Below, piece by piece: positions 1 to 64,000 of a DNA stretch of 64,000 nt (position 1 is its first letter; the number at the start of each line of letters is the position of its first letter). This DNA comes from Corynebacterium glucuronolyticum DSM 44120. Lineage in GTDB: Bacteria > Actinomycetota > Actinomycetes > Mycobacteriales > Mycobacteriaceae. The stretch is taken from positions 1,550,001-1,614,000 of the forward strand of contig NZ_CP047452.1 in NCBI RefSeq assembly GCF_030440595.1. Direction: 5' to 3'. The position numbers and the translations under genes were made by a program. Under the pieces are notes generated by a model. It was not told the origin of the DNA. It made no database searches and saw only the letters and a program-made list of their open reading frames with translations.

Positions 1-475
1 TTAAGCACGAGAATATCCGCAGAGTCAGACACGCGCCCGCTGGTGGAAAAATCGAGTGGCGAGTTCTCCTGCTGATGTGTCATGGGGAGGTATTCCTTTC
101 TCATCGGATCGTGAAATCACGCGTACGCTACATGCACGAGTGCCGGCCCCACACCGCGTCGGTGGTGTATCACCTGCTCAGTGTAGACCAGACAGCGCTG
201 TTACCATCGCCGTCATCATCGCTGAAAAACACTCCGCCACCGACGAAAACGCACGAGGGATCTAAAAGGACGCAGGTGAAAATAGGGTAATCAGCAGGAA
301 CCGAGCAATCGTGCGTGCGTTACTTATTTTCACACAAGGCGCTGGCGATCCGAGTGCAAACGGGGCCATAACCTGCCGCTTCACCAGTGAAACCACAGTC
401 ATGGACTCACGTCGAATGAGCCCGGCGGGCACCGTTGCATCTCCCCCAGATAACCAAGGTTGTGTGAGGTTGATT
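1..475. other. Intergenic/edge region, no gene recognised
   Basis: I see no convincing gene between the window edge and the end of aroB. Frames here are short and show no family signature. In related actinobacteria pepQ and efp often follow aroB; neither is visible here. An interrupted inverted repeat CGTGA-AA-TCACG lies near 113-124. Confidence 0.5.
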
Positions 476-1561
476 TTATTCGGCGGCGAGGGCTTCGTAT
501 GCTGCGCGCAGCTCCGAAAAACTCGGGCCTTCAACGCGAGTCGTTTTTCCGACACCTTCGAGGCAAACAAACCGAAGCTTGCCCGCCCGCGCCTTCTTGT
601 CGTGTTTCATGGACTCGTAAACGAGGCCAAAGATACCTTGCTTATACGTCGTCGGAAGGCCGACAGAGTCGAGGATCTTGATATGCCGATCGACGAGATC
701 CTGCGTGATCAGGCCACGATTCTTTGCAAGCTGTGCGGCAAATACCATCCCCACAGCAACCGCATAGCCGTGCTTCCAAGTGTACTGCTCGTAATTCTCC
801 ACACCATGACCGAATGTGTGCCCGTAGTTAAGGATCTCGCGTAGACCGCTCTCCCGGAGATCCTGAGAGACAACATCGGCTTTAACTTGTATGGAGCGCG
901 TAATAACTGAGGTGAGGTCCGCCGCCTTCTCCTGGAAGCACGCCGGATTCTTCTCTACAATCTCGAGGATCGCGGGATCTTTGATGAAACCACACTTGAT
1001 GATTTCGGCTGCCCCGGAAATGAGGTCTTCCTCCGGAAGTGTGGAAAGAAAGTCGAGGTCAACAAAAACGGCGTTGGGCTCGTAAAACGATCCGACAAGG
1101 TTCTTGCCGTAGGAGGAATTGATACCGGTTTTTCCGCCTACAGCAGCATCAACCATGCCAAGCAAGGACGTAGGAATGTTGACAAGTGGGACACCGCGCA
1201 TCCACGTGGCAGCGAGGAAACCTGCCAGATCTGTCGCTGCACCTCCACCGAGCCCGACAACGACGTCGGAACGGCAAATATTATTCTCCCCACACAGGTC
1301 CCAGAGTTTTTCTAGTACGGCAGAAGTTTTGCCAGCCTCAGCATCGGGGATTTCAGCCAGGGTCACTACGAGCCCAGAAAGGGACAATTCACTTTCCAGC
1401 TGTGAAGCAGCGTGAGCCAATGTTGGCTGGTGAACGAGGACAACGTGACGAGCCTTCTCCAAACCTGCGATAAAGGCTACAACTTCTTTCTTCAGGTCGT
1501 TCCCAATCGTGACAGTGTACTGCCTTTGAGCATTGACAACGATGCTCTGCCTGTCTGGCAT
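476..1561 (-). CDS. aroB: 3-dehydroquinate synthase
   Basis: Converts DAHP to 3-dehydroquinate, the second step of the shikimate pathway, in the cytosol with NAD+ and a divalent metal. The 361-residue product has the usual family length. It shows the NAD-binding GGGAATD stretch (about 105-111), VGGKTGIN (141-148) and the metal-binding GHTFGHG (247-253). The start is supported by GGAGGT about six bases upstream of ATG. It is the last visible gene of the minus-strand aro group but sits 500 bp below aroK, so it may have its own promoter in the AT-rich spacer. Family assignment is secure. Confidence 0.97.
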   Translation of the reverse strand: MPDRQSIVVNAQRQYTVTIGNDLKKEVVAFIAGLEKARHVVLVHQPTLAHAASQLESELSLSGLVVTLAEIPDAEAGKTSAVLEKLWDLCGENNICRSDVVVGLGGGAATDLAGFLAATWMRGVPLVNIPTSLLGMVDAAVGGKTGINSSYGKNLVGSFYEPNAVFVDLDFLSTLPEEDLISGAAEIIKCGFIKDPAILEIVEKNPACFQEKAADLTSVITRSIQVKADVVSQDLRESGLREILNYGHTFGHGVENYEQYTWKHGYAVAVGMVFAAQLAKNRGLITQDLVDRHIKILDSVGLPTTYKQGIFGLVYESMKHDKKARAGKLRFVCLEGVGKTTRVEGPSFSELRAAYEALAAE

Positions 1562-2060
1562 TCTCTACCTCCATCGGCCCGTAGCGACCCTACATCTATT
1601 TGCTAAAATTTTAGAGAAAATCACGCGAAGTTACGTAACATAGCGGTTTCTTCTTTGCTAATTTTGCCACATGCTGAACAAATTTAGCTCAATTCTTCAG
1701 AACCAACGGCTCTGACCTGCACTTTTCCAACGAACGCCTACCCCCGAAATCTGCACAATTAGCGCAATCTTCAAGAGTTATGAGCCGTACACTTCCCCCA
1801 CGATGAGCACGTCGGCCAATAATTCCGACAATACTTACCGACTCTCCCCCACTTACAACTCATTAGCACCGAAGCTTAACCACGGTTCCACTGACGTTCC
1901 CGGGGTAAATTCAGGACCACGGTCACCACTTATCGGCCGGTTGTGGCTCGTCCTCCGTTCGGCTTCGCAGGAACGAACAGCGATTCCTCTAACGCTTTAG
2001 CTCACATGCTGCGTCCCTCCAGTCGCACCGAAGGAACGCGGGTGTTTATAGCGATAGCGA
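1562..2060. other. Intergenic region aroK-aroB
   Basis: No gene is recognisable. An AT-rich segment just upstream of aroB contains the perfect 12-bp palindrome CTAAAATTTTAG at 1603-1614, a plausible promoter or operator zone for aroB. The rest shows nothing I can name. Confidence 0.4.
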
Positions 2061-2567
2061 CTACCCCCAAATGATCTCGAGGATCTCCCCTACAATGGCG
2101 GTCGGTCGCTTGTCGTCGGTACGGACACGGTACATTGACACGTCGCGGTACCAGTCCCGCCGTGTTGCGAGAAGCTTTGCGTAGTGCTCCTTCGGATTTT
2201 CAGCTTCCAACACCGGGCGCGTTCCCTCTGCGCTGGTGCGAGCGAAGCCAGCCTCGTCTGAGACATCAAGCCACACCACAGTGTGACCGGCAAATAAATC
2301 TCGAGTCGCTTGCGTAGTTACTGCCCCGCCACCCACGCTGACGATTCCGTGGTTGGAAAGAGCCAGAGAAATGGCTTCACGTTCGACATCTCGGAATGTA
2401 GCTTCACCAAGTTCGGAGAACACGTCTCCGCACGCCTTCCCGTATTCCTTCTCGATGAGCTGATCAGTGTCAATGAACGGAATGTTGAGGGTGCTTGCTA
2501 GTCGATGCCCGATGGTGGTCTTCCCAGCTCCGGGCGGTCCGACGAGAACAACGCGCGGCTTACTCAT
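2061..2567 (-). CDS. aroK: Shikimate kinase
   Basis: Phosphorylates shikimate at the 3-hydroxyl using ATP. The 168-residue product is a typical small NMP-kinase fold: Walker [10 protein letters not shown] (10-18), shikimate-binding DTD (33-35) and the GGG loop (79-81). I chose the ATG at 2567, which overlaps the aroC stop (ATGAGTAA arrangement) and is preceded by a G-rich Shine-Dalgarno about 12 bases away. An alternative ATG nine bases upstream has its G-run too close. Overlap with aroC indicates translational coupling. Confidence 0.95.
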
Positions 2568-3780
2568 GCGCACCATTCCCCCACGTCAACAGCTCGTTGA
2601 CGTACGCGCGGTAGTCAGAAACCCGCTTCGTGATCTCACCCACCGTGTCTCCACCGAACATGTCTAGGACTGCCCGAGCAAGTACAAGTGCCACCTCAGA
2701 TTCAGCTACGACGGCTGCAGCGGGAACAGCGCATACGTCGGAGCGCTGATGAATTGCAGTAGCCGGTTCGCCCGTCGACATGTCCACCGTACGTAGCGCT
2801 CGTGGAACGGTCGAAATTGGCTTCATTGCGGCTCGGACGACGAGTGGTTGGCCGTTGGTCATTCCGCCTTCGAGTCCACCAGCTCGGTTGCTGGCGCGAG
2901 TAGGCACGCCGTCGTCAGTAACAATCTCATCGTGAGCGGCGCTTCCGGGCCGGTTGGCTTCTTCGAATCCATCACCAATTTCCACGCCCTTGATGGCCTG
3001 AATGCTCATGACGGCCTGGGCCAGTTGGCCATCCAGCCTGCTTCCAGCCGTCACGTGTGATCCCAATCCAATCGGCAGCCCATGCGCTACCACTTCAACC
3101 ACACCGCCGAGAGTGTCGCCTTGTTTCTTCGCTTCGTCGATGCGAGCGACCATAGCTGCAGTCGCTTCCTCGCTCATTGCGCGGACCGGGGAAGCATCAA
3201 TGCGTTCTTCGTCCCCCGGCTGGGGGACACTCGTGTCTTTCGGTTGACTCCCACCGATCGATACGACGTGGGACAGGATGGTGATCCCCGCGACTTGTGC
3301 CAGCAGCTGTTTGGCCACTTCCCCACATGCCACCCGTGCTGCGGTTTCTCTCGCAGAGGAACGCTCCAAGATGTCACGCGCGTCCTCTGCACCGTATTTG
3401 ATCATGCCCGCGAAGTCCGCATGACCCGGCCGTGGCCGAGTCAGCGTTGCTCCCCTGCCTGAATGCAGCGCCTTATCTACCTCGGGATCATTCTCGTCAA
3501 CGGGGTCGGCGCTCATAATCGTCGTCCACTTCGGCCACTCTGTATTTCCGATGACAATGGAAATCGGGCTTCCGAGAGTATATCCATAGCGAAAACCCCC
3601 CAGGAAAGTGACCTCATCGGCCTCGAACTTCATCCGGGCGCCACGCCCGTATCCGAGCCGACGTCGTGCGAGGGCACGCTGCACATCGCGGGTGCTCATT
3701 TCGATCCCGCGGGGCATCCCCTCAATCAGGGCTACTAGCGCCTGTCCGTGTGATTCTCCTGAAGTAGACCATCGAAGCAT
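2560..3780 (-). CDS. aroC: Chorismate synthase
   Basis: Last common step of aromatic biosynthesis: EPSP to chorismate, requiring reduced FMN. The 406-residue product begins with the family hallmark [13 protein letters not shown] and carries the conserved [18 protein letters not shown] region and the [11 protein letters not shown] segment. The reading frame is open a further 74 codons upstream, but that part encodes a low-complexity [13 protein letters not shown] repeat and precedes the universal N-terminus, so I take ATG 3780. A near-perfect 19-bp palindrome lies 12 bases upstream of this start and may be an operator. It overlaps aroK at its 3' end. Confidence 0.96.
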
Positions 3781-3791
3781 AGAGCATATTC

Positions 3792-3810
3792 TTTCACGAA
3801 TATCGTGAAA
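3792..3810. promoter_or_regulatory. Perfect inverted repeat upstream of aroC
   Basis: TTTCACGA-ATA-TCGTGAAA, two perfect 8-bp arms around 3 bases, ending 12 bp upstream of the aroC ATG. Size and position fit a repressor operator. The arms resemble the TTTCACGTGAAA core of parS, but the 3-bp spacer breaks that match. The cognate regulator is unknown. Confidence 0.5.
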
Positions 3811-3826
3811 AACAATTTCCTCCCCG

Positions 3827-3880
3827 CTCTGTGCACGTTCTTCCCCACTCTGTGCACCTTCTTCCCAACTCTGCGCACGG
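3827..3880. repeat. 21-bp tandem direct repeat upstream of aroC
   Basis: Two full units of about 21 bp (3827-3847 and 3848-3868, core CTCTGTGCAC plus TTCTTCCC) and a partial third. The array is intergenic if the canonical aroC start is used. Confidence 0.6.
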
Positions 3881-4011
3881 CTCTGTTCGCCCGGAAACGT
3901 CACCCACGCACATCCGCACTGCGTGCCTACAGCCAACCTCCACGCACACCTGTCAGCCCGCACCACTAGCTCACCTTCGGGAAACCAAAGCCAGTCCCCC
4001 ATGCTTTCACG

Positions 4012-4515
4012 CTAAAACCCTGCACAAAGTGAACGAGCGTAGTAGCACAGGACAACCGCGAGGATCATTGCAGGCCCGTGGGCTACCGGGTGTGTGGGGC
4101 GAGCGGAAAGGAGTGTGATTACAGACGCACCGGCGACAGCGGCGAAGAGATACGGAAAACCGACAATGATCCCGAGGGGAAACGCGACCTTGATGTCTCC
4201 TCCGCCGACACCGCCCGTTAGAAGACCAACAGCGAGGTAGAGCGCCACCCAGACCACTCCAGCTAACAGCCGTTCCTGAGCATGCGCCCCGTCAAGGACC
4301 ACGCATGCAGTAGGAGCGACAAGCCAGGCTGGGACTGTCAGCCAATTGGGCAACCGCCGAAAGCACACATCCCATCCGACAAGCAGGCACATCCAGACAA
4401 AGGTAAGGATCAGAACAGCTGTCCCCACCCACTCATCAACACCCTTCGCAATAACACCGACGAGCAGGTGCGTGGCTGGTAGCTGTTGTTCTGCCTGAGC
4501 GATGTCCCCCCACAT
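4012..4515 (-). CDS. Prepilin peptidase, A24 family membrane protease
   Basis: Integral-membrane aspartic protease of the type IV leader peptidase group. Both catalytic-Asp motifs are visible: GWDVCFRRLPNWL (Asp in a loop after a hydrophobic helix) and GGGDIK. The product has several hydrophobic segments and lacks the N-terminal methylase domain of the long form, as is usual in actinobacteria. ATG 4515 gives 167 residues; a GTG at 4578 would add 21 polar residues, so the start is uncertain. It lies between aroE and aroC, a position also seen in relatives. No pilin or pilus-assembly genes are in the window, so its substrate is unknown. Confidence 0.85.
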   Translation of the reverse strand: MWGDIAQAEQQLPATHLLVGVIAKGVDEWVGTAVLILTFVWMCLLVGWDVCFRRLPNWLTVPAWLVAPTACVVLDGAHAQERLLAGVVWVALYLAVGLLTGGVGGGDIKVAFPLGIIVGFPYLFAAVAGASVITLLSARPTHPVAHGPAMILAVVLCYYARSLCAGF

Positions 4516-4584
4516 GAGCCCCAGTGTACGAACATAGTGGTTGCGCTTCCGACTTGCCCCGCACAACCGGTTTCGCACGCCCTT

Positions 4585-4596
4585 GCTTGTCGACGC
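4585..4596 (-). repeat. Dispersed 12-bp word GCGTCGACAAGC, copy 1
   Basis: Exact 12-mer on the minus strand in the gap between aroE and the prepilin peptidase. One of ten copies in the window sharing CGTCGACAAGC; function unknown. Confidence 0.7.
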
Positions 4597-4667
4597 ACAT
4601 GGTTACTCGTCCACCAGGCACACCGTTACCTCGAGTACGCTTCATCTTTCGTATCAATGTCGGGGTT

Positions 4668-5483
4668 TCACTCGGCGAGATATTCATCCAAAGCATTCCG
4701 CATTGCGTCGCGAGGAGCCCGCAACCCGGTGTACTGCTCGAACTGGGAGAAGGACTGGTAGGAGAGCATGACGTTGCCTTCGACCGCGCTGCACCCTTTC
4801 TTTCGCGCGGCGGTTGCCAACGGAGTCGGGCGAGGATCGTAAATGACATCTAAGACCGGACATTGGGCAATGTCCTCTTCTTTTCCTGTTAAAACCACAG
4901 ATGGAACTGTTGATATCACAACTGCGGCATCTGAAGTCAGTGAAGCTAGGTCGACGGAGTAATCGACGTAGTGGAAGTCCGCATCACCGACGATGGGGCG
5001 CAGTTCATCAGATTTGTCGGTCCTATTAACTACGGTGACACCCGACGCACCAAGATATCCAAGAGCCCACAATGCTGGCCGCGATGTGCCACCTCCGCCA
5101 ATGACAACAGCGTCACGCCCACGCACAGTGCCAGCCACACCCAGCTCTTCAAGCGCACCGAGGATTCCTTCACAATCGGTATTGTCTGCAAACCACGTCC
5201 CATCCTCGTTATGCACAAGAGTGTTGGCGGAACCAATTGTGGCTCCCCGATCGGAAACTTCATCTGCGACATCCAGTGCCGCAAATTTACATGGCATCGT
5301 GACGCTCACTCCCCGCACCGATGAGTCAAGGTGAGAGATAAAGTCTGCCACCTCCTCGGCCACACATTCGTGACGGAGAAATGTCCATTCGGCGGCAATT
5401 CCGTACGCCTCGTAGCCGGCCGTGTGCAGTACCGGAGACAGTGAGTGGGCGATGGGTGAGCCGATTACATAGCAGGTGTTCAT
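4668..5483 (-). CDS. aroE: Shikimate dehydrogenase
   Basis: NADP(H)-dependent reduction of 3-dehydroshikimate to shikimate. The 271-residue product shows the substrate SLS motif (14-16), VTMPCK with catalytic Lys66 (family consensus VTxPxK), catalytic Asp in DNTD (about 100-103), and the Rossmann glycine motif GGGGTS. ATG 5483 is preceded by GGAG with good spacing; the frame is open upstream but that sequence is not conserved-looking. The neighbours are mltG upstream and the prepilin peptidase downstream, the standard actinobacterial order. Confidence 0.95.
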   Translation of the reverse strand: MNTCYVIGSPIAHSLSPVLHTAGYEAYGIAAEWTFLRHECVAEEVADFISHLDSSVRGVSVTMPCKFAALDVADEVSDRGATIGSANTLVHNEDGTWFADNTDCEGILGALEELGVAGTVRGRDAVVIGGGGTSRPALWALGYLGASGVTVVNRTDKSDELRPIVGDADFHYVDYSVDLASLTSDAAVVISTVPSVVLTGKEEDIAQCPVLDVIYDPRPTPLATAARKKGCSAVEGNVMLSYQSFSQFEQYTGLRAPRDAMRNALDEYLAE

Positions 5484-6239
5484 AGATTCTCCACTGATAA
5501 GTTGTGCACTGCGCACGCGCAATGCTCGATTTTTACGCTGACCACACGCATGCTGCCGTTCCACACACTCCAAACACAGCTCCCGCAGGTCGGTGCCCTC
5601 ATTAGGTTTACCTCGACAAACATGTCAGTGACAAACGAGAACGAAACCTAACGTGCACACCAACCCACGATCCAGACACCAGGATGATTGGCGAGCGATT
5701 AATAAAGGGCGCGTGCGTGGCCAATGAGCCGTGTGCGAGAGCACTGTTAGGAGCAAATGTACCAGGAGAGAAAGAAGGGCCGCATCCGTATTCCTGCATA
5801 CTGTCGGGAGAAACTCGGCTGCCAACTGGTACTCAGCGTGTTCGGCGAAGCGATTCGCGCTTTGGCCAAACCGGGAGCCTGCGGGAGCCTTCCACGCTGT
5901 CGCCCGGAGGAGAGAGAACATACGTGGAATCTCAGCACACAGCGATGCCGTTCAAGCTGGGATGCCGTACAAGCTGGGTAGAAAAGATGAAAAGCACATC
6001 GACGTGTCCGCGCTCGTGCTCCCGCACTCGTCCATGTTCACGATGATCGGCAGGGTGCGGCCTACGTCATCTGAGCGCAAACGCAAACCGCATTCTCCTG
6101 AATATCACACGACGTTGGTAGCGAGAAATGGGGAGACAGAACAATCCGGCGGTTAAACGTGACCAGTAAATAGGGAAATAAAGGGAAGGGAGCGCCCATA
6201 GGGCGCTCCCTTATCCACTAAAAGGCCTCTGATCCTCCG
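5484..6239. other. Long intergenic region mltG-aroE
   Basis: About 750 bp without a recognisable gene. It holds the mltG terminator at 6189-6211. Sequences near 5603 and 5647 contain AGGTTTACC and ACCTAACG, which look like isolated halves of iron-regulator boxes but do not form a full site. Confidence 0.4.
6189..6211 (-). terminator. Terminator downstream of mltG
   Basis: Perfect 10-bp stem GGGAGCGCCC with a 3-base ATA loop, followed on the minus strand by a T-rich stretch. Confidence 0.8.
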
Positions 6240-7469
6240 CTAGCGGTTGGAATCCAAGACTCCTGAATCTGCAGCTTTTTGTGTATCGGCCATGTGCTGC
6301 TCGAACGTGTCGTTAAAGACAGTCGTTCCGTCCCTGTCAATGGTGACAAAGAATAGCCAATTGCCGGGTGCCGGATTCTCCATGGCAGTCACTGCTTCGA
6401 TAGACGGCGAGGCGATCGGTGTGGCCGGAAGACCGTCCTTTGCGTAGGTGTTCCAGGGAGTGACGCGGGCGCGATCCTCGTCCGTCGTTGCAACTTCCTG
6501 CTCGTCCAGGCCGTAGTTGACAGTGGAATCAAACTCCAAACGCATCGGCTTTGCCAAGCGATTCAAGATGACGCGCGCCACCTTATCGAACTCGCCAGCG
6601 GGAGCCTCCCGCTCGACCAGCGATGCTGCCGTAAGCAGCTCGTAGGGACTCAAACCGATTGCTCCGGCACGCTCGACGATTCCAGTTTCTGTGAAGCTCT
6701 GAGCGGAGGTTGTGACCAGTTGTGTGAGAATCTCCTCTGCGCTCGCCTCGGGGTCAATAACGTATTCACCAGGTTCAATCAACCCTTCGAGGCGCTTCGG
6801 GTCACCTGTAGCCTCCTGCACATGTCCCATTGCCCATGACGGCACGCCAAGCGAGGTTGGGTCTGCGTTTGCGCCTGCAGACTGCAGTTCCTCTGGGCTC
6901 AAGCAGGAATCACCCACGCTGCAGGAAATAGCAGAGATGAGTGAGTAAATACCGAACCGAGTGTCCCCACCAACTACCTTGGAATCCATGAGGGTTGCGC
7001 CGGTAGGAACCTTCAGCAGATCAATCGCGTTTTCTGGATTAACAAACGCGTTGACAGCCGCCTCGGCACTCATCTTCTTCTGCAACTTGTAAAATCCGGG
7101 TTTTACATCCGCTGCTTTTGTATTCGTTGCCGCTGCTGATTGGAAAGCCTCGTTGCTCGAAACAACTCCCGTCTCCACCAGCGTCGGTCCCAGTTCTGAA
7201 AGCGTTGACCCTGGCTTGATTTCTGCTAGCACAATTTGTCCGTTACCATCTCCGCGAAAATCCCCACCACTTTGGGCCTTGACTCCGATGAAAGCAATTG
7301 CAGCGATGAGTGTGAGGATCAGGCCGATAAGCACGCCGATCCGCCGGCCACGTCCATCTCCAGTACCACTGCTGCCGGCATGCGAGCCATGCGCACCGCA
7401 GTAACCATTGCGAAACGCCGAGTCTGACGTTGGTTCTGAGCCTCCGAGAGCTGGTGATCTACGTGCCAT
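6240..7469 (-). CDS. mltG: Endolytic murein transglycosylase
   Basis: YceG/MltG-family lytic transglycosylase that cuts nascent glycan strands at the membrane. The 409-residue product has a polar Gly/Ser-rich N-terminus, one transmembrane helix (about 44-63) and an extracytoplasmic catalytic domain. The catalytic Glu lies in ASLVEREAP, followed by the typical VARVILNRL and FDSTVNYGL elements. The ATG at 7469 has no good Shine-Dalgarno, but TAGGAT lies about 17 bases upstream, so a short-leader or leaderless mRNA is possible. In relatives mltG directly follows ruvX; here a 620-bp gap separates them. Confidence 0.93.
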   Translation of the reverse strand: MARRSPALGGSEPTSDSAFRNGYCGAHGSHAGSSGTGDGRGRRIGVLIGLILTLIAAIAFIGVKAQSGGDFRGDGNGQIVLAEIKPGSTLSELGPTLVETGVVSSNEAFQSAAATNTKAADVKPGFYKLQKKMSAEAAVNAFVNPENAIDLLKVPTGATLMDSKVVGGDTRFGIYSLISAISCSVGDSCLSPEELQSAGANADPTSLGVPSWAMGHVQEATGDPKRLEGLIEPGEYVIDPEASAEEILTQLVTTSAQSFTETGIVERAGAIGLSPYELLTAASLVEREAPAGEFDKVARVILNRLAKPMRLEFDSTVNYGLDEQEVATTDEDRARVTPWNTYAKDGLPATPIASPSIEAVTAMENPAPGNWLFFVTIDRDGTTVFNDTFEQHMADTQKAADSGVLDSNR

Positions 7470-7614
7470 AATCAGAAATTTTATCCTATTGTTACCAAAC
7501 CGTGTGCAACGACCCGGCAATATCGGTTAGGAATTAATAAAAAATTTACCTCTCACCACTTTCCTTGCGCACAGACGGTGACTATTCGAAGACACCGAAG
7601 CGACCAGCTACCTG

Positions 7615-7626
7615 GCGTCGACAAGC
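7615..7626 (+). repeat. Dispersed 12-bp word GCGTCGACAAGC, copy 2
   Basis: Exact 12-mer on the plus strand in the ruvX-mltG gap. Confidence 0.7.
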
Positions 7627-7905
7627 CACATGAACCTTCGACCTCTCATCGTTGCCGTGGAGAGGTTGCTGCAATGGGGACTGTATTGCACCAGAATCCT
7701 CAGCTGGAGTGGTGAACCTCGAGGCGGAAAAGAAAGAGCTACCTCGAACCAATCGCCAGCTAGGCCCACACACCGGCGAGAGGTAACCACCAACCGGGAA
7801 AGCCTACCGGCTGCGAGATGTCAGGACAGAAGCATTCGGGACTCTATGTCCCTCCCCTGCATTGCGAGCTGTGCATTACCGAACCGGCAGATGCAGAAAG
7901 CAGTG

Positions 7906-7953
7906 CCCGTGCCCAAAACACCCGCACCCAAAAAACGCCCGCGCCCAAAAAGA
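7906..7953. repeat. Degenerate short tandem repeat
   Basis: Three imperfect units of the form CCCGYGCCCAAAA with 15-17 bp spacing, intergenic. Confidence 0.5.
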
Positions 7954-8088
7954 GCACAGGAACGCGACAGAAGTATCGATCCGTGGGGTGTTCGCAGCGA
8001 GGACAGTCATGTAGGTACGAGGACTACCACTAGGACCACGACAAAATGCGTAGACGATAACTGCGGTAAAGCGGGGGCAGAGACCCGT

Positions 8089-8847
8089 TCACACCCCGTT
8101 GGCATCCGCCTCGCCGTCTTCGTCCTGTGTCTTGTCTTGCGAGGTAGCTAAATAACTCCGCCGAGCATCGAGCCAGGTCTGCAAAATCTCCACAGCGGCC
8201 GCCTGGTCGACCACCTTACGCCCCGCGCGTTCCGTCAGGCCAGAGGCATGAAGAGCCTGCGTGGCGATGACGGTGGTCAGGCGCTCATCAGCGAACCGAA
8301 CCGGAATTGCTTGCCCGGCCCCAGCCAGAACGCGTTCCAGGCGCTGACCGATATCGCGAGCATGGACAACTGATGCCGAACCGTTGCCCTTCAGGTCCCG
8401 TGGCAATCCGATGATGACCTCGACAGGTTCGTATTCGCGCACGATCTGCATAATTCGACGAATATCCTCGCCGTCTGGAATTTCGCTCCCGACGCGCTTA
8501 TGAGATCTGGGAACAGTCTCCACGGGCATGGCCATTCGGGCATCGCGATCGGATGAAGCGATGCCGATTCGGACAGTCCCCACATCTAGCGCTAGTCGGC
8601 GACCATCCCCAGGATCGTCGACCCCCGCTACGGAAGGTTCGATATCCTCAAGCCCCATCAAGCGCAAGGCTTCGACACCGAGACGGGGGTCAATTCCCTT
8701 TTCAGGGGCACGTGACTCCCCTTGCCTACTGGGCCGGTTGCCTCTATGACCACCGGTTGCCCGATGCCACTGGCGGTTACCGCGTCCGCCCCTTCGCTGC
8801 TGCGAGGAGCGTCCACCGCCATTGCCCGTGCGCCTGTTCTTCCCCAT
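8089..8847 (-). CDS. ruvX: Putative pre-16S rRNA nuclease (YqgF/RuvX) with basic N-terminal extension
   Basis: RNase H-fold nuclease implicated in maturation of the 16S rRNA 5' end. The core begins at [16 protein letters not shown] (catalytic Asp) near residue 82 and contains the RFADERLTT motif, as in the family. The ATG at 8847 lies just after the alaS stop and yields 252 residues, far longer than the usual 140-190. The extra N-terminus (about 1-55) is rich in Gly, Arg and Gln. An internal ATG at 8658 would give a normal 189-residue protein but has no visible Shine-Dalgarno. I report the long form with an uncertain start. Confidence 0.88.
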
Positions 8848-8850
8848 CAG

Positions 8851-11520
8851 TTAGCGAGCAGCCAAATCGCGGGTAACCGCGTCGAAAGCTGCGGTGAATC
8901 CAGCAGGGTTCGATCCCGAGCCCTGAGCCAAATTCGGCTTGCCACCGCCCTTACCGCCAACGTGTTCACCAATCACCTTGACCACATCTCCGGCCTTGAT
9001 ACCTGCGTCGACAGCGGCAGCAGTAGCGGCAACGGCAAACGGAGCCTTTCCGCCCTGCGATCCACCAAGGACGACAACCGCTGAACAGCTCCCGAGTCGG
9101 TTGGCTAAATCCTGCGCCATGGCGCGAAGATCCTTGGCACCAACGGTCTCACCGAGGTTCTCAGCGATGAGTTCAAAAGAACCGGCCTTCTTCGCGGAAT
9201 CAACGAGTGCACCCACACGATCAGCCAGCGCCTTCGCGTGCAGATTCTCGATTTCCTTTTCGGCAGCCTTCAGTTTCTCCGTCAGCTGTGCAATACGCTC
9301 CGGTAGGTCGTCACTCGGGGTTTTGAGAGCCGTAGCGAGTCCTTCCGCCAGGCTGCGCTCCTTAGACAGGTAGCTGAAAGAGTTGAGACCGGAGTAGGCC
9401 TCGATTCGGCGGACACCAGAACCAACAGAGGATTCGCCGAGCACGGCCACTGGCCCGATCTGCGCAGAACGGGCCACGTGGGTACCACCACACAGCTCCA
9501 TCGAGAACGGTCCACCGATCTCGACAACTCGGACAATGTCACCGTAGTTTTCGCCGAACAGTGCCATCGCACCCATCGCCTTGGCTTCCTCAAGCGGCAT
9601 CTCATTGGTGTTCACAGTCCAATCCGTATCCACCGCTTCGTTCGTGATGCGCTCGATCTCCTCAAGCTGCTTCGGAGTAAGAGCCTGAGCATAGTTGAAG
9701 TCGAAGCGGAGGTAACCCGGTTTGTTCATGGAGCCGGCCTGAACTGCTGTCGGCCCAAGAGTCTGTCGAAGTGCGGCATGGATGAGGTGTGTAGCGGAGT
9801 GTGCCTGGCGAGCAGCGTGACGCCACTGCTCATCCACATGCAAAGCAGCAGTATCCCCGACCTCGAATCCGCCGGCGGTGACGGTGGACTTGTGCAACCA
9901 CAGCTTCTTACCAATTTTCTGAACGTCATTGACGTTCAGAGTGGCATCGCCGATCGTCATCGTGCCGCGATCACCGAGCTGACCGCCTGCCTCCGCGTAC
10001 ATCGGGGTGGCCTCGACGATGACCTCGACCTCGTCCCCTTCCTTGGCCGAATGAATCTTCTCTCCACCGGCGACAAGGCCGATCACTGGGCTCTCGCCCT
10101 CCAGCTGATCGTAGCCGATGAACTCCGTCGGATGGTTATCCACAAACTCACGGTAAACGGTCAGATCCGCAGCACCGTGCTTCTTGGCCTGGTTGTCAGC
10201 CTTAGCGCGGGCCTTCTGCTCCGCCATGAAGGAGTGGAAGCCTTCCTCATCGACAGTCAGGCCCTGTTCGCGGGCCATCTCCAGTGTCAGGTCGATGGGG
10301 AAACCGTATGTGTCATGCAGCGTGAACGCTTTCTCGCCGGAGATTTCCGTCTTGCCGGCACCCTTAACTGCGGACACTTCCTGCTCAAACAGCTCCGTGC
10401 CGGACTCGAGGGTGCGAAGGAAAGCCTTCTCCTCATTCACAGCCACGGTGAGGATGCGCTCGCGGGCCTTCTCGATCTCCGGGTAGGAGGGCGTCATCGT
10501 ATCCATAATCGTGGTGATGAACGTCTCCATCGTGTTGCCCTTAGCACCAAGGAGGCGAGCAGAACGGATGATGCGACGGAGAAGACGCCGCAGGATGTAG
10601 CCGCGCCCCTCGTTGCCGGGGGTAACGCCGTCAAGGATGATCATCATCGCGGTGCGGGAGTGATCCGCAATCACACGGAAGCGGATGTCATCCTCGTGAG
10701 AACCCTCACCGTAGGTCGAGCCAGTCAAGCGTTCCGCAGCATCGATGACGGGACGCAACAAATCTGTCTCGTACACATTGTCCACGCCCTGGAGGATACA
10801 GGCGATACGCTCGACACCCATGCCGGTATCGATGTTCTTCTTCGGCAACGGGCCGAGGATTTCGAAGTTGTCCTTGCCGGTACCCTCACCGCGCTCGTTC
10901 TGCATGAACACGAGGTTCCACACCTCGAGATAACGGTTGTCATCGGCGACCGGGCCGCCGTCCTTGCCGTATTCCGGACCGCGATCGTAGTAGATCTCAG
11001 AGCACGGACCACACGGGCCAGGAATACCCATGGACCAGTAGTTGTCCGCCATGCCAAGGCGCTGAATACGCTCTTCGGGAACGCCGATTTTGTCCCGCCA
11101 GATCTCTGCTGCCTCGTCATCGTCGAGGTAGACCGTTACCCACAGGCGCTCAGGGTCAAGGCCGTAGCCACCTTCGTCCTGCGAACCGGTCAAAAGCGTC
11201 CACGCGTGAGTGATTGCCCCTTCCTTAAAGTACTGGCCAAACGAGAAGTTACCAGCCATCTGGAAAAACGTGTTGTGACGGGTGGTGATGCCTACTTCTT
11301 CGATGTCGAGGGTACGCACGCACTTCTGGATGCTTGTTGCCGTGCCATTCTCAAAGGGCGGGTTCTGTTGCCCCAGGAAGTACGGCTTAAAGGGCACCAT
11401 GCCTGCGTTGACAAACAGCAGGGTGGGATCATCGAGGATCAGGGACGCACTGGGTACCGGGGTGTGGCCCGCATCCACAAAGTGCTTGGTAAAACGTTCC
11501 CTAATCTCATGGGTCTGCAT
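8851..11520 (-). CDS. alaS: Alanyl-tRNA synthetase
   Basis: Charges tRNA-Ala and edits mischarged Ser/Gly. The 889-residue, full-length product has the class II core ([19 protein letters not shown]), the editing-site zinc motifs [11 protein letters not shown] and CGGTHVARS, and a C-terminal Gly-rich segment ([17 protein letters not shown]). An AAAGG sequence precedes the ATG. ruvX starts three bases after its stop, so the two are probably co-translated. A 682-codon open frame on the other strand is a high-GC shadow. Confidence 0.98.
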
Positions 11521-11656
11521 GCCTGATGGCCTTTCTCACGCGAAAAATATTTTTAACTTGGGATATGTTACCCCACCACTGTGCTTGCCCTCGTGTCTCA
11601 CCCCCACCACATGCCAACGTCCGCACGGGGTGAGTCACAACAAAACGGTGACCGTC

Positions 11657-13381
11657 CTATTTCCCACCGCGCACGATGGACCTCAAATTGGCTGCAAACC
11701 CCTGTATGTTCGCTTCTCTGCCGTGGGATGTTGGCTGATAGTACGTTGCACCGTCCAACGTTTCAGGCATGTAGCGCTGTGTGACAATCCCGCGGGGGTC
11801 ATCGTGCGGATACGTGTACCCGATAGCTGCACCAACACGTTTCGCGCCTTCATAGTGTCCATCGCGGAGATGGCGAGGGACCGGCCCGCTCTTCCCTTTC
11901 CGCACATCGGCCAGCGCGTTATCGATGGCAGTAATGATCGAATTCGACTTTGGCGCAAGCGCGAGATGCACCGTTGCCTGTGCAAGGCTGAGGCGCCCCT
12001 CTGGCATACCGATGAGCGCGACGGCCTGTGCTGCCGCCACTGCAGTGGACAGCGCAGTCGGATCAGCCATCCCGATATCTTCGCTGGCCAGTATGATGAG
12101 CCGGCGTGCGATAAACCGCGGATCCTCTCCACCCTCTATCATCCGCGCCAAGTAGTGCAGGGCTGCATCCACGTCCGAGCCGCGCACAGATTTAATAAAT
12201 GCGCTAATGATGTCGTAATGCTGATCACCGTCGCGATCGTAGCGCACCACCGCTTTGTTGATTGTCTCTTCGAGAGTCTCCAGCGTGATTATCCGCGTCG
12301 GTGACTGCGCACCGTCTTCGGGATCCCCACCATCGACAGACAAAAAGTCCCCGCTTCCTTCAGTGTGCGCGTTACCTCCGGGAAGCGCGCTACCTTCAGG
12401 ATGCGCGCTACCTCCGGGATGCGCGCTACTTTCAGGATCCGCGATGTCCGCGTTTGCTCCAGGCGGAGTGGGAACGCGTTGTGCGGAGCTTTTTCCACTT
12501 GGGGTGACCTCCGCCTCGTCGTTATGTGCATCGATCCCCGTGGGTCCAGCGGCATTAGTGGCTTCGGTGGCTTCAGAGGGTTGATCCGAACCAGCGACGG
12601 ATTCTCGCCGCTGACCGGAGCGTTCCTCAGCGGATGGGGAATTCCCATCGCCGGCAGAGCCCCGTTCTGCGTCGATGCTGCGTGCACCTTCAGCTGCGGC
12701 TTCCACGTAGGTCAATGCGCGGCGGGCATCTCCACCTGCAAGCGTTACCAGTTGATCCAGGGCATCGTCGGTGATACCTACCTCGCCCCCAAACCCCCGC
12801 TCATCTTCCAATGCACGGAGTACAACCGTTTTCAGATCTTCTGGTCCCAAGCTCTCCAACTGGAGAAGGAGAGACCGCGAGAGTAGCGGCGCATTCACCG
12901 CAAAGCTGGGGTTTTCGGTGGTTGCGGCAACGAGCAGCACGATTCGATTCTCTACCGCCGCCAGTAACGCATCCTGCTGCGTTTTGGAGAAACGGTGAAC
13001 CTCGTCGATGAACAGGACAGTGCGCGTTCCCTCAATGAGCTTCTTTCGCGCAGTATCGATGACTGCACGTACTTCCTTCACCCCGGAATCAAGTGCCGAC
13101 AAGCCCACAAACCTGTTGCCAGTAGCGACGGAGATGAGCGAAGCGATCGTCGTCTTCCCAGTTCCGGGAGGCCCGTAAAGGATAACGGATGCCTCACCGT
13201 CGCCCTCGATGAGCCTGCGTAGGGGCTTCCCCGGTGCGAGGAGGTGTTGCTGGCCGACAACTTCATCAAGACTCCGTGGACGCATCCGCACAGCAAGCGG
13301 GGCGTGTCCGCCAGGATGGAAGTACCGCTGAGCCGAATCGTTCTTCGTGTCTTGAGGCCCAAAAAGTGAATCCTGCGCCAC
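11657..13381 (-). CDS. rarA: Replication-associated recombination protein A (AAA+ ATPase) with a long insertion
   Basis: MgsA/RarA clamp-loader-like ATPase acting at stalled forks. Walker [10 protein letters not shown] (about 70-78), Walker B FIDEVH (about 124-129) and the C-terminal [17 protein letters not shown] region are typical. The GTG at 13381 is chosen because AGGAG sits nine bases upstream and it follows the preceding stop closely. At 574 residues it is about 125 longer than usual. The excess is a low-complexity acidic/Ser-Gly insertion (about residues 236-363) between [14 protein letters not shown] and the ITLETLEE segment, including hexapeptide repeats. The ATPase and oligomerisation parts look intact. 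Confidence 0.95.
12362..12445. repeat. 18-bp tandem repeat inside rarA
   Basis: Four or more units of 18 bp encoding SAHPGG-type hexapeptides within the RarA insertion. The period is a multiple of three, so unit gain or loss keeps the frame. Confidence 0.75.
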
Positions 13382-13385
13382 TGTC

Positions 13386-14603
13386 TCACCGCTCCTGCAA
13401 CCAGGAAACAAAATCATTGGCAAACCGGCTCACATCAGTGAACCTGTCGCTCTTGCCCGAATACGTGGCGAGTGCAGCAAACGTCTCTGTCAGATCCTGC
13501 CGACCGAGCTCAACCAAACGCTGGATTTCTGCGTCATCAGCGCGCAAGACGGCAAAACCGCTATCCGGAACTGGAGGAACCTCTGTGCCGCTGATCTCGA
13601 TAATCTTACTGAGCGAGCCGTGGTGGATATAAGCCAGAGAGCCGAAAGCCCAACCAACCATCGCCGTCACAATCCGTGATTGCAACCGTTCCGGATCTGC
13701 CAGCGAAGGCCACACATCCGTGATTTCGGCGGTCCAGCTGGAAATAAATGCATCAACTTCCTCTGCAGTGAGCGGGTTGGTGGACACATATTGTGGGAAC
13801 CCCGTGGCTACACATGCAATGTCGAATGCTACGTCACGGTACGCGCACCACTCGTAGTCCAAGAAGCTCGTGCGGTCACCGTGGATGATGTTGTCGGGCG
13901 CGAGATTGAAGGGGGTAAAAGCCTTAAAATTGGACTGGTTTAGACGTCGAACCGCATCTTTGGCTAGCTCGGTGGCTTGAGAGGGAACATCGAGCCCTGT
14001 TTCTCCCAACAGGCGCGTCCCTTCTTCCACCGCCGCGCGAAGGGAATCGGTGTGCAGCGACTTGTACTGCTCGATCGAGTGATCCAGGTGCGCCATCCGT
14101 TGGACAAGGGTGTTGAAGTGCTTTTCGTGACCGGCAGTACCTGCATGCATGCGGCCAAGGGTCGCCCCCAGCCTGCGGATCACGGAAAGACGAAGATCCT
14201 CATCGTCGCTAACGAGGAGATCAGCGTACGTGTCGGCATCCCCGGTATCCGAAATGATAAGAATTCTGCTGTCTACATCGCTGCCGAGCAGTATCGGCCC
14301 AGGCCGTACATCTTCGGGCAACGCAGTCAAGAACTGGTAGGCAACAAGCTGACACTCGAAGGTGTACCGGTGGTACGGGTGATCCCGAACCTCCGTCTGT
14401 TTGACCACAAGGGTGCGCTGCTCAACGAACGGATTAGGGGCAACTCTGACACGCACAACTGTCGTCCCTGGTGAGTTGGACATGTCGTCCACAACCGTGA
14501 GTTTTTGTTGGCCACCAAAGCGACGCGACAACAGCGCTTCCGCCTTCTCGACGAGCGTCTGGTACTGCGCACTGCTATTTGTCTGCGAGTCCGGAGGTTG
14601 CAT
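13386..14603 (-). CDS. APH-fold phosphotransferase-like protein with altered catalytic loop
   Basis: Aminoglycoside phosphotransferase/choline-kinase fold, 405 residues. The N-lobe has a likely ATP-binding Lys (LVVKQT, about 68). The catalytic loop reads [10 protein letters not shown] (about 229-238), where active relatives have HGDLxPxN, so the His and catalytic Asp appear replaced. The downstream metal-binding LDYEW (Asp about 249) is kept. The start at 14603 is supported by AAAGGA five to six bases upstream; an ATG 18 bases earlier has no such site. rarA follows five bases later. The substrate is unknown and it could be a pseudokinase; the fold call is good, the activity is not established. 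Confidence 0.75.
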
Positions 14604-14996
14604 CCCTATCCTTTCTTTCATGTATACCTTACATTCGCGCGGCCACGCGCCCCCGAAGCGAGGAGAATCAGCTGCATATCGGGTACCGCACAGCTGCTGA
14701 TTGGAGTGGAGGTTGACGTGTGATGGCCGGTCACCGTCTAACCCCGTCGCTTATTTCCCTGCATCTCAGCTCCGCACCAGCAGAGAATGAAGACAACAAT
14801 CCCCTCCCCCGCAGGCTTCCCAGACAGCAGCTGGAACGTTGCATCGTCCGGCTCCCCTGAGCATGGGAACTTTCCCTATGCGTCCCGATCACCGATTGTG
14901 ACTAGAGCGCAAGGAAAGCCGGGATCCGTACGTGGATCCCGGCTCACCTGTTCTCATGCGAAGTAAAGCTATGCGTTAGATAAAGCTATAGCAGTC
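14604..14996. other. Intergenic region aspS to APH-fold gene
   Basis: About 390 bp containing the aspS terminator at 14917-14944. Nothing else recognisable. Confidence 0.4.
14917..14944 (-). terminator. Terminator downstream of aspS
   Basis: Perfect 11-bp stem AGCCGGGATCC with a 6-base loop just after the aspS stop; the following U-run is short (TTTCC). Confidence 0.7.
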
Positions 14997-16805
14997 CTAC
15001 TTTGCTTCCTTCGCCGTATCATCCTGCTTCTTCTTTGGCTTGAAGTCGATGCCAGCTTCCTTACGCTGCTCGGGCGTGATGGCTGCCGGAGCATCGGTCA
15101 GCGGGTCGATTCCGCCACCGGACTTGGGGAAAGCGATAACGTCGCGGATGGAGTCAAAGCCGCCGAGCAGAGACACGATACGGTCCCAGCCGAAGGCGAT
15201 ACCGCCGTGTGGCGGTGCGCCGAAGGCGAAGGCATCGAGGAGGAACCCGAACTTCTCACGGGCCTCCTCCTCAGTGATCCCCATGACCTTGAACACGCGC
15301 TCCTGGACATCACGACGGTGGATACGAATGGAGCCACCACCGATCTCGTTGCCGTTGCACACGATGTCGTAGGCGTATGCGAGCGCACTGCCCGGGTCGG
15401 TGTCGAAGGTATCCATCGACTCCGGCTTCGGGGAGGTGAAGGCGTGGTGAACAGCCGTCCAGGAGGAGTGGCCAAGGGCCACATCTCCGGAAGCGGTTGC
15501 ATCTGCAGACGGCTCGAACAGAGGAGCATCGACAACCCAGGTGAATGCCCAGTCGCCTTCCTTGATGAGGCCAAGCTTGTTGGCGATTTCGCCACGTGCG
15601 GCACCGAGAAGAGCGCGGGAGTTCTTTGCGTCGCCGGCTGCGAAGAAGATGCAGTCACCGGGCTTGGCGCCGACGTGAGCTGCGATACCCTCGCGCTCGG
15701 CGTCGGTGATGTTCTTGGCGACAGGGCCGCTGAGGGTGCCGTCCTCGCCAACGAGGATGTAGGCAAGTCCTTTGGCACCACGCTGCTTGGCCCAGTCCTG
15801 CCAGGCATCGAGCTGACGACGCGGCTGGGATGCGCCACCGTCCATGACGACGGCACCGACGTATGGGTTCTGGAACACGCGGAAGGTGGTGTCCTTGAAG
15901 AACTCCGTGCACTCCACGATCTGGATGTCAAAGCGGAGATCCGGCTTGTCGGAGCCGTACTTCTCCATCGCTTCCTTGTAGGTCATACGCGGAATCGGGG
16001 TCTTAATTTCGTACCCGATCAGGCCCCACAGAGCGGTGAGGATCTCTTCGGCCAAAACGATAACATCGTCCTGGTCAACGAAGCTCATTTCCACATCCAG
16101 CTGTGTGAACTCAGGCTGGCGGTCCGCGCGGAAGTCTTCGTCACGGTAGCAACGAGCGATCTGGTAGTACCGCTCCATACCTGCGACCATGAGCAGCTGC
16201 TTAAACAGCTGCGGGGACTGCGGCAGCGCGTACCAGGTGCCCGGCTTCAGGCGAGCAGGGACGAGGAAGTCACGCGCACCTTCCGGAGTGGAGCGGGTAA
16301 GCGTCGGGGTCTCGATTTCGGTGAAATCGTGCTTGTCCAACACAGCACGAGCGGCGCGGTTAGCCTTGGAGCGCAGACGCAGGGCATCGGCCTGGCGCTC
16401 ACGGCGCAGATCGAGGTAGCGGTACTTGAGGCGTGTTTCTTCGCCTACCTCACCGGAAGAAGAGGGGTCGTCGATCTGGAACGGGAGAGCTGCGGACTCG
16501 TTGAGGATCTCCAGCTCACTGACGTTAACTTCGATGTCGCCGGAAGGAAGGTTCGGGTTCGAGGACCCTTCCGGGCGAGCCTCAACTACGCCCGTAACCT
16601 TGATACAAAACTCGCTGCGGAGATGGTGGGCCTGCTCAGCAACTTCCGACTCGCGGAAGACAACCTGTGCAAGACCGCTCCTATCACGCAAATCGATGAA
16701 GATCACACCACCGTGATCCCTCCGCCGAGCTACCCAGCCGGTCAGGGTGACAGTATCGCCGGCGTTCTCTTTGCGTAATTCGCCTGCTAGATGAGTGCGA
16801 AGCAC
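14997..16805 (-). CDS. aspS: Aspartyl-tRNA synthetase
   Basis: Class II synthetase of the bacterial type: N-terminal OB-fold ([25 protein letters not shown]), motif 2 region [13 protein letters not shown], the GAD insertion, and motif 3 [15 protein letters not shown]. The GTG at 16805 (protein starts [13 protein letters not shown], 602 residues) is preferred over an ATG 24 bases upstream because AAAGGAAGG lies at a suitable distance and it matches the family N-terminus. It is followed by a strong hairpin and appears monocistronic. Confidence 0.97.
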
Positions 16806-17459
16806 CTGTCGTGCCTTCCTTTCGTCCATATGTATGTTCTGACGTACCGTGTTCCGGCGACGCCTGAAGATAAATTCACTACATTTTCATGTGCCATCGA
16901 CGCTTTCGTGCCGGTGGGCACACATTGAATGGTAGTTTACTCGCCACCACCGCGCCCCGTGCACCCAGTCACGAACCCCACGTCGTTCACTACAACGCTC
17001 CCATTCCTTCTAGCCACGGAAGAGCCCCAAGACGTTTCAGGCATGCGCAACAGATAAGTATCACCCACAACAGAGACTGCGAGCTGCCCGCATCCTTTTC
17101 TCACGGTGGAGGTCAGTCTCTATATGAAGGCATTAACGGGGCACGAGCCCTTCTGTGGCCGGCACGATGCGGGCTTGGAGCACGCTCGCAGTGCCTCTTC
17201 CCAAGCCGAGGCCACGGCACTGGGTCCACCTGTGGAGTGGACCCCTCTAGACCCTGTGCGGTTTCTTCTCATCTTCAGCTTCCGCCAGCGCATCCCCCAC
17301 TGCTTGTCGACGCATCCCCTCACCGTCGGATTCTATTCTCTCGGTTCCCTTTTTGAATGCTCCCGCGATCTTTTGCAGTACTAAGAAAGCTACCCCCAAA
17401 TCTGCACACAGCGACGGGTAACCCGCGCCTGAAATCACCAGGCATGAAAGAATAGTCGC
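16806..17459. other. Divergent intergenic region aspS / metallopeptidase
   Basis: About 650 bp between divergently transcribed genes, so promoters for both should lie here. It contains one copy of the GCGTCGACAAGC word at 17302-17313 (minus orientation). No gene recognised. Confidence 0.4.
17302..17313 (-). repeat. Dispersed 12-bp word GCGTCGACAAGC, copy 3
   Basis: Exact 12-mer, minus strand, between aspS and the zinc metallopeptidase gene. Confidence 0.7.
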
Positions 17460-18356
17460 ATGACATTCCGTGAAGGCTTAACTTCTAGTTCCAACCGAGC
17501 ATCCCGCGGTGGCGGTGGCGGACGTGGCGGCATGATCGCTGGAGGCGGTATCGGCGGCCTCCTCATCGTCCTCGTAGCTCTCTTCTTCGGCATCGATCCG
17601 GGTCTGCTTGGCGGCCTCACTGGTGGCGGATCAACCTATGACACCCAGGAAGCGCCGGCCCCCTCGACGGACGGCGAGGTCATCTGCAAAACTGCAGAGG
17701 ATGCCAACACAAACACAGAATGTCGCCTGGAGTGGACCGCCAAGTCCCTCGACCAGGTCTGGACCGAGCAGTTGCCCAAGCAGGCCGGTATTGAATACGA
17801 GGCTCCTGGTCTCCACCTCTTCAACCAGACGGTAAGCACCGCATGTGGCCAGGCCTCTTCTAACACAGGCCCGTTCTTCTGCCCAGCTGACCGCACTGCT
17901 TATTTCGACGCCAGTTTCTTTAGTCTTCTTGAGCAGCTCGGCGGGTCAAGCGATCCATTTGCTCAGGAGTACATCGTTGCCCACGAGTTTGGCCACTCCA
18001 TCCAACAGCTGGAGGGAACGCTGGGCCTCAGCGATTACGAAAACCCCGGCGCGGACTCCAACGCTGTGAAAATTGAGCTGCAAGCAGACTGCTATGGCGG
18101 GATTTGGGCTCACCACGCTGCACAGGGCGAGGATGCTTTCCTCGAGCCGATCACCAACGAACAGGTTGCTTCGGCAATTCAGTCGACCAAGGCAGTGGGC
18201 GATGACAATATCCAGAAGCGTTCCGGCGGCCAAGTTCGCCCAGACCAATGGACCCACGGCTCTTCTGAGCAGCGTACACAGGCTTTCCTGACTGGCTATG
18301 AAACTGGTTCAATGGCTAGCTGTGATTTCCTCGAACGCGGGGTATATCAGCAGTAA
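17460..18356 (+). CDS. Membrane-anchored neutral zinc metallopeptidase (YpfJ family)
   Basis: 298 residues. A Gly-rich N-terminus precedes one transmembrane segment (about 25-50), followed by an extracytoplasmic catalytic domain. The zinc-binding HEFGH motif lies in IVAHEFGHSIQQ, and LQADCYGG downstream supplies the probable third-ligand region. FREG near the start is typical of the family. Two Cys pairs may form disulfides outside the cell. The same gene is found beside aspS in other corynebacteria and mycobacteria. The physiological substrate is unknown. Confidence 0.9.
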   Translation: MTFREGLTSSSNRASRGGGGGRGGMIAGGGIGGLLIVLVALFFGIDPGLLGGLTGGGSTYDTQEAPAPSTDGEVICKTAEDANTNTECRLEWTAKSLDQVWTEQLPKQAGIEYEAPGLHLFNQTVSTACGQASSNTGPFFCPADRTAYFDASFFSLLEQLGGSSDPFAQEYIVAHEFGHSIQQLEGTLGLSDYENPGADSNAVKIELQADCYGGIWAHHAAQGEDAFLEPITNEQVASAIQSTKAVGDDNIQKRSGGQVRPDQWTHGSSEQRTQAFLTGYETGSMASCDFLERGVYQQ

Positions 18357-19047
18357 TTGCATAGTTCCGGACCTTTCGGTCCGACTTCATCTGCCCTGGC
18401 TCGAGACGTGCCCCGACAGTTGGACGGAAGAACCCGATTCCAGCTGAAAGGGCACGGTTCATTGAGCGGGGCATTTTTCTTGAGCGGAACATTCTCTATG
18501 GTGCCCTTCACATCCTCCTCTGCAGTGACCGTGCGGTGCACCATCCCACGATCGCTACCGGTGTATTAAGGTTCACCAGTTGGCGATATTTCTCCGCGCG
18601 GAGGCAACGATGTGTGCCAACGGCACCGATCCTTATCTGGCTGCGTATCCCCATTTCTCGTTCGCTAACTCGCCCATTTTGGACTCGCACCCCTTGGATA
18701 GGCCGTCTCTCGCTCGAGGACCGGCAGTAGTCACCATGGAAAGTGTCGGTTATTGAAGCAACCTGATCCAGGGGTTATGGAAACCACTTCCAGAGGTATT
18801 ACCCCACTGAGACATAGGAACAACGCCAGCCTGATCTAGCGGGTACACGCCGCTGATCTTGCAGATATCTCTGCATACCAGGCCACCTCAGCATAGACTG
18901 AGGTAACTGAAGTATTAACGAGATCGGCGTCTGCAAAAGATAGCCTCGCCCTAACCATCCAAAGGTGCACTACCACAGGACCCTTTTCCTACTGGTGTCG
19001 CTATCAACGGACATCGCCGACGCGACGGCAAGGAGGAACCACATCCC
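18357..19047. other. Intergenic region after metallopeptidase
   Basis: About 690 bp; a short hairpin at 18366-18384 probably ends the metallopeptidase transcript. The rest shows no gene or repeat I can identify. Confidence 0.4.
18366..18384 (+). terminator. Hairpin downstream of metallopeptidase gene
   Basis: CGGACC stem (18368-18373 with 18378-18383) around TTTC, ten bases after the stop. No clear U-run, so termination is only likely. Confidence 0.5.
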
Positions 19048-19782
19048 ATGGCACAAAACGAGGATCCGGCTCTCGTGTTTCTGACGGTATTCAACAATAT
19101 CGAGGCAACGATACGTCGCCTGCTTGATGCCAAACCGTCGGATTCACTCACGTGGATGGTTCGGTTGTGCGAAAAGAAGCGCATCATCACCCCCGCGCAG
19201 TCCGACACGCTGCAAGCAGCAGCAAACTTACGCAACTCCATCACCCACGGCTCGTACCTGCACGGCGAACCGGTAGCAGATCCACGCGAAGACATCATCA
19301 ACGATATCTCTGCAATCTACGCATTCCTCACCGATCCCCCGTTGGCGCTATCGGTCCTCCCCCAGAAAGACGTTGTCACATTCGCCCCGGACACGTCTGT
19401 GCGCAATGTTTTGGCAAAACTGCGGAGCACGAGGTTTTCCCAGTTTCCTATTTACGAAGGCCGGACCTTCATTGGTGTGCTCACCGCCAACTCAATTGCC
19501 AAGTGGCTGGCTGAGGATATCCTCGATGACGGCGAGCTCAGTGCCATATCTGTTCAAGATGTCCTCGACCGTGCACGAGACTCACAGCGTGTGGCCTTCC
19601 TCCCGCGCACCGCCACGTCCTACAACGTAGCTGAGACTCTTATGCGCGCAGGAAAGAAACAACGCCCCCCACGGATTATTCTCATTACTGAGCACGGGAA
19701 GAAGGACGAGCGCCCCCTCCGGGTCGTCTCAGAAGCAGACGTTGCGCTTCTCTTGGATTCCCTTGACGTTTTTGCCGATTAA
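19048..19782 (+). CDS. HEPN-like N-terminal domain fused to a CBS-domain pair
   Basis: 244 residues, apparently cytosolic. The C-terminal part has two CBS motifs (about 103-160 and 166-240), which in other proteins bind adenine nucleotides. The N-terminal part is helical-looking and contains LRNSITHG (Arg62-Asn63 to His67), the R-x4-H signature typical of HEPN RNases and related helical domains. I infer a nucleotide-sensing CBS module attached to a HEPN-like module. It stands alone on the plus strand with GGAGGAACCACATCCC before the ATG. No antitoxin-like partner is visible. The CBS call is firm; the HEPN call is from the motif only. Confidence 0.8.
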   Translation: MAQNEDPALVFLTVFNNIEATIRRLLDAKPSDSLTWMVRLCEKKRIITPAQSDTLQAAANLRNSITHGSYLHGEPVADPREDIINDISAIYAFLTDPPLALSVLPQKDVVTFAPDTSVRNVLAKLRSTRFSQFPIYEGRTFIGVLTANSIAKWLAEDILDDGELSAISVQDVLDRARDSQRVAFLPRTATSYNVAETLMRAGKKQRPPRIILITEHGKKDERPLRVVSEADVALLLDSLDVFAD

Positions 19783-19899
19783 GTGTCTTAACTGGCCCGT
19801 TCGTTTATTTCAGCGAGCGGGTTCAACTATCAGACACGAAACTGTAGCGCCGTGGGCGGAATAACTTCGCCTGTCGAGCGTTGAATCTCCTAGAGCAAC

Positions 19900-19918
19900 G
19901 TAGGTTGACCTAACCTGG
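19900..19918. promoter_or_regulatory. DtxR/IdeR-like iron box
   Basis: The 19-bp sequence GTAGGTTGACCTAACCTGG matches most positions of the DtxR consensus TTAGGTTAGCCTAACCTAA, including the AGGTT and CCTAACCT arms. It lies about 165 bp upstream of the flavin monooxygenase gene and about 120 bp after the CBS gene. Confidence 0.55.
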
Positions 19919-20022
19919 AAGCTCGCACTCTCCGCGATGCGCATAGCACCGTGGGCGAAGCGATTTCGCGTCACGTGGTCTGCCTACATGCCTTGCCCCG
20001 GAATCCGCACCACGCACGCTGT

Positions 20023-20056
20023 ATACGTATGTGTGTGAGCATACGTATGTGTGTGA
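20023..20056. repeat. 18-bp direct repeat upstream of flavin monooxygenase gene
   Basis: ATACGTATGTGTGTGA occurs at 20023-20038 and 20041-20056, 25-58 bp upstream of the start codon, so it lies in the 5' leader or promoter. Confidence 0.7.
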
Positions 20057-20080
20057 ACACCAGACGAGACGAGGAGAACA

Positions 20081-21193
20081 ATGCAGTTTGGAATTTTCAC
20101 TATTGGCGATGTCACCCCAGACCCGACCACAGGGAGCACGCCCACAGAGGCCGAACGAATTGAGGCTATGACCCGCATCGCCCTAAAGGCCGAAGAAGTT
20201 GGGCTTGATGTCTTCGCAACTGGTGAACACCACAATCCGCCGTTCGTTCCTTCCTCTCCCACGACCCACTTAGCATTCATCGCGGCACAGACGAAAAATA
20301 TTATCCTGTCTACTTCTACGACCCTGATCACAACAAACGATCCTGTAAAGATTGCAGAGGATTACGTATTCCTTCAGCATCTGGCCGGTGGGCGAGTCGA
20401 TCTCATGATGGGGCGTGGCAACACAGGCCCGGTCTACCCGTGGTTTGGCAAGGATATCCGCAAGGGCATCCCGCTTGCTGTGGAAAACTACCATCTGCTG
20501 CGCAGGCTCTGGCGCGAAGATATTGTTAACTGGAGAGGCGAATTTCGCACGCCTCTCAACCGTTTTACGTCAACTCCACGCCCCCTCGACGGAATTCCAC
20601 CATTCGTCTGGCACGGATCCATCCGCTCTACAGAGATCGCTGAACAGGCAGCATTTTACGGCGATGGATTTTTCCATAACAACATTTTCTGGAACAAGGA
20701 GCATACAGCTCGCATGGTCCAGATTTACCGGCAGCGATACGAGCATTTTGGCCACGGTCGTGCGGATCAAGCGATCGTCGGTCTGGGGGGCCAGGTATTT
20801 ATCGCAGATACAGAGAAAGAAGCCAAAGACTTCTTCCGGCCATACTTCGATAACGCACCCGTCTATGGACACGGACCGAGATTGGAAGAGTTCACGGAAC
20901 TTACCCCACTGACCGTTGGGACAGCTGAACAGGTTATTGACCGTACGCTCCAATTTGCGCAGTGGGTCGGCGATTACCAACGCCAGCTATTCCTCATTGA
21001 CCATGCTGGCCTCCCCCTCGATGTCGTTTTGGATCAGATTGAGCGCTTAGGCCGTGACGTAGTGCCAGTGTTGAGGGAAAAATTCGAGGAGCGTCGACCT
21101 GACCACGTTCCCAGCGACCCACCCACTCACGCGTACCTCGACGCACACAGAGACTCTCCCCACTTTGCTGTCCTGCCTGGAAAGGATGATTAA
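20081..21193 (+). CDS. LLM-class flavin-dependent monooxygenase (CE1758-like)
   Basis: Luciferase-like monooxygenase of 370 residues using reduced FMN or F420-type flavin. The TIM-barrel features include FATGEHHNPPF, the STSTTLITTNDPVKIAEDY stretch and RVDLMMGRGN. GAGGAG precedes the ATG. The next gene, three bases downstream, is an NAD(P)H:FMN reductase, forming the two-component pair that protein-family databases describe from C. efficiens as CE1758/CE1759. The substrate of the pair is not known. An iron-regulator-like box lies upstream. Confidence 0.88.
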   Translation: MQFGIFTIGDVTPDPTTGSTPTEAERIEAMTRIALKAEEVGLDVFATGEHHNPPFVPSSPTTHLAFIAAQTKNIILSTSTTLITTNDPVKIAEDYVFLQHLAGGRVDLMMGRGNTGPVYPWFGKDIRKGIPLAVENYHLLRRLWREDIVNWRGEFRTPLNRFTSTPRPLDGIPPFVWHGSIRSTEIAEQAAFYGDGFFHNNIFWNKEHTARMVQIYRQRYEHFGHGRADQAIVGLGGQVFIADTEKEAKDFFRPYFDNAPVYGHGPRLEEFTELTPLTVGTAEQVIDRTLQFAQWVGDYQRQLFLIDHAGLPLDVVLDQIERLGRDVVPVLREKFEERRPDHVPSDPPTHAYLDAHRDSPHFAVLPGKDD

Positions 21194-21196
21194 TCA

Positions 21197-21847
21197 ATGC
21201 GCACCATCGTTGTCGTAACAGCGGGCCTTTCTCAGCCCTCGACAACTTCCTCTGTCGCACAAAGAATTGCCGACTCAGTAAACGCAGCTGTTGGTGCTCG
21301 CGGAGAGGAGGCCAACATAACCACGATCGAGTTACGCGATCTTGCCGTCGATTTGGCTAAAGCCCTCGTATCGGGTGCGCAGTCGGCTGATTTAGCATCC
21401 GCCTACGAAGCTCTCGGAAACGCAGACGGCATCGTCGCAGTGTCCCCCACGTTTTCAGCGAGCTACTCCAGCCTCTTTAAGATGTTCTTCGACGTCATGG
21501 ACAAAGATCTACTGACGGACAAGCCCGTTCTTCTAGCGGCCACGGCAGGTACCCCCAGGCATTCCCTCATGCTCGAGCACGCAATGCGACCGCTGTTCTC
21601 CTTCCTCCGCGCACGTATTGTTCCGACGGCAGTCTTTGTCGCGACGGAAGATTTTGCAGGCGAGCATTCGGAGGCGATCGATCACCGTATTGCCCGCGCC
21701 GCCGGACAACTCGCACGCGAAATTGTCACTGAGCGAGATCACGCAGGTGGCCTTGGAGGACCGTTGTCAGACGGGCCAACTGCCCCGTTAACTGAATCCA
21801 ACCCGAAAAGTTTCACGTCCCTTCTCCGCAAGCACACAGGAGAGTAA
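21197..21847 (+). CDS. NAD(P)H-dependent FMN reductase (CE1759-like)
   Basis: Flavodoxin-fold reductase, 216 residues. The N-terminal VVTAGLSQPSTTSSVAQR loop should bind FMN phosphate; SPTFSASYSSLFKMFFDVMD is the typical central segment. It probably delivers reduced FMN to the monooxygenase encoded immediately upstream, from which it is separated by three bases. The C-terminal 35 residues are polar and variable. Family assignment is good; pairing with the monooxygenase is inferred from adjacency. Confidence 0.85.
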   Translation: MRTIVVVTAGLSQPSTTSSVAQRIADSVNAAVGARGEEANITTIELRDLAVDLAKALVSGAQSADLASAYEALGNADGIVAVSPTFSASYSSLFKMFFDVMDKDLLTDKPVLLAATAGTPRHSLMLEHAMRPLFSFLRARIVPTAVFVATEDFAGEHSEAIDHRIARAAGQLAREIVTERDHAGGLGGPLSDGPTAPLTESNPKSFTSLLRKHTGE

Positions 21848-22383
21848 CCAAAGCTCTCCGGCACCAGCTCGGTGTCACCTGGCGTCCCCGGTGCTCGCTA
21901 CGCTAGGCAGCAATCAACGGACACTCTGCCCAGCCATTGCCACCTGTGCTAGTAAGTGCTAGTAAGCCATTTGCTCGTCCTGACAGCTTGAGCCTTCCTG
22001 CATCACCCATCTTGTTGGCCCCATCGTCCCCTGGTTGCTTCCGGTTCACCACGGTTGCTGTAATTCTCAGCCCGCACGCTCTCAGAACTGAATCGACACA
22101 GAGAAAGAAAGCGACAGTTACCAACGGACATCGTGGAGGTGTTGCCACGCCGTACCATTTTCTGCTCAAGTCCAGCATTCAGCGCCCCCACTAGCGGATG
22201 GTGTCTACCACATCGCACGCATAACGGTATGTGATTATTGTCTCTCTAGATTCCGAACGAAACCTAATTAACGGGGCACTTTCTCACAGCGCGACCGAGG
22301 GACGTGAATTTTTATACATCAGGCTGTATAAGGCACCTTTTCGATTTAACGAGGTGTCATAGTTTTCCGTTAGAGTAGGGATC
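21848..22383. other. Intergenic region before sdaA
   Basis: About 535 bp with no recognised gene. A short duplicated GTGCTAGTAA lies near 21947-21967. Confidence 0.4.
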
Positions 22384-23784
22384 ATGACCATCAGCGCTGT
22401 TGACATTTTTAGCATCGGCATTGGACCGTCGTCGTCACACACGGTCGGCCCGATGCGAGCCGCCAAACGATTTGCTGAGGAGTTCCACCCCACCAACGTG
22501 AGAATCGAGCTTCGGGGGTCTCTCTCCTCCACCGGCCATGGGCATGGAACTGACCGTGCTTCCGTACTCGGACTGGCAGGTTATGAGCCGGTCACTGTTC
22601 CCTTGGACATCGACCCTAAGCCGGGCGCAGCCGTCCCCACCCATGGTTCGATCACGAGCATCGACGGGAAGGAAATTTCCTTCCACATCATTTTCAACGA
22701 TGTCGCTCTCCCCGAACACCCCAATGGCATGATCTTCACCGTGCTCGACGAGAACGACGAGCCGACCGACCAAACTGAGACGTACTTCTCGGTCGGCGGT
22801 GGCTTCATCCAGTCAGCCTCGGAGCTCAAGGCAGCTCAGGACGCACCGGGAGAAACGTCCGGCGGTGTCGCAACCCAGGACCAAGACGTGAAGGTCCCGT
22901 GGCCGTTTACCAACGGCGCAGAGATGCTCGACCGGTGTGAGCGCTCCGGCATGTCCATCTCGGAGATCATGATGGAAAATGAGGTTGCACTCCATGGTTC
23001 CGAGGAGTTCGTCAACAACCACCTCGATCTTGTCTGGGACACGATGGTTGAGTGTGTCGAAAAGGGCATGCGCGGTCGTGGCATCCTTCCCGGTGGCCTC
23101 GGCGTTCAGCGCCGCTGTTATGCGCTGCATCAGAAGCTTCTCCGGCACGAAAACGCTGAGCGTGCCGGCCAGCTGACGGCTATGGAATGGGTCAACCTCT
23201 ATGCCATGGCTGTCAATGAAGAGAACGCTGCCGGTGGTCGCGTCGTCACTGCACCGACCAACGGGGCTGCCGGAGTCATCCCCGCCGTGATGTACTACGC
23301 CAAGACGTACCTGCCCAACTTCGACCGCGAGGCTTCTCGACGCTTCCTCCTCACCGCTGCTGCCATCGGCATCGTCATCAAAACAAACGCTTCGATTTCC
23401 GGTGCTGAGGTCGGCTGTCAGGGAGAGGTCGGCTCTGCGTGCGCAATGGCCGCCGCAGGCCTGGCAGAGCTCTACGATTCCACCCCCGCCCAGGTAGAAA
23501 ACGCCGCTGAGGTTGCTCTCGAGCACAACCTTGGCCTCACCTGCGACCCGGTCGGTGGCCTGGTTCAGATTCCGTGCATCGAGCGCAATGCGATCGGTGC
23601 AGTGAAATCCATTAATGCCGCCCGGCTCGCACGCATGGGTACAGGCAGTCACCATGTTTCTCTCGACGATGCGGTTGTCACGATGAAGGAAACTGGCCTG
23701 GACATGATGAGTAAGTACAAGGAGACCTCAAAGGGTGGCCTGGCGGTCAACATCGGACTCCCGGTCACTATCACCGAGTGCTAA
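22384..23784 (+). CDS. sdaA: L-serine ammonia-lyase (iron-sulfur, single chain)
   Basis: Deaminates L-serine to pyruvate and ammonia. The 466-residue chain carries the beta domain first ([18 protein letters not shown]) and then the alpha domain, as in one-polypeptide enzymes. Conserved cysteines that hold the oxygen-labile [4Fe-4S] cluster are visible in [16 protein letters not shown] and [37 protein letters not shown] is the substrate region. A strong terminator follows, so it is probably monocistronic. Confidence 0.96.
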
Positions 23785-23810
23785 GCATTCTGTAAAAATC
23801 AGCAGCTAAA

Positions 23811-23844
23811 AGCGTGGACCTGCACACACAGGTCCACGCTTTTT
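23811..23844 (+). terminator. Terminator downstream of sdaA
   Basis: Perfect 12-bp stem AGCGTGGACCTG / CAGGTCCACGCT with a CACACA loop and a TTTT run. Confidence 0.92.
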
Positions 23845-23897
23845 GAGATGCTCACACTGAACCATTCGATGCTCGCCCAGTACTCGTGGACTGCGAA

Positions 23898-23931
23898 CAA
23901 AAACCGGCCTACGCACTCGCCCGGGCCGGTT
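23898..23931 (-). terminator. Terminator downstream of hisS
   Basis: AACCGGCC stem (23902-23909 with 23924-23931), followed on the minus strand by TTTTTGTT; converges on the sdaA terminator. Confidence 0.85.
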
Positions 23932-23955
23932 CTTGTCTGTCAGTAGCAGCGTTTT

Positions 23956-25218
23956 CTAGAGTCGTTCCTCCAGGAATGCCTGCACCGCGCTCAGTGAGAC
24001 GGTTTCCTGCTCATGGTTATTCATATCACGGACGGCGACATTTCCGTCTGCGAGCTCCTGCTCGCCGAGGACGAGGCAGTAGCGTGCGCCGGAGCGGGAC
24101 GCACCTTTCATAACCCCCTTCAGCCCACGGTCACCATAGCTCATATCGGTACTGACTCCCGCAGCTCGGAGATTATTGACCACACCTGCGAGAACTCGCT
24201 TTGCCTCGCTACCGAGTGGGACGCCGTACACGTCCACCCGCCTGGGGCTGCCTGCGGATACACCTTCTGCCTCCAGTGCAAGCAAAGTGCGATCAACACC
24301 GAGACCGAAGCCGATTCCGGAAAGCTCCTGTCCTCCGAGCTGAGCCATGAGACCGTCGTAGCGGCCACCGCCACCGATCCCGGACTGAGCGCCAAGCCCT
24401 TCGTGGACGAATTCGAAGCAGGTCTTGGTGTAGTAATCCAAGCCACGCACGAGCTTCGGGTTGATGGTGTAGGAAACACCGAAGTCGTCGAGAAGCCCCT
24501 TTACTACCTCAAAGTGCTCTCGAGACGAGTTTGAGAGATGATCCAGGAGAAGTGGCGCGTCGACAAGCATCTCCTGCACTTCTGGACGTTTGTCGTCCAG
24601 AACGCGCAAGGGATTAATTTCAGCTCGACGCTGGGTCTCCTCATCCAGCGGAAGTTTGCGGAGGAAAGCCTGAAGCTTTTCGCGGTAAGCCGGGCGACAT
24701 TCGGCATCACCAAGGCTTGACAGATCCAACCGGTACCCGGTCAAGCCCACAGACTTGTAGCATCGATCAGCGAGTGCAATGATCTCGGCATCCAGCGCCG
24801 GATCGTCTACGCCGATTGCCTCCACACCTACTTGTTGCAGCTGCCTGTAGCGTCCCGCCTGCGGTCGCTCGTACCGGAAGAACGGGCCCGAGTACACGAG
24901 CTTTACCGGTAGTTGTCCGCGATCAAGGTTGTGCTCAATCACTGCACGCATAACGCCAGCTGTGCCTTCAGGACGAAGCGTCACAGAACGACCGCCACGA
25001 TCCTCAAACGTGTACATTTCCTTCGTCACAACGTCCGTGGACTCGCCCACGCCACGCGCAAAAAGGTGGGTGTCCTCGAAAATAGGAAGCTCGATGTGCT
25101 CGAAACCGGCACGCTGAGCCTCGTGAGTAAACGTCTCCCGTACCGCAAGAAACTCGCGGGAAACCGGGGGCACGTAGTCGGGTACACCTTTAGGAGCAGA
25201 AAATGATACGTCAGTCAC
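23956..25218 (-). CDS. hisS: Histidyl-tRNA synthetase
   Basis: Class II synthetase, 420 residues from the GTG at 25218, matching family length. It shows [13 protein letters not shown] at the N-terminus, motif 2 [16 protein letters not shown], the histidine-A motif [14 protein letters not shown], and GGGGRYDGL. The frame stays open upstream, but that stretch is unrelated to the family. The Shine-Dalgarno of the chosen start is weak, so the start is approximate. The coding sequence contains one exact copy of the GCGTCGACAAGC word (24557-24568). Confidence 0.95.
24557..24568 (+). repeat. Dispersed 12-bp word GCGTCGACAAGC inside hisS
   Basis: Exact 12-mer within coding sequence; on the coding strand it spells codons for MLVDA, so it may be coincidental. 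Confidence 0.4.
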
Positions 25219-25763
25219 ATTTAAGCATCTTACTCGAGACCCGAAGCTGAAGGACGGCCCCCTGTGCAGATCAGTCCACAAATGGCCGAGTTGTCGTAAA
25301 CTGGTCGCTATGCTCTGTGGACTAGCCCCGGCCGCGACCACATTCATGATTTCAGTTGAGCCGGAATGCACTGGCCTGAACACAGGCCCGACTGCATGAC
25401 TGGAAAGGCACGCGACCTTCTGCCCACCAATGAAAACCGGACGTTACTCTCGGAAGAATTGGATCAAGCCGATCTGGCTCCGGTCTAAAAGAATTCACCT
25501 GCGCCTCCATCCCACTGCGAGCTTTGCTCGCAAAAAGTCGACTTCGACATGCAGCACTTTTATATATTCAGGGTGGCTGGAAAACGCCACGCGCTGTGAA
25601 CACCAACCTTGCGTGCAGAAAAACAAGGGGAGATAACACCCGGTAACTGCAAGCTAGTGATAACTATTCGAGCACCTCAATCATTCTGTAGTTGAATGAA
25701 ACCCTCCGCGTTAGGAGGACAGAGTACCCACGTGAATCTTTAGCCACATGGCTATCCAATGGA
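25219..25763. other. Intergenic region MBL hydrolase-hisS
   Basis: About 545 bp, no gene or clear signal recognised. Confidence 0.4.
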
Positions 25764-26402
25764 CTACCGCAAGTATGGATTGTTTTCTAGTTCTGCAGCG
25801 ATTGTTGTTCCGGGTCCATGACCGGGGAAACACGTATAGTCCTCGGGTAGTGTCCTCACTTTATTGTGCAGGGAATCCCGCATAGCTGCCGGTGAGCTAC
25901 CGGGAAGATCTACCCGGCCCATGGATCCACGGAACAGAACGTCACCTGTGAAAACGGACTTAACTTCTTCGCTTACAAGGATGACGCATCCCGGAGAATG
26001 CCCCGGGCAGTGCCGGACCTCGAATTGGTGGCCGGCGATGATTGCTCCAGAGTCCTCGGTCAACTCGCGTAGATCGTCTACCTTTTCCATGTCTTCCGCG
26101 TGGTACGCGCGAGCAGCTTCAGGAGAGACTCCAGCAGCTGGGTCATCCATCATGAACCAATCATCTGGATGCAAGTAAACGGGCACCCCAGCAGGGTTGG
26201 CAAGCGCGGCGGCATCGCGAACATGATCGATGTGGCCGTGCGTAAGCACGACCGAGTCCAGAATGAGTTTTTCCTTCTCAAAGAATTCCGTTAGAACCTG
26301 AGCAGCCCCCATACCTGGATCAATGACCGTCGCATGACCGTTATCGATGACAGCGTACGTGTTGGCCTGAAAAGGACCAGTTACCGCGATCTTGCATTCC
26401 AT
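25764..26402 (-). CDS. MBL-fold hydrolase (glyoxalase II-like)
   Basis: Metallo-beta-lactamase-fold protein of 212 residues with zinc ligands in VLTHGHIDHVRD, HCPGHSPG and CFPGHGPGTT, plus the bridging Asp in FTGDVLF. This pattern fits the hydroxyacylglutathione-hydrolase-like group found next to hisS in mycobacteria. Actinobacteria lack glutathione, so the true thioester substrate is unknown. ATG 26402 begins the conserved MECKIAVTGPFQANTY; an upstream open stretch is not family-like. Confidence 0.88.
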   Translation of the reverse strand: MECKIAVTGPFQANTYAVIDNGHATVIDPGMGAAQVLTEFFEKEKLILDSVVLTHGHIDHVRDAAALANPAGVPVYLHPDDWFMMDDPAAGVSPEAARAYHAEDMEKVDDLRELTEDSGAIIAGHQFEVRHCPGHSPGCVILVSEEVKSVFTGDVLFRGSMGRVDLPGSSPAAMRDSLHNKVRTLPEDYTCFPGHGPGTTIAAELENNPYLR

Positions 26403-26854
26403 GGGCTTTAGCCTACCAAGACAAAGGAGTCGAAATAAGTACGTTTGCGAATTCCCACCGTCAATGCAGATACCCTGTGAGCACCACGAGCCCCAGAGCC
26501 ACATTTTCCTTTCCTAATTTCGGTTTGGTCTTCCTTTAACTTTTCGCCTGATGACCAGGTTGCAGCGAGAAGAGAACTGGGAGAAGGGCGGAAAGTGCCA
26601 TTGCCTATGAAAGGAAAAATTGCCTATGAAAGGCAAAACGGCCTAAGAGGTAGTCCGACCTAGGAAGTTCTCTTGACTTAACCATCGGCCCCCTTATTCC
26701 CGTGCGCTCATTTGCTTTCCCGATTACTGCGGCCCTCCGCCATGTGTTTTCTTCTCCCCGCCAGCAGAAGCAATGGACGTAGTAACGCAAGGGCTAAGAT
26801 AAGATGCGCACGAAATACAGTTTTATTAACAGTTGAGCCGACAGGGAGTTTTTA
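26403..26854. other. Divergent intergenic region MBL hydrolase / cyclophilin
   Basis: Promoters for both flanking genes should lie here. A 15-bp direct repeat, ATTGCCTATGAAAGG, occurs at 26600-26614 and 26619-26633; the second copy also forms a TTGCC/GGCAA hairpin. Confidence 0.45.
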
Positions 26855-27742
26855 GTGTCTAATTCCGACTCACAAAACAATAGGCAGATTCGCGAGGAAT
26901 CTTTGGAGAAGCTGCGCAAGGATCTCGCAACACGAGAGCGCAAGGAGAAGCGCGGCCCGCTGGGCACGATCCTCGCCTCTGCTCTCGTCATCGTTCTCGT
27001 TGTGGCGGGAATCTACTTCTTCGCTACGAAAGACGATGGTGAAAAGATCGAAGCCGAAGACAGCACGACAACTGTCGAGTCCACTACAATGACCACGGCT
27101 ACCGAGGAGCCAGAGGTTACCGCTCCTGCGCTGGCTCTCACTCGTTCGGAAGCTTTGCCGGAGACTGTCACCTGTGAGTACCCCGAAGAAGGCGGCGCTG
27201 CACGGGAAGTTTCCGCACCGAATACTCAGGATATCCCTGCTACCGGAACTGTTAACGTCACTCTCAAAACCAACCAGGGTGACATTCCGATGACCCTTGA
27301 CCGCTCTGTCAGCCCGTGCACAGTAAATGCGATTACCCATCTCGCGTCTAACGGTTACTACGATGACACCGTCTGCCACCGCATCACTACAAACGGCATT
27401 TACGTGCTGCAGTGTGGCGACCCCACTGGTAACGGTGCCGGCGGCCCCGGCTTCAACTTCGCCAACGAGTACCCAACCGACGAAGCAGAAGATCAGTCCT
27501 CGCCCGTGAACTACCAGCGCGGCACTATTGCGATGGCGAACGCAGGTATCGGCACAAATGGATCCCAATTCTTCCTCAACTACAAGGATTCGCCGCTGCC
27601 CCCGCTGTACACCTATTTCGGCAAGATTTCTGATGAAGGCCTCGCAACAATCGACGGCATCGCTGCGAAGGGCACAAAGACCGGTGGCTCGGACGGCGCC
27701 CCGGCTGAAGAGGTTCGTATTGAAACCGCGCAGGTGAACTAG
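26855..27742 (+). CDS. Membrane-anchored cyclophilin-type peptidyl-prolyl isomerase
   Basis: 295 residues. A charged cytosolic N-terminus of about 36 residues precedes a transmembrane helix (about 36-57), a Thr/Glu-rich linker and a cyclophilin domain (about 125-295). Catalytic-site segments are VCHRITTNGIYVLQCGD (Arg and Gln positions) and GTIAMANAGIGTNGSQFFLNY. The domain therefore faces outside and likely assists folding of exported proteins. The start is GTG with GGGAG seven bases upstream. A terminator follows. In mycobacteria the homologous gene lies between the MBL gene and relA, as here. Confidence 0.92.
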   Translation: MSNSDSQNNRQIREESLEKLRKDLATRERKEKRGPLGTILASALVIVLVVAGIYFFATKDDGEKIEAEDSTTTVESTTMTTATEEPEVTAPALALTRSEALPETVTCEYPEEGGAAREVSAPNTQDIPATGTVNVTLKTNQGDIPMTLDRSVSPCTVNAITHLASNGYYDDTVCHRITTNGIYVLQCGDPTGNGAGGPGFNFANEYPTDEAEDQSSPVNYQRGTIAMANAGIGTNGSQFFLNYKDSPLPPLYTYFGKISDEGLATIDGIAAKGTKTGGSDGAPAEEVRIETAQVN

Positions 27743-28054
27743 CTGTAAAGGCCGCTTGCTGAACCACTTTTCCCCGCGCCATTCTTCCCCCGCTTTCGGG
27801 AAGAATGGCGCTTTTGCAATTGCTCAGACTTTACACAGGGAATTTCAGGTGTGCACCAAACGTTCGTTTTGGTACCTGACTCCACCGAATTTGACCGTTG
27901 CGATACAAACTTGTTCATTGCTACTGCACAGCGGGCGGATTATCGTCTATACTTTCAGCCAGAAGATTTCTCGGAAGCCTTTGAGAGATCAGAGCTGGCT
28001 AACAGCTCGCCCCAAGCCAGACATATTTTCGACTTCCACGTAAGGAATTTTGAT
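27743..28054. other. Intergenic region with terminator and promoter
   Basis: Holds the cyclophilin terminator and a TATACT -10 candidate at 27948-27953 for the following small secreted protein, implying a leader of roughly 95 nt. Confidence 0.5.
27776..27815 (+). terminator. Terminator downstream of cyclophilin gene
   Basis: 14-bp perfect stem (27776-27789 with 27798-27811) with an 8-base loop and TTTT tail. Confidence 0.93.
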
Positions 28055-28438
28055 ATGCGCAAATCTATCTTCGCCGCAGCGACGGCTGCAATGCTCACAT
28101 TCGGCCTCGTTTCTCCAGCATCTGCATTGGACTGGGAAAAGCCCACCACTATTCCGCTCGGTTCCTCCGATGAAGCCTACGACTATGAGTTTGGCTGGAA
28201 TGACGAGAAGCCTTGGAAGCTTGAGGAAACTCGAGTTACCGGCCCGGACAATAAGGTTGTCTGCGATACTCTGAACCCCGGTATCAACGACTTCATGTTT
28301 ACTGTAAGCAACGGTCGGTGCCACTACCGCACTCCTTTGGAAGTGATCAAGGAAATTACTAACTACATCACTTCGATTTCTTCGGTTATTTCCGCTGTAA
28401 TGGGGATCGTGAACAACGCCAACCGATTCATCAAGTAG
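28055..28438 (+). CDS. Small secreted protein, paralogue 1
   Basis: 127-residue precursor with a classical signal peptide (MRKSIFAAATAAML... cleavage near SPASA-LDW), so about 103 mature residues. It has two cysteines (in VVCDT and GRCHY) about 22 residues apart, probably a disulfide, and a C-terminal hydrophobic/amphipathic helix ending NRFIK. Its neighbour 280 bp downstream is a paralogue with the same layout. AAGGA precedes the ATG. I recognise no named family; a surface or pore-like role is conceivable from size and helix but not shown. Confidence 0.8.
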   Translation: MRKSIFAAATAAMLTFGLVSPASALDWEKPTTIPLGSSDEAYDYEFGWNDEKPWKLEETRVTGPDNKVVCDTLNPGINDFMFTVSNGRCHYRTPLEVIKEITNYITSISSVISAVMGIVNNANRFIK

Positions 28439-28460
28439 TCAAACGTTTCAAGACTCCAAA

Positions 28461-28490
28461 AGGGCACGCTTCGGCGTGCTCTTTCCTTTT
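28461..28490 (+). terminator. Terminator downstream of secreted paralogue 1
   Basis: GCACGC-TTCG-GCGTGC hairpin with stable tetraloop, followed by T-rich sequence. Confidence 0.85.
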
Positions 28491-28685
28491 ATGTACACCA
28501 GGTCAATCATTTGCGTTTGCAAAGCAAAAACAACAAAATTCCCTAACGACAGTTCACCTTCTACCTTAAGGACTCGTCGCTAACTCTGAAACACTAATTT
28601 CCTGAAACCAAGCAAAACCGTCACGACCGAACTAGTCGTTGACATTTTCAACCACCTCAAATTCTCCCCAATTGTCTGTTTTGCC

Positions 28686-28720
28686 TTGCGTAACTCCCAC
28701 CGTCCGTTTATTATCGACGT
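28686..28720 (+). promoter_or_regulatory. Strong promoter giving a probable leaderless mRNA
   Basis: TTGCGT (28686-28691), 17-bp spacer, TATTAT (28709-28714), then six bases to the ATG at 28721. The spacing places the transcription start at or next to the start codon, and no Shine-Dalgarno is present. Confidence 0.75.
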
Positions 28721-29128
28721 ATGCGTAAATTTCTAGCCGTTGCCACAGCCTCCACTGTTGCACTTAGCTGTGCGACCGCCGCACTCGCCGACGATAACAC
28801 CACTACTATCAACCCGCCGTCGGGCTACAAGTACCATGGCGATATCACCCAGGGTGAAGGTTCTTCGCAGGAAGTCTTCAAGCTTTACCAGAAGCCTGAC
28901 AAGGATGGCGATCTCGCCCAGCAGATCGTATACGACAAGGATGGCAAGGTAGTTTGCGACACCGCCAGCAGCAAGGCCGACTTCATGTGGACCGCCGGTA
29001 ACACCAGGTGCAACTACAAGAAGCCGCTCGATGTCATCAAGGATATCTCCTCCTACATTGCTGCTATCTCTGCGGCGATTGGCGCGCTCTTCGCTATCTA
29101 CACCACCGCTCAGAAGTTCATCAAGTAG
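28721..29128 (+). CDS. Small secreted protein, paralogue 2
   Basis: 135-residue precursor with signal peptide (cleavage near TAALA-DDN). The mature part shares with paralogue 1 the pattern VVCDT ... C(H/N)Y, a KPLDVIKDI-like segment and a C-terminal hydrophobic helix ending KFIK. It is Lys/Asp-rich in the middle. A near-consensus promoter positioned for leaderless expression suggests high expression. It has its own terminator, so the two paralogues are separately transcribed. The family is unrecognised; duplication in tandem is clear from the sequences. Confidence 0.82.
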   Translation: MRKFLAVATASTVALSCATAALADDNTTTINPPSGYKYHGDITQGEGSSQEVFKLYQKPDKDGDLAQQIVYDKDGKVVCDTASSKADFMWTAGNTRCNYKKPLDVIKDISSYIAAISAAIGALFAIYTTAQKFIK

Positions 29129-29157
29129 CCTTTCTCGCGCTTTAAGAAAGTAACTTC

Positions 29158-29190
29158 GGCACCTGTTAATTGGCAGGTGCCTTTTCTTCT
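29158..29190 (+). terminator. Terminator downstream of secreted paralogue 2
   Basis: GGCACCTG/CAGGTGCC stem with 8-base loop and TTTTCTTCTTT tail. Confidence 0.92.
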
Positions 29191-29420
29191 TTAAAAAGCT
29201 TCTCCTCTTTTAGTAGCAACGGGGAGAATCGACCGGCAACAAAACCTCAGTTGCGACGGTTTACAGATCCCTCAAATCTGCTGCTTCGAACGCACCTATT
29301 TCCTTCATTCCTTCCGCGAGAGTTCAGGCCAAAACGCCATTCCAGAATTTCCTCACCTGAAGGTCCGGCAATTTAAAGGGCCAGGTGCCCCGTTTTAGGA
29401 ATTCAAGAACTAGTTTTGGC

Positions 29421-31712
29421 CTATCCCCCAGAAGTGAGCCTATACACGTCATACACGCCTTCCACGTTGCGCAGCTGAGACATGAGGGCACCAAGCTGTT
29501 TGGTATCCGAAACCTGGAAGGAGAACCGGCAGAACGCAACGTTGTCGTCACTGGAGTGAGAAGACGTGGCTAGAAGCGAAACCTTCTGATCACTGACCAC
29601 CTTCATCAAGTCAAACAAAAGGTTGTCGCGGTCGAGAGCTTCCACCTGCAGAGTCGCGGAGAAAACTCCCTGTCCTTGGCTTGCCCAGGTGACGTTGATT
29701 AAGCGCTCGGGTTCTTTCCTCAACTGAGCGGCATTCGTGCAGTCCGTCCGGTGAACGGAAACGCCACCGCCACGGGTGATGAACCCAAAGATCGCGTCGC
29801 CAGGAACGGGCATACAGCACCGGGCAAGCTTTGCAGCAATATCTGGGTCGCCCTCAACGAGGATCCCGGCATCATTGCCTTTCTTATCCGTCGGGTGGAT
29901 GCGAGGGCCAGCAGCGATGAGCTCTTCCGCAAGGGCTTCACCGCTCTTTGATTGATCGATCGGCTCTTCTTCATCGCCGAAAAGTGCGATGAGTCGCTTT
30001 GCCACGTGAGCGACGGATTCTGTCCCCGTCCCGATTGCAGCAAACATCGGTGCAACGTCGTTGTAGTGCAGGTCCTCAGCAACCGTCTTGACGGTCTTTT
30101 CCGTGAAGACCTTGGAAAGTGGGAATCCCGATCGCTGCATTGCAGCCGTGAGTTCTTCTTTGCCAGTTTCCTGGGCTTCCTGGCGGCGTTCGCGGGCAAA
30201 CCACTGGCGGATCTTCGTCTTCGCACGTGGCGAAGCGACGAATGATTCCCAGTCCTTGGAGGGACCCGCGTCGGGATCCTTAGAGGTGAACACCTCTACC
30301 CTGTCGCCATTGTTGAGCTTTGTCTCCAGAGCTACCAGCCGGCCATTTACTTTGGCACCGATAGTGCGGTGTCCGACTTCCGTGTGCACCTGGTAAGCGA
30401 AATCAATCGGGGTCGAGCCTGCAGGTAGATTCACAACGTCAGATTTCGGTGTGAAGACGAAAATCTGCTTAGCTGTTAGGTCATGGCGAAGGGTATCGAG
30501 GAATTCGTTCGGATCGCTCGCCTCTTTTTGCCAGTCCAACAGTTGACGCATCCAGGCCATCTGGTCAACCTCAGCCTGGCCACCCGTGTGCTTTCCTTTA
30601 GTCTCCTTGTAACGCCAGTGCGCGGCGATGCCGTACTCCGCCTGATAGTGCATTTCATGCGTACGCACTTGCACTTCGAGAGGTTTACCGTTGGGGCCGA
30701 GTAGCGTCGTGTGGAGCGACTCGTACACGCCATAGCGGGGATTAGAGATATAGTCCTTAAAGCGTCCTGGTAGCGCGGGGTACAGCGAATGCATGACGCC
30801 AATGGCTTCGTAGCAGAGCGCCTTCGTATCCACGAGGATCCGGATTCCCACGAGGTCAAACAACTCGTTAAAGTCATGGCCACGATCGGTCATCTTCTTG
30901 TAAATAGACCAGTAGTGCTTCGGCCTACCGACAACCTCAGCGATAATGTGGTTGGCTTTCAGTTCCTTCTTTACGGCGCTGATAATTTCCTTGAGCTGGC
31001 GGTCACGCGCAGGAGCTCTCTCTGCAACAAGGCGAACGATCTCGTCGTACTTCTTGGGGTACAAGATGGCAAAAGATAGATCCTCAAGCTCCCATTTGAC
31101 GCTCGCCAGCCCGAGCCTGTGCGCGAGTGGAGCAATGACTTCCAGCGTCTGGCGCGCCTTCTTGGCCTGTTTCTCTGGAGGCAGGAAGCGCATCGTACGC
31201 ATGTTATGAAGTCGGTCCGAAACCTTAATCACAAGCACGCGCGGGTCATCAGCCATGGCGACGACCATCTTGCGGATTGTCTCAGCCTCCGCAGCCGCAC
31301 CGAGGGCGACCTTATCGATCTTCGTGACACCGTCGACAAGCTTGGCAACCTCAGCCCCGAAATCTCGAGTGAGGTCCTCGAGGGTGTACTCTGTGTCCTC
31401 CACGGTGTCATGAAGGAGGGAGGCGACAACGGTTGTCGTGTCCATGCCCATCTCTGCAGAGATGGTTGCTACGGCCAGCGGATGCGTAATATACGGATCT
31501 CCGGACTTCCGCTGGACACCCTCGTGAAGGCGCTCGGCGGTATGGTAGGCGCGCTCGATGGTATCGGCATCAGCCTTTGGGTAAAACTTCCGGTGAATAG
31601 ATAGCAGTGGCTCAATAGCCGGGTCGACCCTCGACCACCCTCCCGTGAGACTTTTTGCCAGGCGGGCGGACATACTCCGTCGCGGACGCTGCTTGTTTGA
31701 TTCACCTGCCAT
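29421..31712 (-). CDS. relA: Bifunctional (p)ppGpp synthetase/hydrolase
   Basis: Long RSH enzyme of 763 residues controlling the stringent response. The HD hydrolase domain is intact ([22 protein letters not shown]). The synthetase domain includes VGIRILVDT and YQSLHT-like [16 protein letters not shown] ([26 protein letters not shown]) and C-terminal ACT domains follow. It begins 10 bases after the apt stop without a clear Shine-Dalgarno, suggesting translational coupling; MSARLAKSL 13 codons in is an alternative start. The coding sequence holds one 11-mer of the dispersed word (31331-31341). Confidence 0.97.
31331..31341 (+). repeat. 11-bp CGTCGACAAGC inside relA
   Basis: Eleven of twelve bases of the dispersed word, in coding sequence (codons for KLVDG); may be coincidental. 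Confidence 0.35.
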
Positions 31713-31722
31713 TTATTAAAAT

Positions 31723-32265
31723 TTACTCGCCGTCTACGGAAAGTACCAGAAGTGGAGCATTTCCGAGCTTTTCGCGGCCACCGAGACCGTCCACTTCAAG
31801 AATGACTACGTAACCGACAACTTCCCCACCAGCCTGCTGAACAAGCTCGGTGGCGGCCATGAGAGTCCCACCGGTTGCCAGAACATCGTCGATAAGCACA
31901 ATCTTCTTACCCTGGATGTCAATGCCCTCCGCCGGGATTTCCAGCGCTGCCGTTCCGTATTCCAGAGTGTATTCCTCAGTGATGACCGGTGGCGGAAGCT
32001 TGCCTTTCTTCCGCACGGCGAGACACCCCTGTCCGAGCTTGTAGGCAACGGCAGAGCCAACAAGGAAGCCTCGCGCATCCAGTCCCGCAACAACCTCCCC
32101 GCCGAGCTTCTGAGAAAACGATGCGAGCTCATCGATGACGAGCGTAAATGCCTTAGCGTTGGCAAAGACAGGTGTCAGATCCTCGAAAACGACTCCTTCT
32201 TCAGGAAAACCCGGTACATGCCGTGTTAGCTCGTCGAGAGCCTCGCGCGCGGTGTTGAATGTCAT
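31723..32265 (-). CDS. apt: Adenine phosphoribosyltransferase
   Basis: Salvages adenine to AMP with PRPP. At 180 residues it has the normal length. The PRPP-binding motif [12 protein letters not shown] is present, as are the [13 protein letters not shown] loop and the flexible-loop YTLEYG segment. It sits between the DciA-type lipoprotein gene (7 bp upstream) and relA (10 bp downstream); linkage of purine salvage and ppGpp metabolism is conserved in actinobacteria. Confidence 0.96.
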
Positions 32266-32272
32266 GAGTTAT

Positions 32273-33955
32273 TTAGCTCCTTTTGGCCCAGCGGTCCATG
32301 TTCCAGCCGATCCCGGAACGGGTCGTTCCGATCACTACATTGTCTACTGTCGTATCCATAATAAATACTCGGGGTTGAGAGGACAGTGGAATGGTCGGCA
32401 CTTCCTGCCACAGCATCTCTTCTGCCTTCCTCACTTCCTCCTGATCCTCCGTCGATGCCGCAACGTGACCGTATTCAAACGCCGGCTCCACTGCTATAAG
32501 CAAGGCATCCGCCATCGGCGGAACGACAGCGCCAGATGCTGTAGCGTAATTTCCCGCCGCGTACGTGGTCAGCGGTGGCTCGACGGGTTGCTCCGGGACA
32601 ATCCCTGCATCGGTGGGGTACGCCGCTGCAGCATCACCGACAGTTGGGGGCTCAATAGTCGCGGCTTGTGGGTCGAAATCCGCTGATACATCGACGACGG
32701 TAATTCCTGCCGGCTCACAGGATTGACGAATCGCCTCCACCATCGTGGCATATCGCTCATTCGGACCCACGTATGCAACGCGAATTGTTTTACCGCGAAG
32801 CCGCTCTGCCAGCGGGAGGTCAACGGCCATATGTGCCGCACCTATATCTTGAGTAGCGATCGCTGTAGGGGTTTCGGCAGAGGACAACCGGGTTCCAAGA
32901 GGGGTCACGGGGACCCCAGATACGCTGGTTGACTGCTGTGCAACTGCCTCCTGGTTAATACAGGCCGCGAACGCCTGCCGATCCTCAGGCGCAGTAAAAA
33001 TTCCGGTCTTCGAGAGCACAAGTTGGTCTATCAGTTTCCCGCTCGTTGGCTCAACGGCGTACCCGCTTTTCTTATCCGTCCATGACGCATCAGCCACACG
33101 CGGAACGTCAGCGATACCGATGACTCCCCCCGACTCGTGGAACTCACCCGTGGATCCGCCATGTGGACGAATCACAAGTGGGGAGATCGCGGGGGCATCA
33201 CCGTTGTAGTGTTCGTTCGCGACCAGCACGAGCCCGCCGCCCTCAGTCACGCGCTCGATACGATACGGGCCGAAGCTAACTTGTACGGCTGGGTCAAAGT
33301 TATCAACGCGGAAGTCCTGTGCCCATGCATCACCGATCTCCTGCATCTGTGCGACGTCGCCACTTTGCACACGTGCAAGGAAATCCGCCTCCGTGAGACC
33401 AAATTTCGTGGCAAGAACGTGGGCTGGCATAACGGTGCCTGAGCGGAACAGGTTCCTCCAACGCTGCCCTTGTCCCTCATGGAACACGACCGTGAATTCT
33501 TTCGCTCCAGGTTGGCACTTAACTCCCTCGATCTGCTCCATAAGTGGCAGGTGGGAGTCAAAAACTTCCGGGAATTTTCCGGCCTGCACTGCGAGGGCGA
33601 AGTCATCGCATGTCAGAGGTACCCCATCGGAAAAGGTGGCTGTATCCGAAATGGTGTACACGACCTGGCGCTTGGCCCCGGGAAGCAGCTGTGCTGTCGC
33701 TACATCCCGGTTCGGAATCATTTGACCGGCTGGGCCGTGCACGAAAACACCGGGGAAAAGGCGCGGACTGACAAGTGCGGAATCGGTGAGGAAACCGATA
33801 TAGCTTGCTGAGTTCGTTGTCACGACGTCCCCGGGGACAAAGTAGGAAAAGATTTTCTCATCATTTCCATCTTTCCCACCGGATGAGCAGGATGCGAGAA
33901 GCCCTACCGAGCACACCGCTGCTACGAGTGCTCGGATAGCTCTGCGTACTGTCAC
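32273..33955 (-). CDS. ABC-transporter substrate-binding lipoprotein (SBP family 5, DciAE-like)
   Basis: 560-residue lipoprotein with a lipobox at LLASC after a basic, hydrophobic signal. The body looks like the peptide/nickel-binding family 5 fold (FSYFVPGDVVTTN, YTISDTATFSDGVPLTCDDFA, VSFGPYRIE). The GTG at 33955 is chosen because AAGGAG lies six bases upstream. No permease or ATPase genes are nearby; the same orphan binding protein sits between secF and apt in corynebacteria and mycobacteria. The ligand is unknown. Confidence 0.88.
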   Translation of the reverse strand: MTVRRAIRALVAAVCSVGLLASCSSGGKDGNDEKIFSYFVPGDVVTTNSASYIGFLTDSALVSPRLFPGVFVHGPAGQMIPNRDVATAQLLPGAKRQVVYTISDTATFSDGVPLTCDDFALAVQAGKFPEVFDSHLPLMEQIEGVKCQPGAKEFTVVFHEGQGQRWRNLFRSGTVMPAHVLATKFGLTEADFLARVQSGDVAQMQEIGDAWAQDFRVDNFDPAVQVSFGPYRIERVTEGGGLVLVANEHYNGDAPAISPLVIRPHGGSTGEFHESGGVIGIADVPRVADASWTDKKSGYAVEPTSGKLIDQLVLSKTGIFTAPEDRQAFAACINQEAVAQQSTSVSGVPVTPLGTRLSSAETPTAIATQDIGAAHMAVDLPLAERLRGKTIRVAYVGPNERYATMVEAIRQSCEPAGITVVDVSADFDPQAATIEPPTVGDAAAAYPTDAGIVPEQPVEPPLTTYAAGNYATASGAVVPPMADALLIAVEPAFEYGHVAASTEDQEEVRKAEEMLWQEVPTIPLSSQPRVFIMDTTVDNVVIGTTRSGIGWNMDRWAKRS

Positions 33956-34519
33956 GTAAATCTCCTTCACTCACCTCGTGCGACGAGCTGCGTCGCACCC
34001 TAAGACCCAAACCCACCCCGCTTTACAAGCACCGCCTGAACGTAGGCGAGGCGTACCTGACTATTCTATGCCGTTGACTTGATTAACGCTAGATAACATC
34101 TGTCCCATCATTTCAGGCTGTTGGCTAATGCTCCGCTCACCTCTCTCCCGACCATCGCTGCTGTCGCTGGAGGAAACGAAGGAAAATCACGCAGAATGAT
34201 CTCGCACAGTCGCGAAACCTTTTTCTCACCTAGGCACGCATTGCAGCTCTGCTGCCCTTCCAATGCCAACCACAAGACTCACGCGACAGCGATTGACGCG
34301 CGTCTCATAAGCACAGGCGTTCTATGGGCGCTCACGATGCGCAACAGGCGGCACCGTGATCAGCGATGACAAGACCCCGCGAGGGAGTTCGTAAAACCGG
34401 ACTCCCGCGCGGGGTCTAAATCGAATTATGACTTTTGAGTGGTCTGCCTCCGACCAAGTTGTTGCGCCAGCACGAGGGTTTTCGGTGATCTGCCTCGCCG
34501 TGCGATCGAAGGAGCGCTA
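33956..34519. other. Intergenic region secF to lipoprotein gene
   Basis: About 560 bp. It carries the secF hairpin at 34372-34417 and the presumed promoter of the lipoprotein-apt-relA operon. No gene recognised. Confidence 0.4.
34372..34417 (-). terminator. Terminator downstream of secF
   Basis: Long inverted repeat: AGACCCCGCG at one end pairs with CGCGGGGTCT at the other, with GGGAGT/ACTCCC inside. The U-run is short. Confidence 0.7.
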
Positions 34520-35758
34520 CTAGTAACGACGCGTTGGTCGCCAGCTAGCGCCCAACGAAGTCTCACCATCTGGGGTGTTAAACCGCTCGGCATCCTCAGA
34601 GTTGACTCCTGTGGGACGAAGGCCATTCGCTCCCACAACCTCGTCATGCTCATCTACAGCGGCCGTACCATCTTCATTCACCAGTCCAGCCTCAACGGCC
34701 TCTTGGTAGGTTGCCCCATCAACGTCAGTCCCGCGAACGGCTGCAACCTGCAGGTTGTGCTTCTTGAACTTCTTCTGGCGATTCTTCATACTGACCAAAA
34801 GGGGTGTTGCGAGGAACACGGACGAGAAGGTGCCCTCAATAACGCCAATTAGCTGAACCACGGCCAGATCCTTCAAAGTACCAACACCCATGAGCCACAC
34901 CGCCACAATCATCAGAGCGATGATCGGTAGGGCGGAGATAACCGTCGTGGAGATTGAACGCATGACGGTCTGGTTCACAGCCAGGTTAGCCAACTCAGCA
35001 TACGTCTTCCGCGTGGTGTGCTCGAATCCCTCGGTGTTCTCCTGCACCTTGTCAAACACGACCACAGTGTCGTAGAGGGAGAAGGCCAAGACCGTGAGGA
35101 GACCGATGACCACGGCAGGCGTGACCTCCATGCCAACCAGCGCATAGCAGCCGGCGATGAAGACACCGTCGACGCCCAGCGCCGCAATTGCGGCAACGGA
35201 CATGTCACGCTCAAAGCGGATGGCAATGTATATGAAGATCAACAGCAGGAATGCGCCGAAGGCAACAATCATTCGGTTGGTGATCGTGGAACCCCACGAC
35301 TCTGACACCGTAGAATCGCCGACGGCATCGGGAGTGACTTCGCCCGACGCGTCCTTGGGCTGGAACTCGGTGTACAGAGCCTCCCGAGCAGACATGATTT
35401 GCTCGTCGGAAAGCCGCTCGGACGCGATCTCAAGGATGCGTGAATCCTGTGCACCCACGATCTGCACGCCTTCTGGGGTGACACCCGTGGCTTCCTCAAA
35501 TGTGCGGGACACCGCTGCAGTATCCAGGTTTGCAGCAGGCATCGTCATCTTTGTGCCACCCTGGAAATCAATCCCCAGGGTGAAGCCCCGGAAGATGATG
35601 CCAAGGGCACAGACCGCAAGCACGACCAGGGTAATGATGTACCACAGCTTGCGACGCCCGACGAAGTCGATGCCACCCTCGCCGGTGTACAGCCGCGTTA
35701 AGAAGGAGTGGTTGGTTTCTGGGGTTACGTCGTTGTCGACCCGTACCTGAGTAGTCAT
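34520..35758 (-). CDS. secF: Protein translocase subunit SecF
   Basis: Inner-membrane accessory subunit that with SecD pulls preproteins through SecYEG using the proton gradient. The 412-residue product has TM1 after the IDFVGRRKLWY box, the periplasmic FTLGIDFQGGTKM segment, then five more hydrophobic segments including SLYDTVVVFDKVQEN. The C-terminal 60 residues are acidic and variable. It starts two bases after the secD stop, so the pair is translationally coupled. Confidence 0.96.
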   Translation of the reverse strand: MTTQVRVDNDVTPETNHSFLTRLYTGEGGIDFVGRRKLWYIITLVVLAVCALGIIFRGFTLGIDFQGGTKMTMPAANLDTAAVSRTFEEATGVTPEGVQIVGAQDSRILEIASERLSDEQIMSAREALYTEFQPKDASGEVTPDAVGDSTVSESWGSTITNRMIVAFGAFLLLIFIYIAIRFERDMSVAAIAALGVDGVFIAGCYALVGMEVTPAVVIGLLTVLAFSLYDTVVVFDKVQENTEGFEHTTRKTYAELANLAVNQTVMRSISTTVISALPIIALMIVAVWLMGVGTLKDLAVVQLIGVIEGTFSSVFLATPLLVSMKNRQKKFKKHNLQVAAVRGTDVDGATYQEAVEAGLVNEDGTAAVDEHDEVVGANGLRPTGVNSEDAERFNTPDGETSLGASWRPTRRY

Positions 35759-35760
35759 TG

Positions 35761-37854
35761 TTACTTCTCCTCCTGGTTCACGATATGGGAACCATCTGGG
35801 CTGCCATCATCAAGGAGCGGAGCTCGCAGGTGTTCGGGCACTTTTGGCTCGTTGGCGATGGATTCCTCAAGGGTGATAAGTGATGATGGACGGTCGTCGG
35901 CAATCATATTCGATTCCGGTGCTTCGCTTGTGGCAGTTGATTCTATGTTGCCGTCCTCGTCGGAGACGGATTCGCCATCCGTGGCACCCGCATTCCGCTT
36001 GGCAAGCATCCGCTGGTTGTACCAGCCGGTATCGGCGGCCAGCTGCTCGCCGGCTGCACGGCGCTGTTCAACGAGCTCGTACACCTTGCCTAGGCCGTTG
36101 ACGCTCGCCTTAGCAAAGAACTTCTTCCGGGAGGCGAGGATAACCAGCGGTGCGGTGACGAAGAAGGTCACCGCAAGGTCGAACACCGTCGTCAGTCCGA
36201 GGGTAAAGGCGAAGCCCTTCACGTCGCCAACGGCGAGGATGTAGAGAACCACCGCGGCGATGACGGAGACGAAGTTACCGGAGATAATCGTCTTGCGGGC
36301 GCGATCCCAACCACGCGGAACTGCTGACCTGAATGTTCTGCCGTCACGTATCTCGTCCTTAATGCGCTCGTAGAGAACGACAAAGGAGTCGGCCGTCGTA
36401 CCGATACCGATGATCAAACCTGCAACGCCTGCGAGGTCGAGCGAATATCCGATCCATCGGCCGAGAAGGACGAGGGAGCCGTAGACGAGCGTGCCCGATG
36501 CCACGAGGGTGAACATTGCCAGCAGGCCGTAAAGGCGGTAGTTGACCAAGGAGAAAACGGCGACGGCGAGGAGACCGATCAGGCCTGCAATGAGGCCGGC
36601 GCGAAGCGAAGCTGCACCGAGTGTCGGCGGGATCACTGTCGTCGTGCCGCCACGCTCACCATTCTCACCGACGAAGCTCAGCGGAAGGGCACCGTACTGG
36701 AGGTTGTTAGCCAGCGTCTTGGCCTCTTCCTCATTCTTCATACCGGTAATCATGGTGGAGGATCCAACCGGCGTGGCCGATTGCACCTGCGGTGCCGAAA
36801 TAATCTGCGAGTCCAAGGTGACAGCGACCTGCTTGTTCAGGTACTCCTGCGTCAGCTTGGCCCACGTCTCAGAACCGGTCTCCCCATTGTCAGACTTGAA
36901 GGTGAAAACGACCTCGTTCTGTGCGGTCTGCGGGTTGATGCCACCGTTAATCGGGCGGTTGGTATCAATCTCGTTACCAGTCAGGCGACGTCCGTCTTCA
37001 GGCTCACCCACCAACAGCGGAGAGGGGCCGAGAAGCAGTGGCTGCCCCATCTCCGGGTAGCAAGCGACGAGTGGCTTGGACAGGTCGTCGCCACCAGCGA
37101 TCGGGTCGTGGGTGTTTTCCTCGGAGCATTCCATGAGGGCTGCTGCGGCCATCTGGGTAGCACCTTCAGTGGACTGACGATCCTTCAACATCATGTCGAA
37201 GACCTCATCGCGCCGCTTCTGCTCCTCGATGGAGTTCTTCGGTTCTGGCAACGGCTCGGCAGTTACGGTCGGCGCCTCGCCGGTTGCGGGAGCAGCCTCT
37301 TCCCCACCATTTTGAGCAGCCTGCTGGTTAAGCAGGTCGTGGTACTGCTTGAGTACTTCGTTGGCCTTTTCCGGCGTAACAAGCCCGTAGGAAACCCAAC
37401 GGTTAGCCATATCCGTCAGGGTGGGCATGATCTGATCCACCTGCGGAGCAGCTGGCTGCGATACTGTGCGGAAAACCAGCTGCGAGGTCTGGCCAAGGTT
37501 ACGGGCCTGTGCTGTGTCCTCGCCAGGCACAGTGATGACGAGCGTGTTGCCGTCGGTTACCACCTCGGCACCAGACACGCCCATGCCATTCACGCGGTTC
37601 TCAAGAATCGTGCGAGCCTGGTCCAGCTGCTGGGGGGTAGGTTCGCCCCCCTGCGGCACCAGCGTAACGCGTGTACCACCTTGCAGGTCAATGCCTAGCT
37701 TCGGCGTGTTTGCGCCGGGTGTAAAAAATAGGAGCGAGTACACCAGAATGAGAATGATTCCGAAGATACCCAGGGCACCCCACGGGTAGCGACCTACGAA
37801 ATCCGTGGTGCGCCGAGCCTTAGGTTCGGCCTTGCGTTCAGATTGTGACGCCAA
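35761..37854 (-). CDS. secD: Protein translocase subunit SecD
   Basis: 697-residue partner of SecF with six predicted membrane segments. The P1 region has LGIDLQGGTRVTLVPQGG; the C-terminal membrane part has AGLIIGIGTTADSFVVLYERIKDE. A Gln/Glu/Ala-rich insertion lies around residues 170-230 and a polar tail closes the protein. The start is read as TTG (37854) because GGAGG sits seven bases upstream; an ATG 24 bases earlier has no ribosome-binding site and overlaps that GGAGG. Confidence 0.95.
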   Translation of the reverse strand: MASQSERKAEPKARRTTDFVGRYPWGALGIFGIILILVYSLLFFTPGANTPKLGIDLQGGTRVTLVPQGGEPTPQQLDQARTILENRVNGMGVSGAEVVTDGNTLVITVPGEDTAQARNLGQTSQLVFRTVSQPAAPQVDQIMPTLTDMANRWVSYGLVTPEKANEVLKQYHDLLNQQAAQNGGEEAAPATGEAPTVTAEPLPEPKNSIEEQKRRDEVFDMMLKDRQSTEGATQMAAAALMECSEENTHDPIAGGDDLSKPLVACYPEMGQPLLLGPSPLLVGEPEDGRRLTGNEIDTNRPINGGINPQTAQNEVVFTFKSDNGETGSETWAKLTQEYLNKQVAVTLDSQIISAPQVQSATPVGSSTMITGMKNEEEAKTLANNLQYGALPLSFVGENGERGGTTTVIPPTLGAASLRAGLIAGLIGLLAVAVFSLVNYRLYGLLAMFTLVASGTLVYGSLVLLGRWIGYSLDLAGVAGLIIGIGTTADSFVVLYERIKDEIRDGRTFRSAVPRGWDRARKTIISGNFVSVIAAVVLYILAVGDVKGFAFTLGLTTVFDLAVTFFVTAPLVILASRKKFFAKASVNGLGKVYELVEQRRAAGEQLAADTGWYNQRMLAKRNAGATDGESVSDEDGNIESTATSEAPESNMIADDRPSSLITLEESIANEPKVPEHLRAPLLDDGSPDGSHIVNQEEK

Positions 37855-38467
37855 TGTAAATCCTCCACGACAAGCCATGAGCAGCGCGCCCGGTGTGGCG
37901 TGCACCTGTGGCAACCGAACTGGTTGCCGGTATCATGGCCAGTCAACTTATCATCTCTGACGCTTGTGAGCGCCACGTTTAGCAAGTAGTACTGTTTTAC
38001 CCTTCATAGAGAAGGGTGCACAACGGGTCTATGTTACGACATGCGCTGCTAAAGCGCACGCACCACCCCTGTCTTCCTGGCTTTTCGACGCCCGGTAGTA
38101 GCCCTTTCCAGTCATCACACGGAGAGACGTCATCTGCACCGCTTGTGCTGGCTCTCTCGCTGCAACGCTCACTGTCACGCCGGGGGTAGCACACCGGCCT
38201 CGCTGCCGGAGAGACGGTTGCACGCTCGCTGAGAAGCAATTTTCCTCCACCGCACATACCTCCACCATAAATCTCCACCATAAATAAAGGACCCGTCCTA
38301 CTCGCGCAAGTAGAACGGGCCGGATGAGCGGACCCACGTACCGGACCCTACAGGCGGGGTCGTCCTAGCGGGCTCCTAATAGCGGACTCCTAAAAGCGGA
38401 CGCGGATTTCTATGAGCCGACTAGACCTGCTCGTGCAAGACGGGATGGTGGGGTTACCATTCGGAGG
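37855..38467. other. Intergenic region yajC-secD
   Basis: About 610 bp. It contains the yajC terminator and a degenerate repeat of GCGGRCTCCTAA type near 38366-38402. secD therefore probably has its own promoter. No gene recognised. Confidence 0.4.
38286..38320 (-). terminator. Terminator downstream of yajC
   Basis: CCCGT(C)CTA / TAG(A)ACGGG imperfect stem with about 10-base loop; minus strand continues into TTTATTTA. Confidence 0.75.
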
Positions 38468-38872
38468 TTAGCGCGCGTCGCCATCGTCGGGTCGACCTGC
38501 ATCGGACCCAAAACTCTGTGGGCGCTCGTATCCATCGGTGTGCTCCGTTGCACCACCAGCGGCCTCCGTCTCGGTCTTGGGAGACTCGATGAAGGCATTA
38601 TTTGCGGCTTCGGTAGAGTCCTCAATCTTCTTCACAATGGCGATCTTCTCCCAGCGGGTAATGACACCAGGGGCGATTTCGAGGTCCACCTCATCCTCGT
38701 CCACCAGATGAACGAGAGCATGGAGGCCAGCGGTGGTCACGACGTGATCGCCGGGAAGCAGTTGCCCCTGCATGCTCCGGAGCTGTTCCATCTGCTTCTT
38801 TTGCTTACGCTGCATCAAGAACATGGGGGCAGCAAAGATGACAAGAATGACGAGAAGAATAATGAGATCCAT
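38468..38872 (-). CDS. yajC: Preprotein translocase subunit YajC
   Basis: 134 residues: an N-terminal transmembrane helix (MDLIILLVILVIFAAPMFLM), a basic QRKQKKQ stop-transfer, and the conserved LLPGDHVVTTAGLHALV domain. The C-terminal 40 residues are acidic and low complexity. YajC associates with SecDF. It lies upstream of secD as in relatives but is separated by a terminator and 600 bp. Confidence 0.94.
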   Translation of the reverse strand: MDLIILLVILVIFAAPMFLMQRKQKKQMEQLRSMQGQLLPGDHVVTTAGLHALVHLVDEDEVDLEIAPGVITRWEKIAIVKKIEDSTEAANNAFIESPKTETEAAGGATEHTDGYERPQSFGSDAGRPDDGDAR

Positions 38873-39451
38873 GAACTGAATTGTTCCAGAAAACGGCCGG
38901 CAAGAGAAACGTAGGGCACCCGCGGACCAGAGTTTCTACGAGGAGATATCGCCAGATTCACCACTATCATCCCTGTTACGTACTGGACCAACGTGGCACT
39001 GACTGCTCCAACTAGTTTTCTCTCGCGGGACTTCTAGGCGAATAACAGCAGCTCACAAAGAACAACAGCCTACGAAGAGCAGCAGCGCACAAAAAGCAGC
39101 AGCTTCACGTAAGAACTTGGACACATCTCCCCCGGTGTTACGGAATCTCATCTTCCTTCCGTTTACCAATGCGATCTGGGGCTTAGCTAACGAAAGCGGC
39201 AGTAGAGAATTAAAACTCAAGCAAGAAATGCCCTTCGACGCAGAAATAGACTCCCCAACGTCAGCCTCCGTATTCAGGCTCTGCCGTGTGAGGCCTGCAC
39301 CGTCACTTTGGCAGAACCGGCGAGTTTAGAGACAGGACCGGCGATCAGCCACAGTACGTTACATGAGAGCTGAAAATGGAACCTAGGAACTGTAGCCTGA
39401 GACAGGAAACACGAGCCAAAGGGAGCGAAAAGAGACCTCGATCCAGACGTG
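38873..39451. other. Intergenic region ruvB-yajC
   Basis: About 580 bp without a gene. A degenerate CAGCAGC(G/T)CACAAAR repeat spans about 39044-39108. Confidence 0.4.
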
Positions 39452-40549
39452 TCAGAAAAGTCCGAGAGCACCATCCGGTGGAGTCAGGCCCAAGTGCTGC
39501 CAGGCTGCGGCCGTTGCCACACGTCCACGCCCAGTACGAGAAATAAGCCCAGCGCGGACGAGGTACGGCTCGCACACCTCCTCAACTGTCGACGGTTCTT
39601 CTCCGACCGCGATGGCCAAAGTGGAAACGCCAACCGGGCCACCGCCATGCCCCTTGATAAGCGCGTTGAGCACAGCCCTATCCAACCGATCCAACCCTTT
39701 TTCATCCACGTCAAACACGACAAGCGCTGTCTTTGCGGCATCCACGTCGATGTGGCCATCTGAATGGACTTCAGCGTAATCACGTACACGACGCAGGAGA
39801 CGGTTAGCGATACGTGGCGTTCCCCGCGAACGGCCGGCAATCTCAGCAGCGGCCTCTTTATCGATATTGACTCCGAGGATCTTCGCTGCGCGAAGGACCA
39901 CTGCGGTCAGGTCCTTGGGCGAATAGAACTCCATGTGCGCTGTAAAACCGAACCTATCCCGCAACGGGCCCGTGAGCATCCCTGACCGCGTAGTCGCACC
40001 GACGAGTGTGAAGGGTGCCAATTCCAGCGGAATAGAAGTAGCACCGGGGCCCTTACCGACGATCACATCGATGCGGAAATCCTCCATCGCCATGTACAGC
40101 ATCTCTTCTGCAGGGCGCGCAATGCGGTGAATCTCATCGATGAAAAGCACATCGCCTTCCATGAGGTTGGACAGCATGGCTGCGAGGTCACCAGCGCGTT
40201 CAAGAGCCGGCCCGGACGTCATGCGGAGCGAGGTGCCGAGCTCTTGCGCAATAATCATGGCCATAGTCGTCTTGCCTAGACCAGGCGGACCAGAAAGCAG
40301 GACGTGGTCCGGTGCCGACCCACGCTTCTTGGCACCTTCCAACACCAAGCGGAGCTGCTTACGGACCTTATCTTGGCCAATGAATTCATCGATAGACTTC
40401 GGGCGAAGGCTCACCTCTAAATCGTGATCAGTCTCCTGCTTCTCAGGGCTGACGGCAGCCGACTCTGGGTTTCGTCCGATACCGACGTTATTGCCTGGAG
40501 CGTTGTCATCTCCAGGTAATACGAACTCCGTCTTTTCTACATTGGCCAT
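39452..40549 (-). CDS. ruvB: Holliday junction branch-migration ATPase RuvB
   Basis: AAA+ motor that drives branch migration with RuvA. The 365-residue product shows Walker [10 protein letters not shown], Walker B FIDEIHR, sensor-1 GATTRSG and the arginine-finger region GPLRDRFG. It is followed by a winged-helix C-terminus ([15 protein letters not shown]). AAAGGGGG precedes the ATG. It belongs to the ruvC-ruvA-ruvB gene set. Confidence 0.97.
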
Positions 40550-40705
40550 GGCATGAGCCCCCTTTCTTATTCGACCTTACAGCTATCTTGAATCTTCGTA
40601 TCTTGAATCTCCGGCCTAGCGTGTACCTCCGGTCCACCGACTAGACAAAAATTCGGTAAAAACACGAGTTACACTCGACCGATTCGGTCAGTACCACGCT
40701 TGCTG

Positions 40706-41308
40706 CTATTTCTTTTTACCCAGGTACTGCAGAGCATGGCGAAGGTTTGTTCCCGTGTCGCCACCTGGGTTGGACTCTTCTGACCAGGCTGCAGCGTGAT
40801 TGGCGGAATCCTCATCGAACCCGAGCTGAACAAGGGCAGCAACTACGGTTTCCGATCCACCGGTTACTGGTTCAGCGGCGGACGAAGTAGCGGCGCTCGA
40901 ATCAATGAACTCGTTTAGCTTTCCGTCGAGAACAGCTGTCATTTTCGCGGCCATGCGCGCGCCAACTCCGGGGATAGCCTGCAGTGTTTTCTTATCGTCG
41001 TTGGCTACAGCCACTGCGATCTCCGATGGGGAATACGTGTTCAAACATGCAAGCGCCAGCTTCGGCCCGAGGCCTTGGACGCCTTGCAGCTGCGAGAACA
41101 TCGTGCGCTCCGAATCATGGGCGAAGCCGTAGAGAGTTACGAACTTCTCCCCGATCACCATGGTGGTTAGAACCCGACCATCCTCCCCCAGCGGTAATTC
41201 TGCAAGGGTCGCCGCGGTGGCGAGGAACTCGTAACCGACACCACCGCATTCGATGACACCGCCAGTAAGCGACTTGGCAACAACCTCACCGTGAAGGGAC
41301 GCAATCAT
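40706..41308 (-). CDS. ruvA: Holliday junction DNA-binding protein RuvA
   Basis: 200 residues with the N-terminal OB domain (MIASLHGEVV...GVGYEF), two helix-hairpin-helix motifs (LQGVQGLGPKLALA and LQAIPGVGARMAAK) and the C-terminal RuvB-binding domain (VAALVQLGFDEDSANHA). AAAGGAG lies six bases before the ATG. It lies between ruvC and ruvB, with spacers of about 310 and 155 bp. Confidence 0.97.
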   Translation of the reverse strand: MIASLHGEVVAKSLTGGVIECGGVGYEFLATAATLAELPLGEDGRVLTTMVIGEKFVTLYGFAHDSERTMFSQLQGVQGLGPKLALACLNTYSPSEIAVAVANDDKKTLQAIPGVGARMAAKMTAVLDGKLNEFIDSSAATSSAAEPVTGGSETVVAALVQLGFDEDSANHAAAWSEESNPGGDTGTNLRHALQYLGKKK

Positions 41309-41622
41309 CTACTACTCCTTTATTCGACGCGCATGCAGCGCGCGTCTCCACTTTCACTTTTACTATTCTATGAACTCCGCCACGCCCCGACCACAGCGGA
41401 GAGTTGGCACGTCACTGTGCATTCAAAGTGCATCATTGTGCTAGATATCTGTACATATTGGATGCGACTCGTATCGGCGCAACGTCTGCTGCTGACCTCT
41501 GATCACACCCGTCCTAACCAGTGCCGCAGTTTGGTTGATACTGCCGTCGAGCGCGGCATACCACACATGACCACCGGCATCGCAGGTTACAGGTGCCACC
41601 GATCTACGTCTTATTAGATCGA
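41309..41622. other. Intergenic region ruvC-ruvA
   Basis: About 310 bp; nothing recognised, though relatives usually have these genes almost touching. Confidence 0.4.
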
Positions 41623-42291
41623 TCAACGCCTCACCCATGACTGCGCCCCTCCGAGGTCGCGTAGAGATTCTCCAGTCACTTGAGGCGTTGGCACGACGCG
41701 CGGGTGGTACGTCGTGTTCATGCCCTTCGGTCCGGCTGCACGATCTGGGTCGATACCCATTTTGCGAAGCTGCTCCTTCGCTTTTTCCTCACGGAGAATT
41801 TGGGGTGCACGCCAGCAGTGAGTGATCGCGATAGCCAGTGCGTCGGCCGCGTCTGCGGGCTTTGGCGGGTTCTCAAGACCCAGAATCCGCGTCACCATGG
41901 CAGTCATTTGCTTCTTGTCGGCTCGACCGTTACCAGTAATCGCCTTTTTAACCTGCGAAGGAGTGTATTCGTGCACGTCGAGATTCGCCTGCGAAGCCGC
42001 GAGTATAAGCACTCCTACAGCATGCGCTGTATGCAAAACGGTCGAAACCTCCCCACGCTCGAAGAGACGTTCCATTGCAACGACATCCGGTTTGTACTCC
42101 GCAATCCAATCCGTGATCGCCTCATACAGTTCCTTCAAGCGGTCACCCATGGATGATTTATATGGTGTCCGCGCCACACCGACCGCGACGGGAATGACCG
42201 TTCTGCCTTTCCCTGCCTGCACAATGGATAAACCACAGCGTGTCAGACCTGGGTCTATGCCCAGAACCCTGAGCCCCACTGTTGATTCCAT
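41623..42291 (-). CDS. ruvC: Crossover junction endodeoxyribonuclease RuvC
   Basis: RNase H-fold resolvase cutting Holliday junctions. The catalytic acidic residues appear in VLGIDPGLTRCG (Asp), VVAMERLFER (Glu) and KPADAADALAIAI (two Asp). At 222 residues it has a C-terminal extension of about 45 residues compared with E. coli. A LexA-like box and a TATATT -10 sequence lie just upstream, suggesting SOS control of the ruv genes. Confidence 0.96.
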   Translation of the reverse strand: MESTVGLRVLGIDPGLTRCGLSIVQAGKGRTVIPVAVGVARTPYKSSMGDRLKELYEAITDWIAEYKPDVVAMERLFERGEVSTVLHTAHAVGVLILAASQANLDVHEYTPSQVKKAITGNGRADKKQMTAMVTRILGLENPPKPADAADALAIAITHCWRAPQILREEKAKEQLRKMGIDPDRAAGPKGMNTTYHPRVVPTPQVTGESLRDLGGAQSWVRR

Positions 42292-42315
42292 CCTGACAAA
42301 CTCTTTCCCGTGTAT

Positions 42316-42331
42316 TCGAATTTACGTTCCA
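42316..42331 (-). promoter_or_regulatory. LexA-like SOS box upstream of ruvC
   Basis: Minus strand TGGAACGTAAATTCGA matches the actinobacterial SOS box TCGAAC-N4-GTTCGA at 10 of 12 positions. TATATT, a -10 candidate, directly precedes it. Confidence 0.5.
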
Positions 42332-42394
42332 ATATAAGGTAGCACACGAGAGCCACTCAATGTCGTTGCAACTGCTACACAACGCATCATCCGG

Positions 42395-42479
42395 TGTTCG
42401 CGGGTCAGTATCCCATGTTCGCGGGGTCAGTATCCCATGTTCGTGGGCCCGCATTCGGTGTTCGCGGGTGTGCATTCCG
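42395..42479. repeat. 21-22 bp tandem repeat, four units
   Basis: Units start with TGTTCGCGGG at 42395, 42416, 42438 (TGTTCGTGGG) and 42459. The first two are almost identical through CAGTATCCCA. Confidence 0.8.
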
Positions 42480-42588
42480 CGTGCTTAAGTCTTTGTCTGC
42501 ACACCGTCGCGTGGAGCTAGGGGCAGCACCGTGCTATCCCTCAAGAACCAACGGGGACGGCACCAAGACCAAGAACCTAGGCAGCGGA

Positions 42589-42600
42589 GCGTCGACAAGC
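42589..42600 (+). repeat. Dispersed 12-bp word GCGTCGACAAGC, copy 4
   Basis: Exact 12-mer, plus strand, in the yebC-ruvC gap. Confidence 0.7.
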
Positions 42601-42771
42601 ACCAATCCCCCATAGCAACAAAAGATGCTCCAGCGGAATTCGCACCAGGAACATTCATGGCGACGGGTTACCCAACAATGACGAAAGCAGGCCACCGCCA
42701 CTGAATATACGGTGACCTACTATACCCATCTGCCTGGACCTGACATCGGTTACCAGGAGCAGAAAGCGAGA

Positions 42772-43530
42772 TTAATCTTCGTCCTCAAGCTGGGCTGCAA
42801 CGTCCTCAGGAATGTCCATGTTCGTGTACACGTTCTGAACATCGTCGGACTCCTCGAGAATATCGATGAGCTTGAGGATCTTCTTCGCCGTTGCGAGATC
42901 CGCAGGGTTCTCGACGGAGGCACGGAACTCGGAATCGGTGTCCTCGACCTCAATGTCAGCGGCCTGAAGTGCGTCCTTCACAGCGGTAGTGTCGGAGGCA
43001 TCGGAGACAACCTCGAACATCTCACCGAGATCGTTAACCTGCTCTGCGCCAGCGTCAAGGACGGCGAGGAGAACATCGTCCTCGGTGAGCTCACCCTTCT
43101 TCACGGTGCTTACACCCTTGCGGGAGAACATGTAGCTCACGGCACCGCTGTCGGCCATGTTGCCACCGTTCTTGGTCATACGCGTGCGCACCTCAGTTGC
43201 TGCGCGGTTGCGGTTATCGGTGAGGCACTCGATGAGCATAGCGACACCGTTGGGGCCGTAACCCTCGTACATGACCGTCTGCCAGTCAGCGCCACCGGCT
43301 TCTTCGCCGGAGCCACGCTTGCGGGCGCGCTCGATGTTGTCGTTCGGGACGGAGGCCTTCTTGGCCTTGCGGATCATGTCATCCAGGGTCGGGTTTGCAG
43401 CGGGGTCCCCGCCACCTGTACGGGCAGCTACCTCGATGTTCTTGATGAGCTTGGCAAATTCCTTGCCACGCTTAGCATCGTTGGCGGCCTTCTTGTGCTT
43501 CGTGGTTGCCCATTTTGAGTGACCCGACAT
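42772..43530 (-). CDS. YebC/PmpR-family transcriptional regulator or translation factor
   Basis: 252-residue YebC family protein beginning [14 protein letters not shown], with the conserved [17 protein letters not shown] and [19 protein letters not shown] segments. YebC proteins have been described both as DNA-binding regulators and as factors that rescue ribosomes at poly-proline stretches. The chosen ATG has AAAGGA ten bases upstream; an in-frame upstream extension is not conserved. In mycobacteria the gene lies next to the pdxT group, as here. Confidence 0.94.
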
Positions 43531-43870
43531 AGACCAGGATCCTTTCCGTTGCTTTAACTGAACGTAGTTATTATACGAGTGCCTTCTGCACTCGTTCGTA
43601 CACCCCACCCCACAGGTTACCGATCAACCGGTGGAGGAACACGATCCAGGGCACGACGCTCCGCAGCGCTGTCCTCCATTCGCGGCTCTTTTAGATCCGC
43701 AGGGCGGGGGCGGTGATCGCCACCATCCTACCTTCATTCCCCCGCTCACTGGTGGAAGGCCGACGAAAAAACGGTTAGTGAATCCTAATACCCCTTTTGC
43801 GGCCTCGGAGTGCCCCGGCGCCGGTTGCCCTTCCTCGGCAGCAACAACCGTGGCTGACAGCGGTCACATT
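43531..43870. other. Intergenic region pdxT-yebC
   Basis: About 340 bp; no gene, repeat or clear hairpin recognised. Confidence 0.35.
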
Positions 43871-44506
43871 CTAGGCGGTATAGGTGAAATTCGCGTCCTC
43901 ACACATCGATAGGAAATACTCGTGGACATCCGTGATACCGCTGACTTCCGGATGGAAGGACGTAGCTAAAACGCGCCCCTGACGCACACCGACAATGCGT
44001 CCCTCTGGCTCGCGACACAGCACTTCGACCTTGTCAGAAACATCCTCGACAATGGGGGCACGGATGAAAGTCGCGTGAACCGGTTCGTCGATTCCGGTGA
44101 ACGTAAGGTCGGCCTCGAAGGAATCCCGCTGTCGGCCAAAAGCGTTGCGACGGACCGTAATGTCGAGGGCACTGAGCCAGATTGCATCCGGGCGGGTATC
44201 CAAAACATTGGAAGCCAACAAAATCATGCCTGCACATGTTCCGTAGGCGGGCAGCCCCGCATCCAACGCCTCTTTGAGGAGAGTATCCATGCCAGACAGG
44301 GTAAGCAGACGAGACATCGTTGTCGATTCACCACCAGGGAGGATGAGACCGTTGATCCCCTCGAGATGCTCCGCCCGCCGAACGAGCACAATCTCGAGGT
44401 TGCCCCACGACGAATCAGAGTTATCCCGATACTTCTCCGCCACCTGCCGGAGCGTACGCTCGTGTTCTGCTACTCCGCCTTGTACAGCGAGGATGCCAAT
44501 TTTCAT
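43871..44506 (-). CDS. pdxT: PLP synthase glutaminase subunit
   Basis: Glutamine amidotransferase that feeds ammonia to PdxS for pyridoxal 5'-phosphate synthesis. In its 211 residues the nucleophile Cys is in AYGTCAGMIL, the oxyanion loop in LILPGGESTTMSRL, and the His/Glu pair in ATSFHPEVSG. AAGGG precedes the ATG, four bases after tesB. Here it is the last gene of a pcp-tesB-pdxT group, while pdxS lies upstream with its own terminator. Confidence 0.96.
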   Translation of the reverse strand: MKIGILAVQGGVAEHERTLRQVAEKYRDNSDSSWGNLEIVLVRRAEHLEGINGLILPGGESTTMSRLLTLSGMDTLLKEALDAGLPAYGTCAGMILLASNVLDTRPDAIWLSALDITVRRNAFGRQRDSFEADLTFTGIDEPVHATFIRAPIVEDVSDKVEVLCREPEGRIVGVRQGRVLATSFHPEVSGITDVHEYFLSMCEDANFTYTA

Positions 44507-44510
44507 AGGG

Positions 44511-45374
44511 TTATCCCTTCAAGTTCGTCATGGGAACCGGCGAAGTTCCATCTTTAAGCGTGCGGGTGAGTCCCTCTTGCGTGGCTACAGCTACGAGGTT
44601 TCCCGCTGAATCGAAAATTTTACCCTGCGTCAACGCTCGCCCATTTGCTGCACTCGGCGATACCTGGTCATAAAGAAGCCATTCGTCGGCACGGAAGGGA
44701 CGCAAGAACCACATAGCGTGATCCAAAGAGGCTTCCTGGACATCAATGTGCGGATGCGGGACAAGAGCAGACTGGAGCAGCGTCATATCCGACATGTAGG
44801 TCAGAGTACAGATATGGAAGGTTTCATCGTCGGGAAGCTTGTCCTTCGCACGGAACCACACCACCTGCTGAGATGGCGTATAGGGGTTGTGCTGGTAACG
44901 ATCCGGCGGTACGACACGAATGTCCCAATCACTCCATTCTTCGAGCAGTGCGCGATATGTGGCGTTCATGGATTCGAGTGGCCCCTCCGGGAGCTCGTCC
45001 GCAGAGGGCACATCACGCATTCGGTCCGCGTGCTCAATGCCTGTGTCTCCCCGTCGGTGGAAGCTGGCCTGCATGATGAAGATCGGTTTGCCCTCCTGGA
45101 CAGCCTTAACCTGGCGGGACACGAAACTGCGGCCGTCGCGAATTCGCTCCACAAGGAATACTGTTTGCAGCTCTGCCCTACCGGGCCTGATGAAATAACC
45201 GTGAAGCGAGTGGACGGTGTGATCGGAGTCCACTGTTTGTGTCGCCGCGACAAGGGTCTGTGCAGCGATTTGTCCACCAAATGTGCGGATGAAGTGCGAT
45301 TCGACGATCGGACCGACGAAGATATCGGTATCAATGCGCTCCAGGCTCAGTGTTTTCTCAATCTTGGACTTCAT
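44511..45374 (-). CDS. tesB: Acyl-CoA thioesterase II
   Basis: Double hot-dog thioesterase, 287 residues, hydrolysing acyl-CoA to free acid. Conserved segments include FGGQIAAQTLVAA, HSLHGYFIRPG, and the C-terminal SLDHAMWFLRPFRADEWLLYD containing the catalytic Asp. GGAGGTGACC directly precedes the ATG at 45374. The start overlaps the end of the preceding pcp-like gene by 17 bp. The tesB-pdxT adjacency is conserved in mycobacteria; its metabolic meaning is unclear. Confidence 0.93.
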   Translation of the reverse strand: MKSKIEKTLSLERIDTDIFVGPIVESHFIRTFGGQIAAQTLVAATQTVDSDHTVHSLHGYFIRPGRAELQTVFLVERIRDGRSFVSRQVKAVQEGKPIFIMQASFHRRGDTGIEHADRMRDVPSADELPEGPLESMNATYRALLEEWSDWDIRVVPPDRYQHNPYTPSQQVVWFRAKDKLPDDETFHICTLTYMSDMTLLQSALVPHPHIDVQEASLDHAMWFLRPFRADEWLLYDQVSPSAANGRALTQGKIFDSAGNLVAVATQEGLTRTLKDGTSPVPMTNLKG

Positions 45375-46077
45375 GGTCACCTCCGTGTGCGTGTACGAGT
45401 AGGGAGCGGACAAACGCGCTGACCGCAGTGAGTGTTTTCTCTGACGGTTCAACTGCAGGAACGTGAAGAAACGCAAACGTATTCAAAAACGCGTAGCCGA
45501 GAGCCGTCGTTGTGTTACAAATGTACAGCCCCGCGTCGCTTGAAATGGCCAATCCGGCTTTACGCGCAAGATTTACTACATTTTCAGGTGCTCGTACCGC
45601 ATACTCGAGTCCGTTTTCGCCGATCACTGCGGCCGGTGGACGAGGGCCGTCGTAGAGAACCCGTACCCCGGATCGGCGCCGAGCTCCGTCATTGGTTTCA
45701 CGCTGTGGGAGAGATGTTTCACTCCCCGTCGTGTTTGCCTGCACACGAGCAACTAGAGATTCGTGGGTCCGCGAAAGGAGGATGGAGGCCAGCGGGCGGT
45801 TAAAGTACTTTCCGGTATTGTCTGTGCCATGCTGCCACAGGCGCCCCGCTATCTCCAGGCGGGCACGATCTGCAACAGCAGCCTCGCCAATGCTGATGAT
45901 GGTCTCGCGCCTGTGATGCGCAAGAAAGGGGCCAATCGCATCAAACTCCACGGGTACCTGTTTCGCTTGGATGTCAAACCCCTCCTCCGCGAAGGTTCCC
46001 GCAACGCGTTCCGCCACGCGCCACGAGGCGTTTTCTGTCCGTCCACCAAATGGTTCGAAACCGGTAATTATGGCCAC
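45358..46077 (-). CDS. pcp: Pyroglutamyl-peptidase I-like cysteine peptidase (C15)
   Basis: Removes N-terminal pyroglutamate from peptides. The 239-residue product starts ITGFEPFGG, has the active-site region SIGEAA, the nucleophile Cys in SSDAGLYICNTTTALGY and a His in FLHVP. It is about 20 residues longer than usual owing to a polar Arg/Glu-rich insertion near 115-140, so activity is likely but not certain. It overlaps tesB and is probably co-transcribed with tesB and pdxT; this gene is not part of the mycobacterial arrangement. Confidence 0.85.
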   Translation of the reverse strand: MAIITGFEPFGGRTENASWRVAERVAGTFAEEGFDIQAKQVPVEFDAIGPFLAHHRRETIISIGEAAVADRARLEIAGRLWQHGTDNTGKYFNRPLASILLSRTHESLVARVQANTTGSETSLPQRETNDGARRRSGVRVLYDGPRPPAAVIGENGLEYAVRAPENVVNLARKAGLAISSDAGLYICNTTTALGYAFLNTFAFLHVPAVEPSEKTLTAVSAFVRSLLVHAHGGDHEVQD

Positions 46078-46662
46078 TTTTCATCCTTCTAATCCGCAGA
46101 TCTGACTGCGATGCGGCAGCGAGCTTGTGAGCGGTGCCGAATTAATTTACGCGGTGCTCATTCAAGCGATTCTCTAACCGCGCCGCTCCATACTATGGAT
46201 TCACGCGTCCCGCACCATCCATTTCACTAATGGAACAGGGGCACCCCATCTGATGGTAGCCCTCTCCGCTGCGGTTACCCCCTATTGTGCCTCAGCACTA
46301 CGTGTACCCATGTAAATCCCAGCCTGGATTCCTACGCCCATTGCTCTCACCAATTGAGTCTGCCCGCACTGCTACCTGAGCCACCGCCACAGCGGTCTGC
46401 ATCGTAGCTGGCACCACCAGAGCGCCTGGCGCCACTAGCGTAAACGTGGCTATGACCTGTTGTTTCCTCTTTGTGTTTCTCGTCCCCGACGCGAAACGAG
46501 CTGTGCAGGCTCCTTGGTCTGCCCACAGCATGGGAACAACTACGTACTTTAGAATGTGATCAGCCCGAAACGAGGCACCCTGCCCAGCAAAATGCCCACC
46601 CGGATTTGCCCCCATAAGGGGCAAAATCAAACCGGATGGGCTTGGTTGTTAGATGGCGCTCA
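46078..46662. other. Intergenic region pdxS to pcp
   Basis: About 585 bp with the pdxS terminator at 46594-46641; nothing else recognised. Confidence 0.4.
46594..46641 (-). terminator. Terminator downstream of pdxS
   Basis: Nested inverted repeat: outer GCCCACCCGG with CCGGATGGGC, inner TTTGCCCC with GGGGCAAA; the minus strand runs into ATTTT. Confidence 0.8.
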
Positions 46663-47565
46663 CTACCAGCCGCGGTCAGCCAGGCGGTGATCCTTAGGCA
46701 GGTCATCGACGTTGATGCCCACCATGGCCTCACCCAGCGAGCGGGACACCTGAGCGATGGTGTCCGGATCATCGTAGTTCTGCGTGGCCTGGACGATAGC
46801 CTTTGCGCGCTTCTCCGGATCGCCCGACTTGAAAATGCCGGAACCGACGAATACGCCCTCGGCGCCCAGCTGCATCATCATCGCAGCATCGGCAGGCGTT
46901 GCGATACCGCCAGCCGTAAAGAGCACGACGGGGAGCTTGCCGTTTTCAGCTACCTCGCGGACAAGAGCATACGGTGCACCGAGCTCCTTAGCCGCAACAT
47001 AAAGCTCATCTTCAGCCATAGAGGACAGGCGGTTGATCTCCGCGCGGATGGTGCGCATGTGGGTGACAGCGTTGGACACATCGCCCGTGCCTGCTTCACC
47101 CTTAGAACGGATCATCGCAGCACCCTCGTTGATGCGACGCAGTGCCTCACCAAGGTTGGTTGCACCGCATACGAACGGCACGGTGAACTGGAACTTATCG
47201 ATGTGGTTCTTGTAATCCGCAGGGGTCAACACCTCAGACTCATCAATGAAGTCAACGCCCAGGGACTGGAGAACCTGTGCCTCAACGAAGTGGCCAATAC
47301 GAGCCTTCGCCATCACCGGAATAGAGACCGCGTCAATAATCCCATCGATCATGTCCGGGTCACTCATGCGGGACACGCCACCCTCGGCGCGAATATCGGC
47401 AGGAACACGCTCGAGAGCCATCACGGCAGTAGCGCCGGCATCCTCAGCAATCTTGGCCTGCTCCGGGTTGACAACGTCCATAATGACGCCGCCCTTGAGC
47501 ATTTCAGCCAAGCCGCGCTTCACGCGAGCGGTACCGTGTTCGGTTTGAGCCTGATTATCAGACAC
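46663..47565 (-). CDS. pdxS: PLP synthase synthase subunit
   Basis: Assembles PLP from ribose 5-phosphate, glyceraldehyde 3-phosphate and ammonia. The 300-residue TIM barrel has [19 protein letters not shown], the Schiff-base Lys region [13 protein letters not shown] and [13 protein letters not shown]. The GTG at 47565 is supported by AAGGAG five to six bases upstream; earlier in-frame starts lack a ribosome-binding site. A terminator follows, so pdxS is expressed apart from pdxT. Confidence 0.97.
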
Positions 47566-47748
47566 TAGATCTCCTTCTTTCGTAGTCATCTTGAGACCGG
47601 AATCCCCCACCAATCATAGCGGCTGCATGAATCCCAGGTTAACTTTTAGAAAACCAATTCCGACGAGAAAATTGAACTGAAGATGGATGCAGGCTTTTCA
47701 CCAGTTGAAGTGCCCGAAAGCACACGGTTTCCGGCGGACAAGACCGGG

Positions 47749-47760
47749 GCTTGTCGACGC
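47749..47760 (-). repeat. Dispersed 12-bp word GCGTCGACAAGC, copy 5
   Basis: Exact 12-mer, minus strand, upstream of pdxS in the gap to the LemA-like gene. Confidence 0.7.
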
Positions 47761-47848
47761 TCCGTCTCACCTTCACGTAGCTAGGCACGGTAGCCGGCAC
47801 AGTCGACTGGGGAAAGGAGGAGCTCAACGGTGAGGCGCGCTGCCACGG

Positions 47849-48547
47849 TTAGAAATAGGCGGGGTTGGGTGCATTTCCAGCAAGGTGAAGGAGTTTAACC
47901 AGCGGGCGGTGCCTCACATGGCGCGTATCTGTCACTGCCTGGTTATAGAACCGCGTGGCGAGATGAACGCGAACGTTCGCATCCGACAGAGCCACTAGTG
48001 CTCTCGCCCCCTCGTCCGCCTCTGCGGTCACAGCAGACTCTGCATTGAGCACTGTGTCTGTGCGTACTTTTCTCACCGCAGCCACGTCGTTTTCGACTGT
48101 CTCTTCCCCTATCGAGGTGCCCTCCCCCGATGGGGTGGTCTCTTTAGGCGGGGTGGTCTCCTTTGGCGGGGCGGTCTCCTTAGTCGGGGGCTCCTCCCCT
48201 GTCGTTGTTTCCTCCTTAACCATGGATGCCTCGTTGCTATCAGTTACGAGGAACCCGTCACCTGAAACCGAAGCGGGGAGTCGCCGCAGGAGCTCATTTT
48301 CAGCGGCTCTACGATCAGAAAAATTCTCGTACGTGAGCGGAATATCCTCGAGTGCCGTCGCTTGCGCGGTCAGTGACGGATACAGCGCCCCGATGACAGC
48401 TGCCCGCCGGTTGAGTGCACCCTCCAGCGAGTCGCGGGCTCTATCCATGCGAATATGCAAGCGATTGAGGCGCTGGGCGGTGAAGTAGCACCACAAGAAA
48501 ACGGCGGTGAGGATGACTCCGAGAAGAAGAACACCTGCGTGACTCAT
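47849..48547 (-). CDS. LemA-like single-pass membrane protein with Pro/Lys/Thr repeat
   Basis: 232 residues. An N-terminal transmembrane helix (about 4-24) precedes a helical segment RLHIRMDRARDSLEGALNRRAAVIGAL that resembles the LemA helical bundle. A low-complexity insertion with PPKETT units (about 115-150) is followed by a second helical part. Position next to pimA matches the membrane N-terminus of the mycobacterial Rv2609c protein, but no Nudix domain is present here. ATG 48547 overlaps the pimA stop (ATGA) with AAGGGG upstream, so it is co-translated with pimA. Function unknown. Confidence 0.72.
   Translation of the reverse strand: MSHAGVLLLGVILTAVFLWCYFTAQRLNRLHIRMDRARDSLEGALNRRAAVIGALYPSLTAQATALEDIPLTYENFSDRRAAENELLRRLPASVSGDGFLVTDSNEASMVKEETTTGEEPPTKETAPPKETTPPKETTPSGEGTSIGEETVENDVAAVRKVRTDTVLNAESAVTAEADEGARALVALSDANVRVHLATRFYNQAVTDTRHVRHRPLVKLLHLAGNAPNPAYF
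48133..48200. repeat. 18-bp repeat encoding PPKETT
   Basis: Three to four units of about 18 bp inside the LemA-like gene; in frame, so length variation would not disrupt the protein. Confidence 0.75.
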
Positions 48548-49695
48548 GCTCGGTTCCCCTTCCCGGGCTGCAGCTGTCGCAGGAAGCTCGGACGATAACG
48601 TCGCAGTGGCTTGCATGTCACGGGGTGACCATCCGCCACCGTCTCGTACACCTGCAGCACCTTCTTGGCCACAACAGACCAGTCGTACTGCACAGCCTGT
48701 TTCTCCCCTCGTCCACGAAGGTCAGCTACCAGATCTGGATCGTGCAACAGCCTCTGAAGGACTCGGGCCAATGCGCCACTATTCCCATTGGCAAAGGTGA
48801 GCCCGGCATCTCCGAGTACTGCACGGAAAGCGGGAATGTCCGAGGCAACGACGGCGCACCCAGCGGCCATCGCTTCAACCAAGATGATACCAAAACTCTC
48901 GCCACCAGTATTCGGTGCGATGAAGATGCTCGCTTCACCCAAAAGTCGCGCCTTCTCCTCATCGGTAACCCGGCCGTGATAGGTAATCCGAGGAGTGGAC
49001 TGTCGGGGTTTTCCGCCCCCGATTACGTCAAGGTGATACTCGCATCCGTCCTGATTATTGATCTGTTCCAGGGCACCGAGGAGAATGTCGAGGCCTTTCC
49101 GAGGCTCATCGAGCCTCCCTACGAACGCAAGACGGCGAGGCTGCGTACGGTGCGTCTGTTCTGCAAAAGTTTGGACATGGATTCCGTTGGGGATGGCTAC
49201 AGGGTCACCTCCGAGCTGCTGAACCTGCCATTGCCGGGCCATGTCCGAAACGGCAATTCCGCCCCCGATCTTTTCCAGCATCGGAGTGAGGAAAGTCGCC
49301 TGCGCGACTTTGAGCAGGAAAGATTTTTCTGCAGATGCGTGGTAGGTGGCGACGATTGGTCCGTGGGCAAGCCGTAGTGCTTCCATCGAGAAGCTGGGTG
49401 AATTGGGCTCGTGAATATGGAGCACATCGAACCCCCCATCTTCGATGAAACGCCTCGTTATTCTCGTGACATGGGGTCCAATGGCGATGCGGGCTACTGA
49501 TCCGTTGTAGGGAACCCCGATTGCTGCTCCACCACGGGTCACAAACGAGGGAACGTGTGGTGTGGAGGGAGAACACGGTCCGAGTACACGAACATCGTGC
49601 CCGGAGGCGATGAGGGTGTTCGCCAGCTCGAGCACGTGGTTTTGGACGCCACCTGGTTCGTCAAAAGAATAGGGGCAGACAATTCCGACACGCAT
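48544..49695 (-). CDS. pimA: GT4 glycosyltransferase, PimA-type phosphatidylinositol mannosyltransferase
   Basis: Transfers the first mannose from GDP-mannose to phosphatidylinositol on the inner membrane face. The 383-residue product has the GT-B fold: N-terminal IVCPYSFDEPGGVQNHVLELA, and the donor-site FVGRLDEPRKGLDILL and GGESFGIILVEAMAAG (EX7E-type) segments. It is adjacent to the acyltransferase and near pgsA, the standard PIM cluster, which supports the specific assignment. ATG 49695 begins the conserved MRVGIVCPY. Confidence 0.93.
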   Translation of the reverse strand: MRVGIVCPYSFDEPGGVQNHVLELANTLIASGHDVRVLGPCSPSTPHVPSFVTRGGAAIGVPYNGSVARIAIGPHVTRITRRFIEDGGFDVLHIHEPNSPSFSMEALRLAHGPIVATYHASAEKSFLLKVAQATFLTPMLEKIGGGIAVSDMARQWQVQQLGGDPVAIPNGIHVQTFAEQTHRTQPRRLAFVGRLDEPRKGLDILLGALEQINNQDGCEYHLDVIGGGKPRQSTPRITYHGRVTDEEKARLLGEASIFIAPNTGGESFGIILVEAMAAGCAVVASDIPAFRAVLGDAGLTFANGNSGALARVLQRLLHDPDLVADLRGRGEKQAVQYDWSVVAKKVLQVYETVADGHPVTCKPLRRYRPSFLRQLQPGKGNRA

Positions 49696-49788
49696 GATTG
49701 AACTAACTCTAGTCACAAAACCTGAGGTTTCGGCGCGCCACCATCCGTAATACCACCACCTATCACCTGACCTGCGGGACTTCGGCTG

Positions 49789-49886
49789 GCTTCAGTGTGC
49801 TGCAGCCAGCTTCGGTAGGCTTCGTTGGAATCGATAAGCTTCAGTGGGCTGCAGCGAGCTTCGGCAAGGTTCGTCGGGCTTCCCCT
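49789..49886. repeat. 49-bp direct repeat, two copies
   Basis: Copies begin GCTTCAGTG at 49789 and 49838 and share CTGCAGC and GCTTCGG blocks; located between the acyltransferase and pimA. Confidence 0.7.
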
Positions 49887-49907
49887 ATCCGTCCCGTGCC
49901 TATCCGG

Positions 49908-50768
49908 CTATGTCCTGTCCGCAAGCCACACGGGTTGTAGCATATGCCAATCGGTGGGGTGAGCGGATAGCGTTTCTTCAAATTCATCGGCAATGCGCTG
50001 CGTGGTCTCTTCAACTGTCGTCACAGGAATCGCCGGCCGCAACGAGAGGCCCCAGCCGGAGCCTGTGAAGTAGACATCTGCAACATGCAGCGGTGCCCCT
50101 GTGCGCTGAGCGAGCACAGCAGGCCCTGCCGGGAAGGTCGCTGCCTCCCCAAAAAATGAAACGGCTACACCGCGGCCTTTGAGATCTCGTTCCCCCATCA
50201 TGGCCACGACAGAGCCTCTCGATACATCCTTTTCAAGATTCGTGAGCGGGTGAGAATCGTGCGGATACACCGTGAAGCCCAACTCCTCTCTGTAGGAGAC
50301 AAAGGCCTGGTAGAGCTCTTCGGGCTGAAGATGCTCGGCAACGGTGGAGAAGCCACCTACTTCGAGCACGAGGGCTACACCGGCCAAATCCCAATTTCCA
50401 CTGTGGGTAAGCGTGATGATGGCACCGCGATCACGGTCGAGGTTGTTTATCCCCTCGATGGTGAGGGTATCTGGAACGATCTTGTGGAGAGCGAAGGCTT
50501 CGTACCAGTAACGGGCATACGACTCCAGTCCGCGTCGTACTTCTTCTCTAGAGGCGGGACGGCCTAGCACGCGAGTCAGGTTCTTCTCCAACTGTGCATT
50601 ACCGCCCACGCGGCGCGCAGCGAACCGAAAGAGTGCCCGGCCCCACGATTCTGGCAGCAGGCAGACAACGGACCAACCGAGAACGTAACCAGCCGCCGTC
50701 CACTCGTGTTTTTTCACTAACCGCCAAAACAACGGAATTAGACTGGTTTTTCTTCCATTGGAGTTCAC
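49908..50768 (-). CDS. Phosphatidylinositol mannoside acyltransferase
   Basis: Lauroyl/LpxL-type acyltransferase of 286 residues that should acylate the 6-position of the PIM mannose (mycobacterial PatA role). The catalytic His is in LTHSGNWDLAG and the Glu in MMGERDLKGRGV; a hydrophobic N-terminal part suggests membrane association. The start is GTG with a poorly placed AGG, so the exact start is uncertain. In relatives it is fused tightly to pgsA; here a terminator and repeats separate them. Confidence 0.9.
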   Translation of the reverse strand: MNSNGRKTSLIPLFWRLVKKHEWTAAGYVLGWSVVCLLPESWGRALFRFAARRVGGNAQLEKNLTRVLGRPASREEVRRGLESYARYWYEAFALHKIVPDTLTIEGINNLDRDRGAIITLTHSGNWDLAGVALVLEVGGFSTVAEHLQPEELYQAFVSYREELGFTVYPHDSHPLTNLEKDVSRGSVVAMMGERDLKGRGVAVSFFGEAATFPAGPAVLAQRTGAPLHVADVYFTGSGWGLSLRPAIPVTTVEETTQRIADEFEETLSAHPTDWHMLQPVWLADRT

Positions 50769-50900
50769 CCTACCAACCTATCAGCTTGTGTTTCCGCCCG
50801 ATTCTGTTCTGGTAATTAGAGATCGCTTTTCCCTTGAGAGCCTTGCAATCAGCGCGTGCACTGAAGCTGGAACGAGGCCCCATACGCACAACTGCCCCAA

Positions 50901-50980
50901 CGGCGCCCACAGGGTTCCTATCCCCGACGGCGCCCACAGGGTTCCTATCCCCGACGGTGCCCACAGGGTTCCTATCCCGA
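50901..50980. repeat. 27-bp tandem repeat, three units
   Basis: Units at 50901-50927, 50928-50954 and 50955-50980. The first two are identical; the third has one substitution and one deletion near its end. Confidence 0.92.
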
Positions 50981-51059
50981 CGGCAACAGTGATGTGGATC
51001 GGAGTCAGGCGTACAAGCTACAAGGCGCGTGACTAAGCAGACGCCACCGATCACGTAAT

Positions 51060-51070
51060 CGTCGACAAGC
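51060..51070 (+). repeat. Dispersed word CGTCGACAAGC, copy 6
   Basis: Eleven-base match, plus strand, 20 bp from the pgsA terminator. Confidence 0.6.
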
Positions 51071-51086
51071 CTGAACCCTCAGAAAA

Positions 51087-51120
51087 CGAAAACCCTCCCA
51101 CTCAGCAGAGTGGGAGGGCT
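51087..51120 (-). terminator. Terminator downstream of pgsA
   Basis: CCCTCCCACTC / GAGTGGGAGGG stem with AGCA loop; the minus strand continues TTTTCGTTTTC. Confidence 0.92.
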
Positions 51121-51147
51121 CAACCTGAGGTCTCCAGCGGTTCGAGA

Positions 51148-51792
51148 TTATTGATCCTCGGCACCGGCCGGAGGGGCACTCATCTTGCCGGCCAGCGGAT
51201 CGCGGGACGCCATGATGAGTCGCTGAATGACAGTCCACACAGAGCCAACAGCCAAGACCCACATTGCGACCTCGAAGCCCCAAGGGACACCGAAACCAGC
51301 TAGCGCGATGCCGAGGTAGCCGATAATTAGCCGCTCCGGGCGCTCAATGAGTCCACCGACCATCCGGAAACCGCTTGCCTCACCACGCGCCTTGACGTAG
51401 CTCGTCACCTGGGAACCAATCAGGGCCACAAAGGTGGCGGCAACAGTCGCCCGATCCGTCCCGGCGACGAACACCTCCCACCAGATGATGGCGGAAAAGA
51501 GTGCGCCGTCGGTGATCCGATCGCATGAAGCATCAAGCGTTGAACCGAACCGCGTACCGCCACCGCTGCGCCTGGCCATGGTGCCATCGATCATGTCGAA
51601 GGCAGAAAACAAACCAGACACGACCGCTGCTGCCACAAGGTGCCCAGTAGGAATGAGGACAACAGCCGCCAACGTGGTCAATACCGCCCCAACGACGGTC
51701 ACCGTGTTGGGGGTCAGTCCCGCCCTGAGAGCAAGGTCAGCAACGGGCTCAACTATGACGCGCGCAGGCTTTCGTCCATGAACGCTGAGCAC
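51148..51792 (-). CDS. pgsA: Phosphatidylinositol phosphate synthase
   Basis: CDP-alcohol phosphatidyltransferase joining CDP-diacylglycerol and inositol 1-phosphate, the entry step to PI and PIMs. The 214-residue membrane protein contains the full signature D-x2-DG-x2-AR-x8-G-x3-D-x3-D in DMIDGTMARRSGGG and GSTLDASCDR. It starts with GTG, GGAGGAG upstream, two bases after the HIT gene stop. A strong terminator follows. Confidence 0.93.
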   Translation of the reverse strand: MLSVHGRKPARVIVEPVADLALRAGLTPNTVTVVGAVLTTLAAVVLIPTGHLVAAAVVSGLFSAFDMIDGTMARRSGGGTRFGSTLDASCDRITDGALFSAIIWWEVFVAGTDRATVAATFVALIGSQVTSYVKARGEASGFRMVGGLIERPERLIIGYLGIALAGFGVPWGFEVAMWVLAVGSVWTVIQRLIMASRDPLAGKMSAPPAGAEDQ

Positions 51793-51794
51793 AG

Positions 51795-52352
51795 CTACTC
51801 CTCCCCCAACACCACGTCACCGGGAGCCCACTCCGCGTCGTGCCACGCGCGCGCGAGCAGATCACGGGTCTGCTGGAGAGTTTGCGGAAGAACCTTGGTT
51901 GCGTCGATGATCGTCATGAAGTTCGAGTCACCCGACCACCGTGGCACGATGTGCAGGTGGAGATGCTCACCGACGGAACCGCCAGATGCGCGACCAAGGT
52001 TGAAACCAACGTTCATCGCATCGGGTGAGCTGACCTCTTTGATCACGCGGACAGCGACGCGCGCCCAATCCATAATCTCCCGGTACTCATCCTCAGTTAG
52101 CTCCTCCAATTCCGCCACCTTGCGGAAAGGGACGATGAGGAGGTGACCGGCGTTGTACGGAAACTTGTTCATCACCGCGTAGCAGGTTGTGCCACGAGCG
52201 ACGATGAGGCCTTCGCGGTCCTCCATCTCCGGGATAACCACGAAAGGATCACTCACCTTCTTGCGATCATCATTGACGATGTAGCTCTGCCGGTAGGGCG
52301 CCCACAGGCGCTCCAACCGGTCAGAACGACTCGCTTCTTCACCACTAGTCAA
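51795..52352 (-). CDS. HIT-family nucleotide hydrolase/phosphorylase
   Basis: 185-residue histidine-triad protein with [10 protein letters not shown] and the upstream [16 protein letters not shown] segment. The mycobacterial gene at the same place (between thrS and pgsA) encodes an Ap4A phosphorylase, so dinucleoside polyphosphate breakdown is the likely role. The reading starts at TTG 52352, overlapping the thrS stop, with AAGGA about 11 bases upstream; the start is moderately certain. Confidence 0.9.
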
Positions 52353-54414
52353 GGTTGATGGTGTCCTTACTGGGCTGCTCGTTCTTGCGGGAACGGACCC
52401 ACGACGTGATGATTTCTACAGCCTTGTCCGCAGGAACACCGTTTACCTGGGAACCATCAAGGAAGCGGAAGCTGACAGCCCCGGCCTCCTGGTCGCGAGC
52501 ACCAGCCAGCAACATGAACGGGACCTTGCCCGTCGTGTGGTTGCGGATCTTCTTCTGCATCCGGTCATCCGAGGTGTCCACCTCGGCGCGGATTCCCTGC
52601 GCCTTCAGCTTGCCGATGACACCTTCCAGGTAATCGACAAACTCGTCGGCAACCGGGATACCGGTGACCTGGTGCGGGGCGAGCCAAGCCGGGAACGCAC
52701 CGGCGTAGTGCTCGAGAAGCACACCGAAGAAACGCTCAATGGAGCCAAACAGTGCGCGGTGGATCATGATCGGGCGCTTCTTGGAGCCGTCAGAGGCGGT
52801 GTACTCCAACTCGAAACGCTCGGGCAGGTTGAAGTCCAACTGCACCGTGGACATCTGCCACGTACGACCGATGGCGTCACGAGCCTGAACGGAGATCTTC
52901 GGTCCATAGAAAGCTGCGCCGGCGGGATCCGGAACAAGCTCAAGCCCGGAGGCCTTGGCTACGCGCTCGAGGATCGCCGTGGACTTCTCCCAGATTTCGT
53001 CAGATCCCACGAACTTGTTCGGATCCTTCGTGGAGAGTTCTAGGTAGAAGTCATTGAGGCCATAGTCTTTGAGCAGGCTCAAAATGAAGTTCAATACGCC
53101 GGTCAGCTCGTCCTCGAGCTGCTCCTCGGTGCAGTAGATGTGAGCATCATCCTGTGTGAAGCCGCGGGCACGGGTGAGGCCGTGCACCACGCCGGACTTC
53201 TCGTAGCGGTACACGGTGCCGAACTCGAACAGGCGAAGCGGCAGCTCACGGTAGGAACGGCCACGGGAAGCATAAATAAGGTTGTGCATCGGGCAGTTCA
53301 TCGGCTTGGCGTAGTAGTCCTGCGGCTGCTTGGTGCAGTTGCCGTCCTCGTCGTACTCGCCATCCAATTGCATGGGCGGGAACATTCCGTCCGCGTAGAA
53401 GTCCAAGTGACCGGACTTTTGGAAGAGGTCGCCCTTGGTGATGTGAGGCGTGTTCACAAAGGAGTAGCCATTCTCCAGGTGCCGGCGACGGGAGTGTTCC
53501 TCCATCTCCAGGCGGATGATTCCTCCGTCCGGGTGGAATACCGGGAAACCTGAGCCGATCTCGTCAGGGAAGCTAAACAGATCCAGCTCCTGGCCAAGAC
53601 GGCGGTGGTCACGCTTTTCTGCCTCTTCCAGCATGGTGAGGTAATCGTCGAGAGCCTCCTTAGACTCCCAGGCGGTGCCGTAGATGCGCTGCATGCCGTC
53701 GCGGGACTGGTCACCTTTCCAATATGCAGCGGACGAACGCAGAAGTTTGAACGCTGGAATGTAGCGGGTGGTGGGGACGTGTGCCGGACCGCGGCAGAGG
53801 TCGAACCACTCGGTTTCGTTCGTCCGCGGGTTGACGTTGCGGTAGCCTGTGAGTTCACCGTGAGCGTCCACATCGGCAGCCTCATCGAGGACGGTCCCCT
53901 TGGACTTATCCTCAATGAGCTCCAGCTTGTACGGCTCCTCCGCCATTGCGGTGCGTGCCTCATCAAGTGATTCCCAGGCGAAGCGCTCGAAACGCTGGCC
54001 GGTCTTGATGATCTTCTTCATCCGCTTCTCGATCTTCTTCAGATCTTCAGGGGTAAAGGAGCGCTCGGTGCCGAAATCGTAGTAAAAACCGTTCTCTACA
54101 GCCGGGCCGATTCCGAGCTTCGTGCCGGGGAATTCGGCCTGGACGGCTTGCGCCATTACGTGTGTGGCGGAGTGACGAATGACTCCGCGCCCCTCATCGG
54201 ATGCGGCGATGACTGTGGTCATCGTCGTGTCTACCTCCGGGGTGAAGGACAGGTCTTTGAGGTCACCCTCCGCGGTCTTGACGCAAACGACGGCGTCAGG
54301 TCCCTTGGATGGGAGATCCAGTTCGCGCATAGCCTTGCCGGCGGGGACGCCAGCGGGCACCAAAAATTCAGTCACAGTGGATTCCACTTTCATGTTGGGG
54401 GTGCGCACCGACAT
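52345..54414 (-). CDS. thrS: Threonyl-tRNA synthetase
   Basis: 689-residue class II synthetase with an N-terminal TGS domain, the editing domain ([12 protein letters not shown]) and catalytic core (motif 2 [27 protein letters not shown]; motif 3 [20 protein letters not shown]), and an anticodon-binding C-terminus. Its stop overlaps the HIT gene start, forming a thrS-HIT-pgsA operon. The true start could be seven codons later. Confidence 0.97.
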
Positions 54415-54943
54415 ACCTGGCCGGCAACGTCACCCGCATTTTCTGTTTCCCCTCCCCTGGTAATAGGAAGGTCGCCCAGGCTTTCCGACGCCACGCTGGC
54501 ACGGTAGTTACGCAACGTGCGCTTTCCTCGTGGTTGCTTGTCGACGTTTGAAAGCAGAGCTGGTGTCATCGTACTCCCCAACCGTGGACAACGCTGTACC
54601 GGCCTTATAAAGAGATGATTATTCGGGGCCGACAGCGCACGAGTATGCCCGCCGGTCGGTGCATCCCCCCACTGCATCGCCTCGCATCGCAATGGCTCCG
54701 CCCCACAGCGGATCTCCGCCCCCATAGGTCCTCAAAGGGCCGCATAGATCCCCACAGATCAGCATAAGTCAATGCCCTAGACATGACACAACATGAGCAT
54801 GGACTGTCCCGTAGAGGCACGACGACGTGCCACCTCTGCGCGTTGCTTCTGGCAAGCGGACGTTGGTCGACCCCACACAGACCGAGGTGCACCGATATGC
54901 TTTACACATCGATGCACCTCATCAACTCATCGCCTTCGAAGGC
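54415..54943. other. Intergenic region Dyp peroxidase-thrS
   Basis: About 530 bp; one dispersed word (54536-54546) about 120 bp upstream of thrS. No gene or tRNA-responsive leader structure recognised. Confidence 0.4.
54536..54546 (-). repeat. Dispersed word CGTCGACAAGC, copy 7
   Basis: Eleven-base match, minus strand, upstream of thrS. Confidence 0.6.
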
Positions 54944-56206
54944 TTATGACTCAAGTAGTCCCTCAGCCCAGTACGTGTCGCGGCCTTCACCCACACCTGG
55001 CGGGCAGAAGTACACGGAAGAGCCGATATGCGTAGTCCACTGATTGAGTCGATCAGCCTGGTCAAGCCTCTTTTGGATGGCCGTGAACTGCTCCTCAGGG
55101 TTCTTTTGGAAGCAGATAAAGATAAGACCGGAATTCGATCGATCAATGTCTCCGGGAACCGGTGGCAGATCATAGTTGTACGCCCGGCGTTTCAACTTCT
55201 GGTTCGGCTTGTCATCTGGATTGACCGCCCGCGCCATATGGCTCATCGGATCAATGACCGGAAGTCCAAGCTCATCGGTCTTCTTGTAGTCAGCCGGCGT
55301 GAACTCGTCGCCGCCGGACAGCGGAGCGCCTTCAGTCATTGTGCGCCCGAAGACCATCTCGCGGGAAGCACGGTCGAGCTTCTCCCACTCATCCATGTTG
55401 TAGGCAATACGGCGAACGACGAGACACGTCCCGTCCTTCGCCCAATCCGGCCCTTCGTCAATCCAGACCTGGTCAGCGTATTCCTCATCGGAGGAGGGAT
55501 TCACCGTACCGTCCTTAAAGCCGAACAGGTTACGGCCCGTTGCCCCCTTCTCGACGCTTCCGGAGGCGTGGAGGAAGCCGTGCTGCAGCCACTTCACCTC
55601 GGCATAGCGAACGGAAGAGCGGATGAAGTGTCGGGTTGCATGGGCCAGGGTAATCGGATCATCTGCACAAATCTGCACACAGATATCGGTCTGCCCCCAT
55701 TCATCTTCCAGCTTATCCTTGGAAAACGCGTCGATGTCATGCAGCCAGCTCGGCTTCTGATCTGTTAGTCCAAGCTTGTCAAAGAATGGCTCCCCCAGCC
55801 CGCACGTCATCGTGAGGTTCGCGGGGGTCCATGCGAGTTCAGGCTCGAGGTCACCCACCGGCGTTTTGCCGGTGGTCAACCGTCGAGCATCCTCTGTCCA
55901 CAGACGCAAGAGACGCTTAGCATCATCACGCTTGACATCACGGTACAGATTGAACCCTAAGACGTTGGCAAACGCTTGGGGCGGGGTGGAAATACCCGCC
56001 TGGTGCTCGCCTTCGAATTCCACCTCTGTGTTCTTCAGAGGCATGTCAGAATTTGGGCCGTCCCCGGTGATGTCCTGTTCTTTGGCTTTCTTGTCCAAGG
56101 AATCCTTGGCAAATGCGGGAGCAGCCAGTGCTGAACCAGCGAGTGCCGAAGACCCGACAAGGAAGCCGCGTCGACTAAGCGAATGATGAGTGTCCTCATG
56201 CGCCAT
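54944..56206 (-). CDS. Tat-exported Dyp-type haem peroxidase
   Basis: 420 residues with a twin-arginine signal (SRRGFLVGSSALAGSALAAPAFA). The dye-decolorising peroxidase motifs are present: GFKDGTVNP (GxxDG with distal Asp) and MSHMARAVNP (likely proximal His). It most resembles the EfeB/DtpA group. Downstream of CopC and PCu(A)C homologues, it could take part in copper-enzyme maturation as described for the Streptomyces DtpA system, or in haem-iron handling as EfeB; no EfeU/EfeO genes are nearby. Confidence 0.92.
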   Translation of the reverse strand: MAHEDTHHSLSRRGFLVGSSALAGSALAAPAFAKDSLDKKAKEQDITGDGPNSDMPLKNTEVEFEGEHQAGISTPPQAFANVLGFNLYRDVKRDDAKRLLRLWTEDARRLTTGKTPVGDLEPELAWTPANLTMTCGLGEPFFDKLGLTDQKPSWLHDIDAFSKDKLEDEWGQTDICVQICADDPITLAHATRHFIRSSVRYAEVKWLQHGFLHASGSVEKGATGRNLFGFKDGTVNPSSDEEYADQVWIDEGPDWAKDGTCLVVRRIAYNMDEWEKLDRASREMVFGRTMTEGAPLSGGDEFTPADYKKTDELGLPVIDPMSHMARAVNPDDKPNQKLKRRAYNYDLPPVPGDIDRSNSGLIFICFQKNPEEQFTAIQKRLDQADRLNQWTTHIGSSVYFCPPGVGEGRDTYWAEGLLES

Positions 56207-56290
56207 TGTTACTTACTCACTCTCTTCATAAACAGCCACGCGACGCTCGTACAGCGAGACCGTTTGGATTGATGGGAAAAATTGTGAACG

Positions 56291-56947
56291 TTACTTTGCG
56301 GAATCGGCGTGGTCGCCATGCTCCATGTGCTCACCGTGGCCCATGTCTCCACCCTCGTGATTCATGTGCATGTCTTCCATGCCGTTATCCACCTGAGCCT
56401 GTCCATCCGGACCGTAGTTCTCGATGCCGGACTGGATGTCACGCACCGGGATGTCCTTGAACTCGTAGCTGTTACCGTCGGCATCCTCGAAGGTGACATC
56501 GAGAGAGTCGCCAGCGGCAATCTCCGGGCTGTAGCCCATGATCATGGCATGGCTGCCACCGGGCTTCAGCTCGTAGGATCCACCGGCAGGAACGACGAAG
56601 CCGTCTTCCATCTCAACCATGGTGGTACCTTGCATCTCATGCAGCTGCCACATCTTGGCATCGACTGACCCGGACACCTTGACAATGTGGATGTCCTTGT
56701 CGGAGGAGTTCACGAGGTGACCGAAGATGCCGGTCATATCCTTGCCTTCAGGCTTAGCTTTCACAAATGCCTCCTCGAATGAAAGAGCATCTGCGGATTT
56801 CTCGTCGCTAGCCTTCACAGCCGTCGAGGTTGCTGCCGTCGTGTTGTCAGCTGCGGTGGTGCTTGCGCTCTCGCCGGTGGAGGAGCAACCTGCGAGTGCC
56901 ATGGCTCCTGCCATAGCCACTGCAACGAGAGAAACCTGAATCTTCAT
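56291..56947 (-). CDS. PCu(A)C copper chaperone lipoprotein with Met/His-rich tail
   Basis: 218-residue lipoprotein (lipobox LAGC). The copper-binding pattern H(M)x10Mx21HxM is visible: LHEMQG, a Met in the VEME segment, and SHAMIMG. The C-terminal tail (about 190-218) is rich in Met, His and Gly (MEDMHMNHEGGDMGHGEHMEH broken by acids) and probably binds extra copper. The gene lies between copC and the Dyp gene in one minus-strand group. PCu(A)C proteins deliver Cu(I) to cytochrome oxidase or other cuproenzymes. Confidence 0.9.
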   Translation of the reverse strand: MKIQVSLVAVAMAGAMALAGCSSTGESASTTAADNTTAATSTAVKASDEKSADALSFEEAFVKAKPEGKDMTGIFGHLVNSSDKDIHIVKVSGSVDAKMWQLHEMQGTTMVEMEDGFVVPAGGSYELKPGGSHAMIMGYSPEIAAGDSLDVTFEDADGNSYEFKDIPVRDIQSGIENYGPDGQAQVDNGMEDMHMNHEGGDMGHGEHMEHGDHADSAK

Positions 56948-57086
56948 GTAATTATTTTCCTTTCGCCTTAAGGCCTATCAACACGTGACACACACGCACA
57001 CGCGCACATGTGGGTTAAACATCAATTCGCTACTCAACTGACGAGAAAGCGCTGCTTTTGCCCGCCTGCTGTCCACAGCGAGTCCG

Positions 57087-57653
57087 CTATTTTCGAGTGA
57101 GGGCGAAGCCCACACCTCCCACGATGACGAGAACAAGTACTGCACCGAGTCCCCACGCCCACACGGGGATGCCACCGTTGTCAGTGGATTCCGTGTTAGC
57201 GGTCGCCACAGTTGTGGCACCGCCAGCTGGGTCATCGGATGTCTCGCTTGCTGCCGCATTGGGATCACCAACCGAAAAAGTCGTACCGCCACGGGTGGCG
57301 TGACCATCCGACGAGGTGATCTGGTAGCCAACGAGATAGTTACCCGGACCGGGGTCAATATCCTCCGGAATCTTCAGAGATACATATTGTTTGTCCAGGT
57401 CAGGTTGACCAGTGAACAGTACTTCCTTTGTGTCGGAGTTCGAAATTGCAACGGTATTGAAGTTCGGCTTTGGGATGCCAGAGAATTCCAGCACGATCTC
57501 GTGTGGGAACTCTTCGACTACAGACTTATCCTCGGGCGTTGCGTGCATGACGACATCATGAGCTGCCGCGAGTGGAGCGAATCCACCGAGCATCAGTGGT
57601 GTCGCCACTGCAATTGCACCGAGCCGCAGGAAAGCGTCCTGAACCAAAGCCAC
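57087..57653 (-). CDS. copC: CopC-domain copper-binding protein, membrane anchored
   Basis: 188 residues: signal peptide ending AAA, then the CopC beta-barrel starting HDVVMHATPEDKSV, whose N-terminal His is a Cu(II) ligand, and SSDGHATRGGTTF near the end. A Thr/Ala linker and one C-terminal transmembrane helix with KK-type stop anchor it facing outward. No CopD domain is fused. GTG 57653 has AAAGGA 11 bases upstream; an ATG 12 bases earlier abuts that site. The upstream region has an operator-like array. Confidence 0.9.
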   Translation of the reverse strand: MALVQDAFLRLGAIAVATPLMLGGFAPLAAAHDVVMHATPEDKSVVEEFPHEIVLEFSGIPKPNFNTVAISNSDTKEVLFTGQPDLDKQYVSLKIPEDIDPGPGNYLVGYQITSSDGHATRGGTTFSVGDPNAAASETSDDPAGGATTVATANTESTDNGGIPVWAWGLGAVLVLVIVGGVGFALTRK

Positions 57654-57699
57654 GTGTATGTACATCCTTTCTCATCGACCGGAAGGCCCGAATCCAGTG

Positions 57700-57776
57700 A
57701 TTGGGGTCACTTTCCAGTCACCCCAATTAGTCGAAGAAATATCCAGCTAAGTTCCAATGACCCCCTTTTGGGGTCA
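57700..57776. promoter_or_regulatory. Inverted half-site array upstream of copC
   Basis: Four half-sites of the type GGGGTCA/TGACCCC. One pair is ATTGGGGT...ACCCCAAT (about 57700-57727); the other is TGACCCC-CTTTT-GGGGTCA (57758-57776). They lie 50-120 bp upstream of the start, suiting a dimeric regulator of the copper cluster. Confidence 0.6.
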
Positions 57777-57841
57777 ATCGCACCGCGTATTTTTCACTCC
57801 AACCAATCACTTATTCCGAGATAAACAGTCTTGCCTATGTA

Positions 57842-57854
57842 TTGGTTATACCAA
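57842..57854. promoter_or_regulatory. Small inverted repeat TTGGT-TAT-ACCAA
   Basis: Perfect 5-bp arms around TAT, about 190 bp upstream of copC; possible operator, weak evidence. Confidence 0.3.
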
Positions 57855-58179
57855 CCAAACACCAGCCTAGAGAACCCGCCTCACCTTTCACAAGTAAGGC
57901 CCAACATATCTGAAATTCAAAACGTATAGAAGATGCACTACCCATCCCCATCTACCCTCTCCACCTAACGAGGAAGGCTCCAGACCTCACTCCTGATCCG
58001 CGCCATCGATTCCACCAAGATCCCCCACACTCCGATTCCTAACCCTTCCGAGGATCTGGATGGGCAGGCAGAAGCTAGACCCCCAGACACACGAAACTTC
58101 CCTTAACAACGACACGTCGTAACGACGCACGTTTTTCCCTTAACCCCTTAAGCTCCACATTCGCTAGCAATCGAGAAAA

Positions 58180-58213
58180 CAAAAGAGGTTCCCGCAGGAG
58201 CGCAGGAACCTCT
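58180..58213 (-). terminator. Terminator of the tRNA cluster
   Basis: AGAGGTTCC / GGAACCTCT 9-bp stem with TTTTGTTTTC downstream on the minus strand, directly after tRNA-Cys. Confidence 0.92.
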
Positions 58214-58216
58214 GGT

Positions 58217-58290
58217 TGGAGGTGGAAACGGGAATCGAACCCGTGTGCACGGTTTTGCAGACCGTTGCCTCACCACTCGGCCATTCCACC
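58217..58290 (-). tRNA. tRNA-Cys (GCA)
   Basis: Full cloverleaf on the minus strand: acceptor GGTGGAA/TTCCACC, anticodon loop with GCA, T-loop GGTTCGATTCC. CCA is encoded. Last gene of a four-tRNA transcript. Confidence 0.97.
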
Positions 58291-58346
58291 AAGTCATATC
58301 CCATTGTAAATGATGAGCCCCAACTCTTACGAGATGGGGCCTGGAG

Positions 58347-58419
58347 AGCGGATGACGAGATTCGAACTCGCGACCCTCACCTTGGCAAGGTGATGCGCTA
58401 CCAACTGCGCTACATCCGC
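58347..58419 (-). tRNA. tRNA-Gly (GCC), copy 1
   Basis: Acceptor GCGGATG/CATCCGC, anticodon loop TTGCCAA. CCA not encoded. Body identical to the other tRNA-Gly in the cluster. Confidence 0.97.
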
Positions 58420-58439
58420 AAAGAGCATTGAACTCTCAG

Positions 58440-58511
58440 TGCACGATACTGGGATTGAACCAGTGACCTCTTCCGTGTCAGGGAAGCGCTCTCCCGCTGA
58501 GCTAATCGCGC
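58440..58511 (-). tRNA. tRNA-Val (GAC)
   Basis: Acceptor GCGCGAT/ATCGTGC (one G-U), anticodon loop CTGACAC, T-arm ACTGG/CCAGT. CCA not encoded. Confidence 0.96.
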
Positions 58512-58535
58512 TAAAAGTGAAAACTAGTTTCACCG

Positions 58536-58608
58536 AGCGGATGACGAGATTCGAACTCGCGACCCTCACCTTGGCAAGGTGATGCGCTACCAACTGCGCT
58601 ACATCCGC
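58536..58608 (-). tRNA. tRNA-Gly (GCC), copy 2
   Basis: Same body as copy 1; first gene of the cluster in transcription order. Confidence 0.97.
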
Positions 58609-58904
58609 GTAACAACCAACTGCGCTTTGTGCTGTGCGTTGCTTGCTCCCAAAACAATAGCGTTAACTCAAAGATGTTACAAATCCCCTGGTAACAAGCT
58701 GTTTTGAAAAACGCTTTTGAATCACACGATTGGCATTAGGAGGCCTTGAGGCTGACCGATTGGAACCGTCGCGAATTCCCTGATCCGCCACATGGGCTCT
58801 CCTCCTTGTTTTTCCAGATGCTCTTTCCCCTTGGCCTCTCCCCGTTCCCCTAAAGAAGTGAGGCAACGATAATAGGGACCAGCACCACCACTGCGCGCGC
58901 GCCC

Positions 58905-59012
58905 GCCTTTCCCTCGACTCTCTTCTTTCCTCACATTTCTTCTCTTTCCTCCCCTTTTCTTCTCTTCTCTCCCACTACTTCCAAGCCTCCTCTTCCCCAC
59001 CCCTGCCCTCTC
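58905..59012. repeat. Polypyrimidine/polypurine tract
   Basis: About 108 bp in which the plus strand is overwhelmingly C and T (TTCT, CCTC, CTTTTC blocks), right after a GCGCGCGCGC run. Such tracts can form triplex or slipped structures. Confidence 0.8.
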
Positions 59013-59464
59013 ATCACACGTCCAGAGTTGTCCCATCATCCACAAAATCGTGGATACACAGCCCCAGGTGGCTGCAGAGCGTGATTTGAATCCGATGAGC
59101 ACCCCGCACATACGGCTACTCCCGCACACTTCGATACGGATTGCCATCGCGTTGGGAACGTCACCGCAACCACAATCATCGCGGCCTCCGGAGATCTAGG
59201 TTGGGCACCGATCGTCGAGGCGAATCACACAGCCCACGACCATAAAGAGAGCGCACTAGACGCACAGTACCGACACCATATCCCCGACCCCTAAGTACCG
59301 ATTGAATCCACACAAATGAGCACGTTTAGAGCCCGTAGAACGTGCACGTCAAGCTACGACACAAGCCCCAAACGTAAAATGCACCTACTGTTGCCCTCTT
59401 TGCCCGACTCTTACGCTTTGATCCACTGATCCCAGAGGAGGCGATATCGCTCCCTGCCCCCGAC

Positions 59465-59491
59465 AATGAAAGAGCCCGCACTAGGCGGGCT
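59465..59491 (-). terminator. Terminator of tRNA-Val (CAC)
   Basis: AGCCCGC-ACTAG-GCGGGCT hairpin six bases after the tRNA, followed by CTTTCATT on the minus strand. Confidence 0.85.
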
Positions 59492-59496
59492 GTCAG

Positions 59497-59568
59497 TGGT
59501 CCCAGCTGGGATCGAACCAGCGACCTTTCCGGTGTGAACGGAACGCTCTTCCACTGAGCCATGGGACC
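59497..59568 (-). tRNA. tRNA-Val (CAC)
   Basis: Acceptor GGTCCCA/TGGGACC, anticodon loop TTCACAC, T-arm GCTGG/CCAGC. CCA not encoded. Separately transcribed with its own terminator. Confidence 0.96.
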
Positions 59569-59852
59569 AACGAGAGACTAGGTTACACGGTTCCCCCGAC
59601 TCTCACTAATCGCCTGGTCACATGGCTTTGCGAAGCGGAGTACAGGATCAGATGAACAGGATTCGCACTGGCCCCATCACTACCGCGCGCCTATCTTCTC
59701 ACTGCTTCTGTGATATTCCCCCGGACAACTGAGTTCCTTCCTGCGCGGGTGAGTAAAGCGACGTTTACGTTCCAAGAAGCAGACCAAACGCGGACCTGTC
59801 GACCGGGTGCAGGAGAACAACTCGAAAGCCCGCGGAAACGGGGCGCTGAGGG

Positions 59853-59864
59853 GCGTCGACAAGC
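59853..59864 (+). repeat. Dispersed 12-bp word GCGTCGACAAGC, copy 8
   Basis: Exact 12-mer, plus strand, upstream of aftC. Confidence 0.7.
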
Positions 59865-59962
59865 GTGAAACCATAGCCCCCTCGAGACCTGAATAAAGCC
59901 ACAACCTAGAGACGCGCAAGGACCGACGCAAGCAACACGCTGGGACCAGATGTGGTGTCCTA

Positions 59963-59979
59963 CTAACCAAATTAGTTAG
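59963..59979. promoter_or_regulatory. Inverted repeat upstream of aftC
   Basis: CTAAC-7 bp-GTTAG ending 9 bp before the GTG start, so any bound protein would occlude translation or transcription initiation. Confidence 0.4.
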
Positions 59980-59988
59980 GGTTAGTGC

Positions 59989-61248
59989 GTGTCTAGTCTC
60001 GCAGAATCGCTCCGAAACACATGGGTGGCCGACGTGCCAGCACCCAAGAACGGTACCCCCGGTTGGAACGCCGTGTTGAATTGGGTTTTCTGGCCACTCG
60101 TTGTCATGCTCCTCATCCATAGGATCGCACTCCTGTCCATTGATGGAGCGATTACAGACGACTTCACCACCGTTTATGAGGCCATCGCCCGGATGCGCGA
60201 GGGAATCCCCGTGTATAACGAAAACTACATGTACGTCGATCCGCACTACCTGTGGTCACCAGGTGCAACTATCCTGTTGTACCCGTTTTCCCTTGCCCGC
60301 CTCGTCATCGCTCGGTTGGGATTCATTCTCCTCAACGCCGGCTCAGTCGTCGCGGCGATCGCGATTTTCCTCACACTTCTGAGGAAGAAACCGACGAGCT
60401 TCCTATTCCCCATGTTTACGGCTGTAGCCTTGCTGACGGAATCTGTAAGGAACACCCTGATTTTCTCCAACATCAACGGTATCCTGCTGCTCCTTCTTGT
60501 ACTGTTCTACTTTTTCCTTTTGCAGGAGCGGCAGTGGCTTGCGGGTATCGTGATCGGGTTCGCTATCGTATTCAAGCCGATTTTCCTCCCGCTTTTAGTT
60601 TTGCCTTTGATCAAACTCAACTGGAAAACTGTGGCCGTTGGAATTGGCGTTCCCGTTGCAATGAACCTTATCGCCTGGCCGTTGGTTCCTGGAGCAACCG
60701 ACTACATCACCCGAACCATGCCGTACATCACACAAATCCGTGACTTCTCCAACTCATCCTTGCGCGGGATGGCACTGTGGTCCGGAGCTCCCGGCTGGCT
60801 TACCGCAACCCTTTGGATAACCTTCGCCATCATTGTTGCTGTGGGATTCTTCGCAGCGCTGAAATTCCGCTACTCAGATCGGACGTGGTGGGTCGTCACC
60901 TCCTCGACGCTTCTCCTCGCGGGAGTTTTCTTCCTCTCTTCGCTCGGCCAGATGTACTATTCGATGTTCCTCTTCCCCTTCTTCATCGCTGTGATTCAGA
61001 ACGGCTCCCTCGCCCGTAACCCCTTCGCGTGGCTGGCCGCCTACTGCACCTTCACCCCAGACAGTTGGAAGTCCGCGACCTTCCCGCCCGAGGGAATGTG
61101 GGCACAGTACTTCCTCCCCACTACTGGCTGGGCGATCCTGATCATTGTCATCGCCGTCGGCGCGGTGGCTCGAGCGCATTCCGCATCATTCCGGCCGGCG
61201 CTCCCCACTACCAACTCGTCTGCGGGCAGTGAAGCACACGCAGTGTAG
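59989..61248 (+). CDS. aftC: GT87 alpha-(1->3)-arabinofuranosyltransferase
   Basis: 419-residue polytopic membrane glycosyltransferase (DUF2029/GT87) using decaprenyl-phosphoryl arabinose to branch arabinan of AG and LAM. A pair of acidic residues follows the first membrane helix (ITDDFTTVYEA), as in GT-C enzymes, and at least eight hydrophobic helices follow. Gene order aftC-msrB-hemQ equals the mycobacterial Rv2673-Rv2674-Rv2676c order, which supports the AftC call. The start is GTG with AGGG upstream; the C-terminal tail is polar. Confidence 0.88.
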   Translation: MSSLAESLRNTWVADVPAPKNGTPGWNAVLNWVFWPLVVMLLIHRIALLSIDGAITDDFTTVYEAIARMREGIPVYNENYMYVDPHYLWSPGATILLYPFSLARLVIARLGFILLNAGSVVAAIAIFLTLLRKKPTSFLFPMFTAVALLTESVRNTLIFSNINGILLLLLVLFYFFLLQERQWLAGIVIGFAIVFKPIFLPLLVLPLIKLNWKTVAVGIGVPVAMNLIAWPLVPGATDYITRTMPYITQIRDFSNSSLRGMALWSGAPGWLTATLWITFAIIVAVGFFAALKFRYSDRTWWVVTSSTLLLAGVFFLSSLGQMYYSMFLFPFFIAVIQNGSLARNPFAWLAAYCTFTPDSWKSATFPPEGMWAQYFLPTTGWAILIIVIAVGAVARAHSASFRPALPTTNSSAGSEAHAV

Positions 61249-61381
61249 GTGTACACGACGTGCAGGTGTCTTGTCGCTGCCATTTCCCACGAATTATCGT
61301 CAGCTCATAACCGGGACCTGGTCGCGTAATCGACGGCTCGAGCGCAGCCTCACTGCCTCCCCAACCCGGTAGGCTTGACGC

Positions 61382-61795
61382 ATGACGAATTTCGAAGACT
61401 TCACCGAGAAACAGTGGCGCGAACGCCTCGATCCGCAATCATTTGCTGTACTTAGGCTACGGGGTACAGAGCCACCATTTTCGGGCGAATACACTGACAC
61501 TGAAACGGAGGGCGTGTATTCCTGCAAAGCGTGCGGTGCGGAGCTCTTCCGGTCTCAGGAGAAGTTTCACTCGCACTGTGGTTGGCCATCGTTTTTCTCC
61601 CCGCTGGCTGGCGACCGGATCATCGAGCGCGAGGATCTATCCCACGGGATGCGTCGTGTAGAAGTACTCTGTGCACGGTGTAAATCTCACCTAGGGCACG
61701 TTTTTGAAGGCGAGGGCTACGACACCCCGACTGATCTGCGGTACTGCATAAACTCCGTGTGCCTCACTCTGGAGCCCACCGAGACTGAGGCGTAG
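61382..61795 (+). CDS. msrB: Peptide methionine-(R)-sulfoxide reductase
   Basis: Repairs R-form methionine sulfoxide. The 137-residue product has zinc-binding CKAC and CARC pairs, the HCGWPSFF segment, and catalytic Cys in RYCINSVCL. The thioredoxin-recycled enzyme lies 130 bp after aftC and converges on hemQ across a shared terminator. Confidence 0.96.
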   Translation: MTNFEDFTEKQWRERLDPQSFAVLRLRGTEPPFSGEYTDTETEGVYSCKACGAELFRSQEKFHSHCGWPSFFSPLAGDRIIEREDLSHGMRRVEVLCARCKSHLGHVFEGEGYDTPTDLRYCINSVCLTLEPTETEA

Positions 61796-61818
61796 CCAAC
61801 CCACTTTTACCGATACCG

Positions 61819-61857
61819 AAAGAGCCGTAGTGAGCTGCCTGCCCACTACGGCTCTTT
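61819..61857. terminator. Bidirectional terminator msrB/hemQ
   Basis: 14-bp stem AAAGAGCCGTAGTG / CACTACGGCTCTTT with 11-base loop; A and T runs on both sides suit both strands. Confidence 0.9.
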
Positions 61858-61960
61858 ATGTTCATTTATCAGGGCCCTTCGCGATAGCCCCGTGCACGGT
61901 CACGCATGTGCGAAGCGCGTGCCAGCGGGGAAATCGCCTGGGAGCCACTCCCGCACGTGC

Positions 61961-62668
61961 TTAGGGGAGAACGTTAATGATCTCGGCTACGTCATCTACG
62001 CGGCGACCGGAGTAGAACGGGATCTCCACCCGCACGTGCTCACGTGCCTTGGTGTACCGCATGGCGTGCATGAGCTCGTTAATAGTCTCCATATCGGGAG
62101 CCTCGAACGCCAGGATCCATTCGTAGTCCCCCAGTGCAAAAGCGCTCATGGTATTCGCCAGAACATTTCCGAACTTGCGCCCAGCCTGACCGTGATCAGC
62201 AAGAATCTTGCGACGTTCGGAAGGATCGAGAAGATACCAATCGTACGAGCGAACGAACGGATAGACGGTGATCCAGCGCTCCGGTTCCATCCCCATAATG
62301 AAGGCAGGAAGGTGGGACTTGTTGAATTCCGCCGGGCGGTGAATGCTCGTTCCGATCCAGTTGATCTCACTGGCAGCACCGATAAGGGTCGTGCGACGGA
62401 AGGCATTGTAGGCGTCCTGGAGGTCCTCCAGATTTTCGCCATGCCACCAAATCATGTAATCGCCTTCGGCACGAACTCCGGAGACGTTATAGACACCGCG
62501 TACGGTAATGCCCTTGTCCTTCACCCCTGCGAGGAAGCTTTTGAGCTGTTCGATGACCTCGGAACGGTCATCGGGAAGAACTCCGGGGATGACATCGAAG
62601 ACGAGGAACTGCGAATACTGCTTAACGTCATTGAGAGCCGCGAAATCAGGATGACTGAATTTACCCAT
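61961..62668 (-). CDS. hemQ: Coproheme decarboxylase
   Basis: Chlorite-dismutase-fold enzyme making haem b from coproheme, the last step of the coproporphyrin-dependent pathway of actinobacteria. The 235-residue product has the catalytic Tyr region VYPFVRSYDWYLL and a likely proximal His in LADHGQAGRKF. Conserved FDVIPG and YDWYLL-like elements are present. It is divergent from the DUF3000 gene. Confidence 0.95.
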   Translation of the reverse strand: MGKFSHPDFAALNDVKQYSQFLVFDVIPGVLPDDRSEVIEQLKSFLAGVKDKGITVRGVYNVSGVRAEGDYMIWWHGENLEDLQDAYNAFRRTTLIGAASEINWIGTSIHRPAEFNKSHLPAFIMGMEPERWITVYPFVRSYDWYLLDPSERRKILADHGQAGRKFGNVLANTMSAFALGDYEWILAFEAPDMETINELMHAMRYTKAREHVRVEIPFYSGRRVDDVAEIINVLP

Positions 62669-62771
62669 TACTGATGCCTTTCTACATCAACCTTTAGTTT
62701 CACTTAGGACATCATACTTGTTTGCGTCCCCCACTAGGAATACCGGCGTGGCTCCTACAGTTATCGGGGGT

Positions 62772-63437
62772 ATGTGCGTTACCGTGAACAACGTGACTGA
62801 CCAACAGCTATCTTCACAGCGGCCAAGCGGAGCCGTGCACGAGCTTTCCCACGCTCGCGCCCAGGAAGCGGAGACTCCACAGGAGTTCACCGCCGCAGTA
62901 GAATCCATGCATGCAGCACAACTGCGCAAAGAAATCGTCTTGGGGACGATTCGCCCCCCGCAAAAGATCGCCAAGTTCAGTCACGCAATCGGGCTTGAGG
63001 TTGACCGCGAGTCGGAAGACGAGGAAGTAAGCGCGCTCGACTCTGAAGGTGACGCATTTGGTCGGCTTATCCTTCTCTACGACCCCCGTTCCGAAGAAGC
63101 ATGGGATTCCCCCATGCGACTCGTTGCCTATATCCAGGCCGATTTAGATAGTTCCGTCGCAGGCGACCCGCTTCTGCCAGAAGTCGCATGGGAATGGTTG
63201 AAAGAGGGATTGGGGAAAACCTCCGCAACGTACACGAATCTGGGTGGGACAGTCACATCTACCGCCTCCGTCCGCTACGGGGAGATCGGTGGTCCTCCAC
63301 GAGCCTACCAAGTGGAGTTGCGAGCATCCTGGACCGCAGCCGATGCCAATCTTGCCGCCCATGTCGAAGGTTTTGCGCACGTACTCGCAGCCGTCGCTGG
63401 GCTGCCACCTGTTGGCGTAACGAACATTGGCTCCTAA
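62772..63437 (+). CDS. DUF3000 domain protein
   Basis: 221 residues from ATG 62772. The domain (about 45-221) includes FTAAVESMHAAQLRKEIVLGTIRPPQ and LILLYDPRSEEAW, found in actinobacterial proteins encoded beside hemQ and RNase D. No catalytic motif, signal or membrane segment is seen. The start is uncertain because the G-run upstream is either too close (ATG) or far (GTG 15 bases later). Function unknown. Confidence 0.85.
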   Translation: MCVTVNNVTDQQLSSQRPSGAVHELSHARAQEAETPQEFTAAVESMHAAQLRKEIVLGTIRPPQKIAKFSHAIGLEVDRESEDEEVSALDSEGDAFGRLILLYDPRSEEAWDSPMRLVAYIQADLDSSVAGDPLLPEVAWEWLKEGLGKTSATYTNLGGTVTSTASVRYGEIGGPPRAYQVELRASWTAADANLAAHVEGFAHVLAAVAGLPPVGVTNIGS

Positions 63438-63576
63438 GGCGTACGCACGCATCATTTCCGCACGCGCCACTAAACTGCGTCAATTTTGTGGTGCTGCACG
63501 AAAATTTCGACTGATGGAGTCGGAAAGGAAACCTGCTGCGACAGTAGTCATAGCTAGAAAGAGTAGAACGTAACCA

Positions 63577-64000
63577 ATGCTTCTCACAGCTCCACGAGAC
63601 GGCAAAACTCCACTGGTTGACAATCCCTCTCAGTTAGCTGACTGTGCAGCCACACTCTCTCCAGGTGCTCCTATCGCTATCGACACCGAACGAGCCTCTG
63701 GGTACACCTACGACGATCGTGCCTACCTGATCCAACTCCGACAGGAGGGCATCGGTACGTTTCTCATTGATGCCGAAGCACTCCGCGATGATCTTCCCCC
63801 TGTCCTCGCTCCAGCAGTCAACGCATGCCCGTGGGTCTTGCACGCCGCCGTCAGCGACATCCCGTGCTTAGCTGACGTAGGAATGACCGCGCCTACGCTA
63901 TTCGACACCGAGGTCGCCGGTCGCTTCCTGGGTTTTGACAAGGTCAACCTCGCTGCGATGACAAACCGAATCCTCGGTATCGACCTCAAAAAAGGCCACG
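63577..64000 (+). CDS. Ribonuclease D (3' truncated by window edge)
   Basis: The first 141 residues of a DEDD-family 3'-5' exoribonuclease. The Exo I motif is seen in IAIDTERASGY (Asp, Glu) and Exo II in VLHAAVSDIPCLADVG (Asp). The C-terminal HRDC domain would lie beyond the edge. The start at ATG 63577 gives the family N-terminus. Actinobacterial relatives sit next to DUF3000, and dxs often follows. Confidence 0.9.
   Translation, partial: MLLTAPRDGKTPLVDNPSQLADCAATLSPGAPIAIDTERASGYTYDDRAYLIQLRQEGIGTFLIDAEALRDDLPPVLAPAVNACPWVLHAAVSDIPCLADVGMTAPTLFDTEVAGRFLGFDKVNLAAMTNRILGIDLKKGH

Follow-up and report, generated by a model that had tools for sequence, protein, structure and literature searches.

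The motif CGTCGNNAAGC, an asymmetric word of nine fixed bases with two free central bases, is present in hundreds of copies in the genome of Corynebacterium glucuronolyticum DSM 44120 and in most genomes of its genus, and is probably (we put the chance at roughly 0.7) the DNA uptake sequence of Corynebacterium, similar in kind to the DUS and USS and serving natural transformation through Tad-type pili. The motif was recognized through one of its variants, the 11-mer CGTCGACAAGC, for which a sequence-only reading had reported ten exact sites in a 64,000-nt stretch of this genome (hereafter, the window). All ten were found, compared to 0.08 expected from dinucleotide shuffling; most of the coordinates were correct as well, the exceptions being four plus-strand positions that refer to the preceding G rather than to the start of the 11-mer. 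A G precedes seven of the ten sites, which are thus exact 12-mers, the number given by that reading. With the central bases left free, an option that the earlier reading had missed, the window contains 17 words. They are given below with their location relative to genes predicted by a home-made finder, which called 67% of the window coding (some of the sites outside called genes perhaps lie in missed genes), and, where noted, with their fate in the sister species (genome G166).

4585..4595, minus strand: CGTCGACAAGC, centre AC; outside called genes
7616..7626, plus strand: CGTCGACAAGC; outside called genes, with an mltG-like gene nearby
17302..17312, minus strand: CGTCGACAAGC; outside called genes, spanned by a 155-aa ORF (16889-17356)
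23332..23342, minus strand: variant CGTCGAGAAGC; within ORF 22384-23784; kept in G166
24486..24496, plus strand: variant CGTCGAGAAGC; in hisS; kept in G166
24558..24568, plus strand: CGTCGACAAGC; in hisS, antisense; kept in G166
31331..31341, plus strand: CGTCGACAAGC; in relA, antisense; kept in G166
31887..31897, plus strand: variant CGTCGATAAGC; within ORF 31723-32265; kept in G166
35404..35414, plus strand: variant CGTCGGAAAGC; within ORF 34520-35758; lost in G166 through substitutions
38080..38090, minus strand: variant CGTCGAAAAGC; past ORF 35761-37914
42590..42600, plus strand: CGTCGACAAGC; outside called genes, with ruvC downstream of the site
44828..44838, plus strand: variant CGTCGGGAAGC; within ORF 44511-45476; the aligned place in G166 reads CATCGGGAAGC
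47749..47759, minus strand: CGTCGACAAGC; outside called genes
51060..51070, plus strand: CGTCGACAAGC; between the genes for phosphatidylinositol mannoside acyltransferase and phosphatidylinositol phosphate synthase
54480..54490, minus strand: variant CGTCGGAAAGC; upstream of thrS; kept in G166
54536..54546, minus strand: CGTCGACAAGC; upstream of thrS; G166 keeps the nine fixed bases, with one central base and the flanks changed
59854..59864, plus strand: CGTCGACAAGC; outside called genes, spanned by a 188-aa ORF (59680-60246)

The names hisS and relA, assigned before, are confirmed. Genome-wide, exact CGTCGACAAGC is found 352 times (177 copies on one strand and 175 on the other) compared to 4 copies of the reversed control, so that the abundance far above chance reported for the window holds for the genome, and the count is nowhere near expectation. 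For the full motif CGTCGNNAAGC, the respective numbers are 998 and 55. Its single-mismatch neighbours are near background in this genome; near-misses of known uptake sequences are more enriched, and this feature counts against the uptake reading.

Among 201 Corynebacterium genomes, 139 carry 280-1964 copies of CGTCGNNAAGC (the reversed control averages 66 in these), and the remaining 62 carry 8-134, approximately the control level, with no genome in the gap. The two strands are used equally over the 139 word-bearing genomes (75,600 forward vs 75,566 reverse), and the G-rich strand is not preferred in any of the five genomes tested, weak-skew stretches being left out; a split by replichore was not used because it assumed an origin at the contig start, for which the local GC skew gives no support. 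A dialect that differs by one base, CATCGNNAAGC, reaches 625-1337 copies in 11 of the 201 genomes, including one with both words (G142); 10 of the 62 CGTCGNNAAGC-poor genomes carry it at 625-1184 copies, and 52 genomes are rich in neither word. Species also have their own preferred bases at the centre and in the flanks. Outside the genus the motif is not enriched: 57 genomes from 30 other genera of the family contain 28-418 copies, near the reversed control, with the largest motif-to-control ratio at about 1.7 (G350), and exact CGTCGACAAGC is found in 2-40 copies (controls 3-89) in 120 genomes outside Corynebacterium.

The sequence-only reading placed eight of the ten exact sites in intergenic DNA, which is accurate for the gene calls in the window but does not extend to the genome, where 56 of the 80 sites in a 464-kb sample including the window are genic. 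Pooled over 11 genomes (1.12 Mb; 452 genic words and 96 others), the density of CGTCGNNAAGC is 0.49/kb in genes vs 0.47/kb outside, so the claimed concentration in intergenic regions is a quirk of this window; an intergenic regulatory site was rejected on the basis of the same equality. Single genomes vary, and in two of the 11 (G191 and G175) the intergenic density is approximately three times the genic one, an excess that counts against the uptake reading. Within genes, 300 of the 452 words occupy one tolerated reading frame. The Leu codon at the word is CTT in 299 of 353 cases (85%), compared to a background usage of 13%; the word thus forces a rarer codon, and selection acts on it at the DNA level.

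Comparison with the sister species, at 21% divergence, shows 17 of the 25 alignable words intact, whereas 13.1% would be expected for random positions (P about 4e-10) and none of 16 control words is intact. The eight changed words differ by substitutions alone in seven cases and with a one-base gap in one. Beyond codon periodicity, the flanks share nothing, as the earlier reading had observed; no A/T-rich, helically spaced flanks, a feature of the USS, were seen when flanks were compared. Close divergent pairs of words (<60 bp apart) have matching centres in six of seven cases and accordingly form inverted repeats, compared to none of eight convergent pairs; five of these six repeats are outside genes, and some pairs lie at gene ends as terminator-like hairpins.

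Nine prophage stretches contain 15 words compared to 79.1 expected, and the single word-free stretch among 59 reference stretches (L046) itself has prophage genes. Eight control words, pooled, are found 20 times in prophages and 188 times in the reference stretches, a ratio of about 0.7 compared to 0.17 for the motif; that they too are slightly low counts against the uptake reading, and any slowly accumulating motif would likewise look depleted in prophages. Given that no Corynebacterium phage or plasmid was among the best 40 of 2121 portal records or of 2558 transposase records, prophages alone were counted.

The genes that DNA uptake would require are nearly universal in the genus: ComEC is encoded in 200 of the 201 genomes, a TadA-like ATPase in 198 (192 over the cut-off), a protein of the DprA family in all 201, and all 20 loci read contain a homologue of ComEA. 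The Tad locus also codes for TadE-like pilins, one of which matches the Rv3654c family (over the cut-off) and the other the TadE_Rv3655c-like model (under the cut-off), and for a small pilin-like DUF4244 protein; these matches replaced our initial labels of flp for the small pilin and tadF for the second TadE-like gene. The family names agree with the Tad-like clusters of mycobacteria and, as clusters of this kind occur there too, the locus is no proof of competence. These genes fail to separate word-bearing from word-free genomes, which also counts against the uptake reading. Among the 52 dialect-free genomes, ComEC is found in 51 (none in G200), a TadA match in 51 (none in G024) and DprA in 52, so presence or absence of these three does not match word status and was dismissed as its cause. 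Loss of ComEA was rejected because this gene is found in six word-free loci, and loss of pilin genes because they are present in three (G014, G151, and G171); the apparent lack of the second TadE-like gene in the latter two was a gene-finder miss. No word-specific receptor emerged, another point against the uptake reading: no gene tracking word status was found, and in the loci examined ComEA and pilin genes occur both with and without the word.

Under the uptake scenario, we infer that corynebacteria are, or recently were, naturally transformable by a route leading from the Tad-type pilus through ComEA and ComEC to DprA. A putative surface receptor would recognize the nine fixed bases on double-stranded DNA, whichever way the word points, and the cell would thereby favour uptake of DNA from its own species. 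Fragments bearing the word would enter and recombine more often, and words would build up by point mutation, settling where proteins and regulatory sites tolerate them, with few in prophages. Co-evolution of receptor and word could then yield dialects, from CGTCG to CATCG and in the central and flanking bases. Our searches of the open-access literature yielded no account of natural transformation for this genus, so competence itself is unproven, and no paper on a corynebacterial uptake sequence; a spaced-motif scan that names Corynebacterium species gives, in the passages concerning them, just CRISPR pairs (PMC5217627).

The features described above typify the DNA uptake sequences of Neisseriaceae (DUS) and Pasteurellaceae (USS). 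Among the closest analogues is the DUS, likewise a short non-palindromic word in very many copies, whose inverted pairs at gene ends are terminators. It also has several related dialects with a common core (PMC3630211) and is atypically distributed in mobile DNA (PMC7371117). In contrast, CGTCGNNAAGC has another sequence with two free central bases and a putative uptake effect and receptor, and its Gram-positive hosts have genes for Tad-type pili in place of the ComP-bearing type IV pili of Neisseriaceae. The USS, with about 1300 copies in H. influenzae, where terminators often consist of two USS in opposite orientation (PMC5217627), and with two versions, A and B, in Pasteurellaceae (PMC3630211), differs from CGTCGNNAAGC in sequence, phylum, and flanks. 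Corynebacterium has genes of the kinds that serve transformation by way of a Flp/Tad pilus in the actinobacterium Micrococcus luteus, namely those for ComEC, a TadA-like ATPase, ComEA, TadE-like pilins, and the small pilin-like DUF4244 protein, the last being at most a putative family member of the M. luteus flp; neither 'uptake sequence' nor 'uptake signal' appears in the main text of the M. luteus paper (PMC4322843). If the uptake reading is correct, many corynebacteria are predicted to be naturally transformable. The word could then be added to donor DNA as a practical handle and could serve as a marker for spotting foreign DNA in these genomes. To our knowledge, uptake sequences are known from two Gram-negative families only, so this would be the first such system outside them, with an origin of its own in a phylum whose outer membrane is made of mycolates; such a third case, in outer-membraned Gram-positives, would mean that the trait evolves repeatedly.

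Of the three ideas offered by the sequence-only reading, the evidence fits that of an uptake-like signal, and a site for a nucleoid protein explains less. Binding of a chromosome-organising or nucleoid protein at 1000-2000 places, kept by selection for packing or domain structure, appears unlikely: it accommodates a conserved word that is spread over the entire chromosome in most Corynebacterium genomes examined, word-poor prophages, and dialects, which would track changes of the protein, but not exact asymmetric words of nine fixed bases that are kept at codon cost, are equally dense in and outside genes when pooled, and have near-background near-misses. Words of such exactness, density, and codon cost are untypical of nucleoid proteins; furthermore, a strand pattern is absent, and hairpin pairs at gene ends would be unexpected. 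The lack of strand bias also contradicts the KOPS-like segregation motif considered earlier and distinguishes CGTCGNNAAGC from Chi and KOPS, which are likewise short, asymmetric, and present in many chromosomal copies but strand-biased. It further renders quite improbable a Chi-like mark of self, used in recombination or defence to shield the own DNA from an end-processing nuclease such as AdnAB or RecBCD, given that Chi-type sites have one active orientation, mostly on the leading strand; the scarcity in prophages and abundance on the own chromosome would suit such a mark. The same scenario in the form of a modification site under positive selection conflicts with the enrichment of the word, since restriction sites are usually avoided.

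An origin of the word as remnant or target of a small mobile element, the third idea of the earlier reading, has hardly any chance of being correct. Dispersal in both orientations is compatible with it, but the unshared flanks, the presence of words inside genes in a preferred frame, and the predominance of base substitutions at aligned positions in the sister species largely contradict it. A by-product of codon usage or of common tripeptides (e.g., Leu-X-Asp or Val-Asp-Lys in high-GC codons) would explain the single frame of most genic words, yet its probability is next to nil, being already contradicted by the pooled density, as high outside genes, the use of rare CTT, the rarity of the neighbours, and the near-control counts in other genera and part of Corynebacterium. 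HIP1, a highly iterated, dispersed 8-base palindrome that is confined to cyanobacteria and whose function is debated, differs from the asymmetric, bipartite CGTCGNNAAGC, with its dialects and prophage depletion.

Dialect evolution in Corynebacterium, including the two-dialect genome G142, amounts to a natural experiment over some 200 species. That the whole genus uses an uptake-sequence language read by a Tad-type pilus receptor, comprising CGTCGNNAAGC and CATCGNNAAGC, both well supported, and further candidate words, is in our view about an even bet. Among the 52 dialect-free genomes, the candidate TGGTGGCGTCG is clearly enriched in G010 (137 copies; control 4) and G015 (235; control 10), with a weaker excess in G081, G134, and G147 (47-53 copies; controls 3-10) and a slight one in several more. 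The word CGATGAGC, considered for G014, was dropped because it is enriched in word-bearing genomes too. In G151, the candidate word is [AG]CGTCGA[AG]C, with GCGTCGAGC/ACGTCGAAC seen in a 200-kb sample.

All ten sites claimed for the 11-mer word CGTCGACAAGC in the window by the sequence-only reading were recovered, and a G precedes the word at seven of them, in agreement with the seven exact 12-mers that had been noted. The abundance of the word extends to the whole genome of C. glucuronolyticum: 177 + 175 copies of CGTCGACAAGC are present on the 2,866,769-base contig, of which the window covers bases 1,550,001-1,614,000, compared to 4 for the same word read backward. In a 464 kb sample of this genome, which contains 80 exact words, single-mismatch forms are near background, with exceptions mainly at the two central positions. 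With these two positions left free, the motif CGTCGNNAAGC (nine fixed bases and two free central bases) is found 170 times in the same sample, in 80 cases with the centre AC, versus 4 to 17 occurrences for each of eight control words with a comparable composition. Altogether, the genome contains 493 + 505 copies of CGTCGNNAAGC versus 27 + 28 copies of the reversed control; 17 motif words are located in the window, 10 of these in the exact form. Stretches L031-L050 of this genome also have, among their commonest 11-mers, overlapping fragments of a CTCATCCCCGCAGGTGCGGGG-like repeat that resembles a CRISPR array.

In line with the assignment to Corynebacterium, the best named match of ThrS is from a Corynebacterium MAG (80%). 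The survey of 201 Corynebacterium genomes, evenly drawn from a larger group, reveals two classes: 139 genomes with 280-1964 copies of the motif (median 1094) and 62 genomes with 8-134 copies (median 58), the mean for the reversed control being 66 and 65, respectively. The strand totals over the 139 high-copy genomes are 75,600 and 75,566; the imbalance in individual genomes is, if anything, smaller than binomial (standard deviation of z 0.78 instead of 1). In 57 genomes from 30 other genera of the family, the motif is near the control (28-418 copies; the top ratio, about 1.7, is in genome G350). Among 120 genomes outside the genus, the exact word is present in 2-40 copies and controls in 3-89; none comes near the count in C. 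glucuronolyticum, and the word exceeds its own control only in single small counts. A gapped-word scan of two genomes without the first motif, G110 and G178, yielded GCTTNNCGATG, i.e., CATCGNNAAGC, a second dialect with CATCG in place of CGTCG. It is present in 625-1337 copies in 11 of the 201 genomes, the next highest counts being 213 and 211.

Genomes rich in CATCGNNAAGC: G006, G053, G094, G104, G110, G137, G142, G143, G150, G152, G178

Ten of these 11 genomes belong to the 62 that lack the first dialect; G142 contains both, with 352 copies of CGTCGNNAAGC and 1337 of CATCGNNAAGC, and may be in transition from one dialect to the other. Thus, 149 of the 201 genomes carry the first dialect, the second or both, and the other 52 show no high copy number of either.

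The proposed concentration of the word in intergenic regions holds for the window, where 8 of the 10 exact copies are intergenic, but this is a local excess: in 1.12 Mb from 11 genomes with the first dialect at high copy, 452 words are inside genes called with a home-made gene finder and 96 outside, with equal pooled densities (0.49 vs 0.47 per kb). The density outside genes is lower than inside in G098 and several others of these genomes. In the small samples from G191 (L131-L133, L146; 80 kb) and G175 (L147; 19 kb), words are roughly threefold as dense outside genes as within them, a higher ratio than in the other nine genomes. A single frame and orientation, with the sense reading xxG CTT NNC GAC Gxx and the free centre occupying positions 1 and 2 of the middle codon, accounts for 300 of the 452 genic words. 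Leucine in this context is encoded by CTT in 299 of 353 cases, versus a 13% share of CTT among all leucine codons, which shows selection on the DNA rather than on the peptide. The spacing of words is close to random. Among neighbors less than 60 bases apart, the centres match in 6 of 7 divergent pairs, producing perfect inverted repeats, and in 0 of 8 convergent pairs. Five of the six inverted repeats lie outside genes, with a gene end 6-51 bases away. The pairs resemble the terminator pairs described for the uptake sequence (USS) of Pasteurellaceae (PMC5217627).

Comparison with the sister species G166 (ThrS 97% identical; 97,835 bases aligned, divergence 21%) shows that all nine fixed bases are kept in 17 of the 25 alignable words (binomial P ~4e-10), versus 13.1% of random positions of the same layout and 0 of 16 control words. 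Of the eight altered words, seven differ by substitutions only and one includes a one-base gap; each of the four words present only in G166 aligns to window sequence that departs from the word through substitutions.

A portal-protein search over 80 word-bearing genomes produced matches in 11, nine over the cut-off. The nine prophage stretches (174,829 bases, host flanks included) contain 15 words, where 79.1 would be expected from the genomes to which they belong; seven of these words fall within the final 5 kb of two stretches. The density per kb is 0.17 of that in reference stretches. The corresponding ratios for the eight control words, which rest on small counts, lie between 0 and 1.25; pooling these words (20 vs 188) gives about 0.7, and CCTGGNNAAGC by itself is as scarce in prophages as the motif (1 vs 36). 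The only word-free stretch among the 59 reference stretches, L046, which had been counted as reference, contains prophage genes, which encode an integrase, an endolysin and a minor tail protein (L046:8870-20000, i.e., G000:C1:1958870-1970000 of C. glucuronolyticum). The portal protein of one prophage-like stretch (L185:9654-10652, genome G173) shares about 80% identity with portals of gut Oscillospiraceae phages and 79% with that of Streptococcus phage Javan630; the portal gene match at G166:C32:3675-4676 contains one in-frame TAG.

Taken as sequence features, these observations suggest that the word is probably, at roughly 70%, a DNA uptake sequence of Corynebacterium, which would be read in natural transformation via a Tad-type pilus, ComEA, ComEC and DprA. 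The main rival explanation is that the word is bound by a chromosome-organising protein. All the sequence-level hallmarks of the uptake sequences of Neisseriaceae and Pasteurellaceae that were examined are present. We hold our confidence in an uptake sequence at this level given that no word-specific DNA receptor was found, that 52 genomes lack a known word and that no report of competence in the genus was found in the open-access literature, against which alone the novelty of a corynebacterial uptake sequence is judged. It is slightly lowered by the slight deficit of control words in prophages and by the pilin genes, which are of a kind common to mycobacteria. The DNA-uptake equipment is general in the genus, with and without the word: ComEC is encoded in 200 of the 201 genomes (missing in G200), a TadA-like ATPase in 198 (192 over the cut-off; none in G024, G075 and G092), and the DprA family in all 201. 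Among the 20 ComEC loci read (ten from genomes with the first dialect, four with the CATCG dialect and six with neither), that of C. glucuronolyticum encodes a ComEA with SLBB and helix-hairpin-helix domains, and a homologue is present in all 19 others. Three of the 11 Tad loci read come from neither-dialect genomes (G014, G151 and G171), and each of the three encodes two TadE-like proteins along with a small pilin-like protein of the DUF4244 kind. Accordingly, no gene presence explains the word status across genomes for ComEC, TadA-like ATPase and DprA (201 genomes), ComEA (20 loci) or the pilins (Tad loci). Transformation of Micrococcus luteus requires Flp pili (PMC6370729).

Within the first dialect, centre and flanks vary between species: the centre is AC in 82 of 180 words in C. 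glucuronolyticum; T precedes the word in 69% of cases in G141; and in G063 the upstream sequence is G-rich and the centre is AT in 19 of 45 words. TGGTGGCGTCG was counted in the 52 neither-dialect genomes and 4 others: G010 has 137 copies and G015 has 235 (controls 4 and 10), with a weaker signal in three further genomes and a slight one in several more. This word, which has CGTCG in common with the first dialect, is a possible third dialect and is offered as a lead only.

Stretches with TGGTGGCGTCG (G010, G015): L134-L136, L155, L251-L254
Stretches with GCGTCGAGC or ACGTCGAAC (G151): L137-L139, L157, L201, L246-L250

In 200 kb of G151, which has neither dialect, GCGTCGAGC occurs 22 times versus 1.9 expected and ACGTCGAAC 12 times versus 1.1 expected.
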